A DNA stretch of 64,000 bases from Betaproteobacteria bacterium (GTDB lineage Bacteria; Pseudomonadota; Gammaproteobacteria; Burkholderiales; SG8-41): the NCBI GenBank assembly GCA_016868035.1, contig VGID01000016.1, forward strand, positions 1 through 64,000, written 5' to 3'. Below the pieces are notes generated by a model. The model did not search any database and was not told where the DNA came from. It saw only the letters and a list, made by a program, of their open reading frames with translations. Positions 1 through 64,000 of the stretch are shown here, piece after piece. The position numbers were made by a program, and so were the translations under genes. Numbering within the stretch: the first letter of the stretch is position 1; each line of letters opens with the position of its first letter.

Positions 1-218
1 CCCAGCCGCAGATGGAGGGCTTCGCAGTCACGTGCCCGCTCGCCCCGGACGCACCACGCCTCATATCCGGTTTTTGTTCATCGCCCCGCAGCTTCGGGTT
101 CGGCTTCCTTCAGACCCCACCTCGCGGTGACGCCCTTGCCGTTTCCCTAGCCTTCGGCTCTGCGAAAACCTGGCTGTCGGACTCCCACCGACATAGTTAC
201 GTGCCATGCCCGGCACAC
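1..218 (-). mobile_element. 5' end of a putative group II intron (continues beyond window start), inserted in treZ in sense orientation
   Basis: Minus strand from ~218 begins GTGTGCCGGGCATGGCACGTAACTATGTCGGTGGGAGTCCGACAGCC (GUGYG 5' splice-site consensus) and continues GGCAAGGGCGTCACCGCGAGGTGGGGTCTGAAGGAAGCCGAACCCGAAGC, resembling group II intron domain I; TreZ homology stops exactly at this point. Confidence 0.72.
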
Positions 219-1385
219 ACGCCGCCGCGGGCAGCGCGCGCGAGGGCTCGCCCCGCGCGCGGCCGCGGTATCCGGAATGGTCTCCCTGATAGGCGAACCC
301 CTCCGCGAGACAGCGGCCGAGATGATGCACCGGAGCGTCCGCGTAGTCCGCGTAGTAGCCGTCGCGCTCTCCGGTGAGCAGCACGTGCAGGGCGTGATGC
401 GCGTCGTCGTTCCACTGGGCGTCGTACCAGCGCGGCCTCCCGTCCGGCGCGCGTTCCAGATAGCGCGCCTCGTTCTTGTCGTTCTCCAGCACGAGATGGA
501 CGTGGCGGTCGCGCCCCGGCCCCGCGCGCACGCGCCCGGCGAGCTCGACGAGGATGTCCGGGCGCGAGTCGTCCGCAATCGCGTGCACCGCATCGAGCCG
601 CAGCCCGTCAAAGTGGAACTCCTCGAGCCAGTAGAGCGCGTTGCGGATGAAGAACTCGCGCACCGTGCGGCTGCCGGCGTCGTCGTAGTTGACGCCCGCG
701 CCCCACGGCGTGTGGTGGCGCTCGGTGAAGAACCGCTTCGCGTAGACGTGGAGGTAGTTGCCTTCGGGCCCGAAGTGGTTGTAGACGACGTCGAGCAGCA
801 CCATCAGCCTCTCGCCGTGCGCCGCGTCCACCAGCGCCTTGAGGTCCTCCGGCCGGCCGTAGCGGCTCTCGGGCGCGAAGGGCAGCACCCCGTCGTAGCC
901 CCAGCCGCGCGTGCCCGGGAAATCGGCGACGGGCATCAACTCGACCGCGGTCACGCCGAGCGCACGCAGGTAGGGAAGGCGGGCCGCGACGCCGGCGAAG
1001 GTGCCCTCGGGACTGAAGACGCCGACGTGCAGCTCGTAGACCGCGGCCTCGCGCCAGGGCCGGCCGGTCCATGCCCCGTCGCGCCACTCGTAGGCGCGCG
1101 GGTCCACGACCTCGCTCGCGCCGTGCACGTCATCGGGGTTGCAGCGCGAGGCCGGGTCGGGCACGCGCAGATCGCCGTCGATGCGAAAGCGGTAGCGCGT
1201 GCCGGCGCGGGCCTGCGTGATGAGCTCGAACCAGCCCTCGCCCGCAGCACGCATCGGCGCCGGCTGCGCCGGCGGCTGCTCGATGCACAGCTCCACTTCC
1301 CGCGCGCCGGGCGCCCACAGCCGGAAGCGGGTCTCGCGCCCGCCGCCGTCGAGCTCGGCACCGAACGGCATGGCGTGATGGCGCC

Positions 1386-1389
<4 letters not shown>
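219..1389 (-). pseudogene. treZ: Malto-oligosyltrehalose trehalohydrolase, 5' exon / N-terminal part (interrupted)
   Basis: GH13 motifs (ELHVGVFSPEGTFAGVAARLPYLRALGVTAVELMPVADFPG, DVVYNHFGPEGNY, DGLRLDAVHAI); homology lost after GEPSRALPAAA. Confidence 0.85.
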
Positions 1390-3506
<2,117 letters not shown>

Positions 3507-3602
3507 TGCTTCCCCCTTGCCAGCCGCGTGCGCCGCGCCCCGACGGCACCGCGCGCCCCGGCGCCTGCGTCACCGGCCGGCATCAGGTCCCGGCCGCGGC
3601 CG

Positions 3603-4286
3603 TCACGGTCCGTCCCCTTTACTGCGCTTCGGCCACCAGCGCTCGAGCAGGTCCGCCGCCCAGCGCTGCCCGCCGATTCCAAAGGCAAGCGCAAGCGCGA
3701 ACACGACGCCCGCCAGGATGATGAGAAAGCTCTGCCGGACGATGTCTCCGCCCACGTTCATCTGATCGAGCGCGATCAGTACCACGAACGCGAGGATCGC
3801 GTACTGCGCAATCCTGCCGAGTAGGTCGGCGTCCTGAATGCCGACGTTCCTGCAGTAGGTGATCACCGTGTCCCCGACGAACCGGGCGAAGTAGCCACCG
3901 AATGCGAGGATCAGCAGCGCCACGATGACCTTGGGCACGAACAGAACGACCTTGCCGAGCAGGTCCGTGACGTAGGTGAGCCCGAGGCTGTTGAAAGCGA
4001 TGACGAGGGCCGCCAGGATCACCAGCCAGTAGATCAGCACGCCGAATATTTTAGTGGTGTCGCTGCGGATGCCGCCTTGCTCGAGGAACCCGTCCATGCC
4101 CGAGCGTTCCGTGAGCACGTTGAAGTTGATCGCCCGCAGCGCCTTGACCACCGTGAACCGGACGAGTTTTGCGAACAGCCAGCCTCCAATCAGCACCGCC
4201 GCGGCAAGCGCCAGCCTGGGCAAGAATGTGCCCACCTGGATGAGGAACATCCGCAGCGGTTCGAGCAGCATATCGACTCTATCCAT
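3603..4286 (-). CDS. Mechanosensitive-channel-type TM-helix membrane protein (MscS TM_helix family)
   Basis: 227 aa, multiple hydrophobic helices, VIVALLILAFGGYFARFVGDTV and IIAGVVFALALAFGIGGQRWAADLLERW patterns. Confidence 0.75.
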   Translation of the reverse strand: MDRVDMLLEPLRMFLIQVGTFLPRLALAAAVLIGGWLFAKLVRFTVVKALRAINFNVLTERSGMDGFLEQGGIRSDTTKIFGVLIYWLVILAALVIAFNSLGLTYVTDLLGKVVLFVPKVIVALLILAFGGYFARFVGDTVITYCRNVGIQDADLLGRIAQYAILAFVVLIALDQMNVGGDIVRQSFLIILAGVVFALALAFGIGGQRWAADLLERWWPKRSKGDGP

Positions 4287-4317
4287 AAATCCTCCTACGC
4301 CCTGTTATGCCCCGCCT

Positions 4318-7638
<3,321 letters not shown>

Positions 7639-7645
7639 CGCGGGC

Positions 7646-9670
7646 TCACGCGAAGGTTTCGAAATCGCGCTCCGAGCGCAGCCGCCGCACCAGGCGGAAC
7701 ACGTGCGCCGGGCACGCCTTCGGATCGAGCTCGACGTAGTTGCGCGAGCCCTGCCACAGGAAGGTCGTTCCGGTGAGTAGATCTTCCACCTCGTAGGGGC
7801 GCTCGCTGTCGATCTCGAGATCCGCGAGCGGCACTTCCAGCCAGCCGGAGCGCGCGTGATGCGGGTCGAGATTCACCACCACGATGACGACGTTCGAGCG
7901 ATCATCGGTGTACTTGCTGTAGGAGATGATCTCGTCGTTGTCGGCCGCGATGAATTTCAGGTTCCAGTCCTGCTGCAGCGCCGGGTTGTCGCGGCGCGCG
8001 CGGTTCACCGCGGCGACGAGCGGGCGGAGGCTGTCGGGCTTCGCCAGGTCCCAGACCCGGATCTCGTACTTCTCGGAATTGAGGTACTCCTCGGAGCCCG
8101 CCTCGCGCGGAACGTTCTCGCAGTGCTCGAACGCCGGCCCGTAGATGCCGTAGTTCGCGCCCAGCGTCGCCGCCAGCACCAGCCGCGCCATGAACGCCGG
8201 GCGCCCGCCGTGCTGCAGGTACGCGGTGAGGATGTCCGGGGTGTTGGGCCAGTGGTTGGGCCGGAAGTACTCGCGCGAGCGGTGCCGCGAGAGCTCCGTG
8301 AAGTACTCGATGAGCTCCAGCTTGGCGTTGCGCCACGGGAAGTAGGTGTAGGACTGGTTGAAGCCGAGCTTCGCCAGGCGGTGCATGACCTTGGGCCGCG
8401 TGAAGGCCTCGGAGAGGAAGATCGTTTCCGGATGCTCGCGCCTGACCTCCCCGATCAGCCATTCCCAGAACGCGAACGGCTTGGTGTGCGGGTTGTCCAC
8501 CCGGAAGATGGTGACGCCCTGCTCGATCCAGAACAGGAACACGCTCTTCAGCTCCTCCCACAGCTCCCGCCACTCCGCGCACTCGAAGTTGAACGGGTAG
8601 ATGTCCTCGTACTTCTTCGGCGGGTTCTCCGCGTACTGCACCGAGCCGTCGGGGCGCCACTTGAACCACTGCGGATGCTCCTCGACGTAGGGGTGGTCCG
8701 GCGCGCAATGGAAAGCGATGTCGATTGCGACCTCGATGCCGCGGGCACGCGCGGTGGCGACCAGATGGCGAAAATCCTCGAGCGTGCCGAGCGCCGGGTG
8801 CAGCGCCTTGTGCCCGCCCTCCCTCGAGCCGATCGCCCACGGGCTGCCGGGATCGTTGCGCGCGGCCTCGAGCGCGTTGTTGCGGCCCTTGCGCTTGACG
8901 TGCCCGACCGGATGCACCGGCGGGAGATAGAGCACGTCGAAGCCCAGCTCTGACACGTATTCGAGCCGGCGCTCGCAGTCGCGGAAGGTGCCGTGCCGGC
9001 CCGGCGCGTCCGCGCACGAGCGCGGGAACATCTCGTACCACGCGCTGCAGCGCCCGCGCGGGGGATCCACCGTAACCTCCAGCTCGGGAGCGTAACGGGC
9101 CTCGAGGCTGCGGTCGGGGTGGCGCGCCATCAGCCCCGCGAGCTCCTCGCCGGTGGCGAGCTTGCGCCGCGCCTCCAGGTCGTCCTTCTCGCGCAGCTGC
9201 CCGGCGAGCGACTTCAGCGCGCGCGCATCCGCGCTCTTGGCGCGCTCGGCCGCCTGGGCGACGAGCCCCGCGCCGACCTCCAGCGCGAGCGCCACATCCG
9301 CCGGGTCCACGCGCCGCGCGAAATCCTTGCGCCACGTGAGGAAGGCGTCCACCCACGCCACCACGGTGTAGCGATAGCGGCCGAGCTCCGCGACGTCGAA
9401 CGCCGCTCGCCAGCGGTCGTTGTCGAAGTGCTCCATCTCGGCCTCGGTCCACCTGGCCGCGCCGTCCCTGCGGTACTGCAGCACGCAGCGCAGCGTGTCG
9501 TGGCCGTCGCCGAAGACGTCCGCCTCCACGACCAGGCGCTCGCCGACCGCGCGCTTGACCGGGTAGCGCCCGCCGTCCACGATGGGTTGCAGCGCCTCGA
9601 TCACCGCCCGCAAGCGGCCGTCTTCCGAAATGGGTTTTTTCGGCACCCTTGGCTCCTTGTCCGTTGGCAT
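7646..9670 (-). CDS. glgE: Alpha-1,4-glucan:maltose-1-phosphate maltosyltransferase
   Basis: Start MPTDKEPRVPKKPISEDGR at 9670 within the longer ORF 7646..10348; GlgE motifs (YEMFPRSCADAPGRHGTFRDCERRLEYVSELGFDVLYLPPVHPVG, KYEIRVWDL). Confidence 0.94.
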   Translation of the reverse strand: MPTDKEPRVPKKPISEDGRLRAVIEALQPIVDGGRYPVKRAVGERLVVEADVFGDGHDTLRCVLQYRRDGAARWTEAEMEHFDNDRWRAAFDVAELGRYRYTVVAWVDAFLTWRKDFARRVDPADVALALEVGAGLVAQAAERAKSADARALKSLAGQLREKDDLEARRKLATGEELAGLMARHPDRSLEARYAPELEVTVDPPRGRCSAWYEMFPRSCADAPGRHGTFRDCERRLEYVSELGFDVLYLPPVHPVGHVKRKGRNNALEAARNDPGSPWAIGSREGGHKALHPALGTLEDFRHLVATARARGIEVAIDIAFHCAPDHPYVEEHPQWFKWRPDGSVQYAENPPKKYEDIYPFNFECAEWRELWEELKSVFLFWIEQGVTIFRVDNPHTKPFAFWEWLIGEVRREHPETIFLSEAFTRPKVMHRLAKLGFNQSYTYFPWRNAKLELIEYFTELSRHRSREYFRPNHWPNTPDILTAYLQHGGRPAFMARLVLAATLGANYGIYGPAFEHCENVPREAGSEEYLNSEKYEIRVWDLAKPDSLRPLVAAVNRARRDNPALQQDWNLKFIAADNDEIISYSKYTDDRSNVVIVVVNLDPHHARSGWLEVPLADLEIDSERPYEVEDLLTGTTFLWQGSRNYVELDPKACPAHVFRLVRRLRSERDFETFA

Positions 9671-9671
9671 T

Positions 9672-11642
9672 TCAGGCGCCGCCCGGGCTCCTGAAGAATA
9701 GCACCGCGAGCGGCGGCAGCGTGATGCGCACCGAGAACTCGCGCCCGTGCGCGGGGTGCGGCTGCGCGTCCACTCCGCCGTGGTTGCCCACGCCCGAGCC
9801 GCCGTAGCGGCCCGCGTCGCTGTTGAGCAGCTCCCGCCACCAGCCTCCGCGCGGCACGCCCACCGTGTAGCCCGCGCGCACCACGGGAGTGAAATTGCAC
9901 ACCACCAGTACGTACTCGTCGGCCCGCGCGCCGCGGCGCACGAACGAGAGCACGCTGTTGTCGCGGTCGTTCCAGTCGATCCATTCGAATCCCCCGCGCT
10001 CGCAGTCGAGCTGGTGCAGGGCCGGCTCGGAGCGGTAGAGGCGGTTGAGATCCGCGACCCATTGCCGGACCCCCTCGTGGTGCGGGTACGCGAGCACGTG
10101 CCACTCGAGGCTCTCCTCGTGCTGCCATTCGCGGCGCTGGCCGAACTCCCCGCCCATGAAGAGCAGCTTCTTGCCGGGGTGCGCCCACAGGTAGCCGTAG
10201 AGCAGGCGCAGGTTGGCGAACTGCTGCCACTCGTCCCCGGGCATCTTGCCGATGAGCGCGCCCTTGCCGTGCACACATTCGTCGTGCGAGAGCGCAAGCA
10301 CGAAGTTTTCCTCGAACGCGTACCAGATGCTGAACGTGAGCTGGTCATGGTGGTGCTTGCGGTGCACCGGGTCCTGGGCCAGGTACTTGAGCGTGTCGTG
10401 CATCCAGCCCATGTTCCACTTGTAGCCGAATCCCAGCCCCCCGCCCGAGACGGGCCGCGAGACCATCGGCCACGCGGTGGATTCCTCCGCGATCATCTGC
10501 GTGTCGGGGTGGTCGCGGTAGACCGCCTCGTTCAGCCGCTGCAGGAAGCGCACGGCGGGGAGGTTCTCATTGCCTCCGTGCTCGTTCGGCACCCACTCGC
10601 CTTCCTTGCGCGCGTAGTCGAGGTAGAGCATCGAAGCGACGGCATCCACGCGCAGCGCGTCGACGTGGTACTTCTCGAGCCAGAACAGCGCGCTGCTCAT
10701 GAGGAAGGCGCGCACCTCGTTGCGGCCGTAATTGAACACGCAGCTGTGCCACTCGGGATGGTAGCCCTGGCGGGGATCGGCATGCTCGTAGAGGTGCCCG
10801 CCGTCGAAATAGTTAAGCCCGTGCAGGTCGTCCGGAAAGTGCGACGGCACCCAGTCGAGTATCACCCCGATTCCATTGCGGTGCAGGTGGTCCACCAGGT
10901 ACATGAAATCCTGCGGCGTGCCGTAGCGCGCGCTCGGCGCGAAGTAGCCCGTGACCTGGTAGCCCCACGAGCCGTAGAACGGGTGCTCCATCACCGGCAG
11001 CAGCTCGACGTGCGTGAAGCCCATGTACTTCACGTAATCGGCGAGCGGAGCGGCGAGCTCGCGGTAGGTGAGCAGGCGGTTGCCCTCCTCCGGCACCCTG
11101 CGCCACGAGCCCAGATGCACTTCGTAGATCGAGACCGGGGCATCGCGCGAGACCGTCGCTCCGCGCCGCGTCATCCATTCCTGGTCGCCCCACTCGTAGT
11201 CGAGGCTCCAGACCCGCGAGGCGGTCGACGGGGGCGCCTCCCAGAAAAACGCGTACGGATCTCCCTTGTCGGCCTCGTAGCCGCGGTAGCGTGAACGGAT
11301 GCGGTACTTGTAGAGCGCGCCCTGCTCCACCGCCGGCACCACGGCCTCCCAGATGCCGGAACCGTCCTCGCGCGCTCGCAGCGGGTGGCGCGCGGGATCC
11401 CAGTCATTGAAGTCCCCGGTCACGGAAACGGCCTCGGCGTCGGGCGCCCAGACCGCGAAATGCGTGGCCGGTGCACCGTCGAGCGTGGTGACGTGGGCGC
11501 CGAGCTTCTCGTACAGGCGGTAATGGCTCCCTTCCTTGAAGAGATAGACGTCGTGATCGGAGATGATCCTGCGCGCGCCGCCGCGCCCCGCTTGCGATCC
11601 GGCCCTGGCTTCGATACGCGATGGAGAGGTCTTTGCGCCCAT
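9672..11642 (-). CDS. glgB: 1,4-alpha-glucan branching enzyme
   Basis: GH13_9 GlgB motifs ([57 protein letters not shown]); start at internal Met more likely than ORF start 11669. Confidence 0.94.
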
Positions 11643-11770
11643 TACTACTCCCGACAACCGCGCGCGCACGCCGTTCCGCTGCCCGGCATCCGATATGAAA
11701 TCAGCATATCTTGGCTGTGCATTTTTCCGTTCACCATTCCCAATTCACCATTCACCGCCTCCAAGCGGCG

Positions 11771-11810
11771 CCTAGGAGCTTGTCGCGCTCAAGTCCGACA
11801 AGCTCCTAGG
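11771..11810. terminator. Perfect 15-bp-stem hairpin overlapping the otsB stop codon
   Basis: CCTAGGAGCTTGTCG-CGCTCAAGTC-CGACAAGCTCCTAGG; otsB stop TAG (11808-11806) lies inside the stem. Confidence 0.7.
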
Positions 11811-12600
11811 CCGCGCCGGAGCGCTCGCGCCAGCGCCGGAAAAACGCGAGCAGCTCGCGCGGCGGGCGGATCCACACGTCGGCCCGCGTCTCGCGCAGCT
11901 CGGGGCGGACCAGCACCGCGAGTCCCTGCAGCTTCACCAAGGCAAAAGCATCCTCGTCGGTGAGATCGTCGCCGAGGTACGCGACCGACGCCCCGCCCGG
12001 CGTCTCCGAAAGCACGGTCTTCACCGCGTGCTGCTTGTTGAATCCCAACGCGCGCAGCTCGAGCCCTCCGTCGAAGCCGAGCAGCTCGACCCCGCCCGCG
12101 CCCGCGAGCTCACCCCAGGCGCGCTGCGCGCCCTCGCGCACCTTCGCCACCGCCAGCGCCGGCAACCCGCGCCAGTGCAGCGCCACGGCTGCCGGCTTGA
12201 TTTCGATACGCGCGCCGTCGCGCAGCAGCTCGCGCGCACGCTCCTGCGCCTGCGCGAGCCGCTCGCGAATCTCGTTTCCCGGGTCCGCGACGTGACGGCT
12301 CCCGTCGGGCAACAGCCGCTCCCATCCATGCGTGCCCCACAGCTCGGGGCGCCGGCGCCACGGCAGCAGGGGCAGCAGGTCATCGAGCTTGCGCCCGCTC
12401 ACGATCACCACCCGCGTGCCGCCGCCGTCCATGAGACTTTCGAGCTCTTCGCCCACGCCGGGATACGGAAACGCGCGCTCGGGACGCACGACGAAAGGAG
12501 CGAGCGTGCCATCGTAATCGAGCAGCAGCACCCGTGTGCGCGCTTGCGCCAGATTCTCGAAAAAAGCGTCGAGATCAACGGCCGGGCTGAGCACGCGCAT
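11806..12600 (-). CDS. otsB: Trehalose-6-phosphate phosphatase
   Basis: HAD motif LLDYDGTLAPFVVRPERA, AVKTVLSE, YLGDDLTDEDAFALV; start at MRVLSPAVDLDAFF. Confidence 0.9.
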   Translation of the reverse strand: MRVLSPAVDLDAFFENLAQARTRVLLLDYDGTLAPFVVRPERAFPYPGVGEELESLMDGGGTRVVIVSGRKLDDLLPLLPWRRRPELWGTHGWERLLPDGSRHVADPGNEIRERLAQAQERARELLRDGARIEIKPAAVALHWRGLPALAVAKVREGAQRAWGELAGAGGVELLGFDGGLELRALGFNKQHAVKTVLSETPGGASVAYLGDDLTDEDAFALVKLQGLAVLVRPELRETRADVWIRPPRELLAFFRRWRERSGAA

Positions 12601-12912
12601 GGCGATCCGGCCCCGATTCAATCGCGATCCATTGCGCTCCCGGGGCAACGCTTCCCCGGGCGCCATCCGCGCGTATCGCGCGTTCCGGCATCGGAACAAA
12701 CGATATTGAAAAACGGCATCTCCCTTTGTGGACCGGACAAATTGGAACCGTGCGCGCGCAAACTTTCCCGGCGCGTCACGCGGCGATCTCCCTCGCCGCA
12801 AATACTACCTGTCGCGCAGGGAAAAGTGAGGACGGCTTGTTTGCCCTTGTCTATATTGTGGCAGTGCAGCGTGACGAAAGTTCCCGCGCATGCGCGCGCG
12901 AATTTCCGCACC

Positions 12913-13584
12913 TCAGCCCGCGACCAGCACGAGATGCACGCGGTAGGGACCGTGCGCGCCGAGCGTCACCGTCTGCTCGATGTCCGCGGTGCGCGACGGG
13001 CCGGAGATGAAATTCACCGCGCGCGGCAGCGCGGCTCCCGTGGAGCCGGGCGCCTCGCCTTCGGACCGCACGAGCTGCCACGCCTCCTCCATGCCGCGCA
13101 CGATGCGCGACGCGCGCACCACCGCGACGTGCGTCTCCGGCAGCAGGCTCACCGCAGCCGGCGTGGCGGGACCGGTCAGCGTCACGAGCGTACCGGTTTC
13201 CGCGATTGCGCAGTACGCGCCCGTGATCCCGACGAGATCGGTCTCGCGTGCTTCGCGCGCCTCCACTTCGATGCCGGCGGCCTTCCACTCGAGCCCCGCG
13301 AGCTCGCGCCAGCACACCGCCGCGAGCGGAAGCGTGTTCGACCGCAGGTAACGGGCGACAGCCGCCGGCACGGCGTCGAGCGCCTCCACCGTGTCCGTTG
13401 TGCTCGCCAGCGCTTCTGCGCGCTCGCGAAAGCGCGCGATGAGATCGCCGTCCACGCGCGGACGCGGTCCGGCGGGACGGGCGCGGATGTACGCCGCCAC
13501 CGCCTCGCGCTCCCCCGCGTCCGGCTGCTCGCCCTTGCCCTGCTGGGCGCGAATCCGCGCCAGAATATTTTCTCGTGCGCTCAT
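12913..13584 (-). CDS. lutC: LUD-domain lactate utilization protein LutC
   Basis: 223 aa; ITGAYCAIAETGTLVTLTGPATPAAVSLLPETHVAVV, FISGPSRTADIEQTVTLGAHGPYRVHLVLV. Confidence 0.88.
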   Translation of the reverse strand: MSARENILARIRAQQGKGEQPDAGEREAVAAYIRARPAGPRPRVDGDLIARFRERAEALASTTDTVEALDAVPAAVARYLRSNTLPLAAVCWRELAGLEWKAAGIEVEAREARETDLVGITGAYCAIAETGTLVTLTGPATPAAVSLLPETHVAVVRASRIVRGMEEAWQLVRSEGEAPGSTGAALPRAVNFISGPSRTADIEQTVTLGAHGPYRVHLVLVAG

Positions 13585-13589
13585 GTCAT

Positions 13590-13678
13590 ACGGTGATCAG
13601 TAAACGGTAATCGGTGAACGGTAGATCCGGCCACGCCCGGTGCTCGATTAAATCCGTTCACCGTTCACCGTTCACCCC
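13590..13678. repeat. Heptad-repeat inverted pair (7-nt family)
   Basis: Left CGGTGAT CAGTAAA CGGTAAT CGGTGAA CGGTAG; right arm reverse complement GGTGAAC GGTGAAC GGTGAAC GGAT; mmsA stop TGA is inside the right arm. Confidence 0.85.
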
Positions 13679-15198
13679 AGAGTGGGCATGTTGAGCCCCG
13701 GCGCCGGCGTATCCTGGTGCGGCCAGCGGGTGGTCACGGCCTTGGTGCGGGTGTAGAACTTCACGCCCTCGATGCCGTGCACGTGCAGGTCGCCGAACAG
13801 CGACGACTTCCAGCCGCCGAAGGAGTAGAAGGCGACCGGAACCGGGATCGGCACGTTCACCCCGACCATGCCGACCTCCACCTCGTTCTCGAAGCGCCGC
13901 GCCGCCCCGCCCGACTCGGTGAAGATCGCGACGCCGTTGGCGTAGGGGTTGCGATTAACGAGCGCGATCGCGTCCTCGAGCGTCGGAGTGCGCAGCACCA
14001 CGAGCACCGGCCCGAAGATCTCATCGCGGTAGATCTTCATCCCGGGCGTCACGTGGTCGAAGAGCGTGGTCCCGAGATAGTAGCCATCCTCGTACCCGGC
14101 CACTTTTGTTCCGCGACCGTCCACCACGAGCGCCGCCCCTTCCTTCACGCCCGCGTCGATGTAGCCCGCCACCTTGTCGCGGTGCTGCGCGGTGACGAGC
14201 GGGCCCATGTCCACGCCTTCCTTGTCGCCCGGACCGACCACGATCGCCTCGGCCCTTTTCTTGAGCAGCGCGACCAGCGGATCGGCCGCGGCGCCCACCG
14301 CCACCACCGCCGAGACCGCCATGCAGCGCTCGCCGGCCGAACCGTAACCCGCGCCCGCGAGCGCCTCGGCCGCGAACTCGAGGTCGGCATCGGGCAGCAC
14401 CACTGCGTGGTTCTTCGCTCCGCCCAGTGCCTGCACCCGCTTGCCGTTCCGCGCGCATGTCTCGTAGATGTGTCTTGCGACCGGGGTGGATCCGACGAAG
14501 CTCACCGCCGCGATGCCCGGATGACCGAGCATTGCGTCCACCGCCTCCTTGTCGCCGTGGACCACGTTCAGCACGCCGTCGGGCAGCCCCGCCTCCTTGG
14601 CGAGCTCGGCCATCCGCATCGAGGCCGAAGGCACCTTCTCCGAGGGCTTGAGCACGAAGGTGTTCCCGCACGCGATTGCCACCGGGAACATCCACAGCGG
14701 AACCATCACCGGGAAGTTGAACGGTGTCACGCCGGCGCACACGCCCACGGGCTGGCGCACCGTGTGGCAGTCCACGCCCGATCCCACGTTCTCCGAGTGC
14801 TCTCCCTTCAGCAGGTGCGGGATGCCGCACGCGAACTCGACCACCTCGATGCCCCGCTGCACCGAGCCCATCGCGTCGGGCAGCGTCTTGCCGTGCTCCT
14901 CGGTGACGAGCCGCGCGAGCTCCCTCTGGTTTGCCTGGAGTAGCGCGAGGAAACGCTGCATGACGCGCGAGCGCCTCAGGGGCGGCGTGTCGCGCCATTC
15001 CGGGAGCGCCGCCGCGGCCGCCTTGACCGCCGCGTCGATGTCGGCCGCGTTGCAGAACGGGACCTTGCGGATCGCCGCGCCGGTCGCGGGATTGGTGACC
15101 TCGCCGTGGCGCACGCTCGAGGACGGCTGCTTGCGTCCGCCGATCCACAGCGACACGCTCGCCACGTTCCGCGATCCGACGGAATTGTTCAATGCCAT
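13672..15198 (-). CDS. mmsA: CoA-acylating methylmalonate-semialdehyde dehydrogenase
   Basis: 508 aa ALDH; GVCAGVTPFNFPVMVPLWMFPVAIACGNTFVLKPSEKVPSA, GSAGERCMAVSAVV. Confidence 0.93.
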   Translation of the reverse strand: MALNNSVGSRNVASVSLWIGGRKQPSSSVRHGEVTNPATGAAIRKVPFCNAADIDAAVKAAAAALPEWRDTPPLRRSRVMQRFLALLQANQRELARLVTEEHGKTLPDAMGSVQRGIEVVEFACGIPHLLKGEHSENVGSGVDCHTVRQPVGVCAGVTPFNFPVMVPLWMFPVAIACGNTFVLKPSEKVPSASMRMAELAKEAGLPDGVLNVVHGDKEAVDAMLGHPGIAAVSFVGSTPVARHIYETCARNGKRVQALGGAKNHAVVLPDADLEFAAEALAGAGYGSAGERCMAVSAVVAVGAAADPLVALLKKRAEAIVVGPGDKEGVDMGPLVTAQHRDKVAGYIDAGVKEGAALVVDGRGTKVAGYEDGYYLGTTLFDHVTPGMKIYRDEIFGPVLVVLRTPTLEDAIALVNRNPYANGVAIFTESGGAARRFENEVEVGMVGVNVPIPVPVAFYSFGGWKSSLFGDLHVHGIEGVKFYTRTKAVTTRWPHQDTPAPGLNMPTLG

Positions 15199-15215
15199 CT
15201 CCTGGCTAGCATCCG

Positions 15216-15520
15216 AATCTCAAACCACAAAGGACACGAAGGGTTCCCGAATAAGAGCGCGCAACAAAATCAAGGAATAGTAACCGCAGATAAACGCCGA
15301 TACACGCCGATCCCTCGGGTGATGAGTGATGGGTGATGAGTGATCGGAGAAAGCCCGTTACTCGCATTTCCGATTACCCATTTCCGGTTTTTATCTGCGT
15401 TCATTTGCGTTCATCGGCGGTTTCGAGCTTTCTGGGTCTTCTTGATACAGGCTCTAAGCAAGCAAGAAGCGTTTCAACTTCTCGCCTTTCCTTTGTGTCC
15501 TTGGTGTCCTTCGTGGTTCA
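15216..15520. repeat. Three-layer nested inverted repeat module (9-nt, 10-nt and 7-nt period families)
   Basis: Outer AACCACAAAGGACACGAAGG / CCTTTGTGTCCTTGGTGTCCTTCGTGGTT; middle TAACCGCAGATAAACGCCGATACACGCCGAT / TTATCTGCGTTCATTTGCGTTCATCGGCGGTTT; inner GGTGATGAGTGATGGGTGATGAGTGATCGG / GTTACTCGCATTTCCGATTACCCATTTCCGG. Confidence 0.88.
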
Positions 15521-16927
15521 AGATTTTTGCATTTGCTGCGCATGCAGCTCGCGAAAGGTCTTGCCTTCTGCGGCCGGAAGATCGCGCCCCCGTGTCCAGC
15601 CGCCGCCAAAAGGAAGGTGGCGGATCGTGCCTTCTCTCCCGCCCATCGTTGCCAGCAGGCGCGCGCCGATACGAGAAATCATCGCATAGATCGCCGGCCG
15701 GCGCGCGGCCCAGCCCCACACCGCGAGACCCGCGCGCTCCGTCCATGGCTTGAGCTTGCGCTCGAACTGCCGCTCGCGCAGCTTGCGCATCAGGTCCGGC
15801 AGCGGGATTTTCACCGGGCACACCACGCCACACTGATTGCAGAACGTGGATGCGTTCGGCAGGTCGGGCGCGTTCTCGAGTCCGACGAACGTCGGGGTGA
15901 GGATCGAGCCCATCGGTCCGGGGTAGACCCAGCCGTAGGCATGTCCGCCCACGCTCTGGTAGACCGGGCAGTGGTTCATGCACGCTCCGCAGCGGATGCA
16001 GCGCAGCATCGCCTGCATGTCCCCGCCGATCAACTGCGTGCGCCCCGCGTCGACCAGGATCACGTGAAAGTGTTCGGGGCCGTCGAGGTCGCGCGCGCCC
16101 TTCACTCCGGTGGTGACCGAGACGTAATTGGAGATGCTCTGGCCGGTGGCCGAGCGCGGCAGCAACCGCATGAGAGTGGCGACGTCCTCAAGCGTGGGCA
16201 CTACCTTCTCGATGCCCGTCACCGCCACGTGCACGCGCGGGAGCGTCGTCACCATGCGGCCGTTGCCCTCGTTGGTGACGATCAGCGTGGACCCGGTCTC
16301 GGCCACGATGAAATTCGCCCCCGAGATTCCCATGTCCGCGGTCACGAAGCGCGGCCGCAGCATTTCGCGCGCCTCGCGCGTCAACTCCGCGATCCCGGTC
16401 TTGCGCGCCCGCCGGTGCTTCTCCGCGAAGAGATCCGAGACCTGCTCCCGGTTCTTGTGAACGACCGGGGCGATGATGTGCGAGGGCGGCTCCTTCGCGA
16501 GCTGCAGGATGTACTCGCCGAGGTCGGTCTCGATCACTTCCACGCCGGCGGCCTCGAGCGCCTCGTTCAGCGCGCACTCCTCGCTCACCATGGACTTCGA
16601 CTTGACGGCCCTGCGAACGCCGTGCGCGCGCGCGATCTCGCACACGATGCGGGAGACGTCCTCGCCGGTCTGCGCCCAGTGCACCACCGCGCCGCGCGCG
16701 CGCGCGTTGCGCTCAAACTCTTCCAGGTAGAGATCGAGATGGGCGAGCGCGCGGTCTCGGATCGCCGCGGCCGCGTCGCGGATGCTCTCGAAATTGTCGA
16801 GCTCCTTGACGCGCTCGGCGCGCCCGCGCACGAAATTGCCCTGCAGCTTGGCGAGCGCCTGCTGCAGGTTGCGGTCGGCGAGCTTCTCCTGCGCCCGCTG
16901 CTTGAATTGCACCGAGGCGATGTGCAT
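15518..16927 (-). CDS. lutB: LUD-domain iron-sulfur protein LutB
   Basis: 469 aa; IRCGACMNHCPVYQSVGGHAYGWVYPGPMGSILTP, FCNQCGVVCPVKIPLPDLMRKLR. Confidence 0.92.
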   Translation of the reverse strand: MHIASVQFKQRAQEKLADRNLQQALAKLQGNFVRGRAERVKELDNFESIRDAAAAIRDRALAHLDLYLEEFERNARARGAVVHWAQTGEDVSRIVCEIARAHGVRRAVKSKSMVSEECALNEALEAAGVEVIETDLGEYILQLAKEPPSHIIAPVVHKNREQVSDLFAEKHRRARKTGIAELTREAREMLRPRFVTADMGISGANFIVAETGSTLIVTNEGNGRMVTTLPRVHVAVTGIEKVVPTLEDVATLMRLLPRSATGQSISNYVSVTTGVKGARDLDGPEHFHVILVDAGRTQLIGGDMQAMLRCIRCGACMNHCPVYQSVGGHAYGWVYPGPMGSILTPTFVGLENAPDLPNASTFCNQCGVVCPVKIPLPDLMRKLRERQFERKLKPWTERAGLAVWGWAARRPAIYAMISRIGARLLATMGGREGTIRHLPFGGGWTRGRDLPAAEGKTFRELHAQQMQKS

Positions 16928-17024
16928 GCGCGTCAGGGTGAACGCCCGGGGGAGGCAGGAACCAGAGTGGCCGATTATATCGCATGCGCCAGCGGCATCC
17001 GCCGGCCCGCCCCACGTGCCATCC

Positions 17025-17882
17025 TCACCGACCCGGCACTCCGCGCCGGATCATGTAGATTCCGCTCGCAACCACGACGGCGGCGCCCGTCAGCATCCAC
17101 GCATCGGGCACTTCACCCCACACCAGGTACCCGATGAGGATCGCCCACAGCAGGCCGGTGTAATGGAACGGCGAAATCACCGCCGCGTGCCCCATGCGGA
17201 AGGCCTCGATCATCATGAAATGCGCGCTCGCGTTGAAGGCGCCGGCCGCCAGGTACCAGACAGCGCCGCGCACATCAACAGGCTGCCATCCCCACGGCAC
17301 CGTCGCCAGGCCCGCTGCCATGATCATCACGCCCGACCAGAACAGGATGGCGATCGATCTGTCGGTCCGCGTCAGCCGCCGGGTAAACGTGTCGCGCACC
17401 GCGTTGATCAATGCCGCACCCAGCGGCAGCAGGACGATCCACCCGAAGCCGCCGCCAGGGCGCACGATTAACAGGACCCCCACAAAGCCTGCGGCGATCG
17501 CTCCCCATTGGTGCGCGCTTACGCGCTCGCCGAGCATGGGCGCCGAGATTATCGCGACGAAGAACGGAGTCGCGAACAGGATGGCGAGAACGAACGAGAG
17601 CGGCAGCAACATCAGGCTCCACAGGACCAGCACGGCGCCGGCGGCGAACAGCAGCGCCCGCAGGAACTGCCCGCCGCGATAGACCGGCCGCAACGAGTAG
17701 AGGCCGCTCGTCGCCAGCGCGTACGGCAGGATGAACAGGAACGCCGCGAGTTGGCGCAGGCAGATGACCTGGCCGATCGGGTAGCTCTGAGCGAGGTGCT
17801 TCGAAACCGCGTCGTTGAGCGTGAGCAATCCCGCGCTCGCCACCATCGCGAGTATCCCGTGCAGCGGAGACGGCGCAGTCAT
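17025..17882 (-). CDS. DMT-family (EamA) transporter
   Basis: 285 aa, ten-TM hydrophobic pattern, EamA-like sequence. Confidence 0.8.
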   Translation of the reverse strand: MTAPSPLHGILAMVASAGLLTLNDAVSKHLAQSYPIGQVICLRQLAAFLFILPYALATSGLYSLRPVYRGGQFLRALLFAAGAVLVLWSLMLLPLSFVLAILFATPFFVAIISAPMLGERVSAHQWGAIAAGFVGVLLIVRPGGGFGWIVLLPLGAALINAVRDTFTRRLTRTDRSIAILFWSGVMIMAAGLATVPWGWQPVDVRGAVWYLAAGAFNASAHFMMIEAFRMGHAAVISPFHYTGLLWAILIGYLVWGEVPDAWMLTGAAVVVASGIYMIRRGVPGR

Positions 17883-18007
17883 TGCATGCGGAGCCGGCGC
17901 ACGGTCCCGCCAAAGAATGATAGCGGGCGGCTCATACGGCCCCTAATCGTCGTCGACGCAACATCCGCACATCTCGCGCTGATACTTCCGGCGGTTGAAT
18001 CTGGCTG

Positions 18008-18046
18008 ATCGCCTGACCCGAATCTTCTTGGCGTCTTGGCGGTTCA
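18008..18046. repeat. Single-arm 9-nt-period module fused to lutA stop
   Basis: Minus strand TGAACCGCCAAGACGCCAAGAAGATTCGGG; lutA stop is its first TGA. Confidence 0.75.
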
Positions 18047-18805
18047 GCTATTGACCTTGCCCGCGCTCGTTTTCGGTTCCACTTCAGCGCCAACCAGCAC
18101 TTCCGCGACGTGCAGCACGCGGGTCTTCGCATCGCCGCGGCGGCGCAGCCTGCCTTCGATATTGAGCATGCAGCCGAGATCCCCGAGCACCACGGCGTCC
18201 GCCCCGCTCGCCGCGATATTCACGCATTTGCGCTCGGCGACGTGCGTGGAGATCCCGCCGAATTTCACGGAGAAGGTGCCGCCGAAGCCGCAGCACGTCT
18301 CGGCCTCCTCCATCTCCTTGAGCCTGAGACCCTCCACCCTCGCAAGCAGCGCCCGCGGCTGCGCTTTCACCCCGAGCTCGCGCAGCCCCGAGCACGAGTC
18401 GTGGTAGGTAACCGTCCCCATGAACTTCCCCGGCACGCGCTCGAGCTTTGCCACGTTCACGAGAAAGTCGGTCAGCTCATACGTACGCCCGCACAGGTTG
18501 CGGATTCGCTCCGGTTCATCCGGAGCCTCGTGAAACAGCTCCGGATAGTGGGTGCGGATCATCCCGGCGCAGGAGCCCGACGGGGCCACGATGTAATCGC
18601 AGCCTTCGAACTCGTCGAGGAGCTTGCGCGCCAGCGCCTTCGCCGCCGCACGGTCGCCGGAGTTGTAGCCGGGCTGGCCGCAGCAGGTCTGCGACCGGGG
18701 CACCACCACTTCGCAGCCCGCCGCCTCGAGCAGCCGCAGCGCCGCGAACCCGATGCGGGGTCGCATCAGGTCGACGAGGCAGGTCACGAACAGTCCGACG
18801 CGCAT
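18044..18805 (-). CDS. lutA: (Fe-S)-binding protein LutA / CCG-domain oxidoreductase
   Basis: 253 aa; RSQTCCGQPGYNSGDRAAA, ETCCGFGGTFSVKFGGIS, DLGCMLNIEGRLRR. Confidence 0.92.
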   Translation of the reverse strand: MRVGLFVTCLVDLMRPRIGFAALRLLEAAGCEVVVPRSQTCCGQPGYNSGDRAAAKALARKLLDEFEGCDYIVAPSGSCAGMIRTHYPELFHEAPDEPERIRNLCGRTYELTDFLVNVAKLERVPGKFMGTVTYHDSCSGLRELGVKAQPRALLARVEGLRLKEMEEAETCCGFGGTFSVKFGGISTHVAERKCVNIAASGADAVVLGDLGCMLNIEGRLRRRGDAKTRVLHVAEVLVGAEVEPKTSAGKVNS

Positions 18806-18972
18806 GCGTGGTATCGGGGACAGAGGAAGTCACCCACGGACGCCGGGCATGGCCGGCGCATGCGGTCGCAGGGCACGCGCAATTATAGCCCACGCACGCC
18901 CCGGCAACGCGTAACCCTGGCCCGTGCACGGGCGTCGCGAAGCCGCGATGCTTGCGCGCCCGCGCAGGCGGC

Positions 18973-19134
18973 TTACTGCTTGTGGGCCTGCGGGCGCCCT
19001 CCTTTGATATCGCGCCCGGACGATTCGCCGCCGCTCCCGCTCCCGCGGTGGCGCATGGCCACGTGGTGGACGAGCCCGACGACCAACACGATCAGCACGA
19101 TCGCGAGTATGGAAAGTACGTACGTGAAAGTCAT
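18973..19134 (-). CDS. 53-aa single-TM small protein (absent from ORF track)
   Basis: GGAGGAGAAATC-ATG; MTFTYVLSILAIVLIVLVVGLVHHVAMRHRGSGSGGESSGRDIKGGRPQAHKQ*; one hydrophobic helix plus basic tail. Confidence 0.6.
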   Translation of the reverse strand: MTFTYVLSILAIVLIVLVVGLVHHVAMRHRGSGSGGESSGRDIKGGRPQAHKQ

Positions 19135-19279
19135 GATTTCTCCTCCGTGTTGGCGGGGAAAGGAGCCGGAGCATTGCGCACCGGCCGGCGGCTACTGTTT
19201 GGTCAGCCCCGCGCACGCGCAAGTTCCCCGCGCGCTGCGAGCGGAAATCGGCGCGGGAATGTCGCGCGCGCAGATACGG

Positions 19280-20476
19280 TCAGGACAGCCGCTCGCACGC
19301 GCGCGCGATGCGCCGGCAGCCTTCCTTCACCTCGTCGAGCGACGCGCCGTAGGAGAGGCGGAAATAGGGCGACATACCGTACGCCGCGCCATGCACCAGC
19401 GCGACGCCCTCGGCGTCGAGCACGTAGAGCACAAAATCCTCGTCGGTGCGCAACGCTTGGCCCTGCGGCGTGCGCCTGCCCATGATCTGCGCGCACGAAG
19501 CAAAGACGTAGAACGCCCCTTCCGGGCTGGAACAGGAGATGCCCGGTGCCGTGTTGAGAATCTTCACCGCCGCGTCGCGGCGCTCCCGGAAGATCTCCGT
19601 GCGCCCCTTCACGTATTCCTGCGGGCCGGTCAGCGCCGACACGGCGGCGGCCTGGCTGATCGAGGACGGATTATTCGTGCTCTGCGACTGGAGGACGGCC
19701 ATCGCGCCGATCAGCGCCTTCGGGCCGCCCGCGTAGCCGATGCGCCACCCGGTCATCGAGTAGGCCTTGGACACACCGTTTACCGTCAGCGTGCGCTCGC
19801 AGAGCTGCGGCTCGACTTCGGCGATGGTCGCGAATTCGAATCCGTCATAGATGATGTGCTCGTAGATGTCGTCGGCGAGCACCCACACGTGAGGATGCCG
19901 CAGCAGGACCGCGGCGAGCGCCTTCAACTCCTCGCGCGTATAGGTCGCCCCGCTCGGGTTGTTCGGCGAGTTGAGGATCAGCCAGCGCGTGCGCGGGGTG
20001 ATGGCGCGCTCGAGATCCTCCGGCAGCAGCTTGAACTTGTGCCCGGGTGCGCACGGAACCTCGACGGGCACGCCTTCCGCGAGCACGGTCATGTCGGTGT
20101 ACGACACCCAGTACGGCGCCGGCACGATTACCTCGTCTCCCGGGTCGAGGGTAGCCATGAGCGCGTTGTAGATGACCTGCTTGCCGCCGGTTCCGACCGA
20201 GATCTCATCCGGTGCGTAGGCGAGGCCGTTCTCGCGCCTGAACTTGGCGCACACCGCCTCCTTCAGCTCGATCGTGCCGTCGACGTTCGTGTAGCGCGTA
20301 TCGTCGCGGCGCATCGCCTCGTAGGCGGCTTCCTTCACGTGCTCCGGCGTGGGAAAGTCCGGCTCGCCCTGGGTGAGACTGATGATGTCATGGCCCTGTG
20401 CCTTGAGCTCGCGGGCGCGCTGCGCCGCAGTGCTCGACGCCGAGGGTTTGATGCGTCCGATACGCGATGCGAGCAT
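19280..20476 (-). CDS. Class I/II pyridoxal-phosphate aminotransferase (aspartate aminotransferase type)
   Basis: 398 aa; LILNSPNNPSGATYTREELKALA, GVSKAYSMTGWRIGYAGGPKALI. Confidence 0.93.
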   Translation of the reverse strand: MLASRIGRIKPSASSTAAQRARELKAQGHDIISLTQGEPDFPTPEHVKEAAYEAMRRDDTRYTNVDGTIELKEAVCAKFRRENGLAYAPDEISVGTGGKQVIYNALMATLDPGDEVIVPAPYWVSYTDMTVLAEGVPVEVPCAPGHKFKLLPEDLERAITPRTRWLILNSPNNPSGATYTREELKALAAVLLRHPHVWVLADDIYEHIIYDGFEFATIAEVEPQLCERTLTVNGVSKAYSMTGWRIGYAGGPKALIGAMAVLQSQSTNNPSSISQAAAVSALTGPQEYVKGRTEIFRERRDAAVKILNTAPGISCSSPEGAFYVFASCAQIMGRRTPQGQALRTDEDFVLYVLDAEGVALVHGAAYGMSPYFRLSYGASLDEVKEGCRRIARACERLS

Positions 20477-20600
20477 GGACCGGTCCTTCCACCGGGAATA
20501 ACGGGCGCGCGCGTCACCGCCTCGTCGGACGTCGCACGTCCGGACGCGGTCGCGGCCAAAGCGAGCAATGATACCCGATCTCCGCAGCGCGGCCGTGCGC

Positions 20601-22142
20601 TCAGGCCATGCCCACCGGCTCGGCGAGGTCGGCGCGCACCGCGCCCGGGCGCGCGCGCATCATGTCTTCGAGCTCCCGGCGCACCTTCGCGCAGCCCGGA
20701 TCGTCAAACCGGTTGTCCATCTCTCCCGGATCGTTGGCAAGATCGTAGAGCTCGCCCGCACCGGAGCCCAGCTCGAAGGTGCACTTGTGCGTCTTCGTGC
20801 GCACCGTGCGCAGCTTCAAACCCACCCCGCAGCGCGAGGCGTGCACGTGCCACTCGCTGTAGGCGACGTCGCGCCTCTCGCCCGCCCCGCCGAGCAGCCG
20901 GCGCAGACTGCGCCCCTGCAGCGCCGCGGGCTGCGCCACGCCCGCGTACTCGCAGAAGGTCGCCGCCAGATCGAGTGTCGACACCGGCTCGGCCACCACG
21001 CCCCCCGCGGCAACCCCCGGACCGCGCGCCACCAGCGCCACCCGCAAAAGGTCCTCGTAGGGCCATGGCCCTTTCAGATACATGCCGTGGTTGCCGAGCA
21101 TGTCACCGTGGTCGGTGGTGTAGATGACGAGAGTATCGCGCGCGAGCTCGAGGTCCTCGAGCGCGGCGACGATGCGCCCGACGCTGTGGTCGATGAGCGA
21201 GATCATGCCGTAGTAGTTCGCGGTCATCTCCGCGAGCTGCGCGTCGCTCTGGTCGGGTATGCGCGACATCTTCGCGCGCACGTTGAAGAGCGCGGCGTCC
21301 GCGAGCTGCGGCCTGCCCTCGAGCGTCGCCTTGTGCCACCACGGGCGGCGCTCGAGATCGCGCGCGCGGTGTTTCGGCAGCCGTACGCTACGCGCGTCGT
21401 ACTGAAAGCTCCACGGCGCGGGGCAGTCGAACGGCTGGTGGGGATCGGGGAAGGAGGCCCACAGGCAGAACGGCGCGTTCGAGGCGTTCTCCTTCAGCCA
21501 CTCGACGGCGCGGTCCCCGATCCAGCTGCTCGAGTGCCACGCCACCGGCAGCCCCGAGTGCCACGTCTGCGCGGCACCGATCTCCGGGCGCGTGCTCTTC
21601 GCCCAGAGCGCAAGCGCCTCCTCGTTTTTGCCGCGTGCGATCAGCCAGCGCTCGTAGTGGCCCATCGGCGGACGGTCGAGTGCGCGCGCACGATGCAGAT
21701 GCCCGAGGACGGTGAGCTCGGCGTGCTCGAAGCCCATGTACGGCCCGCGCCAGCCGGGCCCGTAGCGCGCCTGGCTGAACCGGCACTCGGGACTGCCCGT
21801 CGCGGCAAACGTCGCCTTCGTCGCAAAGTGCGCCTTGCCGATGAAACCCGTGCGGTAGCCCGCGCGAGAGAGAGCGCCCGCAAACCCCCGCTCGCCCACC
21901 TTCGGGTCGAGATCCACGCCGTTGTCCCACACCCCGTGCGTGAGCGGCAGCAGCCCGGTCAGGATCGAAGCGCGCGAGGGCTGGCACACGAGATTGGGCG
22001 TGATGCATGCGGAGAAGCGCGTGCCCGCGCGCGCGAGCGCGTCCACGTGCGGAGTGCGGATGTGTGCGTTCTCGAAACCCACGCAGTCCGCGCGCTGCTG
22101 GTCCGAGGTGATCAGCAGGATGTTGGGGCGCTTCGCGCTCAC
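20601..22142 (-). CDS. Sulfatase-family hydrolase
   Basis: 513 aa; NILLITSDQQRADCVG; VCQPSRASILTGLLPLTHG contains the C-x-P-S-R formylglycine motif. Confidence 0.93.
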   Translation of the reverse strand: MSAKRPNILLITSDQQRADCVGFENAHIRTPHVDALARAGTRFSACITPNLVCQPSRASILTGLLPLTHGVWDNGVDLDPKVGERGFAGALSRAGYRTGFIGKAHFATKATFAATGSPECRFSQARYGPGWRGPYMGFEHAELTVLGHLHRARALDRPPMGHYERWLIARGKNEEALALWAKSTRPEIGAAQTWHSGLPVAWHSSSWIGDRAVEWLKENASNAPFCLWASFPDPHQPFDCPAPWSFQYDARSVRLPKHRARDLERRPWWHKATLEGRPQLADAALFNVRAKMSRIPDQSDAQLAEMTANYYGMISLIDHSVGRIVAALEDLELARDTLVIYTTDHGDMLGNHGMYLKGPWPYEDLLRVALVARGPGVAAGGVVAEPVSTLDLAATFCEYAGVAQPAALQGRSLRRLLGGAGERRDVAYSEWHVHASRCGVGLKLRTVRTKTHKCTFELGSGAGELYDLANDPGEMDNRFDDPGCAKVRRELEDMMRARPGAVRADLAEPVGMA

Positions 22143-22188
22143 ACGATCTTCCCTTTATCGAGCATTTCCTGATTGCGCGCCGTGAAGA

Positions 22189-23145
22189 TTATTTTTCCTC
22201 CAGCCCGGCCTCCCGCGCGGCCTTCGCCCACACGAGCATTTCGCGGCTCATGCGCCGCGCCATCTCCTCTGGCGATCCGCCCACCACTTCCAGCCCGAGA
22301 TCGAGCAGCCGCTGCGTGATCCGCTCGTCGGACAGTGCCTTGTTGAAGGCGCCCGACAGCCGCGCCACCACCTCGTTCGGAGCGCCCTTGGGCGCGACCG
22401 CCCCGAACCACTGCGAAATATCCATGTCCGGATATCCCATCTCGGCGAGTGTCGGCACGTCGGGAAGCGCCTTCGCGCGCGCCTTGGACGTCACCGCGAT
22501 CAGCCTGATCCTGCCCGCTTTCGCCTGCGGCACGAGGGGCGCGGCGCCGAGCACCGCGACCGGCACGTGCCCGCTCACCAGATCCACCACCGCCTGGCCG
22601 CCGCCCTTGTACGGAACGCTTATCATCTTCACCTTTGCCATGCCGAAGAAGACGCCGGCGGCAACGGCCTGCGTGCCGGTCGCGGACGATACCGCATACG
22701 AAATCTCTCCCGGCCGGGACCGGGCAGCCTTCAGGACATCTGCAATCGACTTCCAGCCGGGCGCGGGGTGGACCGCGATAATGATCGGCTGGTGAGTGAG
22801 GATCGTGACCGGGCTCAGATCGCGCTCGGCGCGATAGGAAAGCGACGGTCTCAACACCGGCTGGTAGAAGGACGAATCGGAACCGACGACGATGGTGTGG
22901 CCGTCCGCGCCGCCGCGGATGAGCGTCTCGATGGCAATGCTTCCTGCTCCCCCGGGCCGGTTATCGACCACTACGGACTGCCCGAGCTCCTTCGATACGA
23001 TGTCACTTACGATTCGTGCGGACACATCCGTCGTCCCCCCTGGCGCAAAACCCACCAGTACGCGGATCGGTCGCGTCGGCCAGCTCTGCGCAAACACCGC
23101 GGAACACATGCCGAGCATCAACACTGCGAATGCGAGCTTTTTCAT
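22189..23145 (-). CDS. Tripartite tricarboxylate transporter substrate-binding protein (Bug/TctC)
   Basis: MKKLAFAVLMLGMCSAVFAQ signal peptide; SWPTRPIRVLVGFAPGGTTDVSARIVSD, VVDNRPGGAGSIA. Confidence 0.92.
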   Translation of the reverse strand: MKKLAFAVLMLGMCSAVFAQSWPTRPIRVLVGFAPGGTTDVSARIVSDIVSKELGQSVVVDNRPGGAGSIAIETLIRGGADGHTIVVGSDSSFYQPVLRPSLSYRAERDLSPVTILTHQPIIIAVHPAPGWKSIADVLKAARSRPGEISYAVSSATGTQAVAAGVFFGMAKVKMISVPYKGGGQAVVDLVSGHVPVAVLGAAPLVPQAKAGRIRLIAVTSKARAKALPDVPTLAEMGYPDMDISQWFGAVAPKGAPNEVVARLSGAFNKALSDERITQRLLDLGLEVVGGSPEEMARRMSREMLVWAKAAREAGLEEK

Positions 23146-23322
23146 CACTTGATTCACCTCCTGTGCAGAGGGATTAGGGAGCATTCGATTTGGTGAGCAC
23201 TCTGCGCGCATTGCTTCCTGCGCGGCGCGCAGCGGTCATTATTGCACAAACGTCGTGCTCCTCCGCCGTGCTACGATGGGACACAATCGCTACTGTGCCC
23301 GACGCGCATCGCACAACGCCGA

Positions 23323-24675
23323 ATGCCGCAACCGCCCAACATCATCCTGATCCTCGCGGATAACCTCGGCTGGGGCGAGCTCGGCTGCTACGGCGGCGGC
23401 GTGCTGCGCGGCGCGCCCACCCCGCGCATCGACCGGCTGGCCTCCGAGGGGCTGCGCCTCACCAATTTCAATCTCGAGAGCGACTGCGTGCCCACGCGCT
23501 CCGCGCTGATGACGGGGCGCCACCCGATGCGCACCGGCGCGCTGCAATCCGTGCCCGCGGGCCTGCCGCAGGGGATCATCCCGTGGGAAGTCACGCTCGC
23601 GCAGCTCATCTCCGCGCGCGGCTACGCGACCGCGATCCACGGCAAATGGCACCTCGGCGACCGCGAAGGAAGGCTGCCCACGGACCGCGGCTTCGACGAA
23701 TGGTACGGGATTCCGCGCACCACCAACGAATCGATGTTCACGAGTTCGCCGGGCTTCGACCCGTCGATCGCGCCGATGCCCTACGTGATGGAAGGCCGCA
23801 AGGGCGAGCCCGCGCGCAACGTTGCAGTCTACGACCTTGAGATGCGCCGGAAGATCGATTCCGATCTCGTCGCGCGCGCGAACGAGTTCGTGGGCAGGCA
23901 GGCGAAGAGCGGTCGGCCTTTTTTCGCGTACGTGCCGATCACGCAGCTGCATTACCCGACGCTGCCGCACCGCGATTTCGCCGGCAAGACCGGCGCGGGC
24001 GACTTTGCCGACTCGCTCGCGGAGATGGACCACCGCGTGGGCGAGATGCTCGACGCGATCGACGCGCTGGGGATTCGCGAAACGACCGCCTTCATCTTTG
24101 CAAGCGACAACGGCCCGGAATTCCGCCGCCCGTGGCGCGGCACCGCGGGCCCGTGGGTCGGCACCTACCACACCGCCATGGAAGGGGGGCTGCGCGCGCC
24201 GTTCATCATCCGCTGGCCGGGAAAGATCGCCGCCGGTCGGGTGAGCAACGAGATCGTGCACGTCGTGGATCTCTACGCGACGCTCGTGCGCATCGCGGGC
24301 GCCGAGGTCCCGAACGACCGGCCGATTGACGCGGTGGACCAGCTCGACTTCTTCCTCGGCCGTGCGGAGCGCTCCGCCCGCGAGGGTTTCGTGTTCTACA
24401 TCAAGAACGAGATGCGCGCGGTCAAGTGGCGCGACTGGAAGATGCACTTCGTCTGGGAACCGGAGCCGAACGCCGGTCCGGTGAAGCTCGAATCGCCGTA
24501 TCTCTTCAACCTGATCCAGGACCCGAAGGAAGAGACCGATGTGCTCACGCAGTACACGTGGGTGCGCAGGCCGATGCGCAAGATGATGCTCGACTTCGAG
24601 GAGAGCCTGAGGGCGCACCCGCCGATCCCGCCGGGCGCGCCGGACGGCTATGTCCCCAAGCGCTCTTCCGCGTAG
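23323..24675 (+). CDS. Arylsulfatase-family hydrolase
   Basis: NIILILADNLGWGELGCYGGGVLRGAPTPRIDRLASEG; DCVPTRSALMTGRHPMRTG (C-x-P-T-R motif). Confidence 0.92.
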   Translation: MPQPPNIILILADNLGWGELGCYGGGVLRGAPTPRIDRLASEGLRLTNFNLESDCVPTRSALMTGRHPMRTGALQSVPAGLPQGIIPWEVTLAQLISARGYATAIHGKWHLGDREGRLPTDRGFDEWYGIPRTTNESMFTSSPGFDPSIAPMPYVMEGRKGEPARNVAVYDLEMRRKIDSDLVARANEFVGRQAKSGRPFFAYVPITQLHYPTLPHRDFAGKTGAGDFADSLAEMDHRVGEMLDAIDALGIRETTAFIFASDNGPEFRRPWRGTAGPWVGTYHTAMEGGLRAPFIIRWPGKIAAGRVSNEIVHVVDLYATLVRIAGAEVPNDRPIDAVDQLDFFLGRAERSAREGFVFYIKNEMRAVKWRDWKMHFVWEPEPNAGPVKLESPYLFNLIQDPKEETDVLTQYTWVRRPMRKMMLDFEESLRAHPPIPPGAPDGYVPKRSSA

Positions 24676-24692
24676 CGATTAACACGCACGCG

Positions 24693-25763
24693 ATGGCAAT
24701 GAAATCCGGGGCGCCGGGCGAACAACTGTTCCGGGTGTGGGCGACGGGTTGCTCGCACGTGCACAGCGACCTGCGGCACGGGCGGCGCAGCCTCGCGGAA
24801 CCCATCGAGCAAAGCGAGGCGGGCGGTGCGCAGGGCGGCCCGCCGTTCGACTGGGACATCATGCTGCACCTGGGCGACATTTCGGGCACGCAGGCCCCGC
24901 CCACCGACGCCGACGGGCCGCCGGTCGTCGAGCAGCTCGCCGCCGGGAAGAAACACCGCCTCGAGCAGATCTATCACCTGCTCGGCAACCACGACGCGAG
25001 CGGCCCGGGAGAAGAGACTCAGTGGTGGTTCCGCAAGTGGATCGACCCCGAAGGGGCAAATCCGCAGTATTCGCGCGTGCGCAAGGAGCGGCGCCCATAC
25101 CCGGTGAGCGGCGACTGGGAGCGCTACAGCTTCTGCGCCGGCAACATCCTGTTCCTGATGATGGGCGACCGCAACGACGGCGGCCCGCCGCGGGGCCGCG
25201 CGCAGGACGGCGGCTGGCCGGCGGGCGCTATCACGCGCGAGACCTTCGAGTGGTGGAGGCGCATGGTCGAGTCGAACCAGGACAAGATCATCGTCACCTG
25301 CGCGCACCATGTCCTGCGCGACACGACGGTCGCCTCCGGGCGCTGGGAAGGCGTCAATTCGGGCTACCATGGCCGCTTCGACGATGCCGAGGGCGCGTCC
25401 TATTTGTACTGGGTGGGCGAGGATACGGACTCGAACGCGTTCCACGAGTACCTGGAACGGCGCCCCGGCGCGATTGATTTATGGCTGGGAGGCCACACGC
25501 ACACCCACCCGGACGATCGCTACGGCAATAAGAGCCACGTCGAGCGGCGCTGGGACGTGACCTTCGTCAACGTTTCGGCGCTCACGCGCCACCACGGCCG
25601 GCACCGGCGCCCGCATTTCCCGATGAGCCGGCTGTTCACGTTCACGACCGGCGCAGACCGCGTGTGCATCCAGTGCTACCTGCACACGAACGACTACGCG
25701 GCGCAGGGCTGGTACGCGCCGGCCGAGCGCGAGGCGCCGCTGCGCCACCGCTATACGCGCTGA
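24693..25763 (+). CDS. Metallophosphoesterase
   Basis: RVWATGCSHVHSDLRHGRR, WDIMLHLGDISG, LLGNHDASG, GGHTHTHPDD motifs; start MAMKSG inside ORF 24426..25763. Confidence 0.82.
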   Translation: MAMKSGAPGEQLFRVWATGCSHVHSDLRHGRRSLAEPIEQSEAGGAQGGPPFDWDIMLHLGDISGTQAPPTDADGPPVVEQLAAGKKHRLEQIYHLLGNHDASGPGEETQWWFRKWIDPEGANPQYSRVRKERRPYPVSGDWERYSFCAGNILFLMMGDRNDGGPPRGRAQDGGWPAGAITRETFEWWRRMVESNQDKIIVTCAHHVLRDTTVASGRWEGVNSGYHGRFDDAEGASYLYWVGEDTDSNAFHEYLERRPGAIDLWLGGHTHTHPDDRYGNKSHVERRWDVTFVNVSALTRHHGRHRRPHFPMSRLFTFTTGADRVCIQCYLHTNDYAAQGWYAPAEREAPLRHRYTR

Positions 25764-25783
25764 GATGCGGTGCCGCGGCGCGG

Positions 25784-26758
25784 CTACTGGCGGATGCCGA
25801 GCGCGGTGACGAGCTTGTCGTAGAGTTCGTATTGCTCGCGGATGTACTTCTCCGTTTCCGCGGGCGAGCGGATCGCGGCAACGCCCCCGATGCGGGCATT
25901 GCCCGCCTGCCAGTCCGGGTCCTTGGCGAGCCGGGCGAAGACGTCGGTCCAGCGATCGACGATCGGCTTCGGCAGCCCCTTGGGACCGACGAGCGCGGTC
26001 CATCCGACGATCTTTTCCATGTCGGGGAAGCCCACCTCGCGCGCGCTCGGCGCGTCGGGCATATCCGGGATGCGCACCGGGGTGACGAAGAACGCGCGCA
26101 TCCGGCCCGCCTTCACCTGCGGGATGACCGTGGGCGCGTTGTTGCACGCGAAATCCACGTGGCCACCGAGAACGGCGGTCGTGACCTCGCCGCCGCTCTT
26201 GTAGTGGATGCCGACCGCGTGGTCCTTGGTGAGCTTCGCGAGCGTCATTAAGTACTGCGCGGCCATGTTCTGGCTGGTGGCGATCCCCGAGGTCGCGAAG
26301 TTGAGCTTGCCCGGGTGGGTGCGGATCGTGTTGATGAGGTCCGCGGCGGTCTTGTGCGGAGAATCGCTCCGCACGAAGCAGACGTAGGGATTCAACTCGA
26401 TCATCGAGAGCATCGTGAACTCGTTCCACTTGTACGGCAGCTTCGTGTCGAGCGCGGGAAGGATGGCGTGCGTCGCGATGCGCGCGACGAGCAGCGTGTA
26501 GCCGTCCGGCGTCGCGTTTTTCACCATCGTCGCGGCGATCGCGCCCGAGGCGCCGACGCGGTTCACGGGCACGATCGGCACGTTGTTGAGGTACTTCGAG
26601 GCGGCCTGCCCCACGTTGCGGCCCGAGAGGTCCGAATCCCCGCCTGCCCCGAACGGGATGACGAACTGGATCGGCCGCGCCGGATAGGCCTGCGCGAACG
26701 CCGCCGCGGAGAACAGCATCAGAACCGCCGCCACAATCGAATGTTGCATGGTCGTCAT
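25784..26758 (-). CDS. Tripartite tricarboxylate transporter substrate-binding protein (Bug/TctC)
   Basis: MTTMQHSIVAAVLMLFSAAAFAQAYPARPIQFVIPFGAGGDSDLSGR. Confidence 0.9.
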   Translation of the reverse strand: MTTMQHSIVAAVLMLFSAAAFAQAYPARPIQFVIPFGAGGDSDLSGRNVGQAASKYLNNVPIVPVNRVGASGAIAATMVKNATPDGYTLLVARIATHAILPALDTKLPYKWNEFTMLSMIELNPYVCFVRSDSPHKTAADLINTIRTHPGKLNFATSGIATSQNMAAQYLMTLAKLTKDHAVGIHYKSGGEVTTAVLGGHVDFACNNAPTVIPQVKAGRMRAFFVTPVRIPDMPDAPSAREVGFPDMEKIVGWTALVGPKGLPKPIVDRWTDVFARLAKDPDWQAGNARIGGVAAIRSPAETEKYIREQYELYDKLVTALGIRQ

Positions 26759-26858
26759 CCTCCCTGTTTGGAACGTTTCGGGCTCGGGCGCGCGCTCGGG
26801 ACGGAATATCGAACCGCGGCCGGCACCGTCCCCGGATTTCCCGTCGTTCTTCTGCGCG

Positions 26859-29537
26859 CTAGCGCTCCCACGGATGCGCGTCCGCCGGCGCGATGCCGTA
26901 GCGCGTGATCGCATCCGCGACCGCCGAAGCGGGGATTTTCTCCTCATCCACGAGCGCGCGCAAGGCCGCCAGCACGATGTGCTGCGCGCTCACCCCGAAG
27001 AAGTTGCGCAGCCGCTCGCGAGTGTCGCTGCGGCCGTAGCCGTCGGTGCCGAGCGCGACGAAACGGCGTGCCACCCACGGCCGGATCAGGTCAGGTAGCG
27101 CGCGCACATAATCGCTCGCGGCGACGATCGGGCCGCGGGTAGGTGCAAGGCACTGCTCGACCCAGCTTGCGCGCGGGTCCTCGGTGTGGAACCGGCTCCA
27201 CCGCTCCGCTTCCATGCCATCGCGCTGCAGCTGCGTGTAGCTCGTCACGCTCCATACGTTCGCCGGGACGCCCCAGTCGCGCTCGAGCAGCCGCGCCGCC
27301 GCGATCGCCTCCTGCAGGATGGTCCCGCTGCCGAGCAGCTGGACACCCGCCTGCCCGCGCTCCTCGAGCAGATACATGCCGTTGAGGATGCCCTCCTCGG
27401 CGCCGGCCGGCAGCGCCGGCTGCGCGTAGTTCTCGTTCATCGCCGTGATGTAGTAGAAGACGTCCTCCTGCGCGTCCAGCATGCGGCGCACGCCGTCGTG
27501 CAGGATCACCGCGAGCTCGTAGCCGAAGCACGGGTCGTAGGCGCGGCAGTTCGGCACGGTCGAGGCGACGAGGTGGCTCGAGCCGTCCTGGTGCTGCAGG
27601 CCCTCGCCCGAGAGCGTGGTGCGGCCCGCGGTCGCGCCGAGGAGAAAACCCCGGCAGCGGGCGTCGCCCGCCGCCCAGATGAAGTCGCCCACGCGCTGGA
27701 AGCCGAATACCGAGTAGAAGATGTAGAACGGCAGCATCGGCACGCCGTGCACGCTGTAGCTCGTCGCGGCCGCGATCCACGAGGACATGGCGCCCGCCTC
27801 GTTGATGCCCTCCTCCAGGATCTGCCCTTCCTTCGATTCCTTGTAGTAGAGGAGCTCGTCGCGGTCCTCGGGCTCGTAGAGCTGGCCGACCGAGGAATAG
27901 ATCGCCACCTGGCGGAACAGCGACTGCATGCCGAAGGTGCGCGCCTCGTCCGCGACGATCGGCACCACGCGCTTGCCGATGTTCGCGTCCTTCAGCAGCT
28001 GCGAGAGCAGCCGCACAAACGCCATGGTGGTGGATTCCTCGCGTCCCTTCGAGCCCTCCAGGATCGCTCGCGCGAAGCCGGAGAGTTCCGGCGCGGCAAG
28101 CTTCGGCGCCTCGACCGAGCGCACGGGCACGAAGCCGCCCAGCTTCTCCCGGTGCGCGTGCAGGTACTTGAGCTCCGGGCTGTCCGCCGCGGGCCGGAAG
28201 AAGCGCAAATGCACCACGTCCTCGTCAGCAAGCGGCAGCGCGAAGCGGTCCCGGAACGATGTGAGCGCCTCGTCGTCGAGCTTCTTCTGCTGGTGGGTGC
28301 CCATGCGGCCCTGGCCCCAGTGACCCATGCCGTAACCCTTCTTGGTCTGCGCGAGGATCACCGTCGGCTGCCCCTTGTGGTTCACCGCGGCAGAGTACGC
28401 GGCATAAATCTTCACCGGATCGTGCCCGCCGCGGTGCAGCCGGTCGATGTCCTCGTCCGAGAGATGCGCCACGATCGCCTGCAGCTCGGGGTACTTGTTG
28501 AAGAAATGCTCGCGGTTGAACCGCCCGTCGGTCGCCGCGTACTTCTGGAACTCCCCGTCCACCGTCTCGTGCAGGCGCTTGAGGATCACGTTGTCCTCGT
28601 CGCGCGCGAAGAGCGGATCCCAGTCCGAGCCCCACATGAGCTTGACCACGTTCCACCCGGCGCCGGCGAACAGGCCCTCGAGCTCCTGCACGATGGAGCC
28701 GTTGCCGCGCACCGGCCCGTCGAGCCGCTGCAAGTTGCAGTTCACGACGAAGATCAGGTTGTCGAGCGCTTCGCGCGCGGCGAGCGAGAGTCCCGCGAGC
28801 GACTCCGGCTCCTCCATCTCGCCGTCGCCCACGAACGCCCATACCTTGCGGCCCGCGGTATCGAGGATTCCGCGGTTCTGGAGATAGCGCATGAAGCGCG
28901 CCTGGTAGATCGCGGTGATCGGGCCGGTTCCCATGGAGGCGTTGGGAAACTGCCAGAAATCCGGCATCAGATAGGGGTGGCAGTACGAGCTCAGCCCCGC
29001 GCCGCCGGTCTCGCGGCGGTAGTTCGCGAGCTGCGCCTCGGTGAGCCGCCCCTCGAGAAACGCGCGCGCGTACACGCCGGGAGAGGCGTGCGGCTGGAAG
29101 TAAACCAGGTCGCCGGCCCGTCCGGCGCGGAAGAAGTGGTTGAACCCGACTTCGAACAGCTCGGCGACCGAGGCGTAAGTGGCGATGTGCCCGCCGAGCT
29201 CCGGGGACTCGCGGTTCGCTCGCACGACCATCGCGAGCGCGTTCCACCGCACGATCGCGATGATGCGGCTCTCGAGCTCGAGGTTGCCGGGATACTGCGG
29301 CTGCCCGGACAGCGGGATGGTGTTGCAGTACGGCGTGTTGAGCACCGGGGGCAGCGGCACGCGCCGCGCGCGCGCGCGGTCGAGCAGCTTGCGCAGGAGG
29401 AAATTCGCGCGCTCGCGTCCCTCGGCCTCGATGACCGCGTCGAAGGCATCGAGCCACTCCCGCGTCTCGCCGGGGTCGAGGTCCTGCGGCAGCGCGCGCC
29501 AGAAGCCGGAGAATGAAAAATCCGAAAGGTCGGTCAT
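26859..29537 (-). CDS. aceE: Pyruvate dehydrogenase E1 (AceE-type homodimeric); could be an alpha-ketobutyrate dehydrogenase E1 (MdeB-like)
   Basis: 892 aa; NTIPLSGQPQYPGN, GAGLSSYCHPYLMPDFWQFPNASMGTGPI, VGDGEMEEPES. Confidence 0.9.
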   Translation of the reverse strand: MTDLSDFSFSGFWRALPQDLDPGETREWLDAFDAVIEAEGRERANFLLRKLLDRARARRVPLPPVLNTPYCNTIPLSGQPQYPGNLELESRIIAIVRWNALAMVVRANRESPELGGHIATYASVAELFEVGFNHFFRAGRAGDLVYFQPHASPGVYARAFLEGRLTEAQLANYRRETGGAGLSSYCHPYLMPDFWQFPNASMGTGPITAIYQARFMRYLQNRGILDTAGRKVWAFVGDGEMEEPESLAGLSLAAREALDNLIFVVNCNLQRLDGPVRGNGSIVQELEGLFAGAGWNVVKLMWGSDWDPLFARDEDNVILKRLHETVDGEFQKYAATDGRFNREHFFNKYPELQAIVAHLSDEDIDRLHRGGHDPVKIYAAYSAAVNHKGQPTVILAQTKKGYGMGHWGQGRMGTHQQKKLDDEALTSFRDRFALPLADEDVVHLRFFRPAADSPELKYLHAHREKLGGFVPVRSVEAPKLAAPELSGFARAILEGSKGREESTTMAFVRLLSQLLKDANIGKRVVPIVADEARTFGMQSLFRQVAIYSSVGQLYEPEDRDELLYYKESKEGQILEEGINEAGAMSSWIAAATSYSVHGVPMLPFYIFYSVFGFQRVGDFIWAAGDARCRGFLLGATAGRTTLSGEGLQHQDGSSHLVASTVPNCRAYDPCFGYELAVILHDGVRRMLDAQEDVFYYITAMNENYAQPALPAGAEEGILNGMYLLEERGQAGVQLLGSGTILQEAIAAARLLERDWGVPANVWSVTSYTQLQRDGMEAERWSRFHTEDPRASWVEQCLAPTRGPIVAASDYVRALPDLIRPWVARRFVALGTDGYGRSDTRERLRNFFGVSAQHIVLAALRALVDEEKIPASAVADAITRYGIAPADAHPWER

Positions 29538-29705
29538 GATGCCTCCAGAAACGAAGCGGCGCCCGGTTCGCGGGCGGCGCGACGGCGCAACCGCCGTCCG
29601 GACTTCATGCTAGCGCGGCGGTCCCGGCACGTGGTTTCGTTTCTGGTTGCCGGAACCGGTGGAAACAGTATATTCTGCTGCGTTACTCCACTCTAGAGAT
29701 AGAAC

Positions 29706-30278
29706 ATGCTGACAAATACCACCGATTCGACAGATTGGAAGATACTCGGCGTGCTGCAGGACCATGCGCGCATCTCGAACGTGGAGCTCGCGCGCGCGGT
29801 CCATCTCTCCGCCTCGCCCTGCCTGAACCGCGTGCGCGCCCTCGAGCGCAGCGGCATCATCAGCCGCTACGTGACGCTGCTCGATCCGGCGAGGATCGGG
29901 CTCACGGTGACGGTGTTCATCCAGGTGAGCCTGGAGAAGCAGGTGCAAACGGCGCTCGGCACCTTCGAGCGCGCGGTGCTGGGGCGCGATGAGGTGATGG
30001 AATGCTACCTGATGACCGGGGACGCCGATTATCTGCTGCGCGTGGTGGTCGCGGATGTCCCGGCGCTCGAGCGCTTCATCGTGGACTTCCTCGCGCGCAT
30101 CCCCGGCGTGGGCAACATCAAGTCGAGCTTCTCGCTGAAGCAGGTGAAGTACAAGACCGCGCTGCCGCTGCCGCAAGCTGCCGCCGGCAAGTCCGCGCGG
30201 CCGGCCCCCGGGACTAAGAAACGGTATCAAAGGGCCGAAAACCTCGAAACCGCAGATGAACGCAAACCAGAGCCGTGA
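29706..30278 (+). CDS. Lrp/AsnC-family transcriptional regulator
   Basis: 190 aa; [49 protein letters not shown]-terminal residues ([13 protein letters not shown]) are encoded by repeat module. Confidence 0.9.
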
Positions 30279-30386
30279 ATAGTGAATGGTGAATCGAAAA
30301 GTCCAAGATACGCCCCTGGCGGAGCCAACTGTCTCACGATTCGCGATTTACGTTTCACGAATCCGATCGGCGTGTATCGGCGGTAA
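30247..30386. repeat. Two-layer nested inverted repeat module
   Basis: Outer AAACCGCAGATGAACGCAAA / GATCGGCGTGTATCGGCGGT; inner GTGAATAGTGAATGGTGAATCG / CACGATTCGCGATTTACGTTTCACGAATCCG. Confidence 0.75.
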
Positions 30387-30481
30387 AAAATTTTTGCCTG
30401 CGAGCATTTCGCCGCGCGGTCAGTGGGCCCCGACGCCGGACTCCGCGACGACGGGTCGCCAGCGCTCGCGCTTGCTTACGA

Positions 30482-31552
30482 TCAAGCGCTCCGCGGGCGC
30501 AAATATTTCATGCGGTCGGCCGAGCGTACATTGAGCTGGCGCACCGCCTTGTTGTGCAGCACGTGCAGGACCACCTCGGCGCCGGCCTCTCCGCTCCCCC
30601 ACAAGCGCTGATAGAACTCGCTCTGGCGGGCGATCGCCTGGCCGCCGACGCCGAGGATGATGTCGCCGCGGTTCAGTCCGGCTCTCGCCGCGGGCGATTC
30701 GGGAAGCACGCGCGTCACCACCACGTGTCCCTGGATTTCCTCGGAATAGACGCCGAGCCAGGGCCGCGCCGGGCCGCGGCGCTGGCCGCTGGCGAGGAGG
30801 TCGTCGATCAGCGGCTTGAGCAGCTCCACCGGCACGAACATGTTCCCCGGAAATGCCGCGCCGACTTCGAGCGCATCGCTCACCCAGAGCGAGCCCACTC
30901 CGACGAGCTTGCCCTCGGCATCGAAGAGTCCGGCGCCGCTGTGCTCGAAGCGCGGCGGGGCGGTAAAGATCCCGCCCTCGATCATGTATTCCCACCAGCC
31001 GGTGAAGCGCCGGCGCGACACGACGCACGCGCGCGAGGTGCCGCCGGCCCCGCCGTGCGCCACCACGAGCACGGTGGCCAGCTCGCGCAGCGCGCCGGAG
31101 TCGCCCATCTCCACCGGGCGACAAGACAGGCCGGCACGCACCAGTCCGAAGCCGGTCGCGTGGTCATAGCCCACGACACTCGCCGGGAGCACCTGCCCGT
31201 CGCCTGCGACCACCAGGATCGAGCCGGCCTCGAGGATGAGATATCCGATCGTGAGGATCAGGCCCTTGTCGTCGATTACCACGCCGGTGCCCTCGCGCTC
31301 GGCGCCCAGATGCTCGGCGGTGCGCGCGTCCGGCACCGCCTTGATGCTGAGCTTCACGATGGCTTCGGGGGAAACGGCGTCGGCACCCACGTCCGGAACG
31401 GGTACGTGCGATGCGCGCCAGGCAGACAGCGCGGCTGCGAAGAAGGAGACAGTCACGGCGGTACGGAGTCTCGGCACGGGCGGGCGCGCTGCCGGAATGC
31501 AGCCCCGCCGGGCTATTGAGGCTATGGTATCGGGGCCCCCGCGAGGGGGCAA
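30482..31552 (-). CDS. HtrA/DegP-like trypsin-fold protein with C-terminal PDZ domain, apparently lacking the catalytic His
   Basis: EGTGVVIDDKGLILTIGYLILEA (His position substituted), PDZ: RPWLGVYSEEIQGHVVVTRVLPESPAARAGLNRGDIILGVGGQAI. Confidence 0.75.
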   Translation of the reverse strand: MPPRGGPDTIASIARRGCIPAARPPVPRLRTAVTVSFFAAALSAWRASHVPVPDVGADAVSPEAIVKLSIKAVPDARTAEHLGAEREGTGVVIDDKGLILTIGYLILEAGSILVVAGDGQVLPASVVGYDHATGFGLVRAGLSCRPVEMGDSGALRELATVLVVAHGGAGGTSRACVVSRRRFTGWWEYMIEGGIFTAPPRFEHSGAGLFDAEGKLVGVGSLWVSDALEVGAAFPGNMFVPVELLKPLIDDLLASGQRRGPARPWLGVYSEEIQGHVVVTRVLPESPAARAGLNRGDIILGVGGQAIARQSEFYQRLWGSGEAGAEVVLHVLHNKAVRQLNVRSADRMKYLRPRSA

Positions 31553-31577
31553 CAGATGCCGGGGGCAATCCGCCCGC

Positions 31578-32141
31578 TCAGGCGGGCGGCTGGTAGCGCA
31601 CGCCGATGATCTCGATCTCGGCTTCCCCGGCCGGAGTGGCCAGCGTCACGACATCGCCGGAGCGCTTCTTCATGAGCGCGCGCGCGATGGGCGAGAGCCA
31701 GCTCACGTGGCCGCGCTTCGCGTCCACCTCGTCCACCCCGACGATAATGATGGTGCGCTCCTCGCCCCCGCCCCTCACGTAGGCGTAGGTCACGGTCGCC
31801 CCGAAGAAGATCTGGTCCGAGGTTCCGCGGCGCGCCGGATCCACCACTTCGGCGGCGTCGAGACGCTTGTTGAGGTAATGGATCCGCCGGTCGATTTCAC
31901 GCAACCGTTTCTTGCCATAGATGTAATCGCCGTTCTCGGAGCGGTCGCCGTTGGATGCCGCCCACGCGATAACCTTCACGAGATCGGGGCGCTCGACATC
32001 GAGCAGGCGCGTGAGCTCGGACTTGAGCCGCGTGTATCCCTGCGCCGTGATGTAGTTTTTTACGTCCTGCGCGGCCCGCTCGGACGCGGACGCGCTCGTG
32101 CGTCCATTACGACTACGCGTGGCTGTTGCGGACTTTCCCAT
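31578..32141 (-). CDS. greB: Transcription elongation factor GreB
   Basis: ITAQGYTRLKSELTRLLDVERPDLVKVIAWAASNGDRSENGDYIYGKKRLREIDRRIHYLNKRL. Confidence 0.93.
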   Translation of the reverse strand: MGKSATATRSRNGRTSASASERAAQDVKNYITAQGYTRLKSELTRLLDVERPDLVKVIAWAASNGDRSENGDYIYGKKRLREIDRRIHYLNKRLDAAEVVDPARRGTSDQIFFGATVTYAYVRGGGEERTIIIVGVDEVDAKRGHVSWLSPIARALMKKRSGDVVTLATPAGEAEIEIIGVRYQPPA

Positions 32142-32313
32142 GGGATGGTGCGGAGCGTCGGATAACGTGAGCCGCATAGTATAGCAAAAACAAGACATTA
32201 CTGGCGCTATCTCGTTACACGTCGAGTATGCGCCTCCGGAACCGATGGTTATTGTGGCTCCTGATTTCATATTGTAAAATTTGCCTCCTAAAAACGCGAA
32301 AAATGGTCGTCCT

Positions 32314-33081
32314 GTGACACAAAAAGGCCCGAAATCCTCGATCCAGGTCATCGACCGCATGATGAGCCTGCTCGAGACGCTGTCCCGGCACGGCGCGCCG
32401 GTCAATCTCAAGCAGCTCGCGGCGGAAACCCGGCTCCACCCCTCGACCGCGCACCGTATCCTTGCGGTGATGGTGGAGAACCGCCTGGTGGACCGCATCG
32501 AGCCCGGCACCTACCGGCTTGGCATCCGCCTGCTCGAGCTGGGCAACCTCGTCAAGTCGCGCATCAGCGTGCGCCAGGAGGCGCTGCCCCACATGCACTC
32601 GTTGCATCAGGAACTGCACGAGACGGTGAATCTCTCGGTGCGCCACGACGACGAGGTCGTCTACATCGAGCGCACCGCGGACAGCAACACCATGATGCGG
32701 GTGGTGCAGATCATCGGCGCACGCGCGCCGCTGCACATCACGGCGGTGGGCAAGATCTTCCTCGCCCAGGATGGGGTCGAGAAAACCGCCGAGTACGTGC
32801 AGCGAACCGGCCTGCCGAAGTATACCGAGCACACACTAACCGAGCCCGATAGCCTCGCCAAAGAGCTCGACCGGGTCCGCCAGCAGGGCTACGCCTACGA
32901 CAACGAAGAGGCCGAGCGGGGCGTCTCGTGCATCGGTGCAGGCATCTACAACGACGAGGGCGTCCTGGTCGCTGGGCTTTCGGTGTCGGCCCCCTCGGAC
33001 CGGCTCGACCGCGCGTGGGCCGCACAGGTGCGGAAAACCGCCGACAAGATTTCGCGCGCGATCGGCTACCCGGGCCGTTGA
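32314..33081 (+). CDS. IclR-family transcriptional regulator
   Basis: KSSIQVIDRMMSLLETLSRHGAPVNLKQLAAETRLHPSTAHRILAVM; GTG start at 32314 (TTG at 32281 also possible). Confidence 0.92.
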   Translation: MTQKGPKSSIQVIDRMMSLLETLSRHGAPVNLKQLAAETRLHPSTAHRILAVMVENRLVDRIEPGTYRLGIRLLELGNLVKSRISVRQEALPHMHSLHQELHETVNLSVRHDDEVVYIERTADSNTMMRVVQIIGARAPLHITAVGKIFLAQDGVEKTAEYVQRTGLPKYTEHTLTEPDSLAKELDRVRQQGYAYDNEEAERGVSCIGAGIYNDEGVLVAGLSVSAPSDRLDRAWAAQVRKTADKISRAIGYPGR

Positions 33082-33120
33082 CTGCGTGAGCCGTGATTCG
33101 TGAGTCGTGACTCGAGGCGG
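33082..33120. repeat. Single-arm heptad module following the iclR stop
   Basis: CTGCGTGAGCCGTGATTCGTGAGTCGTGACTCGAGGCGG. Confidence 0.65.
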
Positions 33121-33139
33121 TCTCAAAATCCAAAATAGA

Positions 33140-33299
33140 TTAACCGCAGATAATCGCCGATACACGCCGATCAAGCCACGGTGAGGCGTGAACGGTAAGC
33201 AGTAAGCCATACATACCTGAGAATGACGTTCTCCTCCTTACCGCTTGCCGCTCACTGCCTGCCGCATTCATCTGCGTCCATCTGCGTTCATCGGCGGTT
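33140..33299. repeat. Two-layer nested inverted repeat module
   Basis: Outer TTAACCGCAGATAATCGCCGATACACGCCGATCAA / TCATCTGCGTCCATCTGCGTTCATCGGCGGTT; inner GTGAGGCGTGAACGGTAAGCAGTAAGC / TTACCGCTTGCCGCTCACTGCCTGCC. Confidence 0.88.
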
Positions 33300-33305
33300 C
33301 CGCTG

Positions 33306-34796
33306 ATGCTCGACCAGCCCTTCGTTTTCCTCGATCTCGAGACCACCGGCGCCCATCCGGCATGGGACCGCGTCACCGAAGTGGGCCTGCTCGAGGTCGA
33401 CCGCGGCCGGTGCGCCGGAGAATGGTCCTCCCTCGTCAATCCCGGGCGCAGCATCCCGCCGGCGATCCAGGCTCTGAACGGCATCACCAACGAGATGGTC
33501 GCGCTCGCCCCGGCATTTCCCGAGATCGCCGACGAGCTCTATGCGCATCTCGACGGCAAGGTGCTGGTGGCCCACAACGCGCGCTTCGACTACGGGTTTC
33601 TCCGGCAGGAATTCCGGCGCGCGGGGCTGCGCTACAACGCGCGCGTGCTGTGCACCGTCAAGCTCTCGCGCAAGCTCTATCCGGAGGAGGCGCGCCACAA
33701 CCTGGACGCCCTGATGCTGCGCCACGGCCTCGCGTGCGAGGCACGCCATCGAGCGCTCGGCGACGCGCGCGTGCTGTGGCAGCTCGTGCAGGCGTGGCGC
33801 GAAAGCCGCGGCCCCGATGCCATCGAGTCCGCCGCCAGCGCGCTGCTCGCGCGGCCGAGCCTGCCCGCGGGGCTCACCGCCGAGGCGCTCGACGAGATAC
33901 CGGAGGCGCCGGGCGTGTATTTGTTCTACGGGGAAAACGGCGTCGTGCTCTACGTCGGCAAGAGCACCAACCTGCGCACGCGAGTGATGGCACACTTCGC
34001 GGCAGACCACCGCGACGCAAAGGACATGAAGATCGTGCGGCAGGTAAAACGCGTGGACTGGATCGAGACCGTCGGCGAGCTCGGCGCGCTGATCGAGGAA
34101 GCGCGGCTCGTGAAGCGCCTTGCGCCGGTCTACAACCGCAGGCTGCGGCACGCCGCCGAATTGTGCGCCTGGCACTGGCGGGCGGATTGGTCGGAGAGCG
34201 CGCCGGACTCGGACTCGCGCAGCGTGGAGCGGGAAGGCGCGCAGGCCGCCGACAGGATGGCCTCCCGGGGCCGCGATGTTCCGATCAGAGGCGGCGCGCC
34301 GCAACTGGTGAGCGCGTGCGAGCTCGATGTGTCGCGCTTCGGAGATCTCTACGGCCTATACCGGTCGCGCAGCGCGGCGCTCGAGGCATTGTGCGAGCTG
34401 GCGGGCGCGCACGGGCTGTGCCCGCTGCTGCTAGGCCTGGACAAGGGCCGCGCGCCGTGCTTCGCGCACCAGATCCGGCGCTGCCGCGGCGCGTGCATCG
34501 GCAAGGAAACCCGCGCCGCCCACGCCGCTCGCCTCGCGCAGGCGCTCGCCCGGCTCAGGATGCGGCCGTGGCCGTTCAAGGGCCGCATCGGCGTGCGCGT
34601 GGCGGGCGAGGAGGATGGCACGCTGATCGTGCTGGACCGCTGGTGCTATCTCGGCACGGTGCGCTCGGAGCAGGAACTCCACGAGCTCGGCGCGCCGTCC
34701 GGCCCGCCTGCCTTCGACCTCGACACCTACCGCGTACTCACGCGTTTTTTCTCGAGCGCGCGCCGCGGCTATACGGTGCTCGAGCTGCCCGTCTGA
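33306..34796 (+). CDS. DEDD 3'-5' exonuclease fused to GIY-YIG (UvrC/Cho-like) nuclease domain
   Basis: FVFLDLETTGAHPAWDRVTEVGLLEVD; VAHNARFDYGFL; GVYLFYGENGVVLYVGKSTNLRTRVMAHF. Confidence 0.9.
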   Translation: MLDQPFVFLDLETTGAHPAWDRVTEVGLLEVDRGRCAGEWSSLVNPGRSIPPAIQALNGITNEMVALAPAFPEIADELYAHLDGKVLVAHNARFDYGFLRQEFRRAGLRYNARVLCTVKLSRKLYPEEARHNLDALMLRHGLACEARHRALGDARVLWQLVQAWRESRGPDAIESAASALLARPSLPAGLTAEALDEIPEAPGVYLFYGENGVVLYVGKSTNLRTRVMAHFAADHRDAKDMKIVRQVKRVDWIETVGELGALIEEARLVKRLAPVYNRRLRHAAELCAWHWRADWSESAPDSDSRSVEREGAQAADRMASRGRDVPIRGGAPQLVSACELDVSRFGDLYGLYRSRSAALEALCELAGAHGLCPLLLGLDKGRAPCFAHQIRRCRGACIGKETRAAHAARLAQALARLRMRPWPFKGRIGVRVAGEEDGTLIVLDRWCYLGTVRSEQELHELGAPSGPPAFDLDTYRVLTRFFSSARRGYTVLELPV

Positions 34797-34886
34797 CTGG
34801 AGCGGCGTAGCCCGCGACGGGTGACTCGTGACTGGCGAGGCGTGTAAAGTAACCCGCGCGACAATCATGCCCAGAGGAGATCCATC

Positions 34887-35855
34887 ATGACCGCCGCCTT
34901 CCGCTACGCGCTGGCACTTGTTTTCGTGATCCTGCCTGCCACCGCGGTGCTCGCACAGGCCTACCCCGCGAAGCCGGTGCGCATGATCATCCCCTTTCCC
35001 CCGGGCGGGCCGACCGATCTCATGGGCCGGATGGCAGCCGACCGTCTGAGCAAGGCGTGGAACGTGCAGGTGGTGCCCGACAACCGCGGTGGCGCCGGTG
35101 GCAACATCGGGACAGAGCTGTGCGCGAAGTCTCCTCCCGACGGCTACACGATCTGCATGCTGACGGTGGCGCAGACCATTTCGCCCAGCATCTACAAGAA
35201 GCTCGGATACGATCCGCTCCGGGATTTCGCGCACGTGACCCTGATGGCGGTGCTGCCCAGCCTGCTCACCACGCATCCCACGCTGCCGGTGAAGAACGTG
35301 AGGGAGCTCGCCGCGCTCGCCAAATCGCGCCCCGGGCAGCTGACCTACGCCTCGACCGGCAACGGCACCAGCCCCCACATGCTGATGGAGATGTTCAAGC
35401 ACCTGGCGGGGCTTGACATGGTGCACGTGCCCTACAAGGGCCAGGCGCCCTCGGTGGTGGACCAGCTCTCGGGCCAGGTGCAGCTCGCGTTCAACACCGC
35501 GGTCACCGTATTGCCGCAGGTGAAAGCGGGCAAGTTGAAGCCGATCGCGGTCTCGACGAGAGAGCGGTTTCCGCCGATGCCGGAACTGCAGACAGTGGAG
35601 GAAGGCGGAGTGAAGGGGTTCGACGGCAGTTCGTGGCAATCGGTGGTGATGCCCGCCGGCACCCCGCGCGAGATCGTCGCCAAGGTCTACCAGGAGCTCG
35701 CCGGCATGCTCAAGGCTGCCGAGACCCGCGAGAGGTTTCTGGCGCAGGGCGCGCTCGCCTCCGGGATTCCGCCGGATGAATTCCTCGCATTCATCAAGCG
35801 CGAACTCGAGAAGTGGGCGCGCGTGGCGAAGGCGGCCAACGTGACGGTCGACTGA
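34887..35855 (+). CDS. Tripartite tricarboxylate transporter substrate-binding protein (Bug/TctC)
   Basis: MTAAFRYALALVFVILPATAVLAQAYPAKPVRMIIPFPPGGPTDLMGR. Confidence 0.93.
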   Translation: MTAAFRYALALVFVILPATAVLAQAYPAKPVRMIIPFPPGGPTDLMGRMAADRLSKAWNVQVVPDNRGGAGGNIGTELCAKSPPDGYTICMLTVAQTISPSIYKKLGYDPLRDFAHVTLMAVLPSLLTTHPTLPVKNVRELAALAKSRPGQLTYASTGNGTSPHMLMEMFKHLAGLDMVHVPYKGQAPSVVDQLSGQVQLAFNTAVTVLPQVKAGKLKPIAVSTRERFPPMPELQTVEEGGVKGFDGSSWQSVVMPAGTPREIVAKVYQELAGMLKAAETRERFLAQGALASGIPPDEFLAFIKRELEKWARVAKAANVTVD

Positions 35856-35916
35856 CCGCCGACTCTTTCGACGGGCGGCCGTCCGCTCGATCGGGACATC
35901 CACCCGCCCGCGCGGC

Positions 35917-36477
35917 ATGCGCGTCACCCGCATCCCCTACGGGGTCGAGCTGTACTTCCCGCCGCTGCGCGCGCCGGCCGCCGCCGCATCTGCCGCTGCT
36001 TTCGGCGCCGTCTGCCTCCTGCCCTCGCTGCTCGCGGCCGCGGCGCTCATCCCGCGCGACGCATCGGATGCGTATGGGCTGCTCGCGCTGGTGCTCCTTT
36101 CCGCCTTCGCCGTGCCCCTCGTCGCGTTCGGCGTGACCTTCCTCGCGCTTGCCGTCTACCTGATGGCGAACTCGCTCACGGTACAGGTTACCGCGGCTGC
36201 GATCCGCAGCCGGCGCAGCGTATTCGGCTGCGCGTTGAGCCCGCGCGAGCTTAGGAGAGGCGAGGTCGCGGCGATCGAACCGGAACCGGCCGCACGATAC
36301 CGGAACCTGCTGGGAGGAGAGCCAGGCTACCGGCTCATCGCACGCCCCGGCCCGCGGGCACCGGCCGGGCAGCGCGTCATGATCGTCGCGGAGGACCTGA
36401 AAGGGACGGGTAAGGTGAATGAAGTCCGCCGGCTGATCGAGTCGAGCATGCGGCTCGCCCCGCGCGCCGGTCAGTGA
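35917..36477 (+). CDS. Hypothetical membrane protein
   Basis: 186 aa with two hydrophobic segments; no recognised family. Confidence 0.6.
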   Translation: MRVTRIPYGVELYFPPLRAPAAAASAAAFGAVCLLPSLLAAAALIPRDASDAYGLLALVLLSAFAVPLVAFGVTFLALAVYLMANSLTVQVTAAAIRSRRSVFGCALSPRELRRGEVAAIEPEPAARYRNLLGGEPGYRLIARPGPRAPAGQRVMIVAEDLKGTGKVNEVRRLIESSMRLAPRAGQ

Positions 36478-36704
36478 TAGACGACCGGGACGTTCATCAG
36501 CACGTCGAAGCCCGCGAGAAACTCATCAACGCGCTCGATCGAAGCGTCCTCGTCGATCGCCTCGCGCATGGAGCGCACGAACCGGTCTGCCACGTCACCC
36601 TGGAAGAACGTGCCGCGCGCGGTTTGCTTGTCTACCAGCTCGTACGCATGCTGCGCGGGGTACTCCACCACGCAGTAGTTCTCGCTGTTGTAGATGATGT
36701 TCAT
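36471..36704 (-). CDS. DUF3567-family small protein
   Basis: MNIIYNSENYCVVEYPAQHAYELVDKQTARGTFFQGDVADRFVRSM, typical of a Burkholderiales family. Confidence 0.8.
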   Translation of the reverse strand: MNIIYNSENYCVVEYPAQHAYELVDKQTARGTFFQGDVADRFVRSMREAIDEDASIERVDEFLAGFDVLMNVPVVYH

Positions 36705-36866
36705 CGCCTCGCATGCCTCTCATGGGCGTACAACGGTGCGTGTTGCATAAAGGATGACACTATTCGCACCGCTTGGTTCGCCCCGATCGTGCAGTAATGC
36801 ACGTATTCACTGACATGGGGCGCGAACGGTCGTTTTCAAGGTACAAACGGTCGTGCGCAGGGCGCG

Positions 36867-36903
36867 TTTTCCGCTTCGATTTCCGGGTTTCGAGTCTCGA
36901 GTG
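36867..36903. repeat. Single-arm heptad module
   Basis: Minus strand CTCGAGA CTCGAAA CCCGGAA ATCGAAG CGGAAAA. Confidence 0.5.
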
Positions 36904-36982
36904 CGGCGATCTGGCTCAGAACCGGTACTGGACCGCCTTAAACCCGCGAAAGCGGCATGGGAATGCAAGCGCGCAACGCGAG

Positions 36983-37903
36983 TTATGCGCGGCGCCCGGG
37001 CATGCTTTCGGTGCCCGCGCGTCGCATCTGGCTCAGCGCGATGCCGCCAAGGATCAAGGCAAGCGCAGCGTACGCTTCGGCCCCGGGATGCTCGCGCATC
37101 AGCGTGACACCTGCAAATACCGCTACCAGCGGACCCAGGTAGTTGACGAGCGACATGAAGGTCGGCCCGGCCGAACTGATCAGCGTGAAATAGCATATCG
37201 TGGCGATCGCGGTCGGACCGACGCCGAGCCAGACGATGGATACGACCGAGGTGGCGCTCAGCTCGAGCGCCCACGGCTGGTCAACCACGAGCGCAAGCGG
37301 CAGCATCACCACAGCAGCGATCAGCAACGTGCCGGCAGAGGCGACCAGGAAATCGCTGCGGATGGTGACCCGCGCAATCACGGCGTTTGCAGCATAGCAC
37401 AGCGCGCCGCCGAGTACCGCCAGCTGCGACACGATCTGCAGCAGCGAGCCGCCGAGCCCGGCAAGCGCCGCCGGCCCCATCAACACGACGATGCCGAGAA
37501 AGCCCAGCACGAACCCCGCGAGCCTGTTGCGCGAAAGGGCATCCTCGGTAACGAACAGATGCGCGAGCAACAAGGTCGTGAGCGGCATGAATGCCATCAG
37601 AATGCCGGCGAGCGCGCTATCGACCACCTTCTGGCCCCACGTGATCAGGAAGAATGGAACCGCGTTGCCCACCAAGGCGAGCACCGCGTACGAGAGCCAG
37701 ACCCGCCCGAACGGGGGCAGCCTAAGCTTCAATGCTCGCACCATCACGATCACCACCAGCGCACCGATCGCGACCCGGCCGGCAACGACGGTCGCCGGCG
37801 GCGCGCTCGCCACGGCGAGCTTATTGAACATGAAGGACGACCCCCACATCGCGCCCAGCGAGAGCAGCAATACCCAATCGGTCGCGCTCCTATGGCTGGA
37901 CAT
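36983..37903 (-). CDS. DMT-family (EamA) transporter
   Basis: 306 aa; SLGAMWGSSFMFNKLAVASAPPATVVAGRVAIGALV. Confidence 0.88.
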   Translation of the reverse strand: MSSHRSATDWVLLLSLGAMWGSSFMFNKLAVASAPPATVVAGRVAIGALVVIVMVRALKLRLPPFGRVWLSYAVLALVGNAVPFFLITWGQKVVDSALAGILMAFMPLTTLLLAHLFVTEDALSRNRLAGFVLGFLGIVVLMGPAALAGLGGSLLQIVSQLAVLGGALCYAANAVIARVTIRSDFLVASAGTLLIAAVVMLPLALVVDQPWALELSATSVVSIVWLGVGPTAIATICYFTLISSAGPTFMSLVNYLGPLVAVFAGVTLMREHPGAEAYAALALILGGIALSQMRRAGTESMPGRRA

Positions 37904-37994
37904 CGGCGACAGCGAACGACACGGCGGGCGTGAAAGGAAGCGGGATACGACGTGACGACCCGGCCGCGGCGGCTCGATGCCGGCTGGACATGCC

Positions 37995-38597
37995 TCAATA
38001 GCCCTGCGGTCCGAACACGGTGATGCCGAGCCGGCGCTCCAGAGCGCGACCGAACCGATACTTCATCTCGGGGCCTTCGTACGTCATGGGCGGCGTGCCC
38101 AAGAAGCCGGTTTCCGGCTCCACCCGCAGGACCGTAAGAGACGGCCCGGGTTCCGCCAGGATCTGCGGCAGCGATTGACGCAGGGTCTCGATGCTTTCCA
38201 GGGTCCGCGCTTGCGGAAAGCCAGCGGCCCGCGCGAGCGCCGCATAGTCAGCCTGACCCTGATTGACCATCGGTACGGCACCGACGGTCTGATACACTCG
38301 ATTGTCCACCACGAAATGCTTGAGATTCCGGGGCGCCTGTCCGGCCTCGGTCAGCAAGCAGCCGAGGTTCATGCACAGCGACCCATCGGCATTCAAAACC
38401 CACACCGGCGTTTCGCGCAGCGCCAGGGCAAGTCCCAGCGCAAAACTTGCGGCGAACCCCATCGCGCCGTGCATGTAGAAACTGTCCTCGCTCTTCGTCA
38501 AGGCCCACCACTCGTTGGCGGCCATGCCCAGGGCGCAGACTACTACGGCGTCGCCGCGATGGGCGGCAAGCACGCTCAATGCTTCGTTCGTTTTCAT
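37995..38597 (-). CDS. Sulfopyruvate/phosphonopyruvate decarboxylase beta-subunit-like (ThDP C-terminal domain)
   Basis: MKTNEALSVLAAHRGDAVVVCALGMAANEWW; MGFAASFALGLALALRETPVWVLNADGSLCMNLG (GDG..N-like ThDP motif). Confidence 0.78.
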   Translation of the reverse strand: MKTNEALSVLAAHRGDAVVVCALGMAANEWWALTKSEDSFYMHGAMGFAASFALGLALALRETPVWVLNADGSLCMNLGCLLTEAGQAPRNLKHFVVDNRVYQTVGAVPMVNQGQADYAALARAAGFPQARTLESIETLRQSLPQILAEPGPSLTVLRVEPETGFLGTPPMTYEGPEMKYRFGRALERRLGITVFGPQGY

Positions 38598-39100
38598 GCG
38601 GTCTGCTCCCCTTTGACCAGCCGCCGCGTCAGAAAAGCGATGAAAGGACGCTTCTGCAGACGACAAGCCTCAAAAGCATCGGGGATGCTCGCGAGGTCTT
38701 GCGCCCGGTCGAAAACATGATACGGGAAATCGTACGTTCGCAGCAGCGGTAACATGCGCCGTCCCTGGACTTCCTGATAGATCCGGTGGTCATCGATTGA
38801 ACCGCGCAGGCTGACGACGCAGAATACCGGGATCTGATGGCGCAGGTTGAGCGTCGCAAGCTCTCCCGTGCAGGTCAGCAGTCCGGTCGCGCCCATCACG
38901 GCGACGGACCGCACCCCGCCGAAAAATGCGCCGCTGCAAATCGCTATCGCTTCCGCCTCGCGTGCGACGGGAACGTGCCGTATCGCGGGATCCGCCGCCA
39001 GTCGCCGGATCAGCGGGGCGACCCAATCATCCGGCAGCGTCGCCGCCAGACGCACGCCGCACTTCACCAGCTCGGAATGCAGCCGTTCGTTGACATCCAT
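38594..39100 (-). CDS. Sulfopyruvate decarboxylase alpha-subunit-like (ThDP N-terminal domain)
   Basis: 168 aa; ATLPDDWVAPLIRRLAADPAIRHVPVAREAEAIAICSGAFFGGVRSVAVMGATGLL; 4-nt overlap with beta. Confidence 0.78.
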   Translation of the reverse strand: MDVNERLHSELVKCGVRLAATLPDDWVAPLIRRLAADPAIRHVPVAREAEAIAICSGAFFGGVRSVAVMGATGLLTCTGELATLNLRHQIPVFCVVSLRGSIDDHRIYQEVQGRRMLPLLRTYDFPYHVFDRAQDLASIPDAFEACRLQKRPFIAFLTRRLVKGEQTA

Positions 39101-39115
39101 GGCGCGTCCTTTCGA

Positions 39116-40354
39116 TCAATGGGTCCGAATCGGCGGCAGATCGTGCGTGCCGTCGCCCGGTTTGCGTACCACCCGGCCATTGAACACGACGAGCGGCCGC
39201 GGGGGAAGGCAGGCAACCGGGTCATCAGCCGGGCCGCAATCCGCCACGGAAAACGAAGCAGCAGCCCCGGCCGTGCACCAGTCGGGCGAGACCGAAATTC
39301 CCATGGCAGCCGCGGCCCTTGAGCTGACGGACTCCAGAAGATAACGCGAGTCCGCGAGCTGGCCCGCCAAACCGAGAACCTGCGCCGCCAACAGCGGATC
39401 GGCGTTTCCCACCGGAAGAAAGGGATCCTGTACGTTGTCCGATCCGCAGGCCACGTTGACCTCGCCGGCAAGCAGCTCCGCCACCGGCGCGACGCCGCGC
39501 AAGCCCGAATCCCGACCTTGCAGGTAAAGGTTCGTCAGCGGCAAGGCAATCACGTGAATCTGCGCTTCGGCAATCAGCCGTATCGTCTCCGCGCGCGCGG
39601 CGGCAGGCGTGACCGACAACGAGCAGCAATGCGAGGCGGTCACCCGGCCCTGCAACCCGAAGCGCCGCGTCAGGCGGGCGAGCTCGGGCAGGTTCTGCAC
39701 CGCCGGATCGAGCGTCTCGTCGACGTGCAGGTCCACCATGGATCCCACGCGAACCGCGAGTTCCAGCATCCGCGTCATCAACGCGGAAGCTTCCGGCCCG
39801 CGGCTTCCGGTCGTCCCGCCGACGGCGTCGCACCCCCGTCCCAGCGCATCCTCCAGCATCCGCCACGATGCCTCGTCGTCGAGCGGCACACTCGCGGGCT
39901 GGAACGCCACAACTTGCACGGCAACGCGGTCGGCGAACATCTCTTTGAGCTCAAGCGCCGCCTCAACGTGGCGCAGCCCTACGATTCGGTCGACGTCTGC
40001 GTGCGTTCGCAACGCCGCAACCCCGTGCCGGATGGCCCACTCGATGACCCGGCGACCCCGCTGGACCAGATCCCGGGGCGTCAGAGCAGGCCGCAGCCGG
40101 GCAAACCGCGTCCGCGCGTCGACGAGATCCACAGCACCCCCGAGCACATCGGCCAGGCAGGCCTTGTCGAGGTGCAGATGCGGCTCGACGAGCCCCGGCA
40201 GCAGCAGGCGTCCTCCCGCGTCCCACTCCTCGCGCCCGCGTCCGGCGATCGTCACAGCGACGGCAGCGACTCGCCCACCGTCCATGGCGATATCCATCTT
40301 CGCCGCCGCGCCGGTGCCCCAAGGACAGGCATTGCGAATCACTAGGTCGTGCAC
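39116..40354 (-). CDS. Cytosine-deaminase-like amidohydrolase
   Basis: 412 aa; GGRLLLPGLVEPHLHLDKACLAD, GRVTASHCCSLS, ACGSDNVQDPFLPVG. Confidence 0.85.
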   Translation of the reverse strand: MHDLVIRNACPWGTGAAAKMDIAMDGGRVAAVAVTIAGRGREEWDAGGRLLLPGLVEPHLHLDKACLADVLGGAVDLVDARTRFARLRPALTPRDLVQRGRRVIEWAIRHGVAALRTHADVDRIVGLRHVEAALELKEMFADRVAVQVVAFQPASVPLDDEASWRMLEDALGRGCDAVGGTTGSRGPEASALMTRMLELAVRVGSMVDLHVDETLDPAVQNLPELARLTRRFGLQGRVTASHCCSLSVTPAAARAETIRLIAEAQIHVIALPLTNLYLQGRDSGLRGVAPVAELLAGEVNVACGSDNVQDPFLPVGNADPLLAAQVLGLAGQLADSRYLLESVSSRAAAAMGISVSPDWCTAGAAASFSVADCGPADDPVACLPPRPLVVFNGRVVRKPGDGTHDLPPIRTH

Positions 40355-40403
40355 GCCGATTTCCTCATGCGCTGGGGACCGACGCGCGCTCGCGCCCGAT
40401 AGG

Positions 40404-41393
40404 CTAGCGGTCGCCTTCGGCCTTGATCCCCGCGGTCGCGATCAGCTTGCCGTACTTCGCGTGCTCTGCCTTCAGGTACTCGCGGAAGTCAGCGGGTGAA
40501 CCGCCCAAGACGATGGAACCTCTGTTGGAGAATTGCTGCTCGACATCGCTCGTCTGCAGGGCGGCTGCGAACTCCCGGTTAAGACGTTCGACGACTGCCT
40601 GGGGCGTGCCGCCGGGTGCCCCGATTCCGGACCAGGTAGAAATGTCGTAACCAGAGACGCCGCTTTCAGCAATGGTGGGCAGTTCAGGCAGCGCGGCGAC
40701 CCGCTTCGCAGTGGTCACCGCCAGGGCGCGCAGTCTGCCGGACTGGATGAAAGGCAGGCTCGGCGCCATGATGTTGAACGAGGCTTGGATATTGCCGGCG
40801 ACGAGGTCGGTCAGGGTCTGGACGGATCCCCGGTACGGGACGTGTGTCATCCGTATCCCGGTCGTGTGCGAGAACAGTTCCGTGGCAATGTGGGCGAATC
40901 CGCCTATGCCGGAGGTACCGTAGGCGATCCCGCCCGGATTGCGCTTAGCGAGCGCGACGAACTGCTTCACTGTTTTCGCCGGCAACGACGGATGCACGAC
41001 CAGCACGCCCGGCGTGGAACCGACGAGAATCACCGGCACGAAGTCCCGCAGCGTGTCGTACGGCAGCTTGTAGAGATACGGATGCACGGCCCAGTTGCCG
41101 GAGGTCGTGAGCACCAGGGTGTAACCGTCGGCCGAGGCCCGCGCCACGATCTCCATGCCCACGACGCCGTTGGCGCCCGGGCGGTTATCTATTACCACCT
41201 GCTGGCCGAGCCGCGGCGCCACCTTCTCTGCGAGTATGCGCGCCTGGATGTCGGTCGCGCCGCCCGGCGGGAAGGGATTCACAATCCGGATCGTCTTCGA
41301 TGGATACGCGGCCTGCGCGCTCGCGTCATACGCGATGCCGGCACCGCCCGCTGCACTGATGACAACAAGCGCTACCAGGAATTTTGTGTTCAT
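40404..41393 (-). CDS. Tripartite tricarboxylate transporter substrate-binding protein (Bug/TctC)
   Basis: AAYPSKTIRIVNPFPPGGATDIQARILAEKVAPRLGQQVVIDNRPGANGVVG. Confidence 0.93.
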   Translation of the reverse strand: MNTKFLVALVVISAAGGAGIAYDASAQAAYPSKTIRIVNPFPPGGATDIQARILAEKVAPRLGQQVVIDNRPGANGVVGMEIVARASADGYTLVLTTSGNWAVHPYLYKLPYDTLRDFVPVILVGSTPGVLVVHPSLPAKTVKQFVALAKRNPGGIAYGTSGIGGFAHIATELFSHTTGIRMTHVPYRGSVQTLTDLVAGNIQASFNIMAPSLPFIQSGRLRALAVTTAKRVAALPELPTIAESGVSGYDISTWSGIGAPGGTPQAVVERLNREFAAALQTSDVEQQFSNRGSIVLGGSPADFREYLKAEHAKYGKLIATAGIKAEGDR

Positions 41394-41531
41394 GGACGTT
41401 CTCCTCGTTTCAGGTTATCGGCGCGAATCCGTAGCTGTGCCTGAACACCTCGGCATGATGTCCGCCGGCGGTACGAGGCCTGTAGTCAGCCGGTGCCACG
41501 CGTCGGGGCGCGAAGGCGGTACGGACAACGC

Positions 41532-42623
41532 TCATAACCGAAACCGATCTTCGCCAGAGAGCCCCTGCCCCATGAAATACTCCCCCGGAAGACTCGATCC
41601 GATGCCGCGGTCGCGCGCGACCTCGATGATGCGCTTGCAAAGGGTGGCAAATTGTATGCCCATGCCGGAGTTGTTACTGTGCCAGGTAATCTGTCTCGAC
41701 CCCATTCTCCCGAGAACTTTCCCTATGCACAGATCCGCAAGCTCAGCGACCCGGTCCCACGTCAAATACCCCTTCCGTATGGGGTTCAGGATTTCGGCCT
41801 GCGAGTCGTGCTTCAATTGGCTGATCGAATTGACGACCACGACATCGGCACGCCGTCCCACTTCGTCATCGAGTTCGCGGCGACGATCGAATCGAGGCGT
41901 TCCGATCATGCCGCACAGATGCACGCCCTGTTCCAGCCACTCGCCTTTTATCACCGGATCGGCTGAACTGGTGGCGGTGAACACAACGTCAGATCCGCGC
42001 ACGCACTTTTCCGCCGAGTCTACGGCCTTCGCCTTGACCTCGAACGTTTGCTCGACCCACCCGGCGAAGCGCCGCCGGCGCTCCTCGTGAACCGAATGCA
42101 CCTTCACCTCTTCGATGCCTGGCCTGATCGTCAAAAGGCCGGTGATCTGACCGACCGCCTGCTTGCCGGCACCGATGAGCCCTGCAACCTTGACATCCGC
42201 GCGACAGAGATACTTTGCAGCAAGCGCGGAAGTCGCGCCGACCCTCAGGGGAGACAGTGCGTCGTCGTGCACGATCCCCAGCAACTTCTTCGAACTCAGC
42301 TCCCAGACCAGCACCATGCCCGTATAGCCGGCGGGTGAAGCCTTGTGCGGCTCGCCTCCAGGCAGCGGGAAACTCATGTGACGGGCGCTCAGACGAGTCG
42401 CGGCGACGTTATGACAAGGTACCGCTCCAGGAATGATATTCAAGACGAACTGCGACCCCGCCTCGGTGCCACCGAGCGGGACTCGAAGCCATTCCCGGTT
42501 TATCGCTTGCGCGCGTTTGTGACCGAGATCCGCGTAGGCCTCCTCCATGAGCCGGACAGCCTCCGACATCGTGACCAGGCCACGCGTTTCCTCGCTGCGC
42601 AGGACGAGTACCGTATCGGACAT
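41532..42623 (-). CDS. Ornithine cyclodeaminase / mu-crystallin family protein
   Basis: 363 aa; VLRSEETRGLVTMSEAVRLMEEAYADLG, AGLIGAGKQAVGQITGLL. Confidence 0.88.
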   Translation of the reverse strand: MSDTVLVLRSEETRGLVTMSEAVRLMEEAYADLGHKRAQAINREWLRVPLGGTEAGSQFVLNIIPGAVPCHNVAATRLSARHMSFPLPGGEPHKASPAGYTGMVLVWELSSKKLLGIVHDDALSPLRVGATSALAAKYLCRADVKVAGLIGAGKQAVGQITGLLTIRPGIEEVKVHSVHEERRRRFAGWVEQTFEVKAKAVDSAEKCVRGSDVVFTATSSADPVIKGEWLEQGVHLCGMIGTPRFDRRRELDDEVGRRADVVVVNSISQLKHDSQAEILNPIRKGYLTWDRVAELADLCIGKVLGRMGSRQITWHSNNSGMGIQFATLCKRIIEVARDRGIGSSLPGEYFMGQGLSGEDRFRL

Positions 42624-42627
42624 ACGG

Positions 42628-43611
42628 TCAGGTCGCCTCCTCGTAGAGCTCGATCTTGTTGCCGTCCGGGTCCGCCACGTAAATGGTCCGCCCGTAGATC
42701 CCGTCGTGCAAATCCTGGAAGAACTTCACATGAGCGCGTTTCAGACGCTCGTTGATCCCCGCGACGTCGTGGACGCGGAACGCGATATGGTCGATCTGCA
42801 CCGGCTTGCCCGGGCCGCCGGTGGTGAGCGCAATACCCTGGTGGAAGGGCACGAACGGCCGGCCGTCCGCGAGCGGCTTGGCGCGCCGTTCGGTGAAGCC
42901 TAGCAACTCGGTGTAGAAGCGCTTGGAGGCCTCGAGGTCGGCGACCTGCAGCAGCATGTGCGCGAAACCCAGGGCGCGCGGCTTGCGCTGCGCGTCGAGC
43001 CACGCCGCCACCACGGCGGAATCCGCGATGCCGCAGAAATACTGGCCCCAGACCTTCAACGCGGTCTGCTCCCACTCCGCGTTGACGCCGGAGATGCAGT
43101 CGGTCACGGCAACGACGTCGTAGTCGCGCAGATACGCCTCGCGGATCGTCGTCTCCACGCACGCGTTCGTCGTGGTGCCAGTGACAAACAGCGTCTGCGT
43201 TCCGAGCATGCGGAGCAGTTGTTCCAGGCGCGTAGCGTAGAACGCGCCAAAACGATGCTTGCGTACAACCATGGACGAGTCGATCGCAGCGAGCTCCTTC
43301 AATTCTCCGATGATCTCCTCGTCCCACGTGCCGGCGAGTGCCGAGATCTGCTTGCGTTTCGCCGTGTGCGCAGCGAGCTTTTTCCTGGCGCGCACGGCGT
43401 CCGCCTGGAAGTGCTCCTGGACCGTCCAGATCACGGGCATGCCCGCCGCCCGGCAGCGTTCGACAAGCGCCTTCACCGCCGGCACGATCGCCGCCAGCCG
43501 TCTGGTGTCCACGCCCGAAATGCCGAGCGTGCCCTTCTCGTGCACGAAGGCGTTCTGCATGTCGATCACGAGCAGCGCACTCGTGCGCAGTTCCAATGCA
43601 TCGAGTTCCAT
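42628..43611 (-). CDS. Isochorismatase-type cysteine hydrolase fused to VOC/glyoxalase domain
   Basis: N-term TSALLVIDMQNAFV...GTTTNACVETTIREAYLRDYDVVAVTDCISG; C-term FAHMLLQVADLEASKRFYTELLGFTE...VADPDGNKIELYE. Confidence 0.88.
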   Translation of the reverse strand: MELDALELRTSALLVIDMQNAFVHEKGTLGISGVDTRRLAAIVPAVKALVERCRAAGMPVIWTVQEHFQADAVRARKKLAAHTAKRKQISALAGTWDEEIIGELKELAAIDSSMVVRKHRFGAFYATRLEQLLRMLGTQTLFVTGTTTNACVETTIREAYLRDYDVVAVTDCISGVNAEWEQTALKVWGQYFCGIADSAVVAAWLDAQRKPRALGFAHMLLQVADLEASKRFYTELLGFTERRAKPLADGRPFVPFHQGIALTTGGPGKPVQIDHIAFRVHDVAGINERLKRAHVKFFQDLHDGIYGRTIYVADPDGNKIELYEEAT

Positions 43612-43817
43612 CACTTGCTCTCCGGCTCGTTGTCGATGCCGAGCCTCCCCGCCCGGCCCCAGCTGTCCTTGGGCACGTCCTGAATGATGACGTGCAAGTG
43701 GTCGGGCTTGCAGCCGGCATGCTCGATCATCGCGTCCGTGATCGCAGCCACGAGCTTGCGCTTCTGCTCGACGGTGCGCCCGGTCCACAGTTGTACCGTT
43801 ACGACAGGCATGTGCAT
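43611..43817 (-). CDS. 4-oxalocrotonate tautomerase family protein
   Basis: 68 aa; MPVVTVQLWTGRTVEQKRKLVAAITDAMIEHAG with Pro after Met. Confidence 0.87.
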   Translation of the reverse strand: MHMPVVTVQLWTGRTVEQKRKLVAAITDAMIEHAGCKPDHLHVIIQDVPKDSWGRAGRLGIDNEPESK

Positions 43818-43895
43818 CTCCTTGCTTCTGAACGTGCCGGAACTCGAGGTCGGCAGGCGCCGCCCTGCGGGAGCGGCGATCGGTCTGAGGACATA

Positions 43896-44555
43896 CTACA
43901 CGCCCGCCTCGCGCAGCGCCTGCTCGCCCGCCCAGCCGGGCGCTATCGGCGCGAATCCCGTGGCGAAATTGCTCCCCGCGCGGTCCTCGCCGCGCGCGAG
44001 CCAGATCGGCCGATTCGCGTAGTTGACAAGCGGGTTCTCCTCCATCAGCAGCCGGTTGGGCCCGAAGCGCGGGTCGCGATTGTAGTGCGAGGTGGCGCAC
44101 ATGTAGCGGACGACGTAGTGCGCGCCCGGAGCGGGCGCCGGTGCAGCGTGCGCACGCTCGACCGCGGCGACCGCAGCCGTGCCGTCGTCCAGCGCCACGT
44201 CGACGACCACCCCGGCGAGCGGGTCGGCGGGCCAGTAGCGCCCCTCACGGCGCCGCGCTTCGAGCCAGCCGGCTGCGTCGAGGTAGAGCTCGCTGTCCCA
44301 CAACACGAGGTCGGGCCCGACGAGCGCCGCCACGGCATCGAGGAGTACGTCGCTTTCGCAGAGCTCGAGAAAGCGCCAGGCGTCGAGGAGCTGCGCCGCG
44401 CGCCCGAAAGGATTGTGCGCGCCGGAAAGCAGAGCCTGGCGTGGCGGCTTTGCCGCCAGCCGCTGCGCGGTTTGTGCGATGGCGTCGAGCAGCGCCGCGG
44501 GCAGTCGTTCCGCCAGCGCGGTGCAGCCTCTCGCGCGGAATTCTGCAACGTCCAT
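43896..44555 (-). CDS. Possible phytanoyl-CoA dioxygenase-like protein
   Basis: 220 aa; PhyH-like LLDAWRFLELCESDVLLDAVAALVGPDLVLWDSELY, RYMCATSHYNRDPRFGPNRLLMEENPLVNYANRPIWLARG; start inferred. Confidence 0.5.
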   Translation of the reverse strand: MDVAEFRARGCTALAERLPAALLDAIAQTAQRLAAKPPRQALLSGAHNPFGRAAQLLDAWRFLELCESDVLLDAVAALVGPDLVLWDSELYLDAAGWLEARRREGRYWPADPLAGVVVDVALDDGTAAVAAVERAHAAPAPAPGAHYVVRYMCATSHYNRDPRFGPNRLLMEENPLVNYANRPIWLARGEDRAGSNFATGFAPIAPGWAGEQALREAGV

Positions 44556-44575
44556 TGCGTTCCGTCTCCAGGGCC

Positions 44576-45940
44576 TCACGCCGGCACGGGGTCGTTCGCA
44601 GGACGGATGACGCAGCGCCCGCGCCCGTAGAAGCCTGCGTCCACCTCGCCGTTGTCGTACACGACCTCGCCGCGCGCGATGGTCGTCACCGGCCAGCCCT
44701 TCAATTTCCAGCCTTCGTAGATGCAGTGCCCGTGGCCGGTGTTTTTCACCGTGCGCTCCTCGTCGAGGTCGACGAGCACGAGATCGGCGTCGGCGCCGGC
44801 CTGCAGCGACCCCTTGCGCGGCCACAGCCCGAAGCGGCGCGCCGGATGGTACGAGTTGAGCTGCACGAGCCGCGTCAGCGGCAGGCCGCGCTGGTGCACG
44901 CCGAAGTGAAGCAGGAGCGCGAGCTCCCACGGAAACGACACGATGCCCGGCAGCTCCTTCCACAGGTCCTCGCCCTTCTTCGGGAAGAACGGCACGTGGT
45001 CGGTGCCGAGGCTGTAGACGCCGCCGTTGAACACGCCCTGCCACAGCCCTTCGAGATCCTCCTTCGGCCGCAGCGGCGGCGAGATCTTCGCGCGCATGTC
45101 GAGGTCCGGATCGTAGCACGTGCGGGTGAGGTAGTGCGGGCAGGTCTCGACGGTCACATCGATGCCGCGGCCGCGGGCCTCCGCGGCGAGCACCGGCCCC
45201 TTGCCGACCGAGGTGTGCACGATGTGCAGCGGGCAGCGCGTGCGCTCGGCAAGGAACAGCATGCGCTTGATCGTCTCTTCCTCGCAGAACGACGGGCGCG
45301 ACTCGGTGTAGGCGCCGAGATCCTGCCGGCCGGTTGCCTTCATCTCGTCCTTCAGCCACGACGCGATGGCGGTGTTTTCGCAGTGCACGCTCAGTACCCC
45401 GCCCGGGATCTTCACGAGGTGCCGCATCGCCGCGTAGACCCAGCCGTCGGTCGCCGGCACGATGCCGATCGGATTGTCGGGCTCGTAGCCGAAATAGCAC
45501 TTGAACGAGCGCACGCCGGTATCGCGCACGACGTTCGGGATGTCGTTGATATGGTCCTCGCGCTGGATGCCGAAGTGGAAGCCGAACTCGATCATCGCGT
45601 TCTGCTCGCCGATCGCGCGCCGCTCCTTGTAGAAAGGCGTGTACAGGCCCGCCTTGTTCCGGATATAGAGCAGGATGGTCGTGACGCCGCCCGCGGCCGC
45701 GGCCGCGGTCTCGGTGCGCATGTCCTCGTCGTACGGATAGTTCACGCCCAGGTGGCAGTGCGGGTCGATGACGCCGGGCATGAGCACGCGTCCCGCCGCG
45801 TCGATCACGCGCCTGCCTTCCGGCAGCGCGTCGTTCGCGCCGGTCACGGCGATGCGACCGTCGTTTACCGCAATGCCGCCCTCGAACTCGCCGTCATGGC
45901 TGACGACCCGGGCGTTGCGTACGACAAGGTCCACTTTCAT
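44576..45940 (-). CDS. Dihydropyrimidinase/hydantoinase-family amidohydrolase
   Basis: MKVDLVVRNARVVSHDGEFEGGIAVNDGRIA; GRVLMPGVIDPHCHLGVNYPYDEDMRTETAAAAAGGVTTILLY. Confidence 0.88.
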   Translation of the reverse strand: MKVDLVVRNARVVSHDGEFEGGIAVNDGRIAVTGANDALPEGRRVIDAAGRVLMPGVIDPHCHLGVNYPYDEDMRTETAAAAAGGVTTILLYIRNKAGLYTPFYKERRAIGEQNAMIEFGFHFGIQREDHINDIPNVVRDTGVRSFKCYFGYEPDNPIGIVPATDGWVYAAMRHLVKIPGGVLSVHCENTAIASWLKDEMKATGRQDLGAYTESRPSFCEEETIKRMLFLAERTRCPLHIVHTSVGKGPVLAAEARGRGIDVTVETCPHYLTRTCYDPDLDMRAKISPPLRPKEDLEGLWQGVFNGGVYSLGTDHVPFFPKKGEDLWKELPGIVSFPWELALLLHFGVHQRGLPLTRLVQLNSYHPARRFGLWPRKGSLQAGADADLVLVDLDEERTVKNTGHGHCIYEGWKLKGWPVTTIARGEVVYDNGEVDAGFYGRGRCVIRPANDPVPA

Positions 45941-46827
45941 TTTCTTCCTTCCATGATCGCCTCGACGCGAGCCCGGATGCCGCTCCATTGGCTTGCGCCC
46001 ACCGTGACCGGCGCGCGCTTGCCCATACCGCGCGCCCATACGAACTTGAGCGCGAGGGCCTTCGCCGCGTCGCGGTCGATGCCTCCCGGTGGCGCGGCCA
46101 CGTCCACCAGCAGCGCATGCGGCGGCAGCTTCTGCAGCACCGCCCGGCCGACGACGGGCGCGGGCACCGTCGAGACGATGGCATCGAGCCGCGGCGCGAG
46201 CGCGGCGAGCTCGTCGAGCCCGTGGCTCTCGGCGCCCATGGCGTGCGCGGCGGCGCGCTGCACCTTGTTGCGCGCCGCGACGTGAGTGTAGGCGCCCAGC
46301 GCGACGAAATAGCGGGTGAGGAGCGCGCCGATCGTGCCCTGCCCGACAATGCAGATCCGCGACTTGTGTATCGTGATATCGGTATTCTCGATCATGACCT
46401 TGAGCACGCCCTCGACGATCGCCGGCCCGCGCAGCAGCATGAGTTCGACATCCGACTCGTATTCGTGGAACGTGATGGCGAGCGCTTCGCCGTGCGCCTT
46501 GAGATTCTTGTCCGCCCAGCCGAGGATGACGTGAGCGGGCTTGCGCATGCCCGCGAGCATGTCGCGGTCAGGGATGATCTTCACCGGGCACTCGGGCGCG
46601 AAGAGCGCGCCGTCGGCCGCAATGCCGGGAATCGGGAACAGCGCAAAGTCCGCGCCGGCAAGCGCCGCCTTCGCATCCACCGCGAGCGTTACGCCCGGAA
46701 TGCCGCCCTCGGGCCACGGGAACCCGTATGCGCGCACCGTGGCGCCGGTCGCGGCGGCGAGCCGCGCGATCTCCTGCTCGCGCCGGTCGCCCGCGACGAC
46801 GGCGATGACGATCTTCTTCCAATCCAT
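45937..46827 (-). CDS. Dipicolinate synthase subunit A (DpaA/SpoVFA)-like NAD(P)-binding protein
   Basis: IVIAVVAGDRREQEIARLAAATGATVRAYGFPWPEGGIPG; ICIVGQGTIGALLTRYFVALGAYTHVAARNKVQRAAAHAMG. Confidence 0.75.
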   Translation of the reverse strand: MDWKKIVIAVVAGDRREQEIARLAAATGATVRAYGFPWPEGGIPGVTLAVDAKAALAGADFALFPIPGIAADGALFAPECPVKIIPDRDMLAGMRKPAHVILGWADKNLKAHGEALAITFHEYESDVELMLLRGPAIVEGVLKVMIENTDITIHKSRICIVGQGTIGALLTRYFVALGAYTHVAARNKVQRAAAHAMGAESHGLDELAALAPRLDAIVSTVPAPVVGRAVLQKLPPHALLVDVAAPPGGIDRDAAKALALKFVWARGMGKRAPVTVGASQWSGIRARVEAIMEGRK

Positions 46828-47123
46828 GTTCAGCTTCTCGCCTTGGCGATTCATTCGTCGCGGTCGAGGCCCGCGATCATCGCGAACACCATGAAGCGTA
46901 GCAGGCCGTGGCCGAATCCCTCCAGATCATAGCGGTGCGCGAGCGAGCCAGGCGCCTGGACGCGACGTTTCGCCTCGCCGCGTGCGCCGGCGCCAAGGAT
47001 GGTTACTCGCATGCCGCGTGGACGGAACAGCAGGTGGGGAGCGACGCTGTCATGGGATCTTGTCGTTCGCTTTCGGATCGGGTGCCGCGCTTCTCCCGGC
47101 ACGCCGGGTATACGCCTGTGCTA

Positions 47124-47142
47124 TGATCACATAATATGATCA
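47124..47142. promoter_or_regulatory. Putative GntR/FCD operator 1
   Basis: TGATCA CATAATA TGATCA in the divergent dpaA-like/gntR intergenic region. Confidence 0.7.
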
Positions 47143-47227
47143 CAGGCACCGGCCTTGTCAAGGCGAGCACGCCGGACGCGCGGGGGTCAGAGCCGCGCGG
47201 CCGCGCGCTGATTTCGGATCATCGCGC

Positions 47228-47989
47228 ATGCCCGCGAAACCGCCCGTGACCAAGAGGCGGCGCCCGCAACACGACGACGGAGCGCCGGAGCGTCCGCGCC
47301 GCCGCGGCGAACTGCAGGACCGCGTGGTCGATGAGCTGCGGCGCGGACTGATGATCGGCGCCTTCGTGCCCGGCCAGACGATCTCCCTCCGCCGGCTCGC
47401 CGATGACCTCGGCACGAGCTCGATGCCGGTGCGCGAGGCGATCAACCAGCTGGTTGCGGCCAACGCGCTCGAGATGCTGCCCAACCGCACGGTGTGTGTG
47501 CCGCACATGACCCCAGCGCGCTTCGAGGAGCTCTCGCGGGTGCGCCAGGCGCTGGAGGGCATGGCCGCGGAGATGGCGTGCCAGCGCGCCACGCATGAGC
47601 TCGTGAAGCGCCTCGAGAGAATCAACGGCGAATTGCAGCGCGCGATCCGCGAGCGCAACATCGTGCAATGCCTCGCGAAGAACCAGGAATTCCATTTCAC
47701 CCTCTACGAGGCGGCGAACTCCGAGGTGCTGCTGCCGCTGATCGAGCCGCTATGGCTGATGGCGGGCCCGATCATGTACTTCTCGCTGATCTCTCCCGAT
47801 ATGCCGTGGGACGCGAGCGCGCACAACGATGTACTCGACGCTCTGAAGGCTCGCGATCCCGCGGCCGCGCGCCGCGCGATCGAGCGCGATATCCGCAGCA
47901 CCGCCACCTACCTGCTGAAGTCGTCGGTGTTCCGGAGCACCTCGGGGCCGCTCGCCGGGCTGCGCGCGGGTGCCGACCCGCGACGCTGA
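47228..47989 (+). CDS. GntR-family (FCD) transcriptional regulator
   Basis: LQDRVVDELRRGLMIGAFVPGQTISLRRLADDLGTSSMPVREAINQLVAANALEM; alpha-helical FCD-type C-terminus. Confidence 0.93.
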   Translation: MPAKPPVTKRRRPQHDDGAPERPRRRGELQDRVVDELRRGLMIGAFVPGQTISLRRLADDLGTSSMPVREAINQLVAANALEMLPNRTVCVPHMTPARFEELSRVRQALEGMAAEMACQRATHELVKRLERINGELQRAIRERNIVQCLAKNQEFHFTLYEAANSEVLLPLIEPLWLMAGPIMYFSLISPDMPWDASAHNDVLDALKARDPAAARRAIERDIRSTATYLLKSSVFRSTSGPLAGLRAGADPRR

Positions 47990-48053
47990 CCGGCTTGGCC
48001 GAGATCCGGGGCGCGCGGGCCTGCCGTTCGTCACCGCACGATCGCGGTTCACC

Positions 48054-49085
48054 ATGACCGCACCGAGCGCGTTTCCTGTTTACGTCCTGACCGGTTTTCT
48101 CGGCAGCGGCAAGACAACGCTGCTCGCGTCGCTGCTCGCGCATCCCGGCATGGGCGAAACGGCCGTGGTCATCAACGAGCTGGGCGAGGTGGCGCTCGAC
48201 CACCTGCTGGTGCGCGAGGTGACCGAGGAGGTGATGCTGCTCGGCTCGGGCTGCGTGTGCTGCACGGTGCGCGACGACCTTGTCTCGACGCTGCAGGAGT
48301 TGGGCGCGCTGCGCGAGGCCGGCTCGATTCCGGCGTTCTCGCGCGTCGTGGTCGAGACCACGGGGCTCGCGGATCCGGCGCCCATCGTGCAGGCGCTGCT
48401 CGGCACGGGGCGCCTGCGCGGCGCGTTCCGGTTGACCGGGATCGTCGCCACAGTGGACGCCGTGCTGGGCGCGCGCGAGCTGGACGAACATTCGGAAGCG
48501 CTGAAGCAGGCCGCGATCGCCGACTGCCTTGTCATCACCAAGATGGATGCCGCGCCGCCGGATGCGGCTGCGCGGCTGCGCGCGCGGCTCGGGACGTTGA
48601 ACCCGGGCGCGGCGCTCGTCGAGTCCGCACCGGGCGCGTTCCCGGCGCCGGAACGGCTCTTCGGCGCGGCAGGCTTCCACCTCGACGCGAAGCCGGAGGC
48701 GGTGAAGCGCTGGATACGCGACGAGGCGGCGCACGGCGATACCCGCACGCACGACGCTCACCGCCACGACGAGCGTGTGGGCACCTTCGCGATCCGCATC
48801 GCCGAGCCGCTCAAGTGGGCGAGCGTGCTCGAGTGGCTCGAGCTCCTGCTCGCAGCCCGTGGCGAGAGCGTGCTGCGGGTAAAGGGGCTCATCAACGTCG
48901 CGGGGCGGGCGAAGCCGACGGTGCTCCAGGGCGTGCAGCACATCGTCTACCCGCCCGCCGAGCTCGCGGCGTGGCCCGACGCGGACCGCAGCACGCGGCT
49001 CGTGTTCGTCACCCGCGATCTCACGCGCTCGGCGGTCGAGACCTCGCTGCGGCAGGTGCTGGGGACGGCGCTGACGTTGTCCTAG
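48054..49085 (+). CDS. CobW/COG0523 P-loop GTPase (metallochaperone type)
   Basis: VYVLTGFLGSGKTTLLASLLAHPGMGETAVVINELGEVALD; GSGCVCCTVRDDL (CxCC motif). Confidence 0.93.
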   Translation: MTAPSAFPVYVLTGFLGSGKTTLLASLLAHPGMGETAVVINELGEVALDHLLVREVTEEVMLLGSGCVCCTVRDDLVSTLQELGALREAGSIPAFSRVVVETTGLADPAPIVQALLGTGRLRGAFRLTGIVATVDAVLGARELDEHSEALKQAAIADCLVITKMDAAPPDAAARLRARLGTLNPGAALVESAPGAFPAPERLFGAAGFHLDAKPEAVKRWIRDEAAHGDTRTHDAHRHDERVGTFAIRIAEPLKWASVLEWLELLLAARGESVLRVKGLINVAGRAKPTVLQGVQHIVYPPAELAAWPDADRSTRLVFVTRDLTRSAVETSLRQVLGTALTLS

Positions 49086-49096
49086 CGCCGCGCTGC

Positions 49097-50527
49097 TCAA
49101 TCGTAAGTCGTCGTGACGGTGGGAGTGTGCGCCATCGAGAGCCCCGCGCGCTTCACGACGGCCGCCGCGCGCTCGCGCGCTTCCGTGCGCAGGCTCTTCT
49201 CGTCGACGGTCGCAACCTTCCCGTCGCGGTAGAGCGCCCTGCCGTCGACCCAAGTCTGCGCGATCGAGGCCGGGCTCGCCGAATAGACGACCGCCTGCAG
49301 TGCGTCCCCGTACGGCACCCATTCGAAGTGCTCGAGATCGAAGAGCACGAAATCCGCTTTCTTGCCGGATTCGATCGAACCGATCTCGTCGTCCCAGCCG
49401 AGCAGTTGCGCGCCCTCGATGGTCGCCATGCGCAACGCCTTTCTCGCGCCAACCAGCGTCGAATCCATGCGTGAATCCTTGAACATGCCCGCGACGAGGT
49501 ACATCTGCCGCATCATGCTCAGATTGCCGCCCGCCGATACGCCGTCCGTGCCGATGCCGATGCGGATGCCCGCTTCGATCATTTCGGGATATCTGCCGAT
49601 CCGGGTCGCGCCCTTGGCAAGCTTGACCGACGTGGCGGGACAGAACGCGACCATGGTGCCGGCCTGCGACATGCGCTCGATCTCTTCGTCGGTGACGGCG
49701 ACGCAGTGCGCGATCGCCAGGTTCGGGCCGAGACCGCCGGCATTGGCGATGCGCGAAACAGGCCATACGCCGTACTTCTTCTCGCAAACCCGCGCCTCTT
49801 CGATGCTGGTGGCCAGATGATAGGTCGTGCCGACGCCCAGCCGCTCGGCGAGGGCGCGCGAGCCGACGTGCAACTCCAGGCTGCACGGCTCCTTGCCCTC
49901 GATGTTCACCCAGCAGCGCACCCTTCCGCCCGCGGTGCCGTGATGCGCCTTCACGGTCTCCTCGAGCGCCGCGAGCGCCACCCCGGAATCGGGAAAGAAA
50001 TGATGCGCCATCATTTCCTCGGTCCAGCCGTCGGGGATCTGCGCGGGCCGCACGTCGCACGCATGCCGGCCGGTGATGCCGCGCATGCCGGCCTCGTCAA
50101 TCGCATGCACGACGCCGGCAACGTCGTTCTGCGCCCCCATGTCAAGGAAGCAGGTGGTGCCGCAGCGGAGCATCTCCGCCATGCCGATCATCGCGCCCAC
50201 CACTTCATCGCGCCCGTCCACGTTGGCGTAGAAGGGCTTCGCCCAGTGGAACACCCAGGCCCGCGTGGCGAGATTGTCCGGAAAGACCGCGCGCGACAGC
50301 GTTTCCGACAGGTGCACGTGCGAATCGACGAACCCCGGGGTCATGCCATAGCGGCTGCCGTCGATCACGTCGTCGAAGGAAACCCGGGGATGCCGCTTCG
50401 CGACCTCGGCGGCGGGGCCGACGTCGGCGATACGATCGTTCTCGACGACGACCGACGCGCCGGAGAGCACGCGGTCGTCCCGGTCGACGGTGAGGATGAA
50501 CTCGAGATTCTCGATCAGTGTGCGCAT
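49097..50527 (-). CDS. Amidohydrolase (chlorohydrolase/SsnA-like)
   Basis: 476 aa; GMTPGFVDSHVHLSETLSRAVFPDN, AIAHCVAVTDEEIERMSQAGTMVAFCPATSVKLAKG, GIGTDGVSAGG. Confidence 0.88.
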   Translation of the reverse strand: MRTLIENLEFILTVDRDDRVLSGASVVVENDRIADVGPAAEVAKRHPRVSFDDVIDGSRYGMTPGFVDSHVHLSETLSRAVFPDNLATRAWVFHWAKPFYANVDGRDEVVGAMIGMAEMLRCGTTCFLDMGAQNDVAGVVHAIDEAGMRGITGRHACDVRPAQIPDGWTEEMMAHHFFPDSGVALAALEETVKAHHGTAGGRVRCWVNIEGKEPCSLELHVGSRALAERLGVGTTYHLATSIEEARVCEKKYGVWPVSRIANAGGLGPNLAIAHCVAVTDEEIERMSQAGTMVAFCPATSVKLAKGATRIGRYPEMIEAGIRIGIGTDGVSAGGNLSMMRQMYLVAGMFKDSRMDSTLVGARKALRMATIEGAQLLGWDDEIGSIESGKKADFVLFDLEHFEWVPYGDALQAVVYSASPASIAQTWVDGRALYRDGKVATVDEKSLRTEARERAAAVVKRAGLSMAHTPTVTTTYD

Positions 50528-50581
50528 AAGCGGGATTCCGATTGCGCCGGCGCGGCGCGTGGCGGGCGATTCAGATACGTA

Positions 50582-51715
50582 TCATTTGACCACGAGCAGG
50601 CGGTCCGTGTTGGCGTAATCGGACAGAAGCTCGCACCCGTTCTCGGTGACCAGCATCATGTCCTTGTTCTGCATCCCGAAGCCGTGCCCGGTCTGATAGC
50701 AGAGCGGCTCGACACCCAGAACCATGCCGGCCTCGAGCTGCGCGTCGCCGCTCTTGCCGATCTCGGGCGTCGTGCCGATGTACGGGTCCTCGTGCAAATG
50801 CAGCCCGATGCCGTGGCCCACGAAGGAGATCGGCGGCAGCTTGAGCTTCGACAGGTGGCGGATGAACGCATCGTAGATCGCGCGGCAGCTCGCACCGGGT
50901 TTGATCATGTCCATGATCAGGTACTTGCACTCGACCAGGTTCTGCCAGATCGCCTCCGCGTGTGGCGGCGCCCGCTGCACGACGGCGGTGCGGCATACGC
51001 CCGCCTGGTAGCCGGCGATCACCGAGAAGATCTCGACGCGGCAGACGTCGGCGGGCTCGAGGCGCCGCTCCGACGGCCCGACGTTGGGCAGCTGACTGCG
51101 CTCGCCGGTGGCGACGATCATCAGCTTGAAATGCTCCGCGCCCAGCGTGTAGATATTGCGGGTCATGTGCGCAGCGATGTCCATTTCCGAGTCGCCGCAA
51201 TTCACCGCTGCCAGCGCGTCGGTGATCGAGCGGTCCGCGATGCGCGACAGGCGCCGCAACAGCGCAATCTCGTCTTTTGTCTTGATCTGCCGCAGCCGCG
51301 CGAGTATCGCCTCGGCCGGGATGAACTGCGCGCGGGAGAGTTCGCGCCGCAACCGCTCGAGATCGCCCGCTGGCAGATAATCCATTTCGATGCCGATCTT
51401 CGCCGCGGCGAGCCCCAGGCCCTTCAACTGATCCGCGAGCATGGCCATCGCACTGTCGGTGAATTCGGCCCAGATGCGCGCGGGCGTATCGGGCTCACGG
51501 CGCTTGATGGTAGTCGCCTCCATGTCCACCGCGAAAATCTCCGTACGGCCGTCGGCCGTGACGATCACCATGGCATGGCGATGCCGGATCAGCGGCTGCG
51601 AGGGCACGACGAAGCCGGCGAGATAGGCGAAGCTTTCTGGCGAGCACGAGATCATGGCGTCGAGCCCGGCCTCCTGCATGGCCGTCACTTGCCGCGCGAC
51701 GATTTCCTTCCTCAT
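50582..51715 (-). CDS. M24 family (Xaa-Pro) peptidase
   Basis: MRKEIVARQVTAMQEAGLDAMISCSPESFAYLAGFVVPSQPLIRHRHAMVIV; FVGHGIGLHLHEDPYI. Confidence 0.9.
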   Translation of the reverse strand: MRKEIVARQVTAMQEAGLDAMISCSPESFAYLAGFVVPSQPLIRHRHAMVIVTADGRTEIFAVDMEATTIKRREPDTPARIWAEFTDSAMAMLADQLKGLGLAAAKIGIEMDYLPAGDLERLRRELSRAQFIPAEAILARLRQIKTKDEIALLRRLSRIADRSITDALAAVNCGDSEMDIAAHMTRNIYTLGAEHFKLMIVATGERSQLPNVGPSERRLEPADVCRVEIFSVIAGYQAGVCRTAVVQRAPPHAEAIWQNLVECKYLIMDMIKPGASCRAIYDAFIRHLSKLKLPPISFVGHGIGLHLHEDPYIGTTPEIGKSGDAQLEAGMVLGVEPLCYQTGHGFGMQNKDMMLVTENGCELLSDYANTDRLLVVK

Positions 51716-52872
51716 GAGCGGACCCGGTATTTCTCGATCTTCGCTTCGTCCACGGCCATGCCCATGCCCGGCGTGACCGGCGTCTCGATCGCGCCGTCGA
51801 CGAGTTTCATCGGGGCATGGAGCAGGTCGTCCTTGTAATAGATTCCGCCTATCTGTCCCTTCTGGAATTCGGCCGGCGTGGATACCGGCACCACGCAGGA
51901 CAATGTCACCGCCGGCGCGGCCGACGCAAGCTGGATGTTGGCGAGATTGCCTACGCCGGTCTCGATCGAGCCGTTGACGTTGCAGGCGATGCCCGCCGCG
52001 CGGCACACCGCCGCCACCTCCATCGCCTTGTACAGCCCGCCCGGCTTGGTGGTGTAGATCGATATGATGTCGATCGCGTGCTGCTCCGCGATCTGGATCG
52101 CGTCGTGTGCATTCCACGCGGATTCGTCCGCCATCACCGGTGTGTCGAGCGCACGCGCCACTTCGGCGATGCGCTCGATGCCCATACACGGTTGCTCCGC
52201 GTATTTGAGGCGATACTTTTCCATTTCCCGCAGCACGACCAGCGCCTCGCCCGGCGTCCTGTAGCCCTCGTTCGCATCGACGCAGATGTCCATGTCCGGG
52301 CCCGCGGCCTCCCTCACGGCACGCACGACCGCGATGTCGCGCTTGGGCTCGCCCCCGATCTTGATCTTGATGGTGCGGATGCCTTCGGCCGCAACCTGTG
52401 CCGCCTCCTTCTCGGCCTCTTCGACCGGGATGAGACCAATCGAATGGGTTACGGGCACGCGCGCGCGCGCGCGACCGCCAAGCAGCACATGGACCGGAAC
52501 GCCGAGCCTTTTGCCGGCGAGGTCATAGGCTGCGAACTCGACGGCCGCCTTGGCATAGGGGTAACCCTTGATGACGGCATCCATGCGGGCGTGCAGCTCG
52601 ACGATATTCGCCGGGTCTACCCCCGCGACTGCGGGGCCCAGGTAGCGGTCGATCACGTGGCCGACGATGCTCGATGATTCGCCGAAATAGCGCCCGAACT
52701 CGCCGCCCCAGTCCTTTAACGCCGCAGCCTCGCCCCAGCCCGCCCTGCCATCGGCGTCGGTCATCTTCACGATGATATAGCGCCCAATCGGCTCGGTGAG
52801 CCCCGTCCACTTGTGCTCCCTGCGCGTGGGCAGCTGCACGATGACGGTGTTGACGGCAGCGATATGGGTCAA
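51712..52872 (-). CDS. Mandelate racemase/muconate lactonizing enzyme (enolase superfamily)
   Basis: 386 aa; KIKIGGEPKRDIAVVRAVREAAGPDMDICVDANEGY; MADESAW; ATG overlap with M24 gene. Confidence 0.92.
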   Translation of the reverse strand: MTHIAAVNTVIVQLPTRREHKWTGLTEPIGRYIIVKMTDADGRAGWGEAAALKDWGGEFGRYFGESSSIVGHVIDRYLGPAVAGVDPANIVELHARMDAVIKGYPYAKAAVEFAAYDLAGKRLGVPVHVLLGGRARARVPVTHSIGLIPVEEAEKEAAQVAAEGIRTIKIKIGGEPKRDIAVVRAVREAAGPDMDICVDANEGYRTPGEALVVLREMEKYRLKYAEQPCMGIERIAEVARALDTPVMADESAWNAHDAIQIAEQHAIDIISIYTTKPGGLYKAMEVAAVCRAAGIACNVNGSIETGVGNLANIQLASAAPAVTLSCVVPVSTPAEFQKGQIGGIYYKDDLLHAPMKLVDGAIETPVTPGMGMAVDEAKIEKYRVRS

Positions 52873-52921
52873 CGATGGTTCCTAGAGTGCAAGCGGCGCG
52901 AACCGCTTTGATGGCGTATTG

Positions 52922-52940
52922 TGATCACATAGTGTGATCA
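52922..52940. promoter_or_regulatory. Putative GntR/FCD operator 2
   Basis: TGATCA CATAGTG TGATCA upstream of the enolase-superfamily gene. Confidence 0.7.
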
Positions 52941-53053
52941 TGTAAGGCGGGGCTGTCAAGCGGCCCGGCGGCGCAGACCGCGGCGGGTCGAGCAGCCATG
53001 GTCGTCGATTCAGTAAACTCGAGTAGCCATCCGTTACCACCGCCGGCCCGACT

Positions 53054-53875
53054 TCAACGCTCTGTGAGCACGCCCTTGCTCTCGAAGATCTTCCGTACCC
53101 TCGCCATGTAGTCCACGAATCGTGGATCCGTGTGGACCGCCCAGCGCCGCGGCCGCTTGAGTTCGATGTGCAGGTCAAGGTCGACCCGGCCCGGGCGCGG
53201 CGACATCACGATGACCCGGTCAGCCAGGAAAACAGCCTCCTCGATGCTGTGGGTGATGAACAGCACGGTGTTGCGTACCGACAGCCACATCGCCTGCAGG
53301 TCCATGATCATCTGCTCGCGAGTCAGGGCGTCGAGCGCGCCAAACGGCTCGTCCATCAGCAGCAGGCCCGGATCCTGGATCAGCGCCCGGCATATCGCCA
53401 CCCTCTGCCGCATGCCCCCGGAAAGCTCGCTCGGGTACTTGCCGCCAAATCCCTGGAGCCCGACTTGCTCAAGCAACTGCTCGACGCGCGGCAGGTAGTC
53501 CGCGGCCCTTCCCCGCTTGATCTCTATTGGCAGCAGGATATTCTCCGTCACGGTCCGCCAATACAGCAGCAGATCGGTCTGAAATACCACGCCGATCTTG
53601 CGATGCGGCCGCTTCACGACCTCGCCATCGAGCAGGATGCGTCCGGAACTCGCAGGCAAGAGGCCGGCGATGAGGTTGAGCGCGGTGCTCTTCCCGCAGC
53701 CGCTGGGCCCGACGATCGCGACGAACTCCCCGGGTTCAATCATGATGTCGGTGCGATCGAGCGCGGGAATGGAGTCTCCCTCACGTGTGTCGTAAGCCTT
53801 GCTTACGCCCTCGATTCGAACCGAAACTCCGGGAGGCGGAGAACTCACCGCGCGGGCGGGGGCCACGCGATTCAC
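53054..53875 (-). CDS. ABC transporter ATP-binding protein (nitrate/sulfonate/taurine type)
   Basis: IVGPSGCGKSTALNLIAGLL, YPSELSGGMRQRVAICRALIQDPGLLLMDEPFGALD. Confidence 0.95.
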   Translation of the reverse strand: MNRVAPARAVSSPPPGVSVRIEGVSKAYDTREGDSIPALDRTDIMIEPGEFVAIVGPSGCGKSTALNLIAGLLPASSGRILLDGEVVKRPHRKIGVVFQTDLLLYWRTVTENILLPIEIKRGRAADYLPRVEQLLEQVGLQGFGGKYPSELSGGMRQRVAICRALIQDPGLLLMDEPFGALDALTREQMIMDLQAMWLSVRNTVLFITHSIEEAVFLADRVIVMSPRPGRVDLDLHIELKRPRRWAVHTDPRFVDYMARVRKIFESKGVLTER

Positions 53876-54657
53876 CTTGCCGTCTCTCGCTGGAAAACGA
53901 TCTTGCGCTCGAGAAAGCTGATGATCGAGAAGAGCATTACCCCGACACCTGAGATCACGATGACCGCAGCGAAGCTGAGTACGGTATCGAACCGCGAGCT
54001 CGCTTGCATCTGCAGATAACCGATCCCGCGCTCAGCAGCCACGTACTCACCGATCACCGCGCCGATGACCGCGAGCCCGATCCCCACCTTGAATCCGCCA
54101 AAAATGTTCGGCAGCGCGGCTGGCATGCGCAACTTGACGAATACCTGCCGCTCGCTCGCTCCCATCGATCGCAGCAGGCTGACCATTGGTTTTTCGAGCG
54201 CCTGCAGGCCGACGACGGTCGCGATCACAATCGGGAAGAACGATATCAGGAACGCCAGGAATATCTTCGGCGCCCAGCCGTAGCCGAGGTAAAGCACCAG
54301 CAGCGGGGCAAGTACGACTTTGGGCACGGTTTGCAGAGCGACCAGCAGAGGATAGACCGCCTTCTCGAACACCCGGGAGTAGAAGATCGCCAGCGCGGTC
54401 GGAATGCCGGTCAACACCGCGATCCCAAAGCCGAACACGACCTCAAGCACCGTGATCCACGCGTGCCGGAAAAGCAACATCCAGTCAGAAACAATCCGCT
54501 TGACGATGGTCCACGGCGTCGGCAGAACGAACTCGGAGATGCCCGCGAGCGGAACCACCGCCTGCCAGACCGCAAGTATCAAAAGCGCCAGCATCGGCGC
54601 CGCGCCCGGTTCGAGCACCGAGCGTGAGAAATTGAACCTGCGCTTGGGCGCTGCCAC
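53872..54657 (-). CDS. ABC transporter permease
   Basis: 261 aa; SsuC-like LRSMGASERQVFVKLRMPAALPNIFGGFKVGIGLAVIGAVIGEYVAAERGIGY. Confidence 0.95.
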   Translation of the reverse strand: MAAPKRRFNFSRSVLEPGAAPMLALLILAVWQAVVPLAGISEFVLPTPWTIVKRIVSDWMLLFRHAWITVLEVVFGFGIAVLTGIPTALAIFYSRVFEKAVYPLLVALQTVPKVVLAPLLVLYLGYGWAPKIFLAFLISFFPIVIATVVGLQALEKPMVSLLRSMGASERQVFVKLRMPAALPNIFGGFKVGIGLAVIGAVIGEYVAAERGIGYLQMQASSRFDTVLSFAAVIVISGVGVMLFSIISFLERKIVFQRETAR

Positions 54658-54741
54658 GCTCGTCGGGATCGTCTCGGTGTGGCTTGTGAACAGGCTGCCG
54701 CCCTCCGCGCCGGGCCACAGCCGGCGCGGCGGGGGCGATCG

Positions 54742-55731
54742 CTACATTCCCAGCAACGAATTGGTGAAATAAACCGGAACTGATTTCGGGGCTTCGATTT
54801 CGCCCACGGACTTGAGCAATTCCAGAGTGTCCGCGATGAGCTTCTCTTCGATCCAGCCGATCGGTTTGCCGGGCACCACCGGGATGGCCTCCACGGTTGC
54901 CTTGACCTGGGCGGTTACGACCGACGCACTCGGGCTGCCCGACCAGTGCTTGATCATCATGTTTGCGGCTGCAGCCGGATCTTTCCTCGAATCGACTACC
55001 GCATCGCCCACCGCCTTGAGGAGTTTTCTCAACGCTTCGGGCTTTTTGGCGATGATCGCGTCGCTCGAGACGAGCGCCATGCCCGGAACCGCCAGTCCGA
55101 ACTTGTCCATCTCGAGCACGGCGAACTTGATGCCCTCTTTCTCCCTCAGGATCGGCAAGTCGTTGGTTTGATAGACGCTCACGACATCGACCTTCCCCTG
55201 CATGAAGGAGGGAACACGCGCCTGGGCGTGCATCTGGACCCTGTTCACCTTGCCACAATCAACCCCGTTTTTTCTGCAGAAGGCGTCAAGATAAGACGTG
55301 CCGGTTTCGCCAATCGCCGTTGCGATGGACTTTCCTTCGAGATCCTTCGGCACCCGGACCGGCTTTTCCGGCTTGGAAATCAGCGCCATCGGCGTGACCG
55401 GATGGTACAGCGCGATCAGTTTGACCGGCATGCCCTTGCTGATTGCCGTTATGGCGAAGATGCCGGGAAGGAGCACGGCGTCTTCCTGTCCCTGCAGCAG
55501 GGCTCCGAGCGCGGCCTGCGAGCCCGCACCCTCGCCCAATCTGACGCTGATGCCTTCGCGGGAAAAATATCCCTTTTCCTGGGCCACGTACATATGAGCG
55601 TATTCGCCCTTCAGGCGCCAGCTGAAACGAACGTTGACCTGCTCCTGCGCAAATGCCGACGCACTTACAAGGCCATACGAGATGACGCCAGACACGACCG
55701 CAGAAAACCATGCAAGCTTCTTGGTGATCAT
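54742..55731 (-). CDS. ABC transporter substrate-binding protein (NMT1/SsuA-like)
   Basis: VNVRFSWRLKGEYAHMYVAQEKGYFSREGISVRLGEGAGSQAALGALLQGQEDAVLL. Confidence 0.93.
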   Translation of the reverse strand: MITKKLAWFSAVVSGVISYGLVSASAFAQEQVNVRFSWRLKGEYAHMYVAQEKGYFSREGISVRLGEGAGSQAALGALLQGQEDAVLLPGIFAITAISKGMPVKLIALYHPVTPMALISKPEKPVRVPKDLEGKSIATAIGETGTSYLDAFCRKNGVDCGKVNRVQMHAQARVPSFMQGKVDVVSVYQTNDLPILREKEGIKFAVLEMDKFGLAVPGMALVSSDAIIAKKPEALRKLLKAVGDAVVDSRKDPAAAANMMIKHWSGSPSASVVTAQVKATVEAIPVVPGKPIGWIEEKLIADTLELLKSVGEIEAPKSVPVYFTNSLLGM

Positions 55732-55854
55732 GGCTACGCTCCATTCAAAGGAAAATCGGTAAGAGACCCGGAAAAAGACTTGTGGACGACGATGCCCGCC
55801 CGTGATATTTCACGGACGCTGCATGAGCTGTGGCGCCTCATCTCGTGCCATGTC

Positions 55855-55873
55855 CGATCACATATCGTGATCA
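55855..55873. promoter_or_regulatory. Putative GntR/FCD operator 3
   Basis: CGATCA CATATCG TGATCA upstream of the ABC substrate-binding gene. Confidence 0.65.
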
Positions 55874-55898
55874 CGATTTCACCGCTTGTCAAGGGTGA

Positions 55899-58925
<3,027 letters not shown>

Positions 58926-58928
<3 letters not shown>

Positions 58929-59087
58929 ACCGCCAGGGCGCCAAGACCGCCAAGCAGGAGTTAACGAAGCGGGATGCGGGGCGATGGCAGACTCGACGAC
59001 GCGCCTCGGGTTGAAAAAGTTGTTTCATCCCCCATCTGGTCGATATGTTCCCGTTGCCTCGGCGTTCTTGGCGCCCTGGGGGTTCGT
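58926..59087. repeat. Inverted repeat module (9-nt GCCAAG family) between purB and trx gene
   Basis: TGAACCGCCAGGGCGCCAAGACCGCCAAG / CCTCGGCGTTCTTGGCGCCCTGGGGGTTCG; purB stop is the first TGA. Confidence 0.85.
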
Positions 59088-59101
59088 TCGAGTCTGTCGC
59101 G

Positions 59102-59962
59102 ATGTCTGAACACGTAATCAACGCCAACACCACGAATTTCGAGCAGGTCGTCATCGGGGGCTCGAATAAGACCCCGGTGCTGGTGGACTTCTGGGCGCCG
59201 TGGTGCGCGCCCTGCCGCACGTTGACGCCGGTGCTGGAGAAGCTCGCGGCCGAGTATGCGGGCCGCTTCACGCTGGTGAAGATCAACTCCGACGAGAACC
59301 AGGCGCTCGCCGCGCAGTTCGGCGTGCGCGGCATCCCCAACGTGAAGGCCTTCGTGAACGGCGAGCTGGTGGACGAGTTCTCCGGCGCCCTGCCCGAAGC
59401 GCGCGTGCGCGAATTCATCGAGCGCGTGGTGCCCTCGCCCGCCGACGAACTGCGCCTGGCGGCGATGGAAGCCTACCGCGCGGGCGGCAAGCCCGAGGAA
59501 GCGCTTGCGCAGCTTGCCCGGGTGCTGGAGCTCGATTCCAGGAACGATTCCGCGCGCATGGACCGCGCCGAGATCCTGCTCGACCTTGCCCGGATCGAGG
59601 AGGCGCGCGAAGTGCTGGTGTCACTGGGCGGGCTCTCGCAACTCGGCGAGCGCGCCAAGACGCTCACTGCGCGGCTCGATCTCGCCGCGGGCGCGGCGGG
59701 CGCCGGCGATCGGGACTCGCTCAAGGTCCGCATCGCGCGCGACGCAAACGATCTCGATGCGCGTCTGCAGCTTGCGAACCTGCACGTCGCGGGCAAGGAC
59801 TATCGTGCAGGGCTCGAGCAGTTGCTGGAGATCGTGAAGCGCGACCGCACGTTCCGGGACGACATCGCGCGCAAGACCATGCTCCAGATCTTCAGCGTGC
59901 TCGGCGGCGAGAACGAGCTGGTGGGCGAATACCGCCGGCGCCTTGCCGGCGCGATGTATTAA
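59102..59962 (+). CDS. Thioredoxin-domain co-chaperone (CnoX/YbbN-like, TPR C-terminus)
   Basis: VLVDFWAPWCAPCRTLTPVLEKLAAEYAGRFTLVKINSDEN followed by TPR-like helices. Confidence 0.9.
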   Translation: MSEHVINANTTNFEQVVIGGSNKTPVLVDFWAPWCAPCRTLTPVLEKLAAEYAGRFTLVKINSDENQALAAQFGVRGIPNVKAFVNGELVDEFSGALPEARVREFIERVVPSPADELRLAAMEAYRAGGKPEEALAQLARVLELDSRNDSARMDRAEILLDLARIEEAREVLVSLGGLSQLGERAKTLTARLDLAAGAAGAGDRDSLKVRIARDANDLDARLQLANLHVAGKDYRAGLEQLLEIVKRDRTFRDDIARKTMLQIFSVLGGENELVGEYRRRLAGAMY

Positions 59963-59977
59963 GAGCCGATAACGAGA

Positions 59978-60137
59978 TCAAGAAATCCTGGCGGCAGATC
60001 AAATCCGATACACCCCAATCAAGATCGGGCACGGCGTGAGCAGTAAGCAGTGAGCGGTAAAAAAAACTGTAATTGACATCTCCCTACCGCTTACCCCTTA
60101 CCGCTTACCGTCTTGTTTACCCGCGTCCATCGGCGGC
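59978..60137. repeat. Two-layer nested inverted repeat module between convergent trx and dedA genes
   Basis: Inner GTGAGCA GTAAGCA GTGAGCG GTAA / reverse complement GGTAAGC GGTAAGG GGTAAGC GGTA; outer degenerate GGCAGATCAAATCCGATACACCCCAATC / GTTTACCCGCGTCCATCGGCGGC. Confidence 0.8.
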
Positions 60138-60776
60138 TCCGGATCGCGCGCGGTGGCGCACGTACTCGAACACCGCCGGCATGATCGAGAGAATCACGAT
60201 GCCGACCAGGACCAGCGTCAGGTTCTGCTTGACCACCGGCAGGTTGCCGAAGAAATACCCGGCGTAGGCGAGCGAGACCACCCACAGCACCGCGCCGCCC
60301 ACGTTGTAGGCGAGGAAACGGCTGTAGGTCATGGCCCCGATGCCGGCGACGAAAGGCGCGTAGGTGCGGATGATCGGCACGAAGCGCGCGATAACGATGG
60401 TCTTGCCGCCGTGGCGCTCATAGAAGTTGTGCGCGCGCGCGAGGTACTCCTTGTTCAGCCACAACGAGTCTTCGTAGTGGAACACCTTGGGACCAACGTA
60501 ATGGCCGAACGCGTAATTGACGGTATCACCGAGGATCGCCGCGATGATCAGAAGCACCACCAGCAGATGCACGTCCATGCCCCCCGCGGCCGCGACCGCG
60601 CCCGCCGCGAAGAGCAGCGAGTCGCCCGGCAGAAACGGCGTCACCACAAGTCCGGTCTCGCAGAAGACGATCGTGAAGAGAATGAGGTAGATCCAGAGCC
60701 CGTATTTCGCCACGAGCGAGGCGAGATGCTGATCGAGATGGACCAGGATGTCGAAGAAGGTGGATACCAGCTCCAC
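60117..60776 (-). CDS. DedA-family membrane protein
   Basis: 219 aa; YLILFTIVFCETGLVVTPFLPGDSLLFAAGAVAA, FVPIIRTYAPFVAGIGAMTYSRFLAYNVGGAVLWV. Confidence 0.94.
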   Translation of the reverse strand: MELVSTFFDILVHLDQHLASLVAKYGLWIYLILFTIVFCETGLVVTPFLPGDSLLFAAGAVAAAGGMDVHLLVVLLIIAAILGDTVNYAFGHYVGPKVFHYEDSLWLNKEYLARAHNFYERHGGKTIVIARFVPIIRTYAPFVAGIGAMTYSRFLAYNVGGAVLWVVSLAYAGYFFGNLPVVKQNLTLVLVGIVILSIMPAVFEYVRHRARSGAADGRG

Positions 60777-60788
60777 GCGGCCCCCGCC

Positions 60789-61727
60789 TCAGACCGCGCC
60801 GGACTCGGCTTCCTTCTTCTCCGGCTTGGCAAGGTCCTCGCGCGACGCGCCCAGGTACATGGCCAGCGGGCACGCCACCAGGACCGACGAGTAGATGCCG
60901 AACAGGATCCCGATGGTGAGCGCGAGCGCGAAGTAAAACAGCGTCTCGCCGCCGAAGATCAGCATCGCGCACACCATGAGCTGGGTCGAGAGGTGGGTGA
61001 TGATGGTGCGCGACATCGTCGCCGTGATCGCGTGATCCATCACCTGCGCCACCGTGAGGCTGCGCATCCTGCGGTTGCGGAAAGTCTCGCGCACCCGGTC
61101 GAACACCACTACCGACTCGTTCACCGAGTAGCCGAGCACCGCGAGCACCGCGGCGAGCACCGGCAGCGAGAACTCCCACTGGAAGATCGAGAAGAAGCCG
61201 ACGATGATCACCACGTCGTGCAAGTTGGCGACGATCGCCGACACCCCGAACTTCCACTCGAAGCGCACCCAGAGGTAGAACACGATGCCGAGGCACACGA
61301 ACAGCAGCGCGAGCGCGCCCGCTTCGAAGAGCTCGCGGCCGACCTGCGGCCCCACGAACTCGACGCGCCGCATCTCGACCTTCGCATCGTCCTTCCTGAG
61401 CTCCTGCACCACGAGCTCGGAGAGCTTCGCGCTGGTGACCCCCTGCTTCACGGGCAGGCGGATCAGCACGTCGCGGGACGTTCCGAAGTTCTGCACGGCG
61501 GCATCGCTGAATCCGATGCGTGCCATCGCCTCCCGGATCTTGCCGAGCTCGGCGGGGTGCGGGTAGGCCACCTCCATCACCGTGCCGCCGGTAAAATCCA
61601 CCCCCCAGTTGAGCCCGCGCGTTGCGAGCGAGCCCACTGCGATCACGAAGGTGAGGAGCGAGATCACGTTGAACAGCAGCGCGTGCCGCATGAACGGGAT
61701 GTCGCGCTGGATGCGGAACCATTCCAT
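60789..61727 (-). CDS. secF: Protein translocase subunit SecF
   Basis: MEWFRIQRDIPFMRHALLFNVISLLTFVIAVGSLATRGLNWGVDFTGGTVMEV; VVFDRVRETFRN. Confidence 0.95.
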   Translation of the reverse strand: MEWFRIQRDIPFMRHALLFNVISLLTFVIAVGSLATRGLNWGVDFTGGTVMEVAYPHPAELGKIREAMARIGFSDAAVQNFGTSRDVLIRLPVKQGVTSAKLSELVVQELRKDDAKVEMRRVEFVGPQVGRELFEAGALALLFVCLGIVFYLWVRFEWKFGVSAIVANLHDVVIIVGFFSIFQWEFSLPVLAAVLAVLGYSVNESVVVFDRVRETFRNRRMRSLTVAQVMDHAITATMSRTIITHLSTQLMVCAMLIFGGETLFYFALALTIGILFGIYSSVLVACPLAMYLGASREDLAKPEKKEAESGAV

Positions 61728-61745
61728 CGCTACGCTCCCGCTTCG

Positions 61746-61848
61746 CGAAGTCGAAAGTCGGAAGGCGAAAGGCGGAAGTAGCAGGCGCCCGCTGCGCGGG
61801 AAGTCCTTTCGACTTTCGACTTTCGACTTTCGAATTTCGACTTCATCG
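61746..61848. repeat. Heptad inverted pair between secD and secF
   Basis: CGAAAGT CGGAAGG CGAAAGG CGGAAGT / reverse complement GTCGAAA TTCGAAA GTCGAAA GTCGAAA GTCGAAA GG; secD stop TGA at the module edge. Confidence 0.88.
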
Positions 61849-63705
61849 TTTGGCCTGCGCCGGCTTCCAGACCTGCCCGATCGAGACGCGATCGAGGCGC
61901 CGGCGGCTGCCATAGTAGTAGTTGACCATCGCGCGGGAGACCACCACCGCGCTGAAGATGGAGGTGAGGATGCCCAGGCACAGCACCACCGCGAAGCCCT
62001 TCACCGGGCCGGAGCCGAACGCGAACAGCGCCACTCCCGCGATCAGCGTGGTGATGTTCGAATCGAGAATCGTGCCCCACGCGCGCTCGTAGCCCGCGGT
62101 GATCGCGGCCTGCGGGGTGTTGCCGGCGCGCAGCTCCTCGCGTATGCGCTCGTTGATCAGCACGTTGGCGTCGATCGCCATGCCGATGGTGAGCGCGATG
62201 CCGGCCATCCCGGGCAGCGTCAGCGTCGCCTGCAGCAGCGAGAGCAGCGCGACCAGGAACAGCACGTTGGCGGCGAGAGCGATGATCGAGATCAGCCCGA
62301 ACAGCACGTAGTAAGCGACCATGAAGACCGCGATCGCGCCGAAGCCGTACCAAGTGGACTGGAAGCCGATCCGGATGTTCTCCGCTCCGAGCGACGGCCC
62401 GACGGTGCGCTCCTCTATGATTTCCATCGGCGCGGCGAGCGCGCCCGCGCGCAGCAGCAGCGCCACGTCATGCGCTTCCTGCGTGTTCATGCGCCCGCTG
62501 ATCTGAACGCGGCCGCCGCCGATTTCCTGGCGGATCACCGGCGCCGTCACCACCTCGCCCTTGCCTTTCTCGAAGAGCAGGATCGCCATGCGCTTGCCCA
62601 CGTTCTCGCGCGTGACCTGCTGGAAGATGCGCGCGCCGGCGCCGTCGAGGCTGATGTGCACCGCCGGCTCGCCGGTCTGGGAGTCGAATCCCGGCTGCGC
62701 GTCGTTGATGCGGTCGCCCGTGAGCACCACCTGTTTACGCACCAGGATCGGCGAGCCGCCGCGCTCGACGTAGACCTCGGTGTTGAACGGCAGCTGGCCC
62801 GCGAGCGCCGCCTGCATCACGGTCGGGTTGTTCGAGTTCTCGTCGTCCACCATCCGCACTTCGAGCGTCGCGGTGCGCCCCAGGATGTCCTTCGCCTTGG
62901 CCGTGTCCTGCACGCCGGGCAGCTGCACCACGACACGGTCGCTGCCCTGCTGCTGGATGATCGGCTCGGCCACGCCGAGCTCGTTGACCCGGTTGCGCAG
63001 CGTGGTGATGTTCTGCTGCAGCGCGAAGTCCTGGGTGCGCCTCTGCGCGTCGGGCCTGAGCGTGGCAAGGATGCGGTACTCGTTCGCTTCGTCCGTGGCC
63101 CGCAGCTCGAGATCCGGCATCGCGCGCGTGAGCTCGTCGAACGCCTTCTCGCGCATCGCCCGGTCTCGGAAGCGCACGGTGATCGCCTGGCCCTCGCGCG
63201 CGACCCCCGCGTACTGGATGCGCCTGTCGCGCAGCGAATTGCGGATGTCGCTCGAGAAGGTCTCCGCCTTCTTCGCGAGCGCCGCTTTCATGTCCACCTG
63301 CAGCAGGAAATGCACGCCGCCGCGCAGATCGAGGCCGAGGTACATCGGCAGCGCCCCGATCGCGGCCAGCCAGCGCGGGCTCGCGGGCAGCAGGTTGAGT
63401 GCCACGATGTAGTCGTCTCCGAGCTCCGCCTGCAGCAGGTCCTTGGCCTTGATCTGGATATCGGTGTCCGAGAAACGCGCCTTGACGCTGGTCGGGTCGA
63501 GGAAGACGCCATTCGCAGTGATGTTGGCTTTCTTGAGGCCAGCCTCGACGCGCTCCATCAGCGCCGTATCGGCCCTCAGCGTGGCCCGCAGCGGGGAGAC
63601 CTGCACGGCCGGGACCTCCCCGAAAAAGTTGGGCAGCGTGTAGAAGAGCCCGAGCACCACCGAGAGAACGACGATGGTATTTTTCCAGAGCGGAAAGCGG
63701 TTCAT
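61843..63705 (-). CDS. secD: Protein translocase subunit SecD
   Basis: 620 aa; MNRFPLWKNTIVVLSVVLGLFYTLPNFFGEVPAVQVSP; LGLDLRGGVHFLLQVDM. Confidence 0.97.
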   Translation of the reverse strand: MNRFPLWKNTIVVLSVVLGLFYTLPNFFGEVPAVQVSPLRATLRADTALMERVEAGLKKANITANGVFLDPTSVKARFSDTDIQIKAKDLLQAELGDDYIVALNLLPASPRWLAAIGALPMYLGLDLRGGVHFLLQVDMKAALAKKAETFSSDIRNSLRDRRIQYAGVAREGQAITVRFRDRAMREKAFDELTRAMPDLELRATDEANEYRILATLRPDAQRRTQDFALQQNITTLRNRVNELGVAEPIIQQQGSDRVVVQLPGVQDTAKAKDILGRTATLEVRMVDDENSNNPTVMQAALAGQLPFNTEVYVERGGSPILVRKQVVLTGDRINDAQPGFDSQTGEPAVHISLDGAGARIFQQVTRENVGKRMAILLFEKGKGEVVTAPVIRQEIGGGRVQISGRMNTQEAHDVALLLRAGALAAPMEIIEERTVGPSLGAENIRIGFQSTWYGFGAIAVFMVAYYVLFGLISIIALAANVLFLVALLSLLQATLTLPGMAGIALTIGMAIDANVLINERIREELRAGNTPQAAITAGYERAWGTILDSNITTLIAGVALFAFGSGPVKGFAVVLCLGILTSIFSAVVVSRAMVNYYYGSRRRLDRVSIGQVWKPAQAKR

Positions 63706-63712
63706 GCTTCGC

Positions 63713-63817
63713 AGAGAGGGGTAAGGAGAGAGGAGAGAGGGGTTTGTCGGCGACTACCTGGCTTGCGGTTCCTGACGCCTCTCACCTTTCGCCTTTCGCC
63801 TTTCGCCTTTCGTTTCA
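63713..63817. repeat. Heptad inverted pair between yajC and secD
   Basis: GAGAGGGGTAAGGAGAGAGGAGAGAGGGG / reverse complement GTGAAAC GAAAGGC GAAAGGC GAAAGGC GAAAGGT GAGAGGC; yajC stop TGA opens the module. Confidence 0.8.
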
Positions 63818-64000
63818 CCCGAGGGTCTTGAGCGTGCCCTTGGGCAGCAGCACCTGCACCGCCTGGCGCTGAATCTGGATCTCGACGTTGGGGGAGACCT
63901 CGAGCGACACGTAGCTTTCGCTGATCTTGCTGATGCGCCCGAGCACGCCGCCGGCGGTGATCACCTCGTCGCCTTTCTGCAGCGCTTCGGTCATCGTCTT
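63815..64000 (-). CDS. yajC: Preprotein translocase subunit YajC, C-terminal part (5' end beyond window)
   Basis: Minus-strand KTMTEALQKGDEVITAGGVLGRISKISESYVSLEVSPNVEIQIQRQAVQVLLPKGTLKTLG*, upstream of secD. Confidence 0.92.
   Translation of the reverse strand, partial: KTMTEALQKGDEVITAGGVLGRISKISESYVSLEVSPNVEIQIQRQAVQVLLPKGTLKTLG

Follow-up and report, generated by a model that had tools for sequence, protein, structure and literature searches.

Phased intergenic repeats in a betaproteobacterial genome probably derive from two families of minimal mobile elements

Short tandem units in strict phase, often paired as inverted arms, occupy many intergenic regions of a Betaproteobacteria bacterium contig, which raises the question of where such repeats come from and whether any gene owns them. 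The window analyzed here is a stretch of 64,000 nt of this contig. An original prediction, made from the letters alone, had listed phased repeats in 11 of its intervals. Using a per-interval periodicity test against dinucleotide shuffles (lags 5–14), we found eight of the 11 to be significant: 13590-13678 (period 7 nt), 15216-15520 (7, 9, and 10 nt), 18008-18046 (P = 0.013), 30247-30386 (7 nt, plus a weak 10), 33082-33299 (7 and 10 nt), and 59978-60137, 61746-61848, and 63713-63817 (7 nt each). The period at 18008-18046 is 8 nt rather than 9 nt. The other three do not reach significance individually: 34811-34840 (P = 0.18) and 36867-36903 (P = 0.07) are single-arm scraps, and 58926-59087 (P = 0.17) has inverted CGCCAAG arms that are legible by eye. 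A significant 7-nt period is also present at 11728-11768, within the range originally covered. Shuffled sequence does not reproduce these repeats: there are 11 strong runs at lags 7–10 in the whole window versus 0.4 after shuffling.

All modules of the window lie between protein genes and have no S23 ORF inside. They are listed here with the strand where one is assigned; S23-type and GxxExxY-type are the probable affiliations argued for below.

11728..11768: remnant arm, single 7-nt run (TTCACC-type); lag 7, P = 0.003
13590..13676: gene-less 7-nt (S23-type) module, CGGTGAA-type left and TTCACCG right arm; lag 7, P = 0.003
15223..15242, + strand: outer 9-nt (GxxExxY-type) module, left arm AACCACAAAGGACACGAAGG; pattern scan, periodicity
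15252..15457: MITE-like envelope of the 10-nt module, inverted ends TAAGAGCGCGCAACAAAATCAAG ... GATACAGGCTCTAA; conserved ends
15281..15311, + strand: 10-nt (GxxExxY-type) module, left arm; pattern scan, periodicity
15317..15387: inner 7-nt (S23-type) module, GGTGATGAGTGATG ... CCGATTACCCATTTCC; periodicity
15390..15421, - strand: 10-nt module, right arm
15489..15518, - strand: outer 9-nt module, right arm TCCTTTGTGTCCTTGGTGTCCTTCGTGGTT; pattern scan, periodicity
18022..18045, - strand: 8-nt CGCCAAGA (GxxExxY-type) module, single arm; lag 8, P = 0.003
30247..30386: 10-nt module enclosing a 7-nt GTGAATG/TTTCACG module; periodicity
33085..33114, + strand: single arm, 7-nt run CGTGAGCCGTGATTCGTGAGT; periodicity
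33142..33299: 10-nt module enclosing a 7-nt GGTAAGC module; periodicity, RNA fold
34811..34840, + strand: weak 7-nt scrap; P = 0.18, not significant
36867..36903, + strand: weak 7-nt scrap; P = 0.07, not significant
58926..59085: CGCCAAGAC (GxxExxY-type) module, degenerate inverted arms; P = 0.17 alone
59960..60140: degenerate 10-nt arms around an inner 7-nt AGTAAGC module, plus a MITE-like left end; fold z -5.9
61748..61843: 7-nt GTCGAAA module upstream of secD, at a yajC-secD-like junction; periodicity, fold z -5.0
63713..63812: 7-nt module on the other side of secD; periodicity

The inverted, purine-first arms that had been described do fold as hairpins, with z-scores from -3.3 to -5.9 (13590..13676, -3.3 on the + strand and -5.0 on the - strand; the entire 15216-15520, -4.8). 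Nesting of 7-nt in 10-nt in 9-nt modules is present at 15216-15520 and only there, the 9-nt arms being separated from the 10-nt arms by an extra MITE-like layer (about 15252-15457); since 9-nt modules lie inside 10-nt ones elsewhere in the genome, the order is not a rule. In agreement with the original prediction, the repeats do not look like REP, ERIC, or CRISPR. The sole Rfam match in the window is a group II intron fragment, the repeats themselves matching no known RNA family, and we found no published paper that prints these units as bacterial repeats.

The repeats had been read as a single system without an owner. We find instead two families of element, each associated with its own protein gene, and consider it likely that the window modules derive from them. 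In a full element, which measures about 400–600 bp, one small gene lies between a purine-rich tandem array and the complementary array in inverted orientation. Flanks are significantly periodic in 72 of 75 S23 (PF05635) genes, with 7-nt and sometimes 8-nt arms, and in 69 of 95 GxxExxY (PF13366/TIGR04256) genes, with 8-, 9-, and 10-nt arms (the other 26 have no significant periodic flank by the same test), compared with 12 of 71 control ORFs. At P ≤ 0.01, S23 flanks never show a 9- or 10-nt period, nor GxxExxY flanks a 7-nt one. The 8-nt CGCCAAGA unit of the window also flanks a GxxExxY gene (G000:C9:16274). On the GxxExxY protein tree the arm period changes 12 times versus 32.1 when shuffled, none of 200 shuffles being as low. 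The two arms of one 7-nt element agree with each other (distance 1.25 vs. 3.62 between elements), while unit sequences drift between elements and the period is conserved, which rules out one unit library for all modules. Arm-flanked S23 or GxxExxY genes occur in relatives, archaea, cyanobacteria, planctomycetes, and others. Elements are also found on viral contigs; no GxxExxY gene was found in GenBank phages.

Shine-Dalgarno sites in the left arm were considered as a cause of the purine-first polarity and show no excess over composition (S23, 35 of 63 vs. 32.3 expected; GxxExxY, 33 of 75 vs. 28.1 expected). Element genes tend to point in the direction of the host gene (62 vs. 32), an excess on which we do not rely because it is weak and the ORF calls are crude.

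Near-identical cyanobacterial plasmids provide both filled and empty sites. At the clearest of these, a 428-bp S23 insertion carries GTAAT on both sides, a 5-nt duplication, relative to four empty plasmids at 97.5–98% identity; a sister copy is 14 nt shorter. Trichormus variabilis ATCC 29413 provides a filled plasmid and Tolypothrix PCC 7712 an empty one. Two further filled/empty sites have duplications of 0–3 nt, the 5-nt duplication being seen at one site only. Among congeners of the present genome, the yajC-secD junction occurs in empty, 7-nt, 8-nt, and 9-nt states: The site of the 61748..61843 module is empty in G001, G002, and G003 and holds other repeat families in G004, G005, G007, and G009. 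The 63713..63812 site has a 7-nt module in most congeners, with differing unit sequences. The suggestion of a mobile system is thus borne out for the gene-bearing relatives, by presence and absence at orthologous junctions together with the clean 428-bp insertion and its 5-nt duplication.

These sites bear on a reading in which the arrays are home-grown and microsatellite-like, arising through slippage during replication and through template switching at hairpins, unconnected with any mobile element. Such a process would fit array lengths that vary by whole units (the Trichormus and Scytonema copies of the 428-bp element differ by exactly 14 nt), unit sequences that differ at orthologous sites, and arms that match within an element. 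It does not fit an association specific to two gene families, an arm period that tracks the protein tree, or clean 428-bp insertions comprising arms plus gene, and the filled and empty sites make it very improbable. Slippage accounts for the upkeep of the arrays, not for their origin.

Full elements are far outnumbered by gene-less copies. The 10-nt pattern has about 360 matches in the 3.9-Mb genome (nine for the reversed control) and the 9-nt AACCAC pattern 43 genome-wide (control, zero); the sequence sampled from this genome came to 834 kb. Over all DNA, 7-nt runs lie inside 10-nt loops 19 times versus 1.1 expected. We do not take this as proof of loop targeting, since intergenic confinement and amplification of composites could explain much of the excess. 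The complete genome G057 has 74 10-nt matches and yet no GxxExxY gene, and G003 and G008 likewise combine many 10-nt modules with no such gene; the gene is therefore not needed now for the modules to be present.

A subset of 10-nt modules has conserved inverted ends (GAGCCSGTAWCAAAAAGACC-like) outside the arms, with CTTAG-like sequence at both borders; window modules 15252-15457 and 59960-60140 belong to it. These common ends would be expected if an ordinary DNA transposase, mobilizing a MITE with the arms as incidental passengers, were mainly responsible for dispersing the copies in this genome. We regard this as unlikely: The ends number only 14 copies at up to three mismatches against 360 arm matches, modules lacking the envelope are likewise present in some congeners and absent from others, and no autonomous or parent IS bearing such ends was found. 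For the MITE-like subset, no empty site was found either. The best explanation of the window modules is that they are probably gene-less, sometimes nested derivatives of the two families, some of them within a MITE-like envelope.

Gene-less modules might alternatively be hairpins domesticated for regulation, as terminators, attenuators, or RNA-processing sites, and maintained under selection, and their strong predicted RNA hairpins, their position in short intergenic gaps, and the 7-nt module adjoining secD in most congeners would all suit such a role. That one junction freely changes unit sequence, family, and presence, and that many copies are one-armed or nested, makes selection for such a role quite improbable.

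As to known systems, the 7-nt type proves to have a characterized relative: The S23-type element is related to the S23 intervening sequences (IVS) of 23S rRNA. S23 IVS lie in helix 9, 25, or 45 of 23S rRNA. Those of Coxiella and Leptospira have the same PF05635/TIGR02436 gene and complementary ends around one ORF; our gene-bearing 7-nt elements likewise hold an S23 ORF, with complementary, stem-forming ends and tandem heptamers beside it. The Coxiella IVS is similar in size (428 nt), has tandem heptamers of variable copy number beside its S23 ORF, and is cut by RNase III at the first heptamer (PMC4990558). In contrast to the IVS, the elements described here lie between protein genes (all 40 S23 loci examined fall outside rRNA) and are multi-copy, nested, and mostly gene-less. 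Intergenic tandem heptamers with a patchy distribution over distant phyla are a further likeness, shared with two sets of repeats. The cyanobacterial short tandemly repeated repetitive (STRR) sequences are intergenic tandem heptamers of heterocystous cyanobacteria, and the Nostoc and Trichormus plasmid S23 elements bear heptamers of that kind. The TAACTGA repeats of Beggiatoaceae, patchy across distant phyla, were reported as direct repeats, with no gene or mobility ascribed to them and no reference to S23 (PMC4679880).

REP/REPIN-RAYT systems and other bacterial MITEs are also short, gene-less, hairpin-forming, and dispersed, and would need a protein in trans. Unlike REP/REPIN-RAYT, the present modules conserve an array period rather than a fixed palindrome, and their associated proteins differ; REP/BIME have a fixed short palindromic unit, a GTAG-type motif, and a RAYT gene in the genome. 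S23 is a four-helix bundle that resembles the Avd protein of diversity-generating retroelements by profile (1e-8) and by structure (PMC10053308), although incidental inspection of our elements revealed neither a reverse transcriptase nor template/variable repeats.

The genes of the 8-, 9-, and 10-nt elements belong to the GxxExxY family (TIGR04256, PF13366), and in the open literature that we searched this second element type seems to have no earlier account; we found no open-access description of flanking arms or mobility for GxxExxY, and only two papers name the family. The genome's own proteins score 142 and 132 bits on the curated profile (cut-off 35). The family is a predicted Cas4-like (RecB/Cas4) PD-(D/E)XK nuclease: The motif residues are D73, E83xK85, and Q97xxxY101 (D73 and Y101 invariant; E83, K85, and Q97 in 90% or more), and the best PDB match of the modeled structure (pLDDT 96.8) is 4ic1 (SSO0001 Cas4; TM 0.56). 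This likeness to the single-strand nucleases Cas4, LHK-Exo, and MGME1, and imperfect inverted arms that would extrude as hairpins, might suggest movement as single-stranded DNA cut by GxxExxY, much as IS200/IS605 or REP-RAYT elements move, and not via RNA. We think this rather unlikely, since the cleanest site has a 5-nt duplication, which the peel-and-paste transposition of IS200/IS605 does not leave, and since the S23 family has an identical architecture without a nuclease.

For the S23 and GxxExxY elements we envisage the following. An element within a host operon would be transcribed along with it and fold as a long hairpin, probably cut by RNase III by analogy with the published Coxiella IVS. 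Such cutting would make an element cheap to carry, whether it lies between transcripts or within one. The protein that an element encodes may recognize the arms of that element and promote its copying into another locus via a staggered cut (the 5-nt duplication of the best site), with the excised RNA as a possible intermediate. Copies that lack the gene would be mobilized in trans or carried along by the MITE-like envelope, the period being kept by descent while unit sequences drift through slippage and arm-to-arm copying. Tentatively, these elements could even form an unrecognized minimal class of bacterial and archaeal mobile element, with one small protein and a self-complementary array, moving via excised hairpin RNA with a reverse transcriptase supplied in trans.

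Phased intergenic repeats of 7–10 nt, from Methanoperedens to Nostoc, previously had no owner; with each period linked to a protein, what was a purely descriptive curiosity becomes a class of element open to testing. Two widespread uncharacterized families, S23 outside rRNA and GxxExxY, gain a likely role, a route is offered by which intervening sequences enter rRNA genes, and the filled/empty plasmid site pairs of culturable cyanobacteria are ready for experiments. A hairpin-RNA class, if real, would also account for the heptamer repeats of cyanobacteria and for how rRNA intervening sequences arose.

At several distant loci that we read, the arm pair encloses a gene some 130 codons long that bears the GxxExxY motif. 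A PF13366 search with inspection of the flanks showed that most such genes of the relatives are bordered by 8-, 9- or 10-nt arms; in the window's own genome, the GxxExxY genes at C1:253501 (contig:position) and C9:16274 carry 10-nt and CGCCAAGA arms, respectively. If arms are parts of gene-bearing elements, the 7-nt arms should likewise enclose a gene. The S23 family (PF05635) was chosen to examine this because its proteins are known from rRNA insertions with hairpin ends. PF05635 genes are indeed bordered by inverted heptamer arrays, with units such as GATTGAG, GATCAAG, GTGATTA, GTAATGG, GCGTGAG and GTTTCGA, among others.

We quantified this association in a set drawn from relatives and from 44 genomes belonging to other phyla (97 distinct GxxExxY genes, 76 distinct S23 genes), counting those with both flanks available and scoring a gene as periodic when at least one flank reached p ≤ 0.01. 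Periodic flanks accompany 69 of 95 GxxExxY genes and 72 of 75 S23 genes, against 12 of 71 control ORFs, which come from the same loci as the element genes, many in element-rich genomes. S23 flank sides have a period of 7 or 14 (98 sides) or 8 (20), and 9 or 10 on none. GxxExxY flanks mostly have periods of 8, 9 or 10 (or 16/20); 14 occurs once, and 7 is absent at p ≤ 0.01 and present in two rows at p ≤ 0.02. Both arms of an element agree with each other. On the GxxExxY protein tree, arm period changes 12 times, compared with 32.1 when labels are shuffled, and 10-nt arms are limited to one half of the tree, which spans archaea, cyanobacteria and proteobacteria; the arm therefore follows the protein, not the host.

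GxxExxY proteins have the residues of RecB/Cas4-type nucleases, and the structures closest to the model are those of Cas4 SSO0001, LHK-Exo and MGME1. S23 matches XCC0516, a protein of solved structure (2gsc), and, weakly, Avd of diversity-generating retroelements (PMC10053308).

Within the window, phased repeats had been claimed for 11 intergenic intervals. Against dinucleotide-preserving shuffles, eight are significant, and the signal is weak at 34811-34840, 36867-36903 and 58926-59087; the CGCCAAGA family at 18008, originally given a 9-nt period, has a period of 8. The modules fold into hairpins on either strand. No GxxExxY gene lies inside the 64-kb window.

Features of the window
1-131, minus strand: group II intron fragment (Rfam RF02001, D1-D4-3), truncated at the window edge
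start 13590: lone 7-nt module
start 30247: 10-nt module with inner 7-nt module
start 33142: 10-nt module with inner 7-nt module
start 59960: 10-nt module with inner 7-nt module
start 61748: lone 7-nt module
start 63713: lone 7-nt module

The best reading of the region 15216-15520 is a set of four nested layers: outermost a 9-nt GxxExxY-type module, then a MITE-like segment bounded by inverted ends of its own (15252-15457), then a 10-nt GxxExxY-type module, and innermost a 7-nt S23-type module.

The own genome (3.9 Mb, 127 contigs) contains 360 matches to AACCGCNGATNNACGCNGAT, whereas the reversed control gives nine; the matches often face each other in pairs, 70-250 bp apart. Counts across the genus range from six to about 400, and the pattern is mostly absent in the wider phylum. 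The exact 30-nt pattern does occur, among other taxa, in Methanoperedens and further Methanosarcinales, cyanobacteria, planctomycetes, Verrucomicrobia, NC10, Acidobacteria and Chloroflexi. The own genome appears to share a GTDB family with a Burkholderiales MAG, in that the genes at G015:C73:50615 and G378:C73:50615 agree in position and score. Among relatives, 19 have both 10-nt modules and GxxExxY genes, five modules only, seven the gene only and 29 neither, a comparison confounded by kinship. One complete, single-contig genome of the same order (G057) has 74 matches to the 10-nt pattern and neither PF13366 nor PF05635 genes; its modules are thus without any candidate owner gene.

Arrays also vary in unit and length. 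The 10-nt variant CACAGATNAA replaces CGCAGATNAA at four loci (L272, L280, L284 and L289), and some elements mix both in one array. On own-genome contig C24 (L070:1093-1322), the right arm consists of many CTTACCG units and the opposing left arm is much shorter, a strong inequality that suggests recent one-sided expansion.

In Sphingomonas parapaucimobilis (NZ_CP155749.1, L423), a GxxExxY gene lies between fabD and fabG, with gaps of 33 and 2 bp to these flanking genes; Wenzhouxiangella (L102) and a betaproteobacterium (L141) show a similar insertion upstream of a carB-like gene. Four GxxExxY genes were found on IMG/VR viral contigs (L440-L443), and all of them appear to bear inverted arms of the 9/10-nt type, and such contigs are a possible vehicle for the spread of these elements.

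The S23 intervening sequence of Coxiella has the same anatomy in a different location: two or three GACAGAT heptamers are reported just ahead of the ORF, with strains differing by whole heptamers and RNase III cutting at the first heptamer (PMC4990558). Chiefly from this precedent, we propose that the elements here may undergo RNase III-type processing. Heptamers in Beggiatoaceae, cyanobacteria and Bacteroidetes have been described without a gene (PMC4679880). The GxxExxY family is named in just two open-access papers, neither of which deals with flanking arms or elements, and subscription papers could hold priority.

Filled and empty sites were found in near-identical plasmid pairs among heterocystous cyanobacteria. 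An S23 element is present in Trichormus variabilis ATCC 29413 plasmid C and Scytonema NIES-4073 plasmid1, and the same site is empty in Tolypothrix PCC 7712, Fremyella, Nostoc linckia and Nostoc carneum. The insert is 428 bp long, with GTAAT at either side and 97.5-98% identity outside it; the Scytonema copy is 14 nt (two units) shorter. Two more plasmid sites are filled or empty with an ambiguity of 0-3 nt, and a gene-less module lies within the loop of an older gene-less module in two plasmids and is missing from others. The junction upstream of secD, which in the window carries a GTCGAAA module, is empty in three species of the window's genus and in four congeners is occupied by 7-, 8- or 9-nt modules with different sequences. 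From these congeners, ~80% identical and with exact borders unreadable, we infer that gene-less copies are probably mobile in the own genome. At the Trichormus insertion site, Nostoc C052 plasmid E retains a decayed remnant; the decayed S23 element of L429 (NZ_CP040277.1), at this same plasmid site, is a snapshot of a full element turning gene-less.
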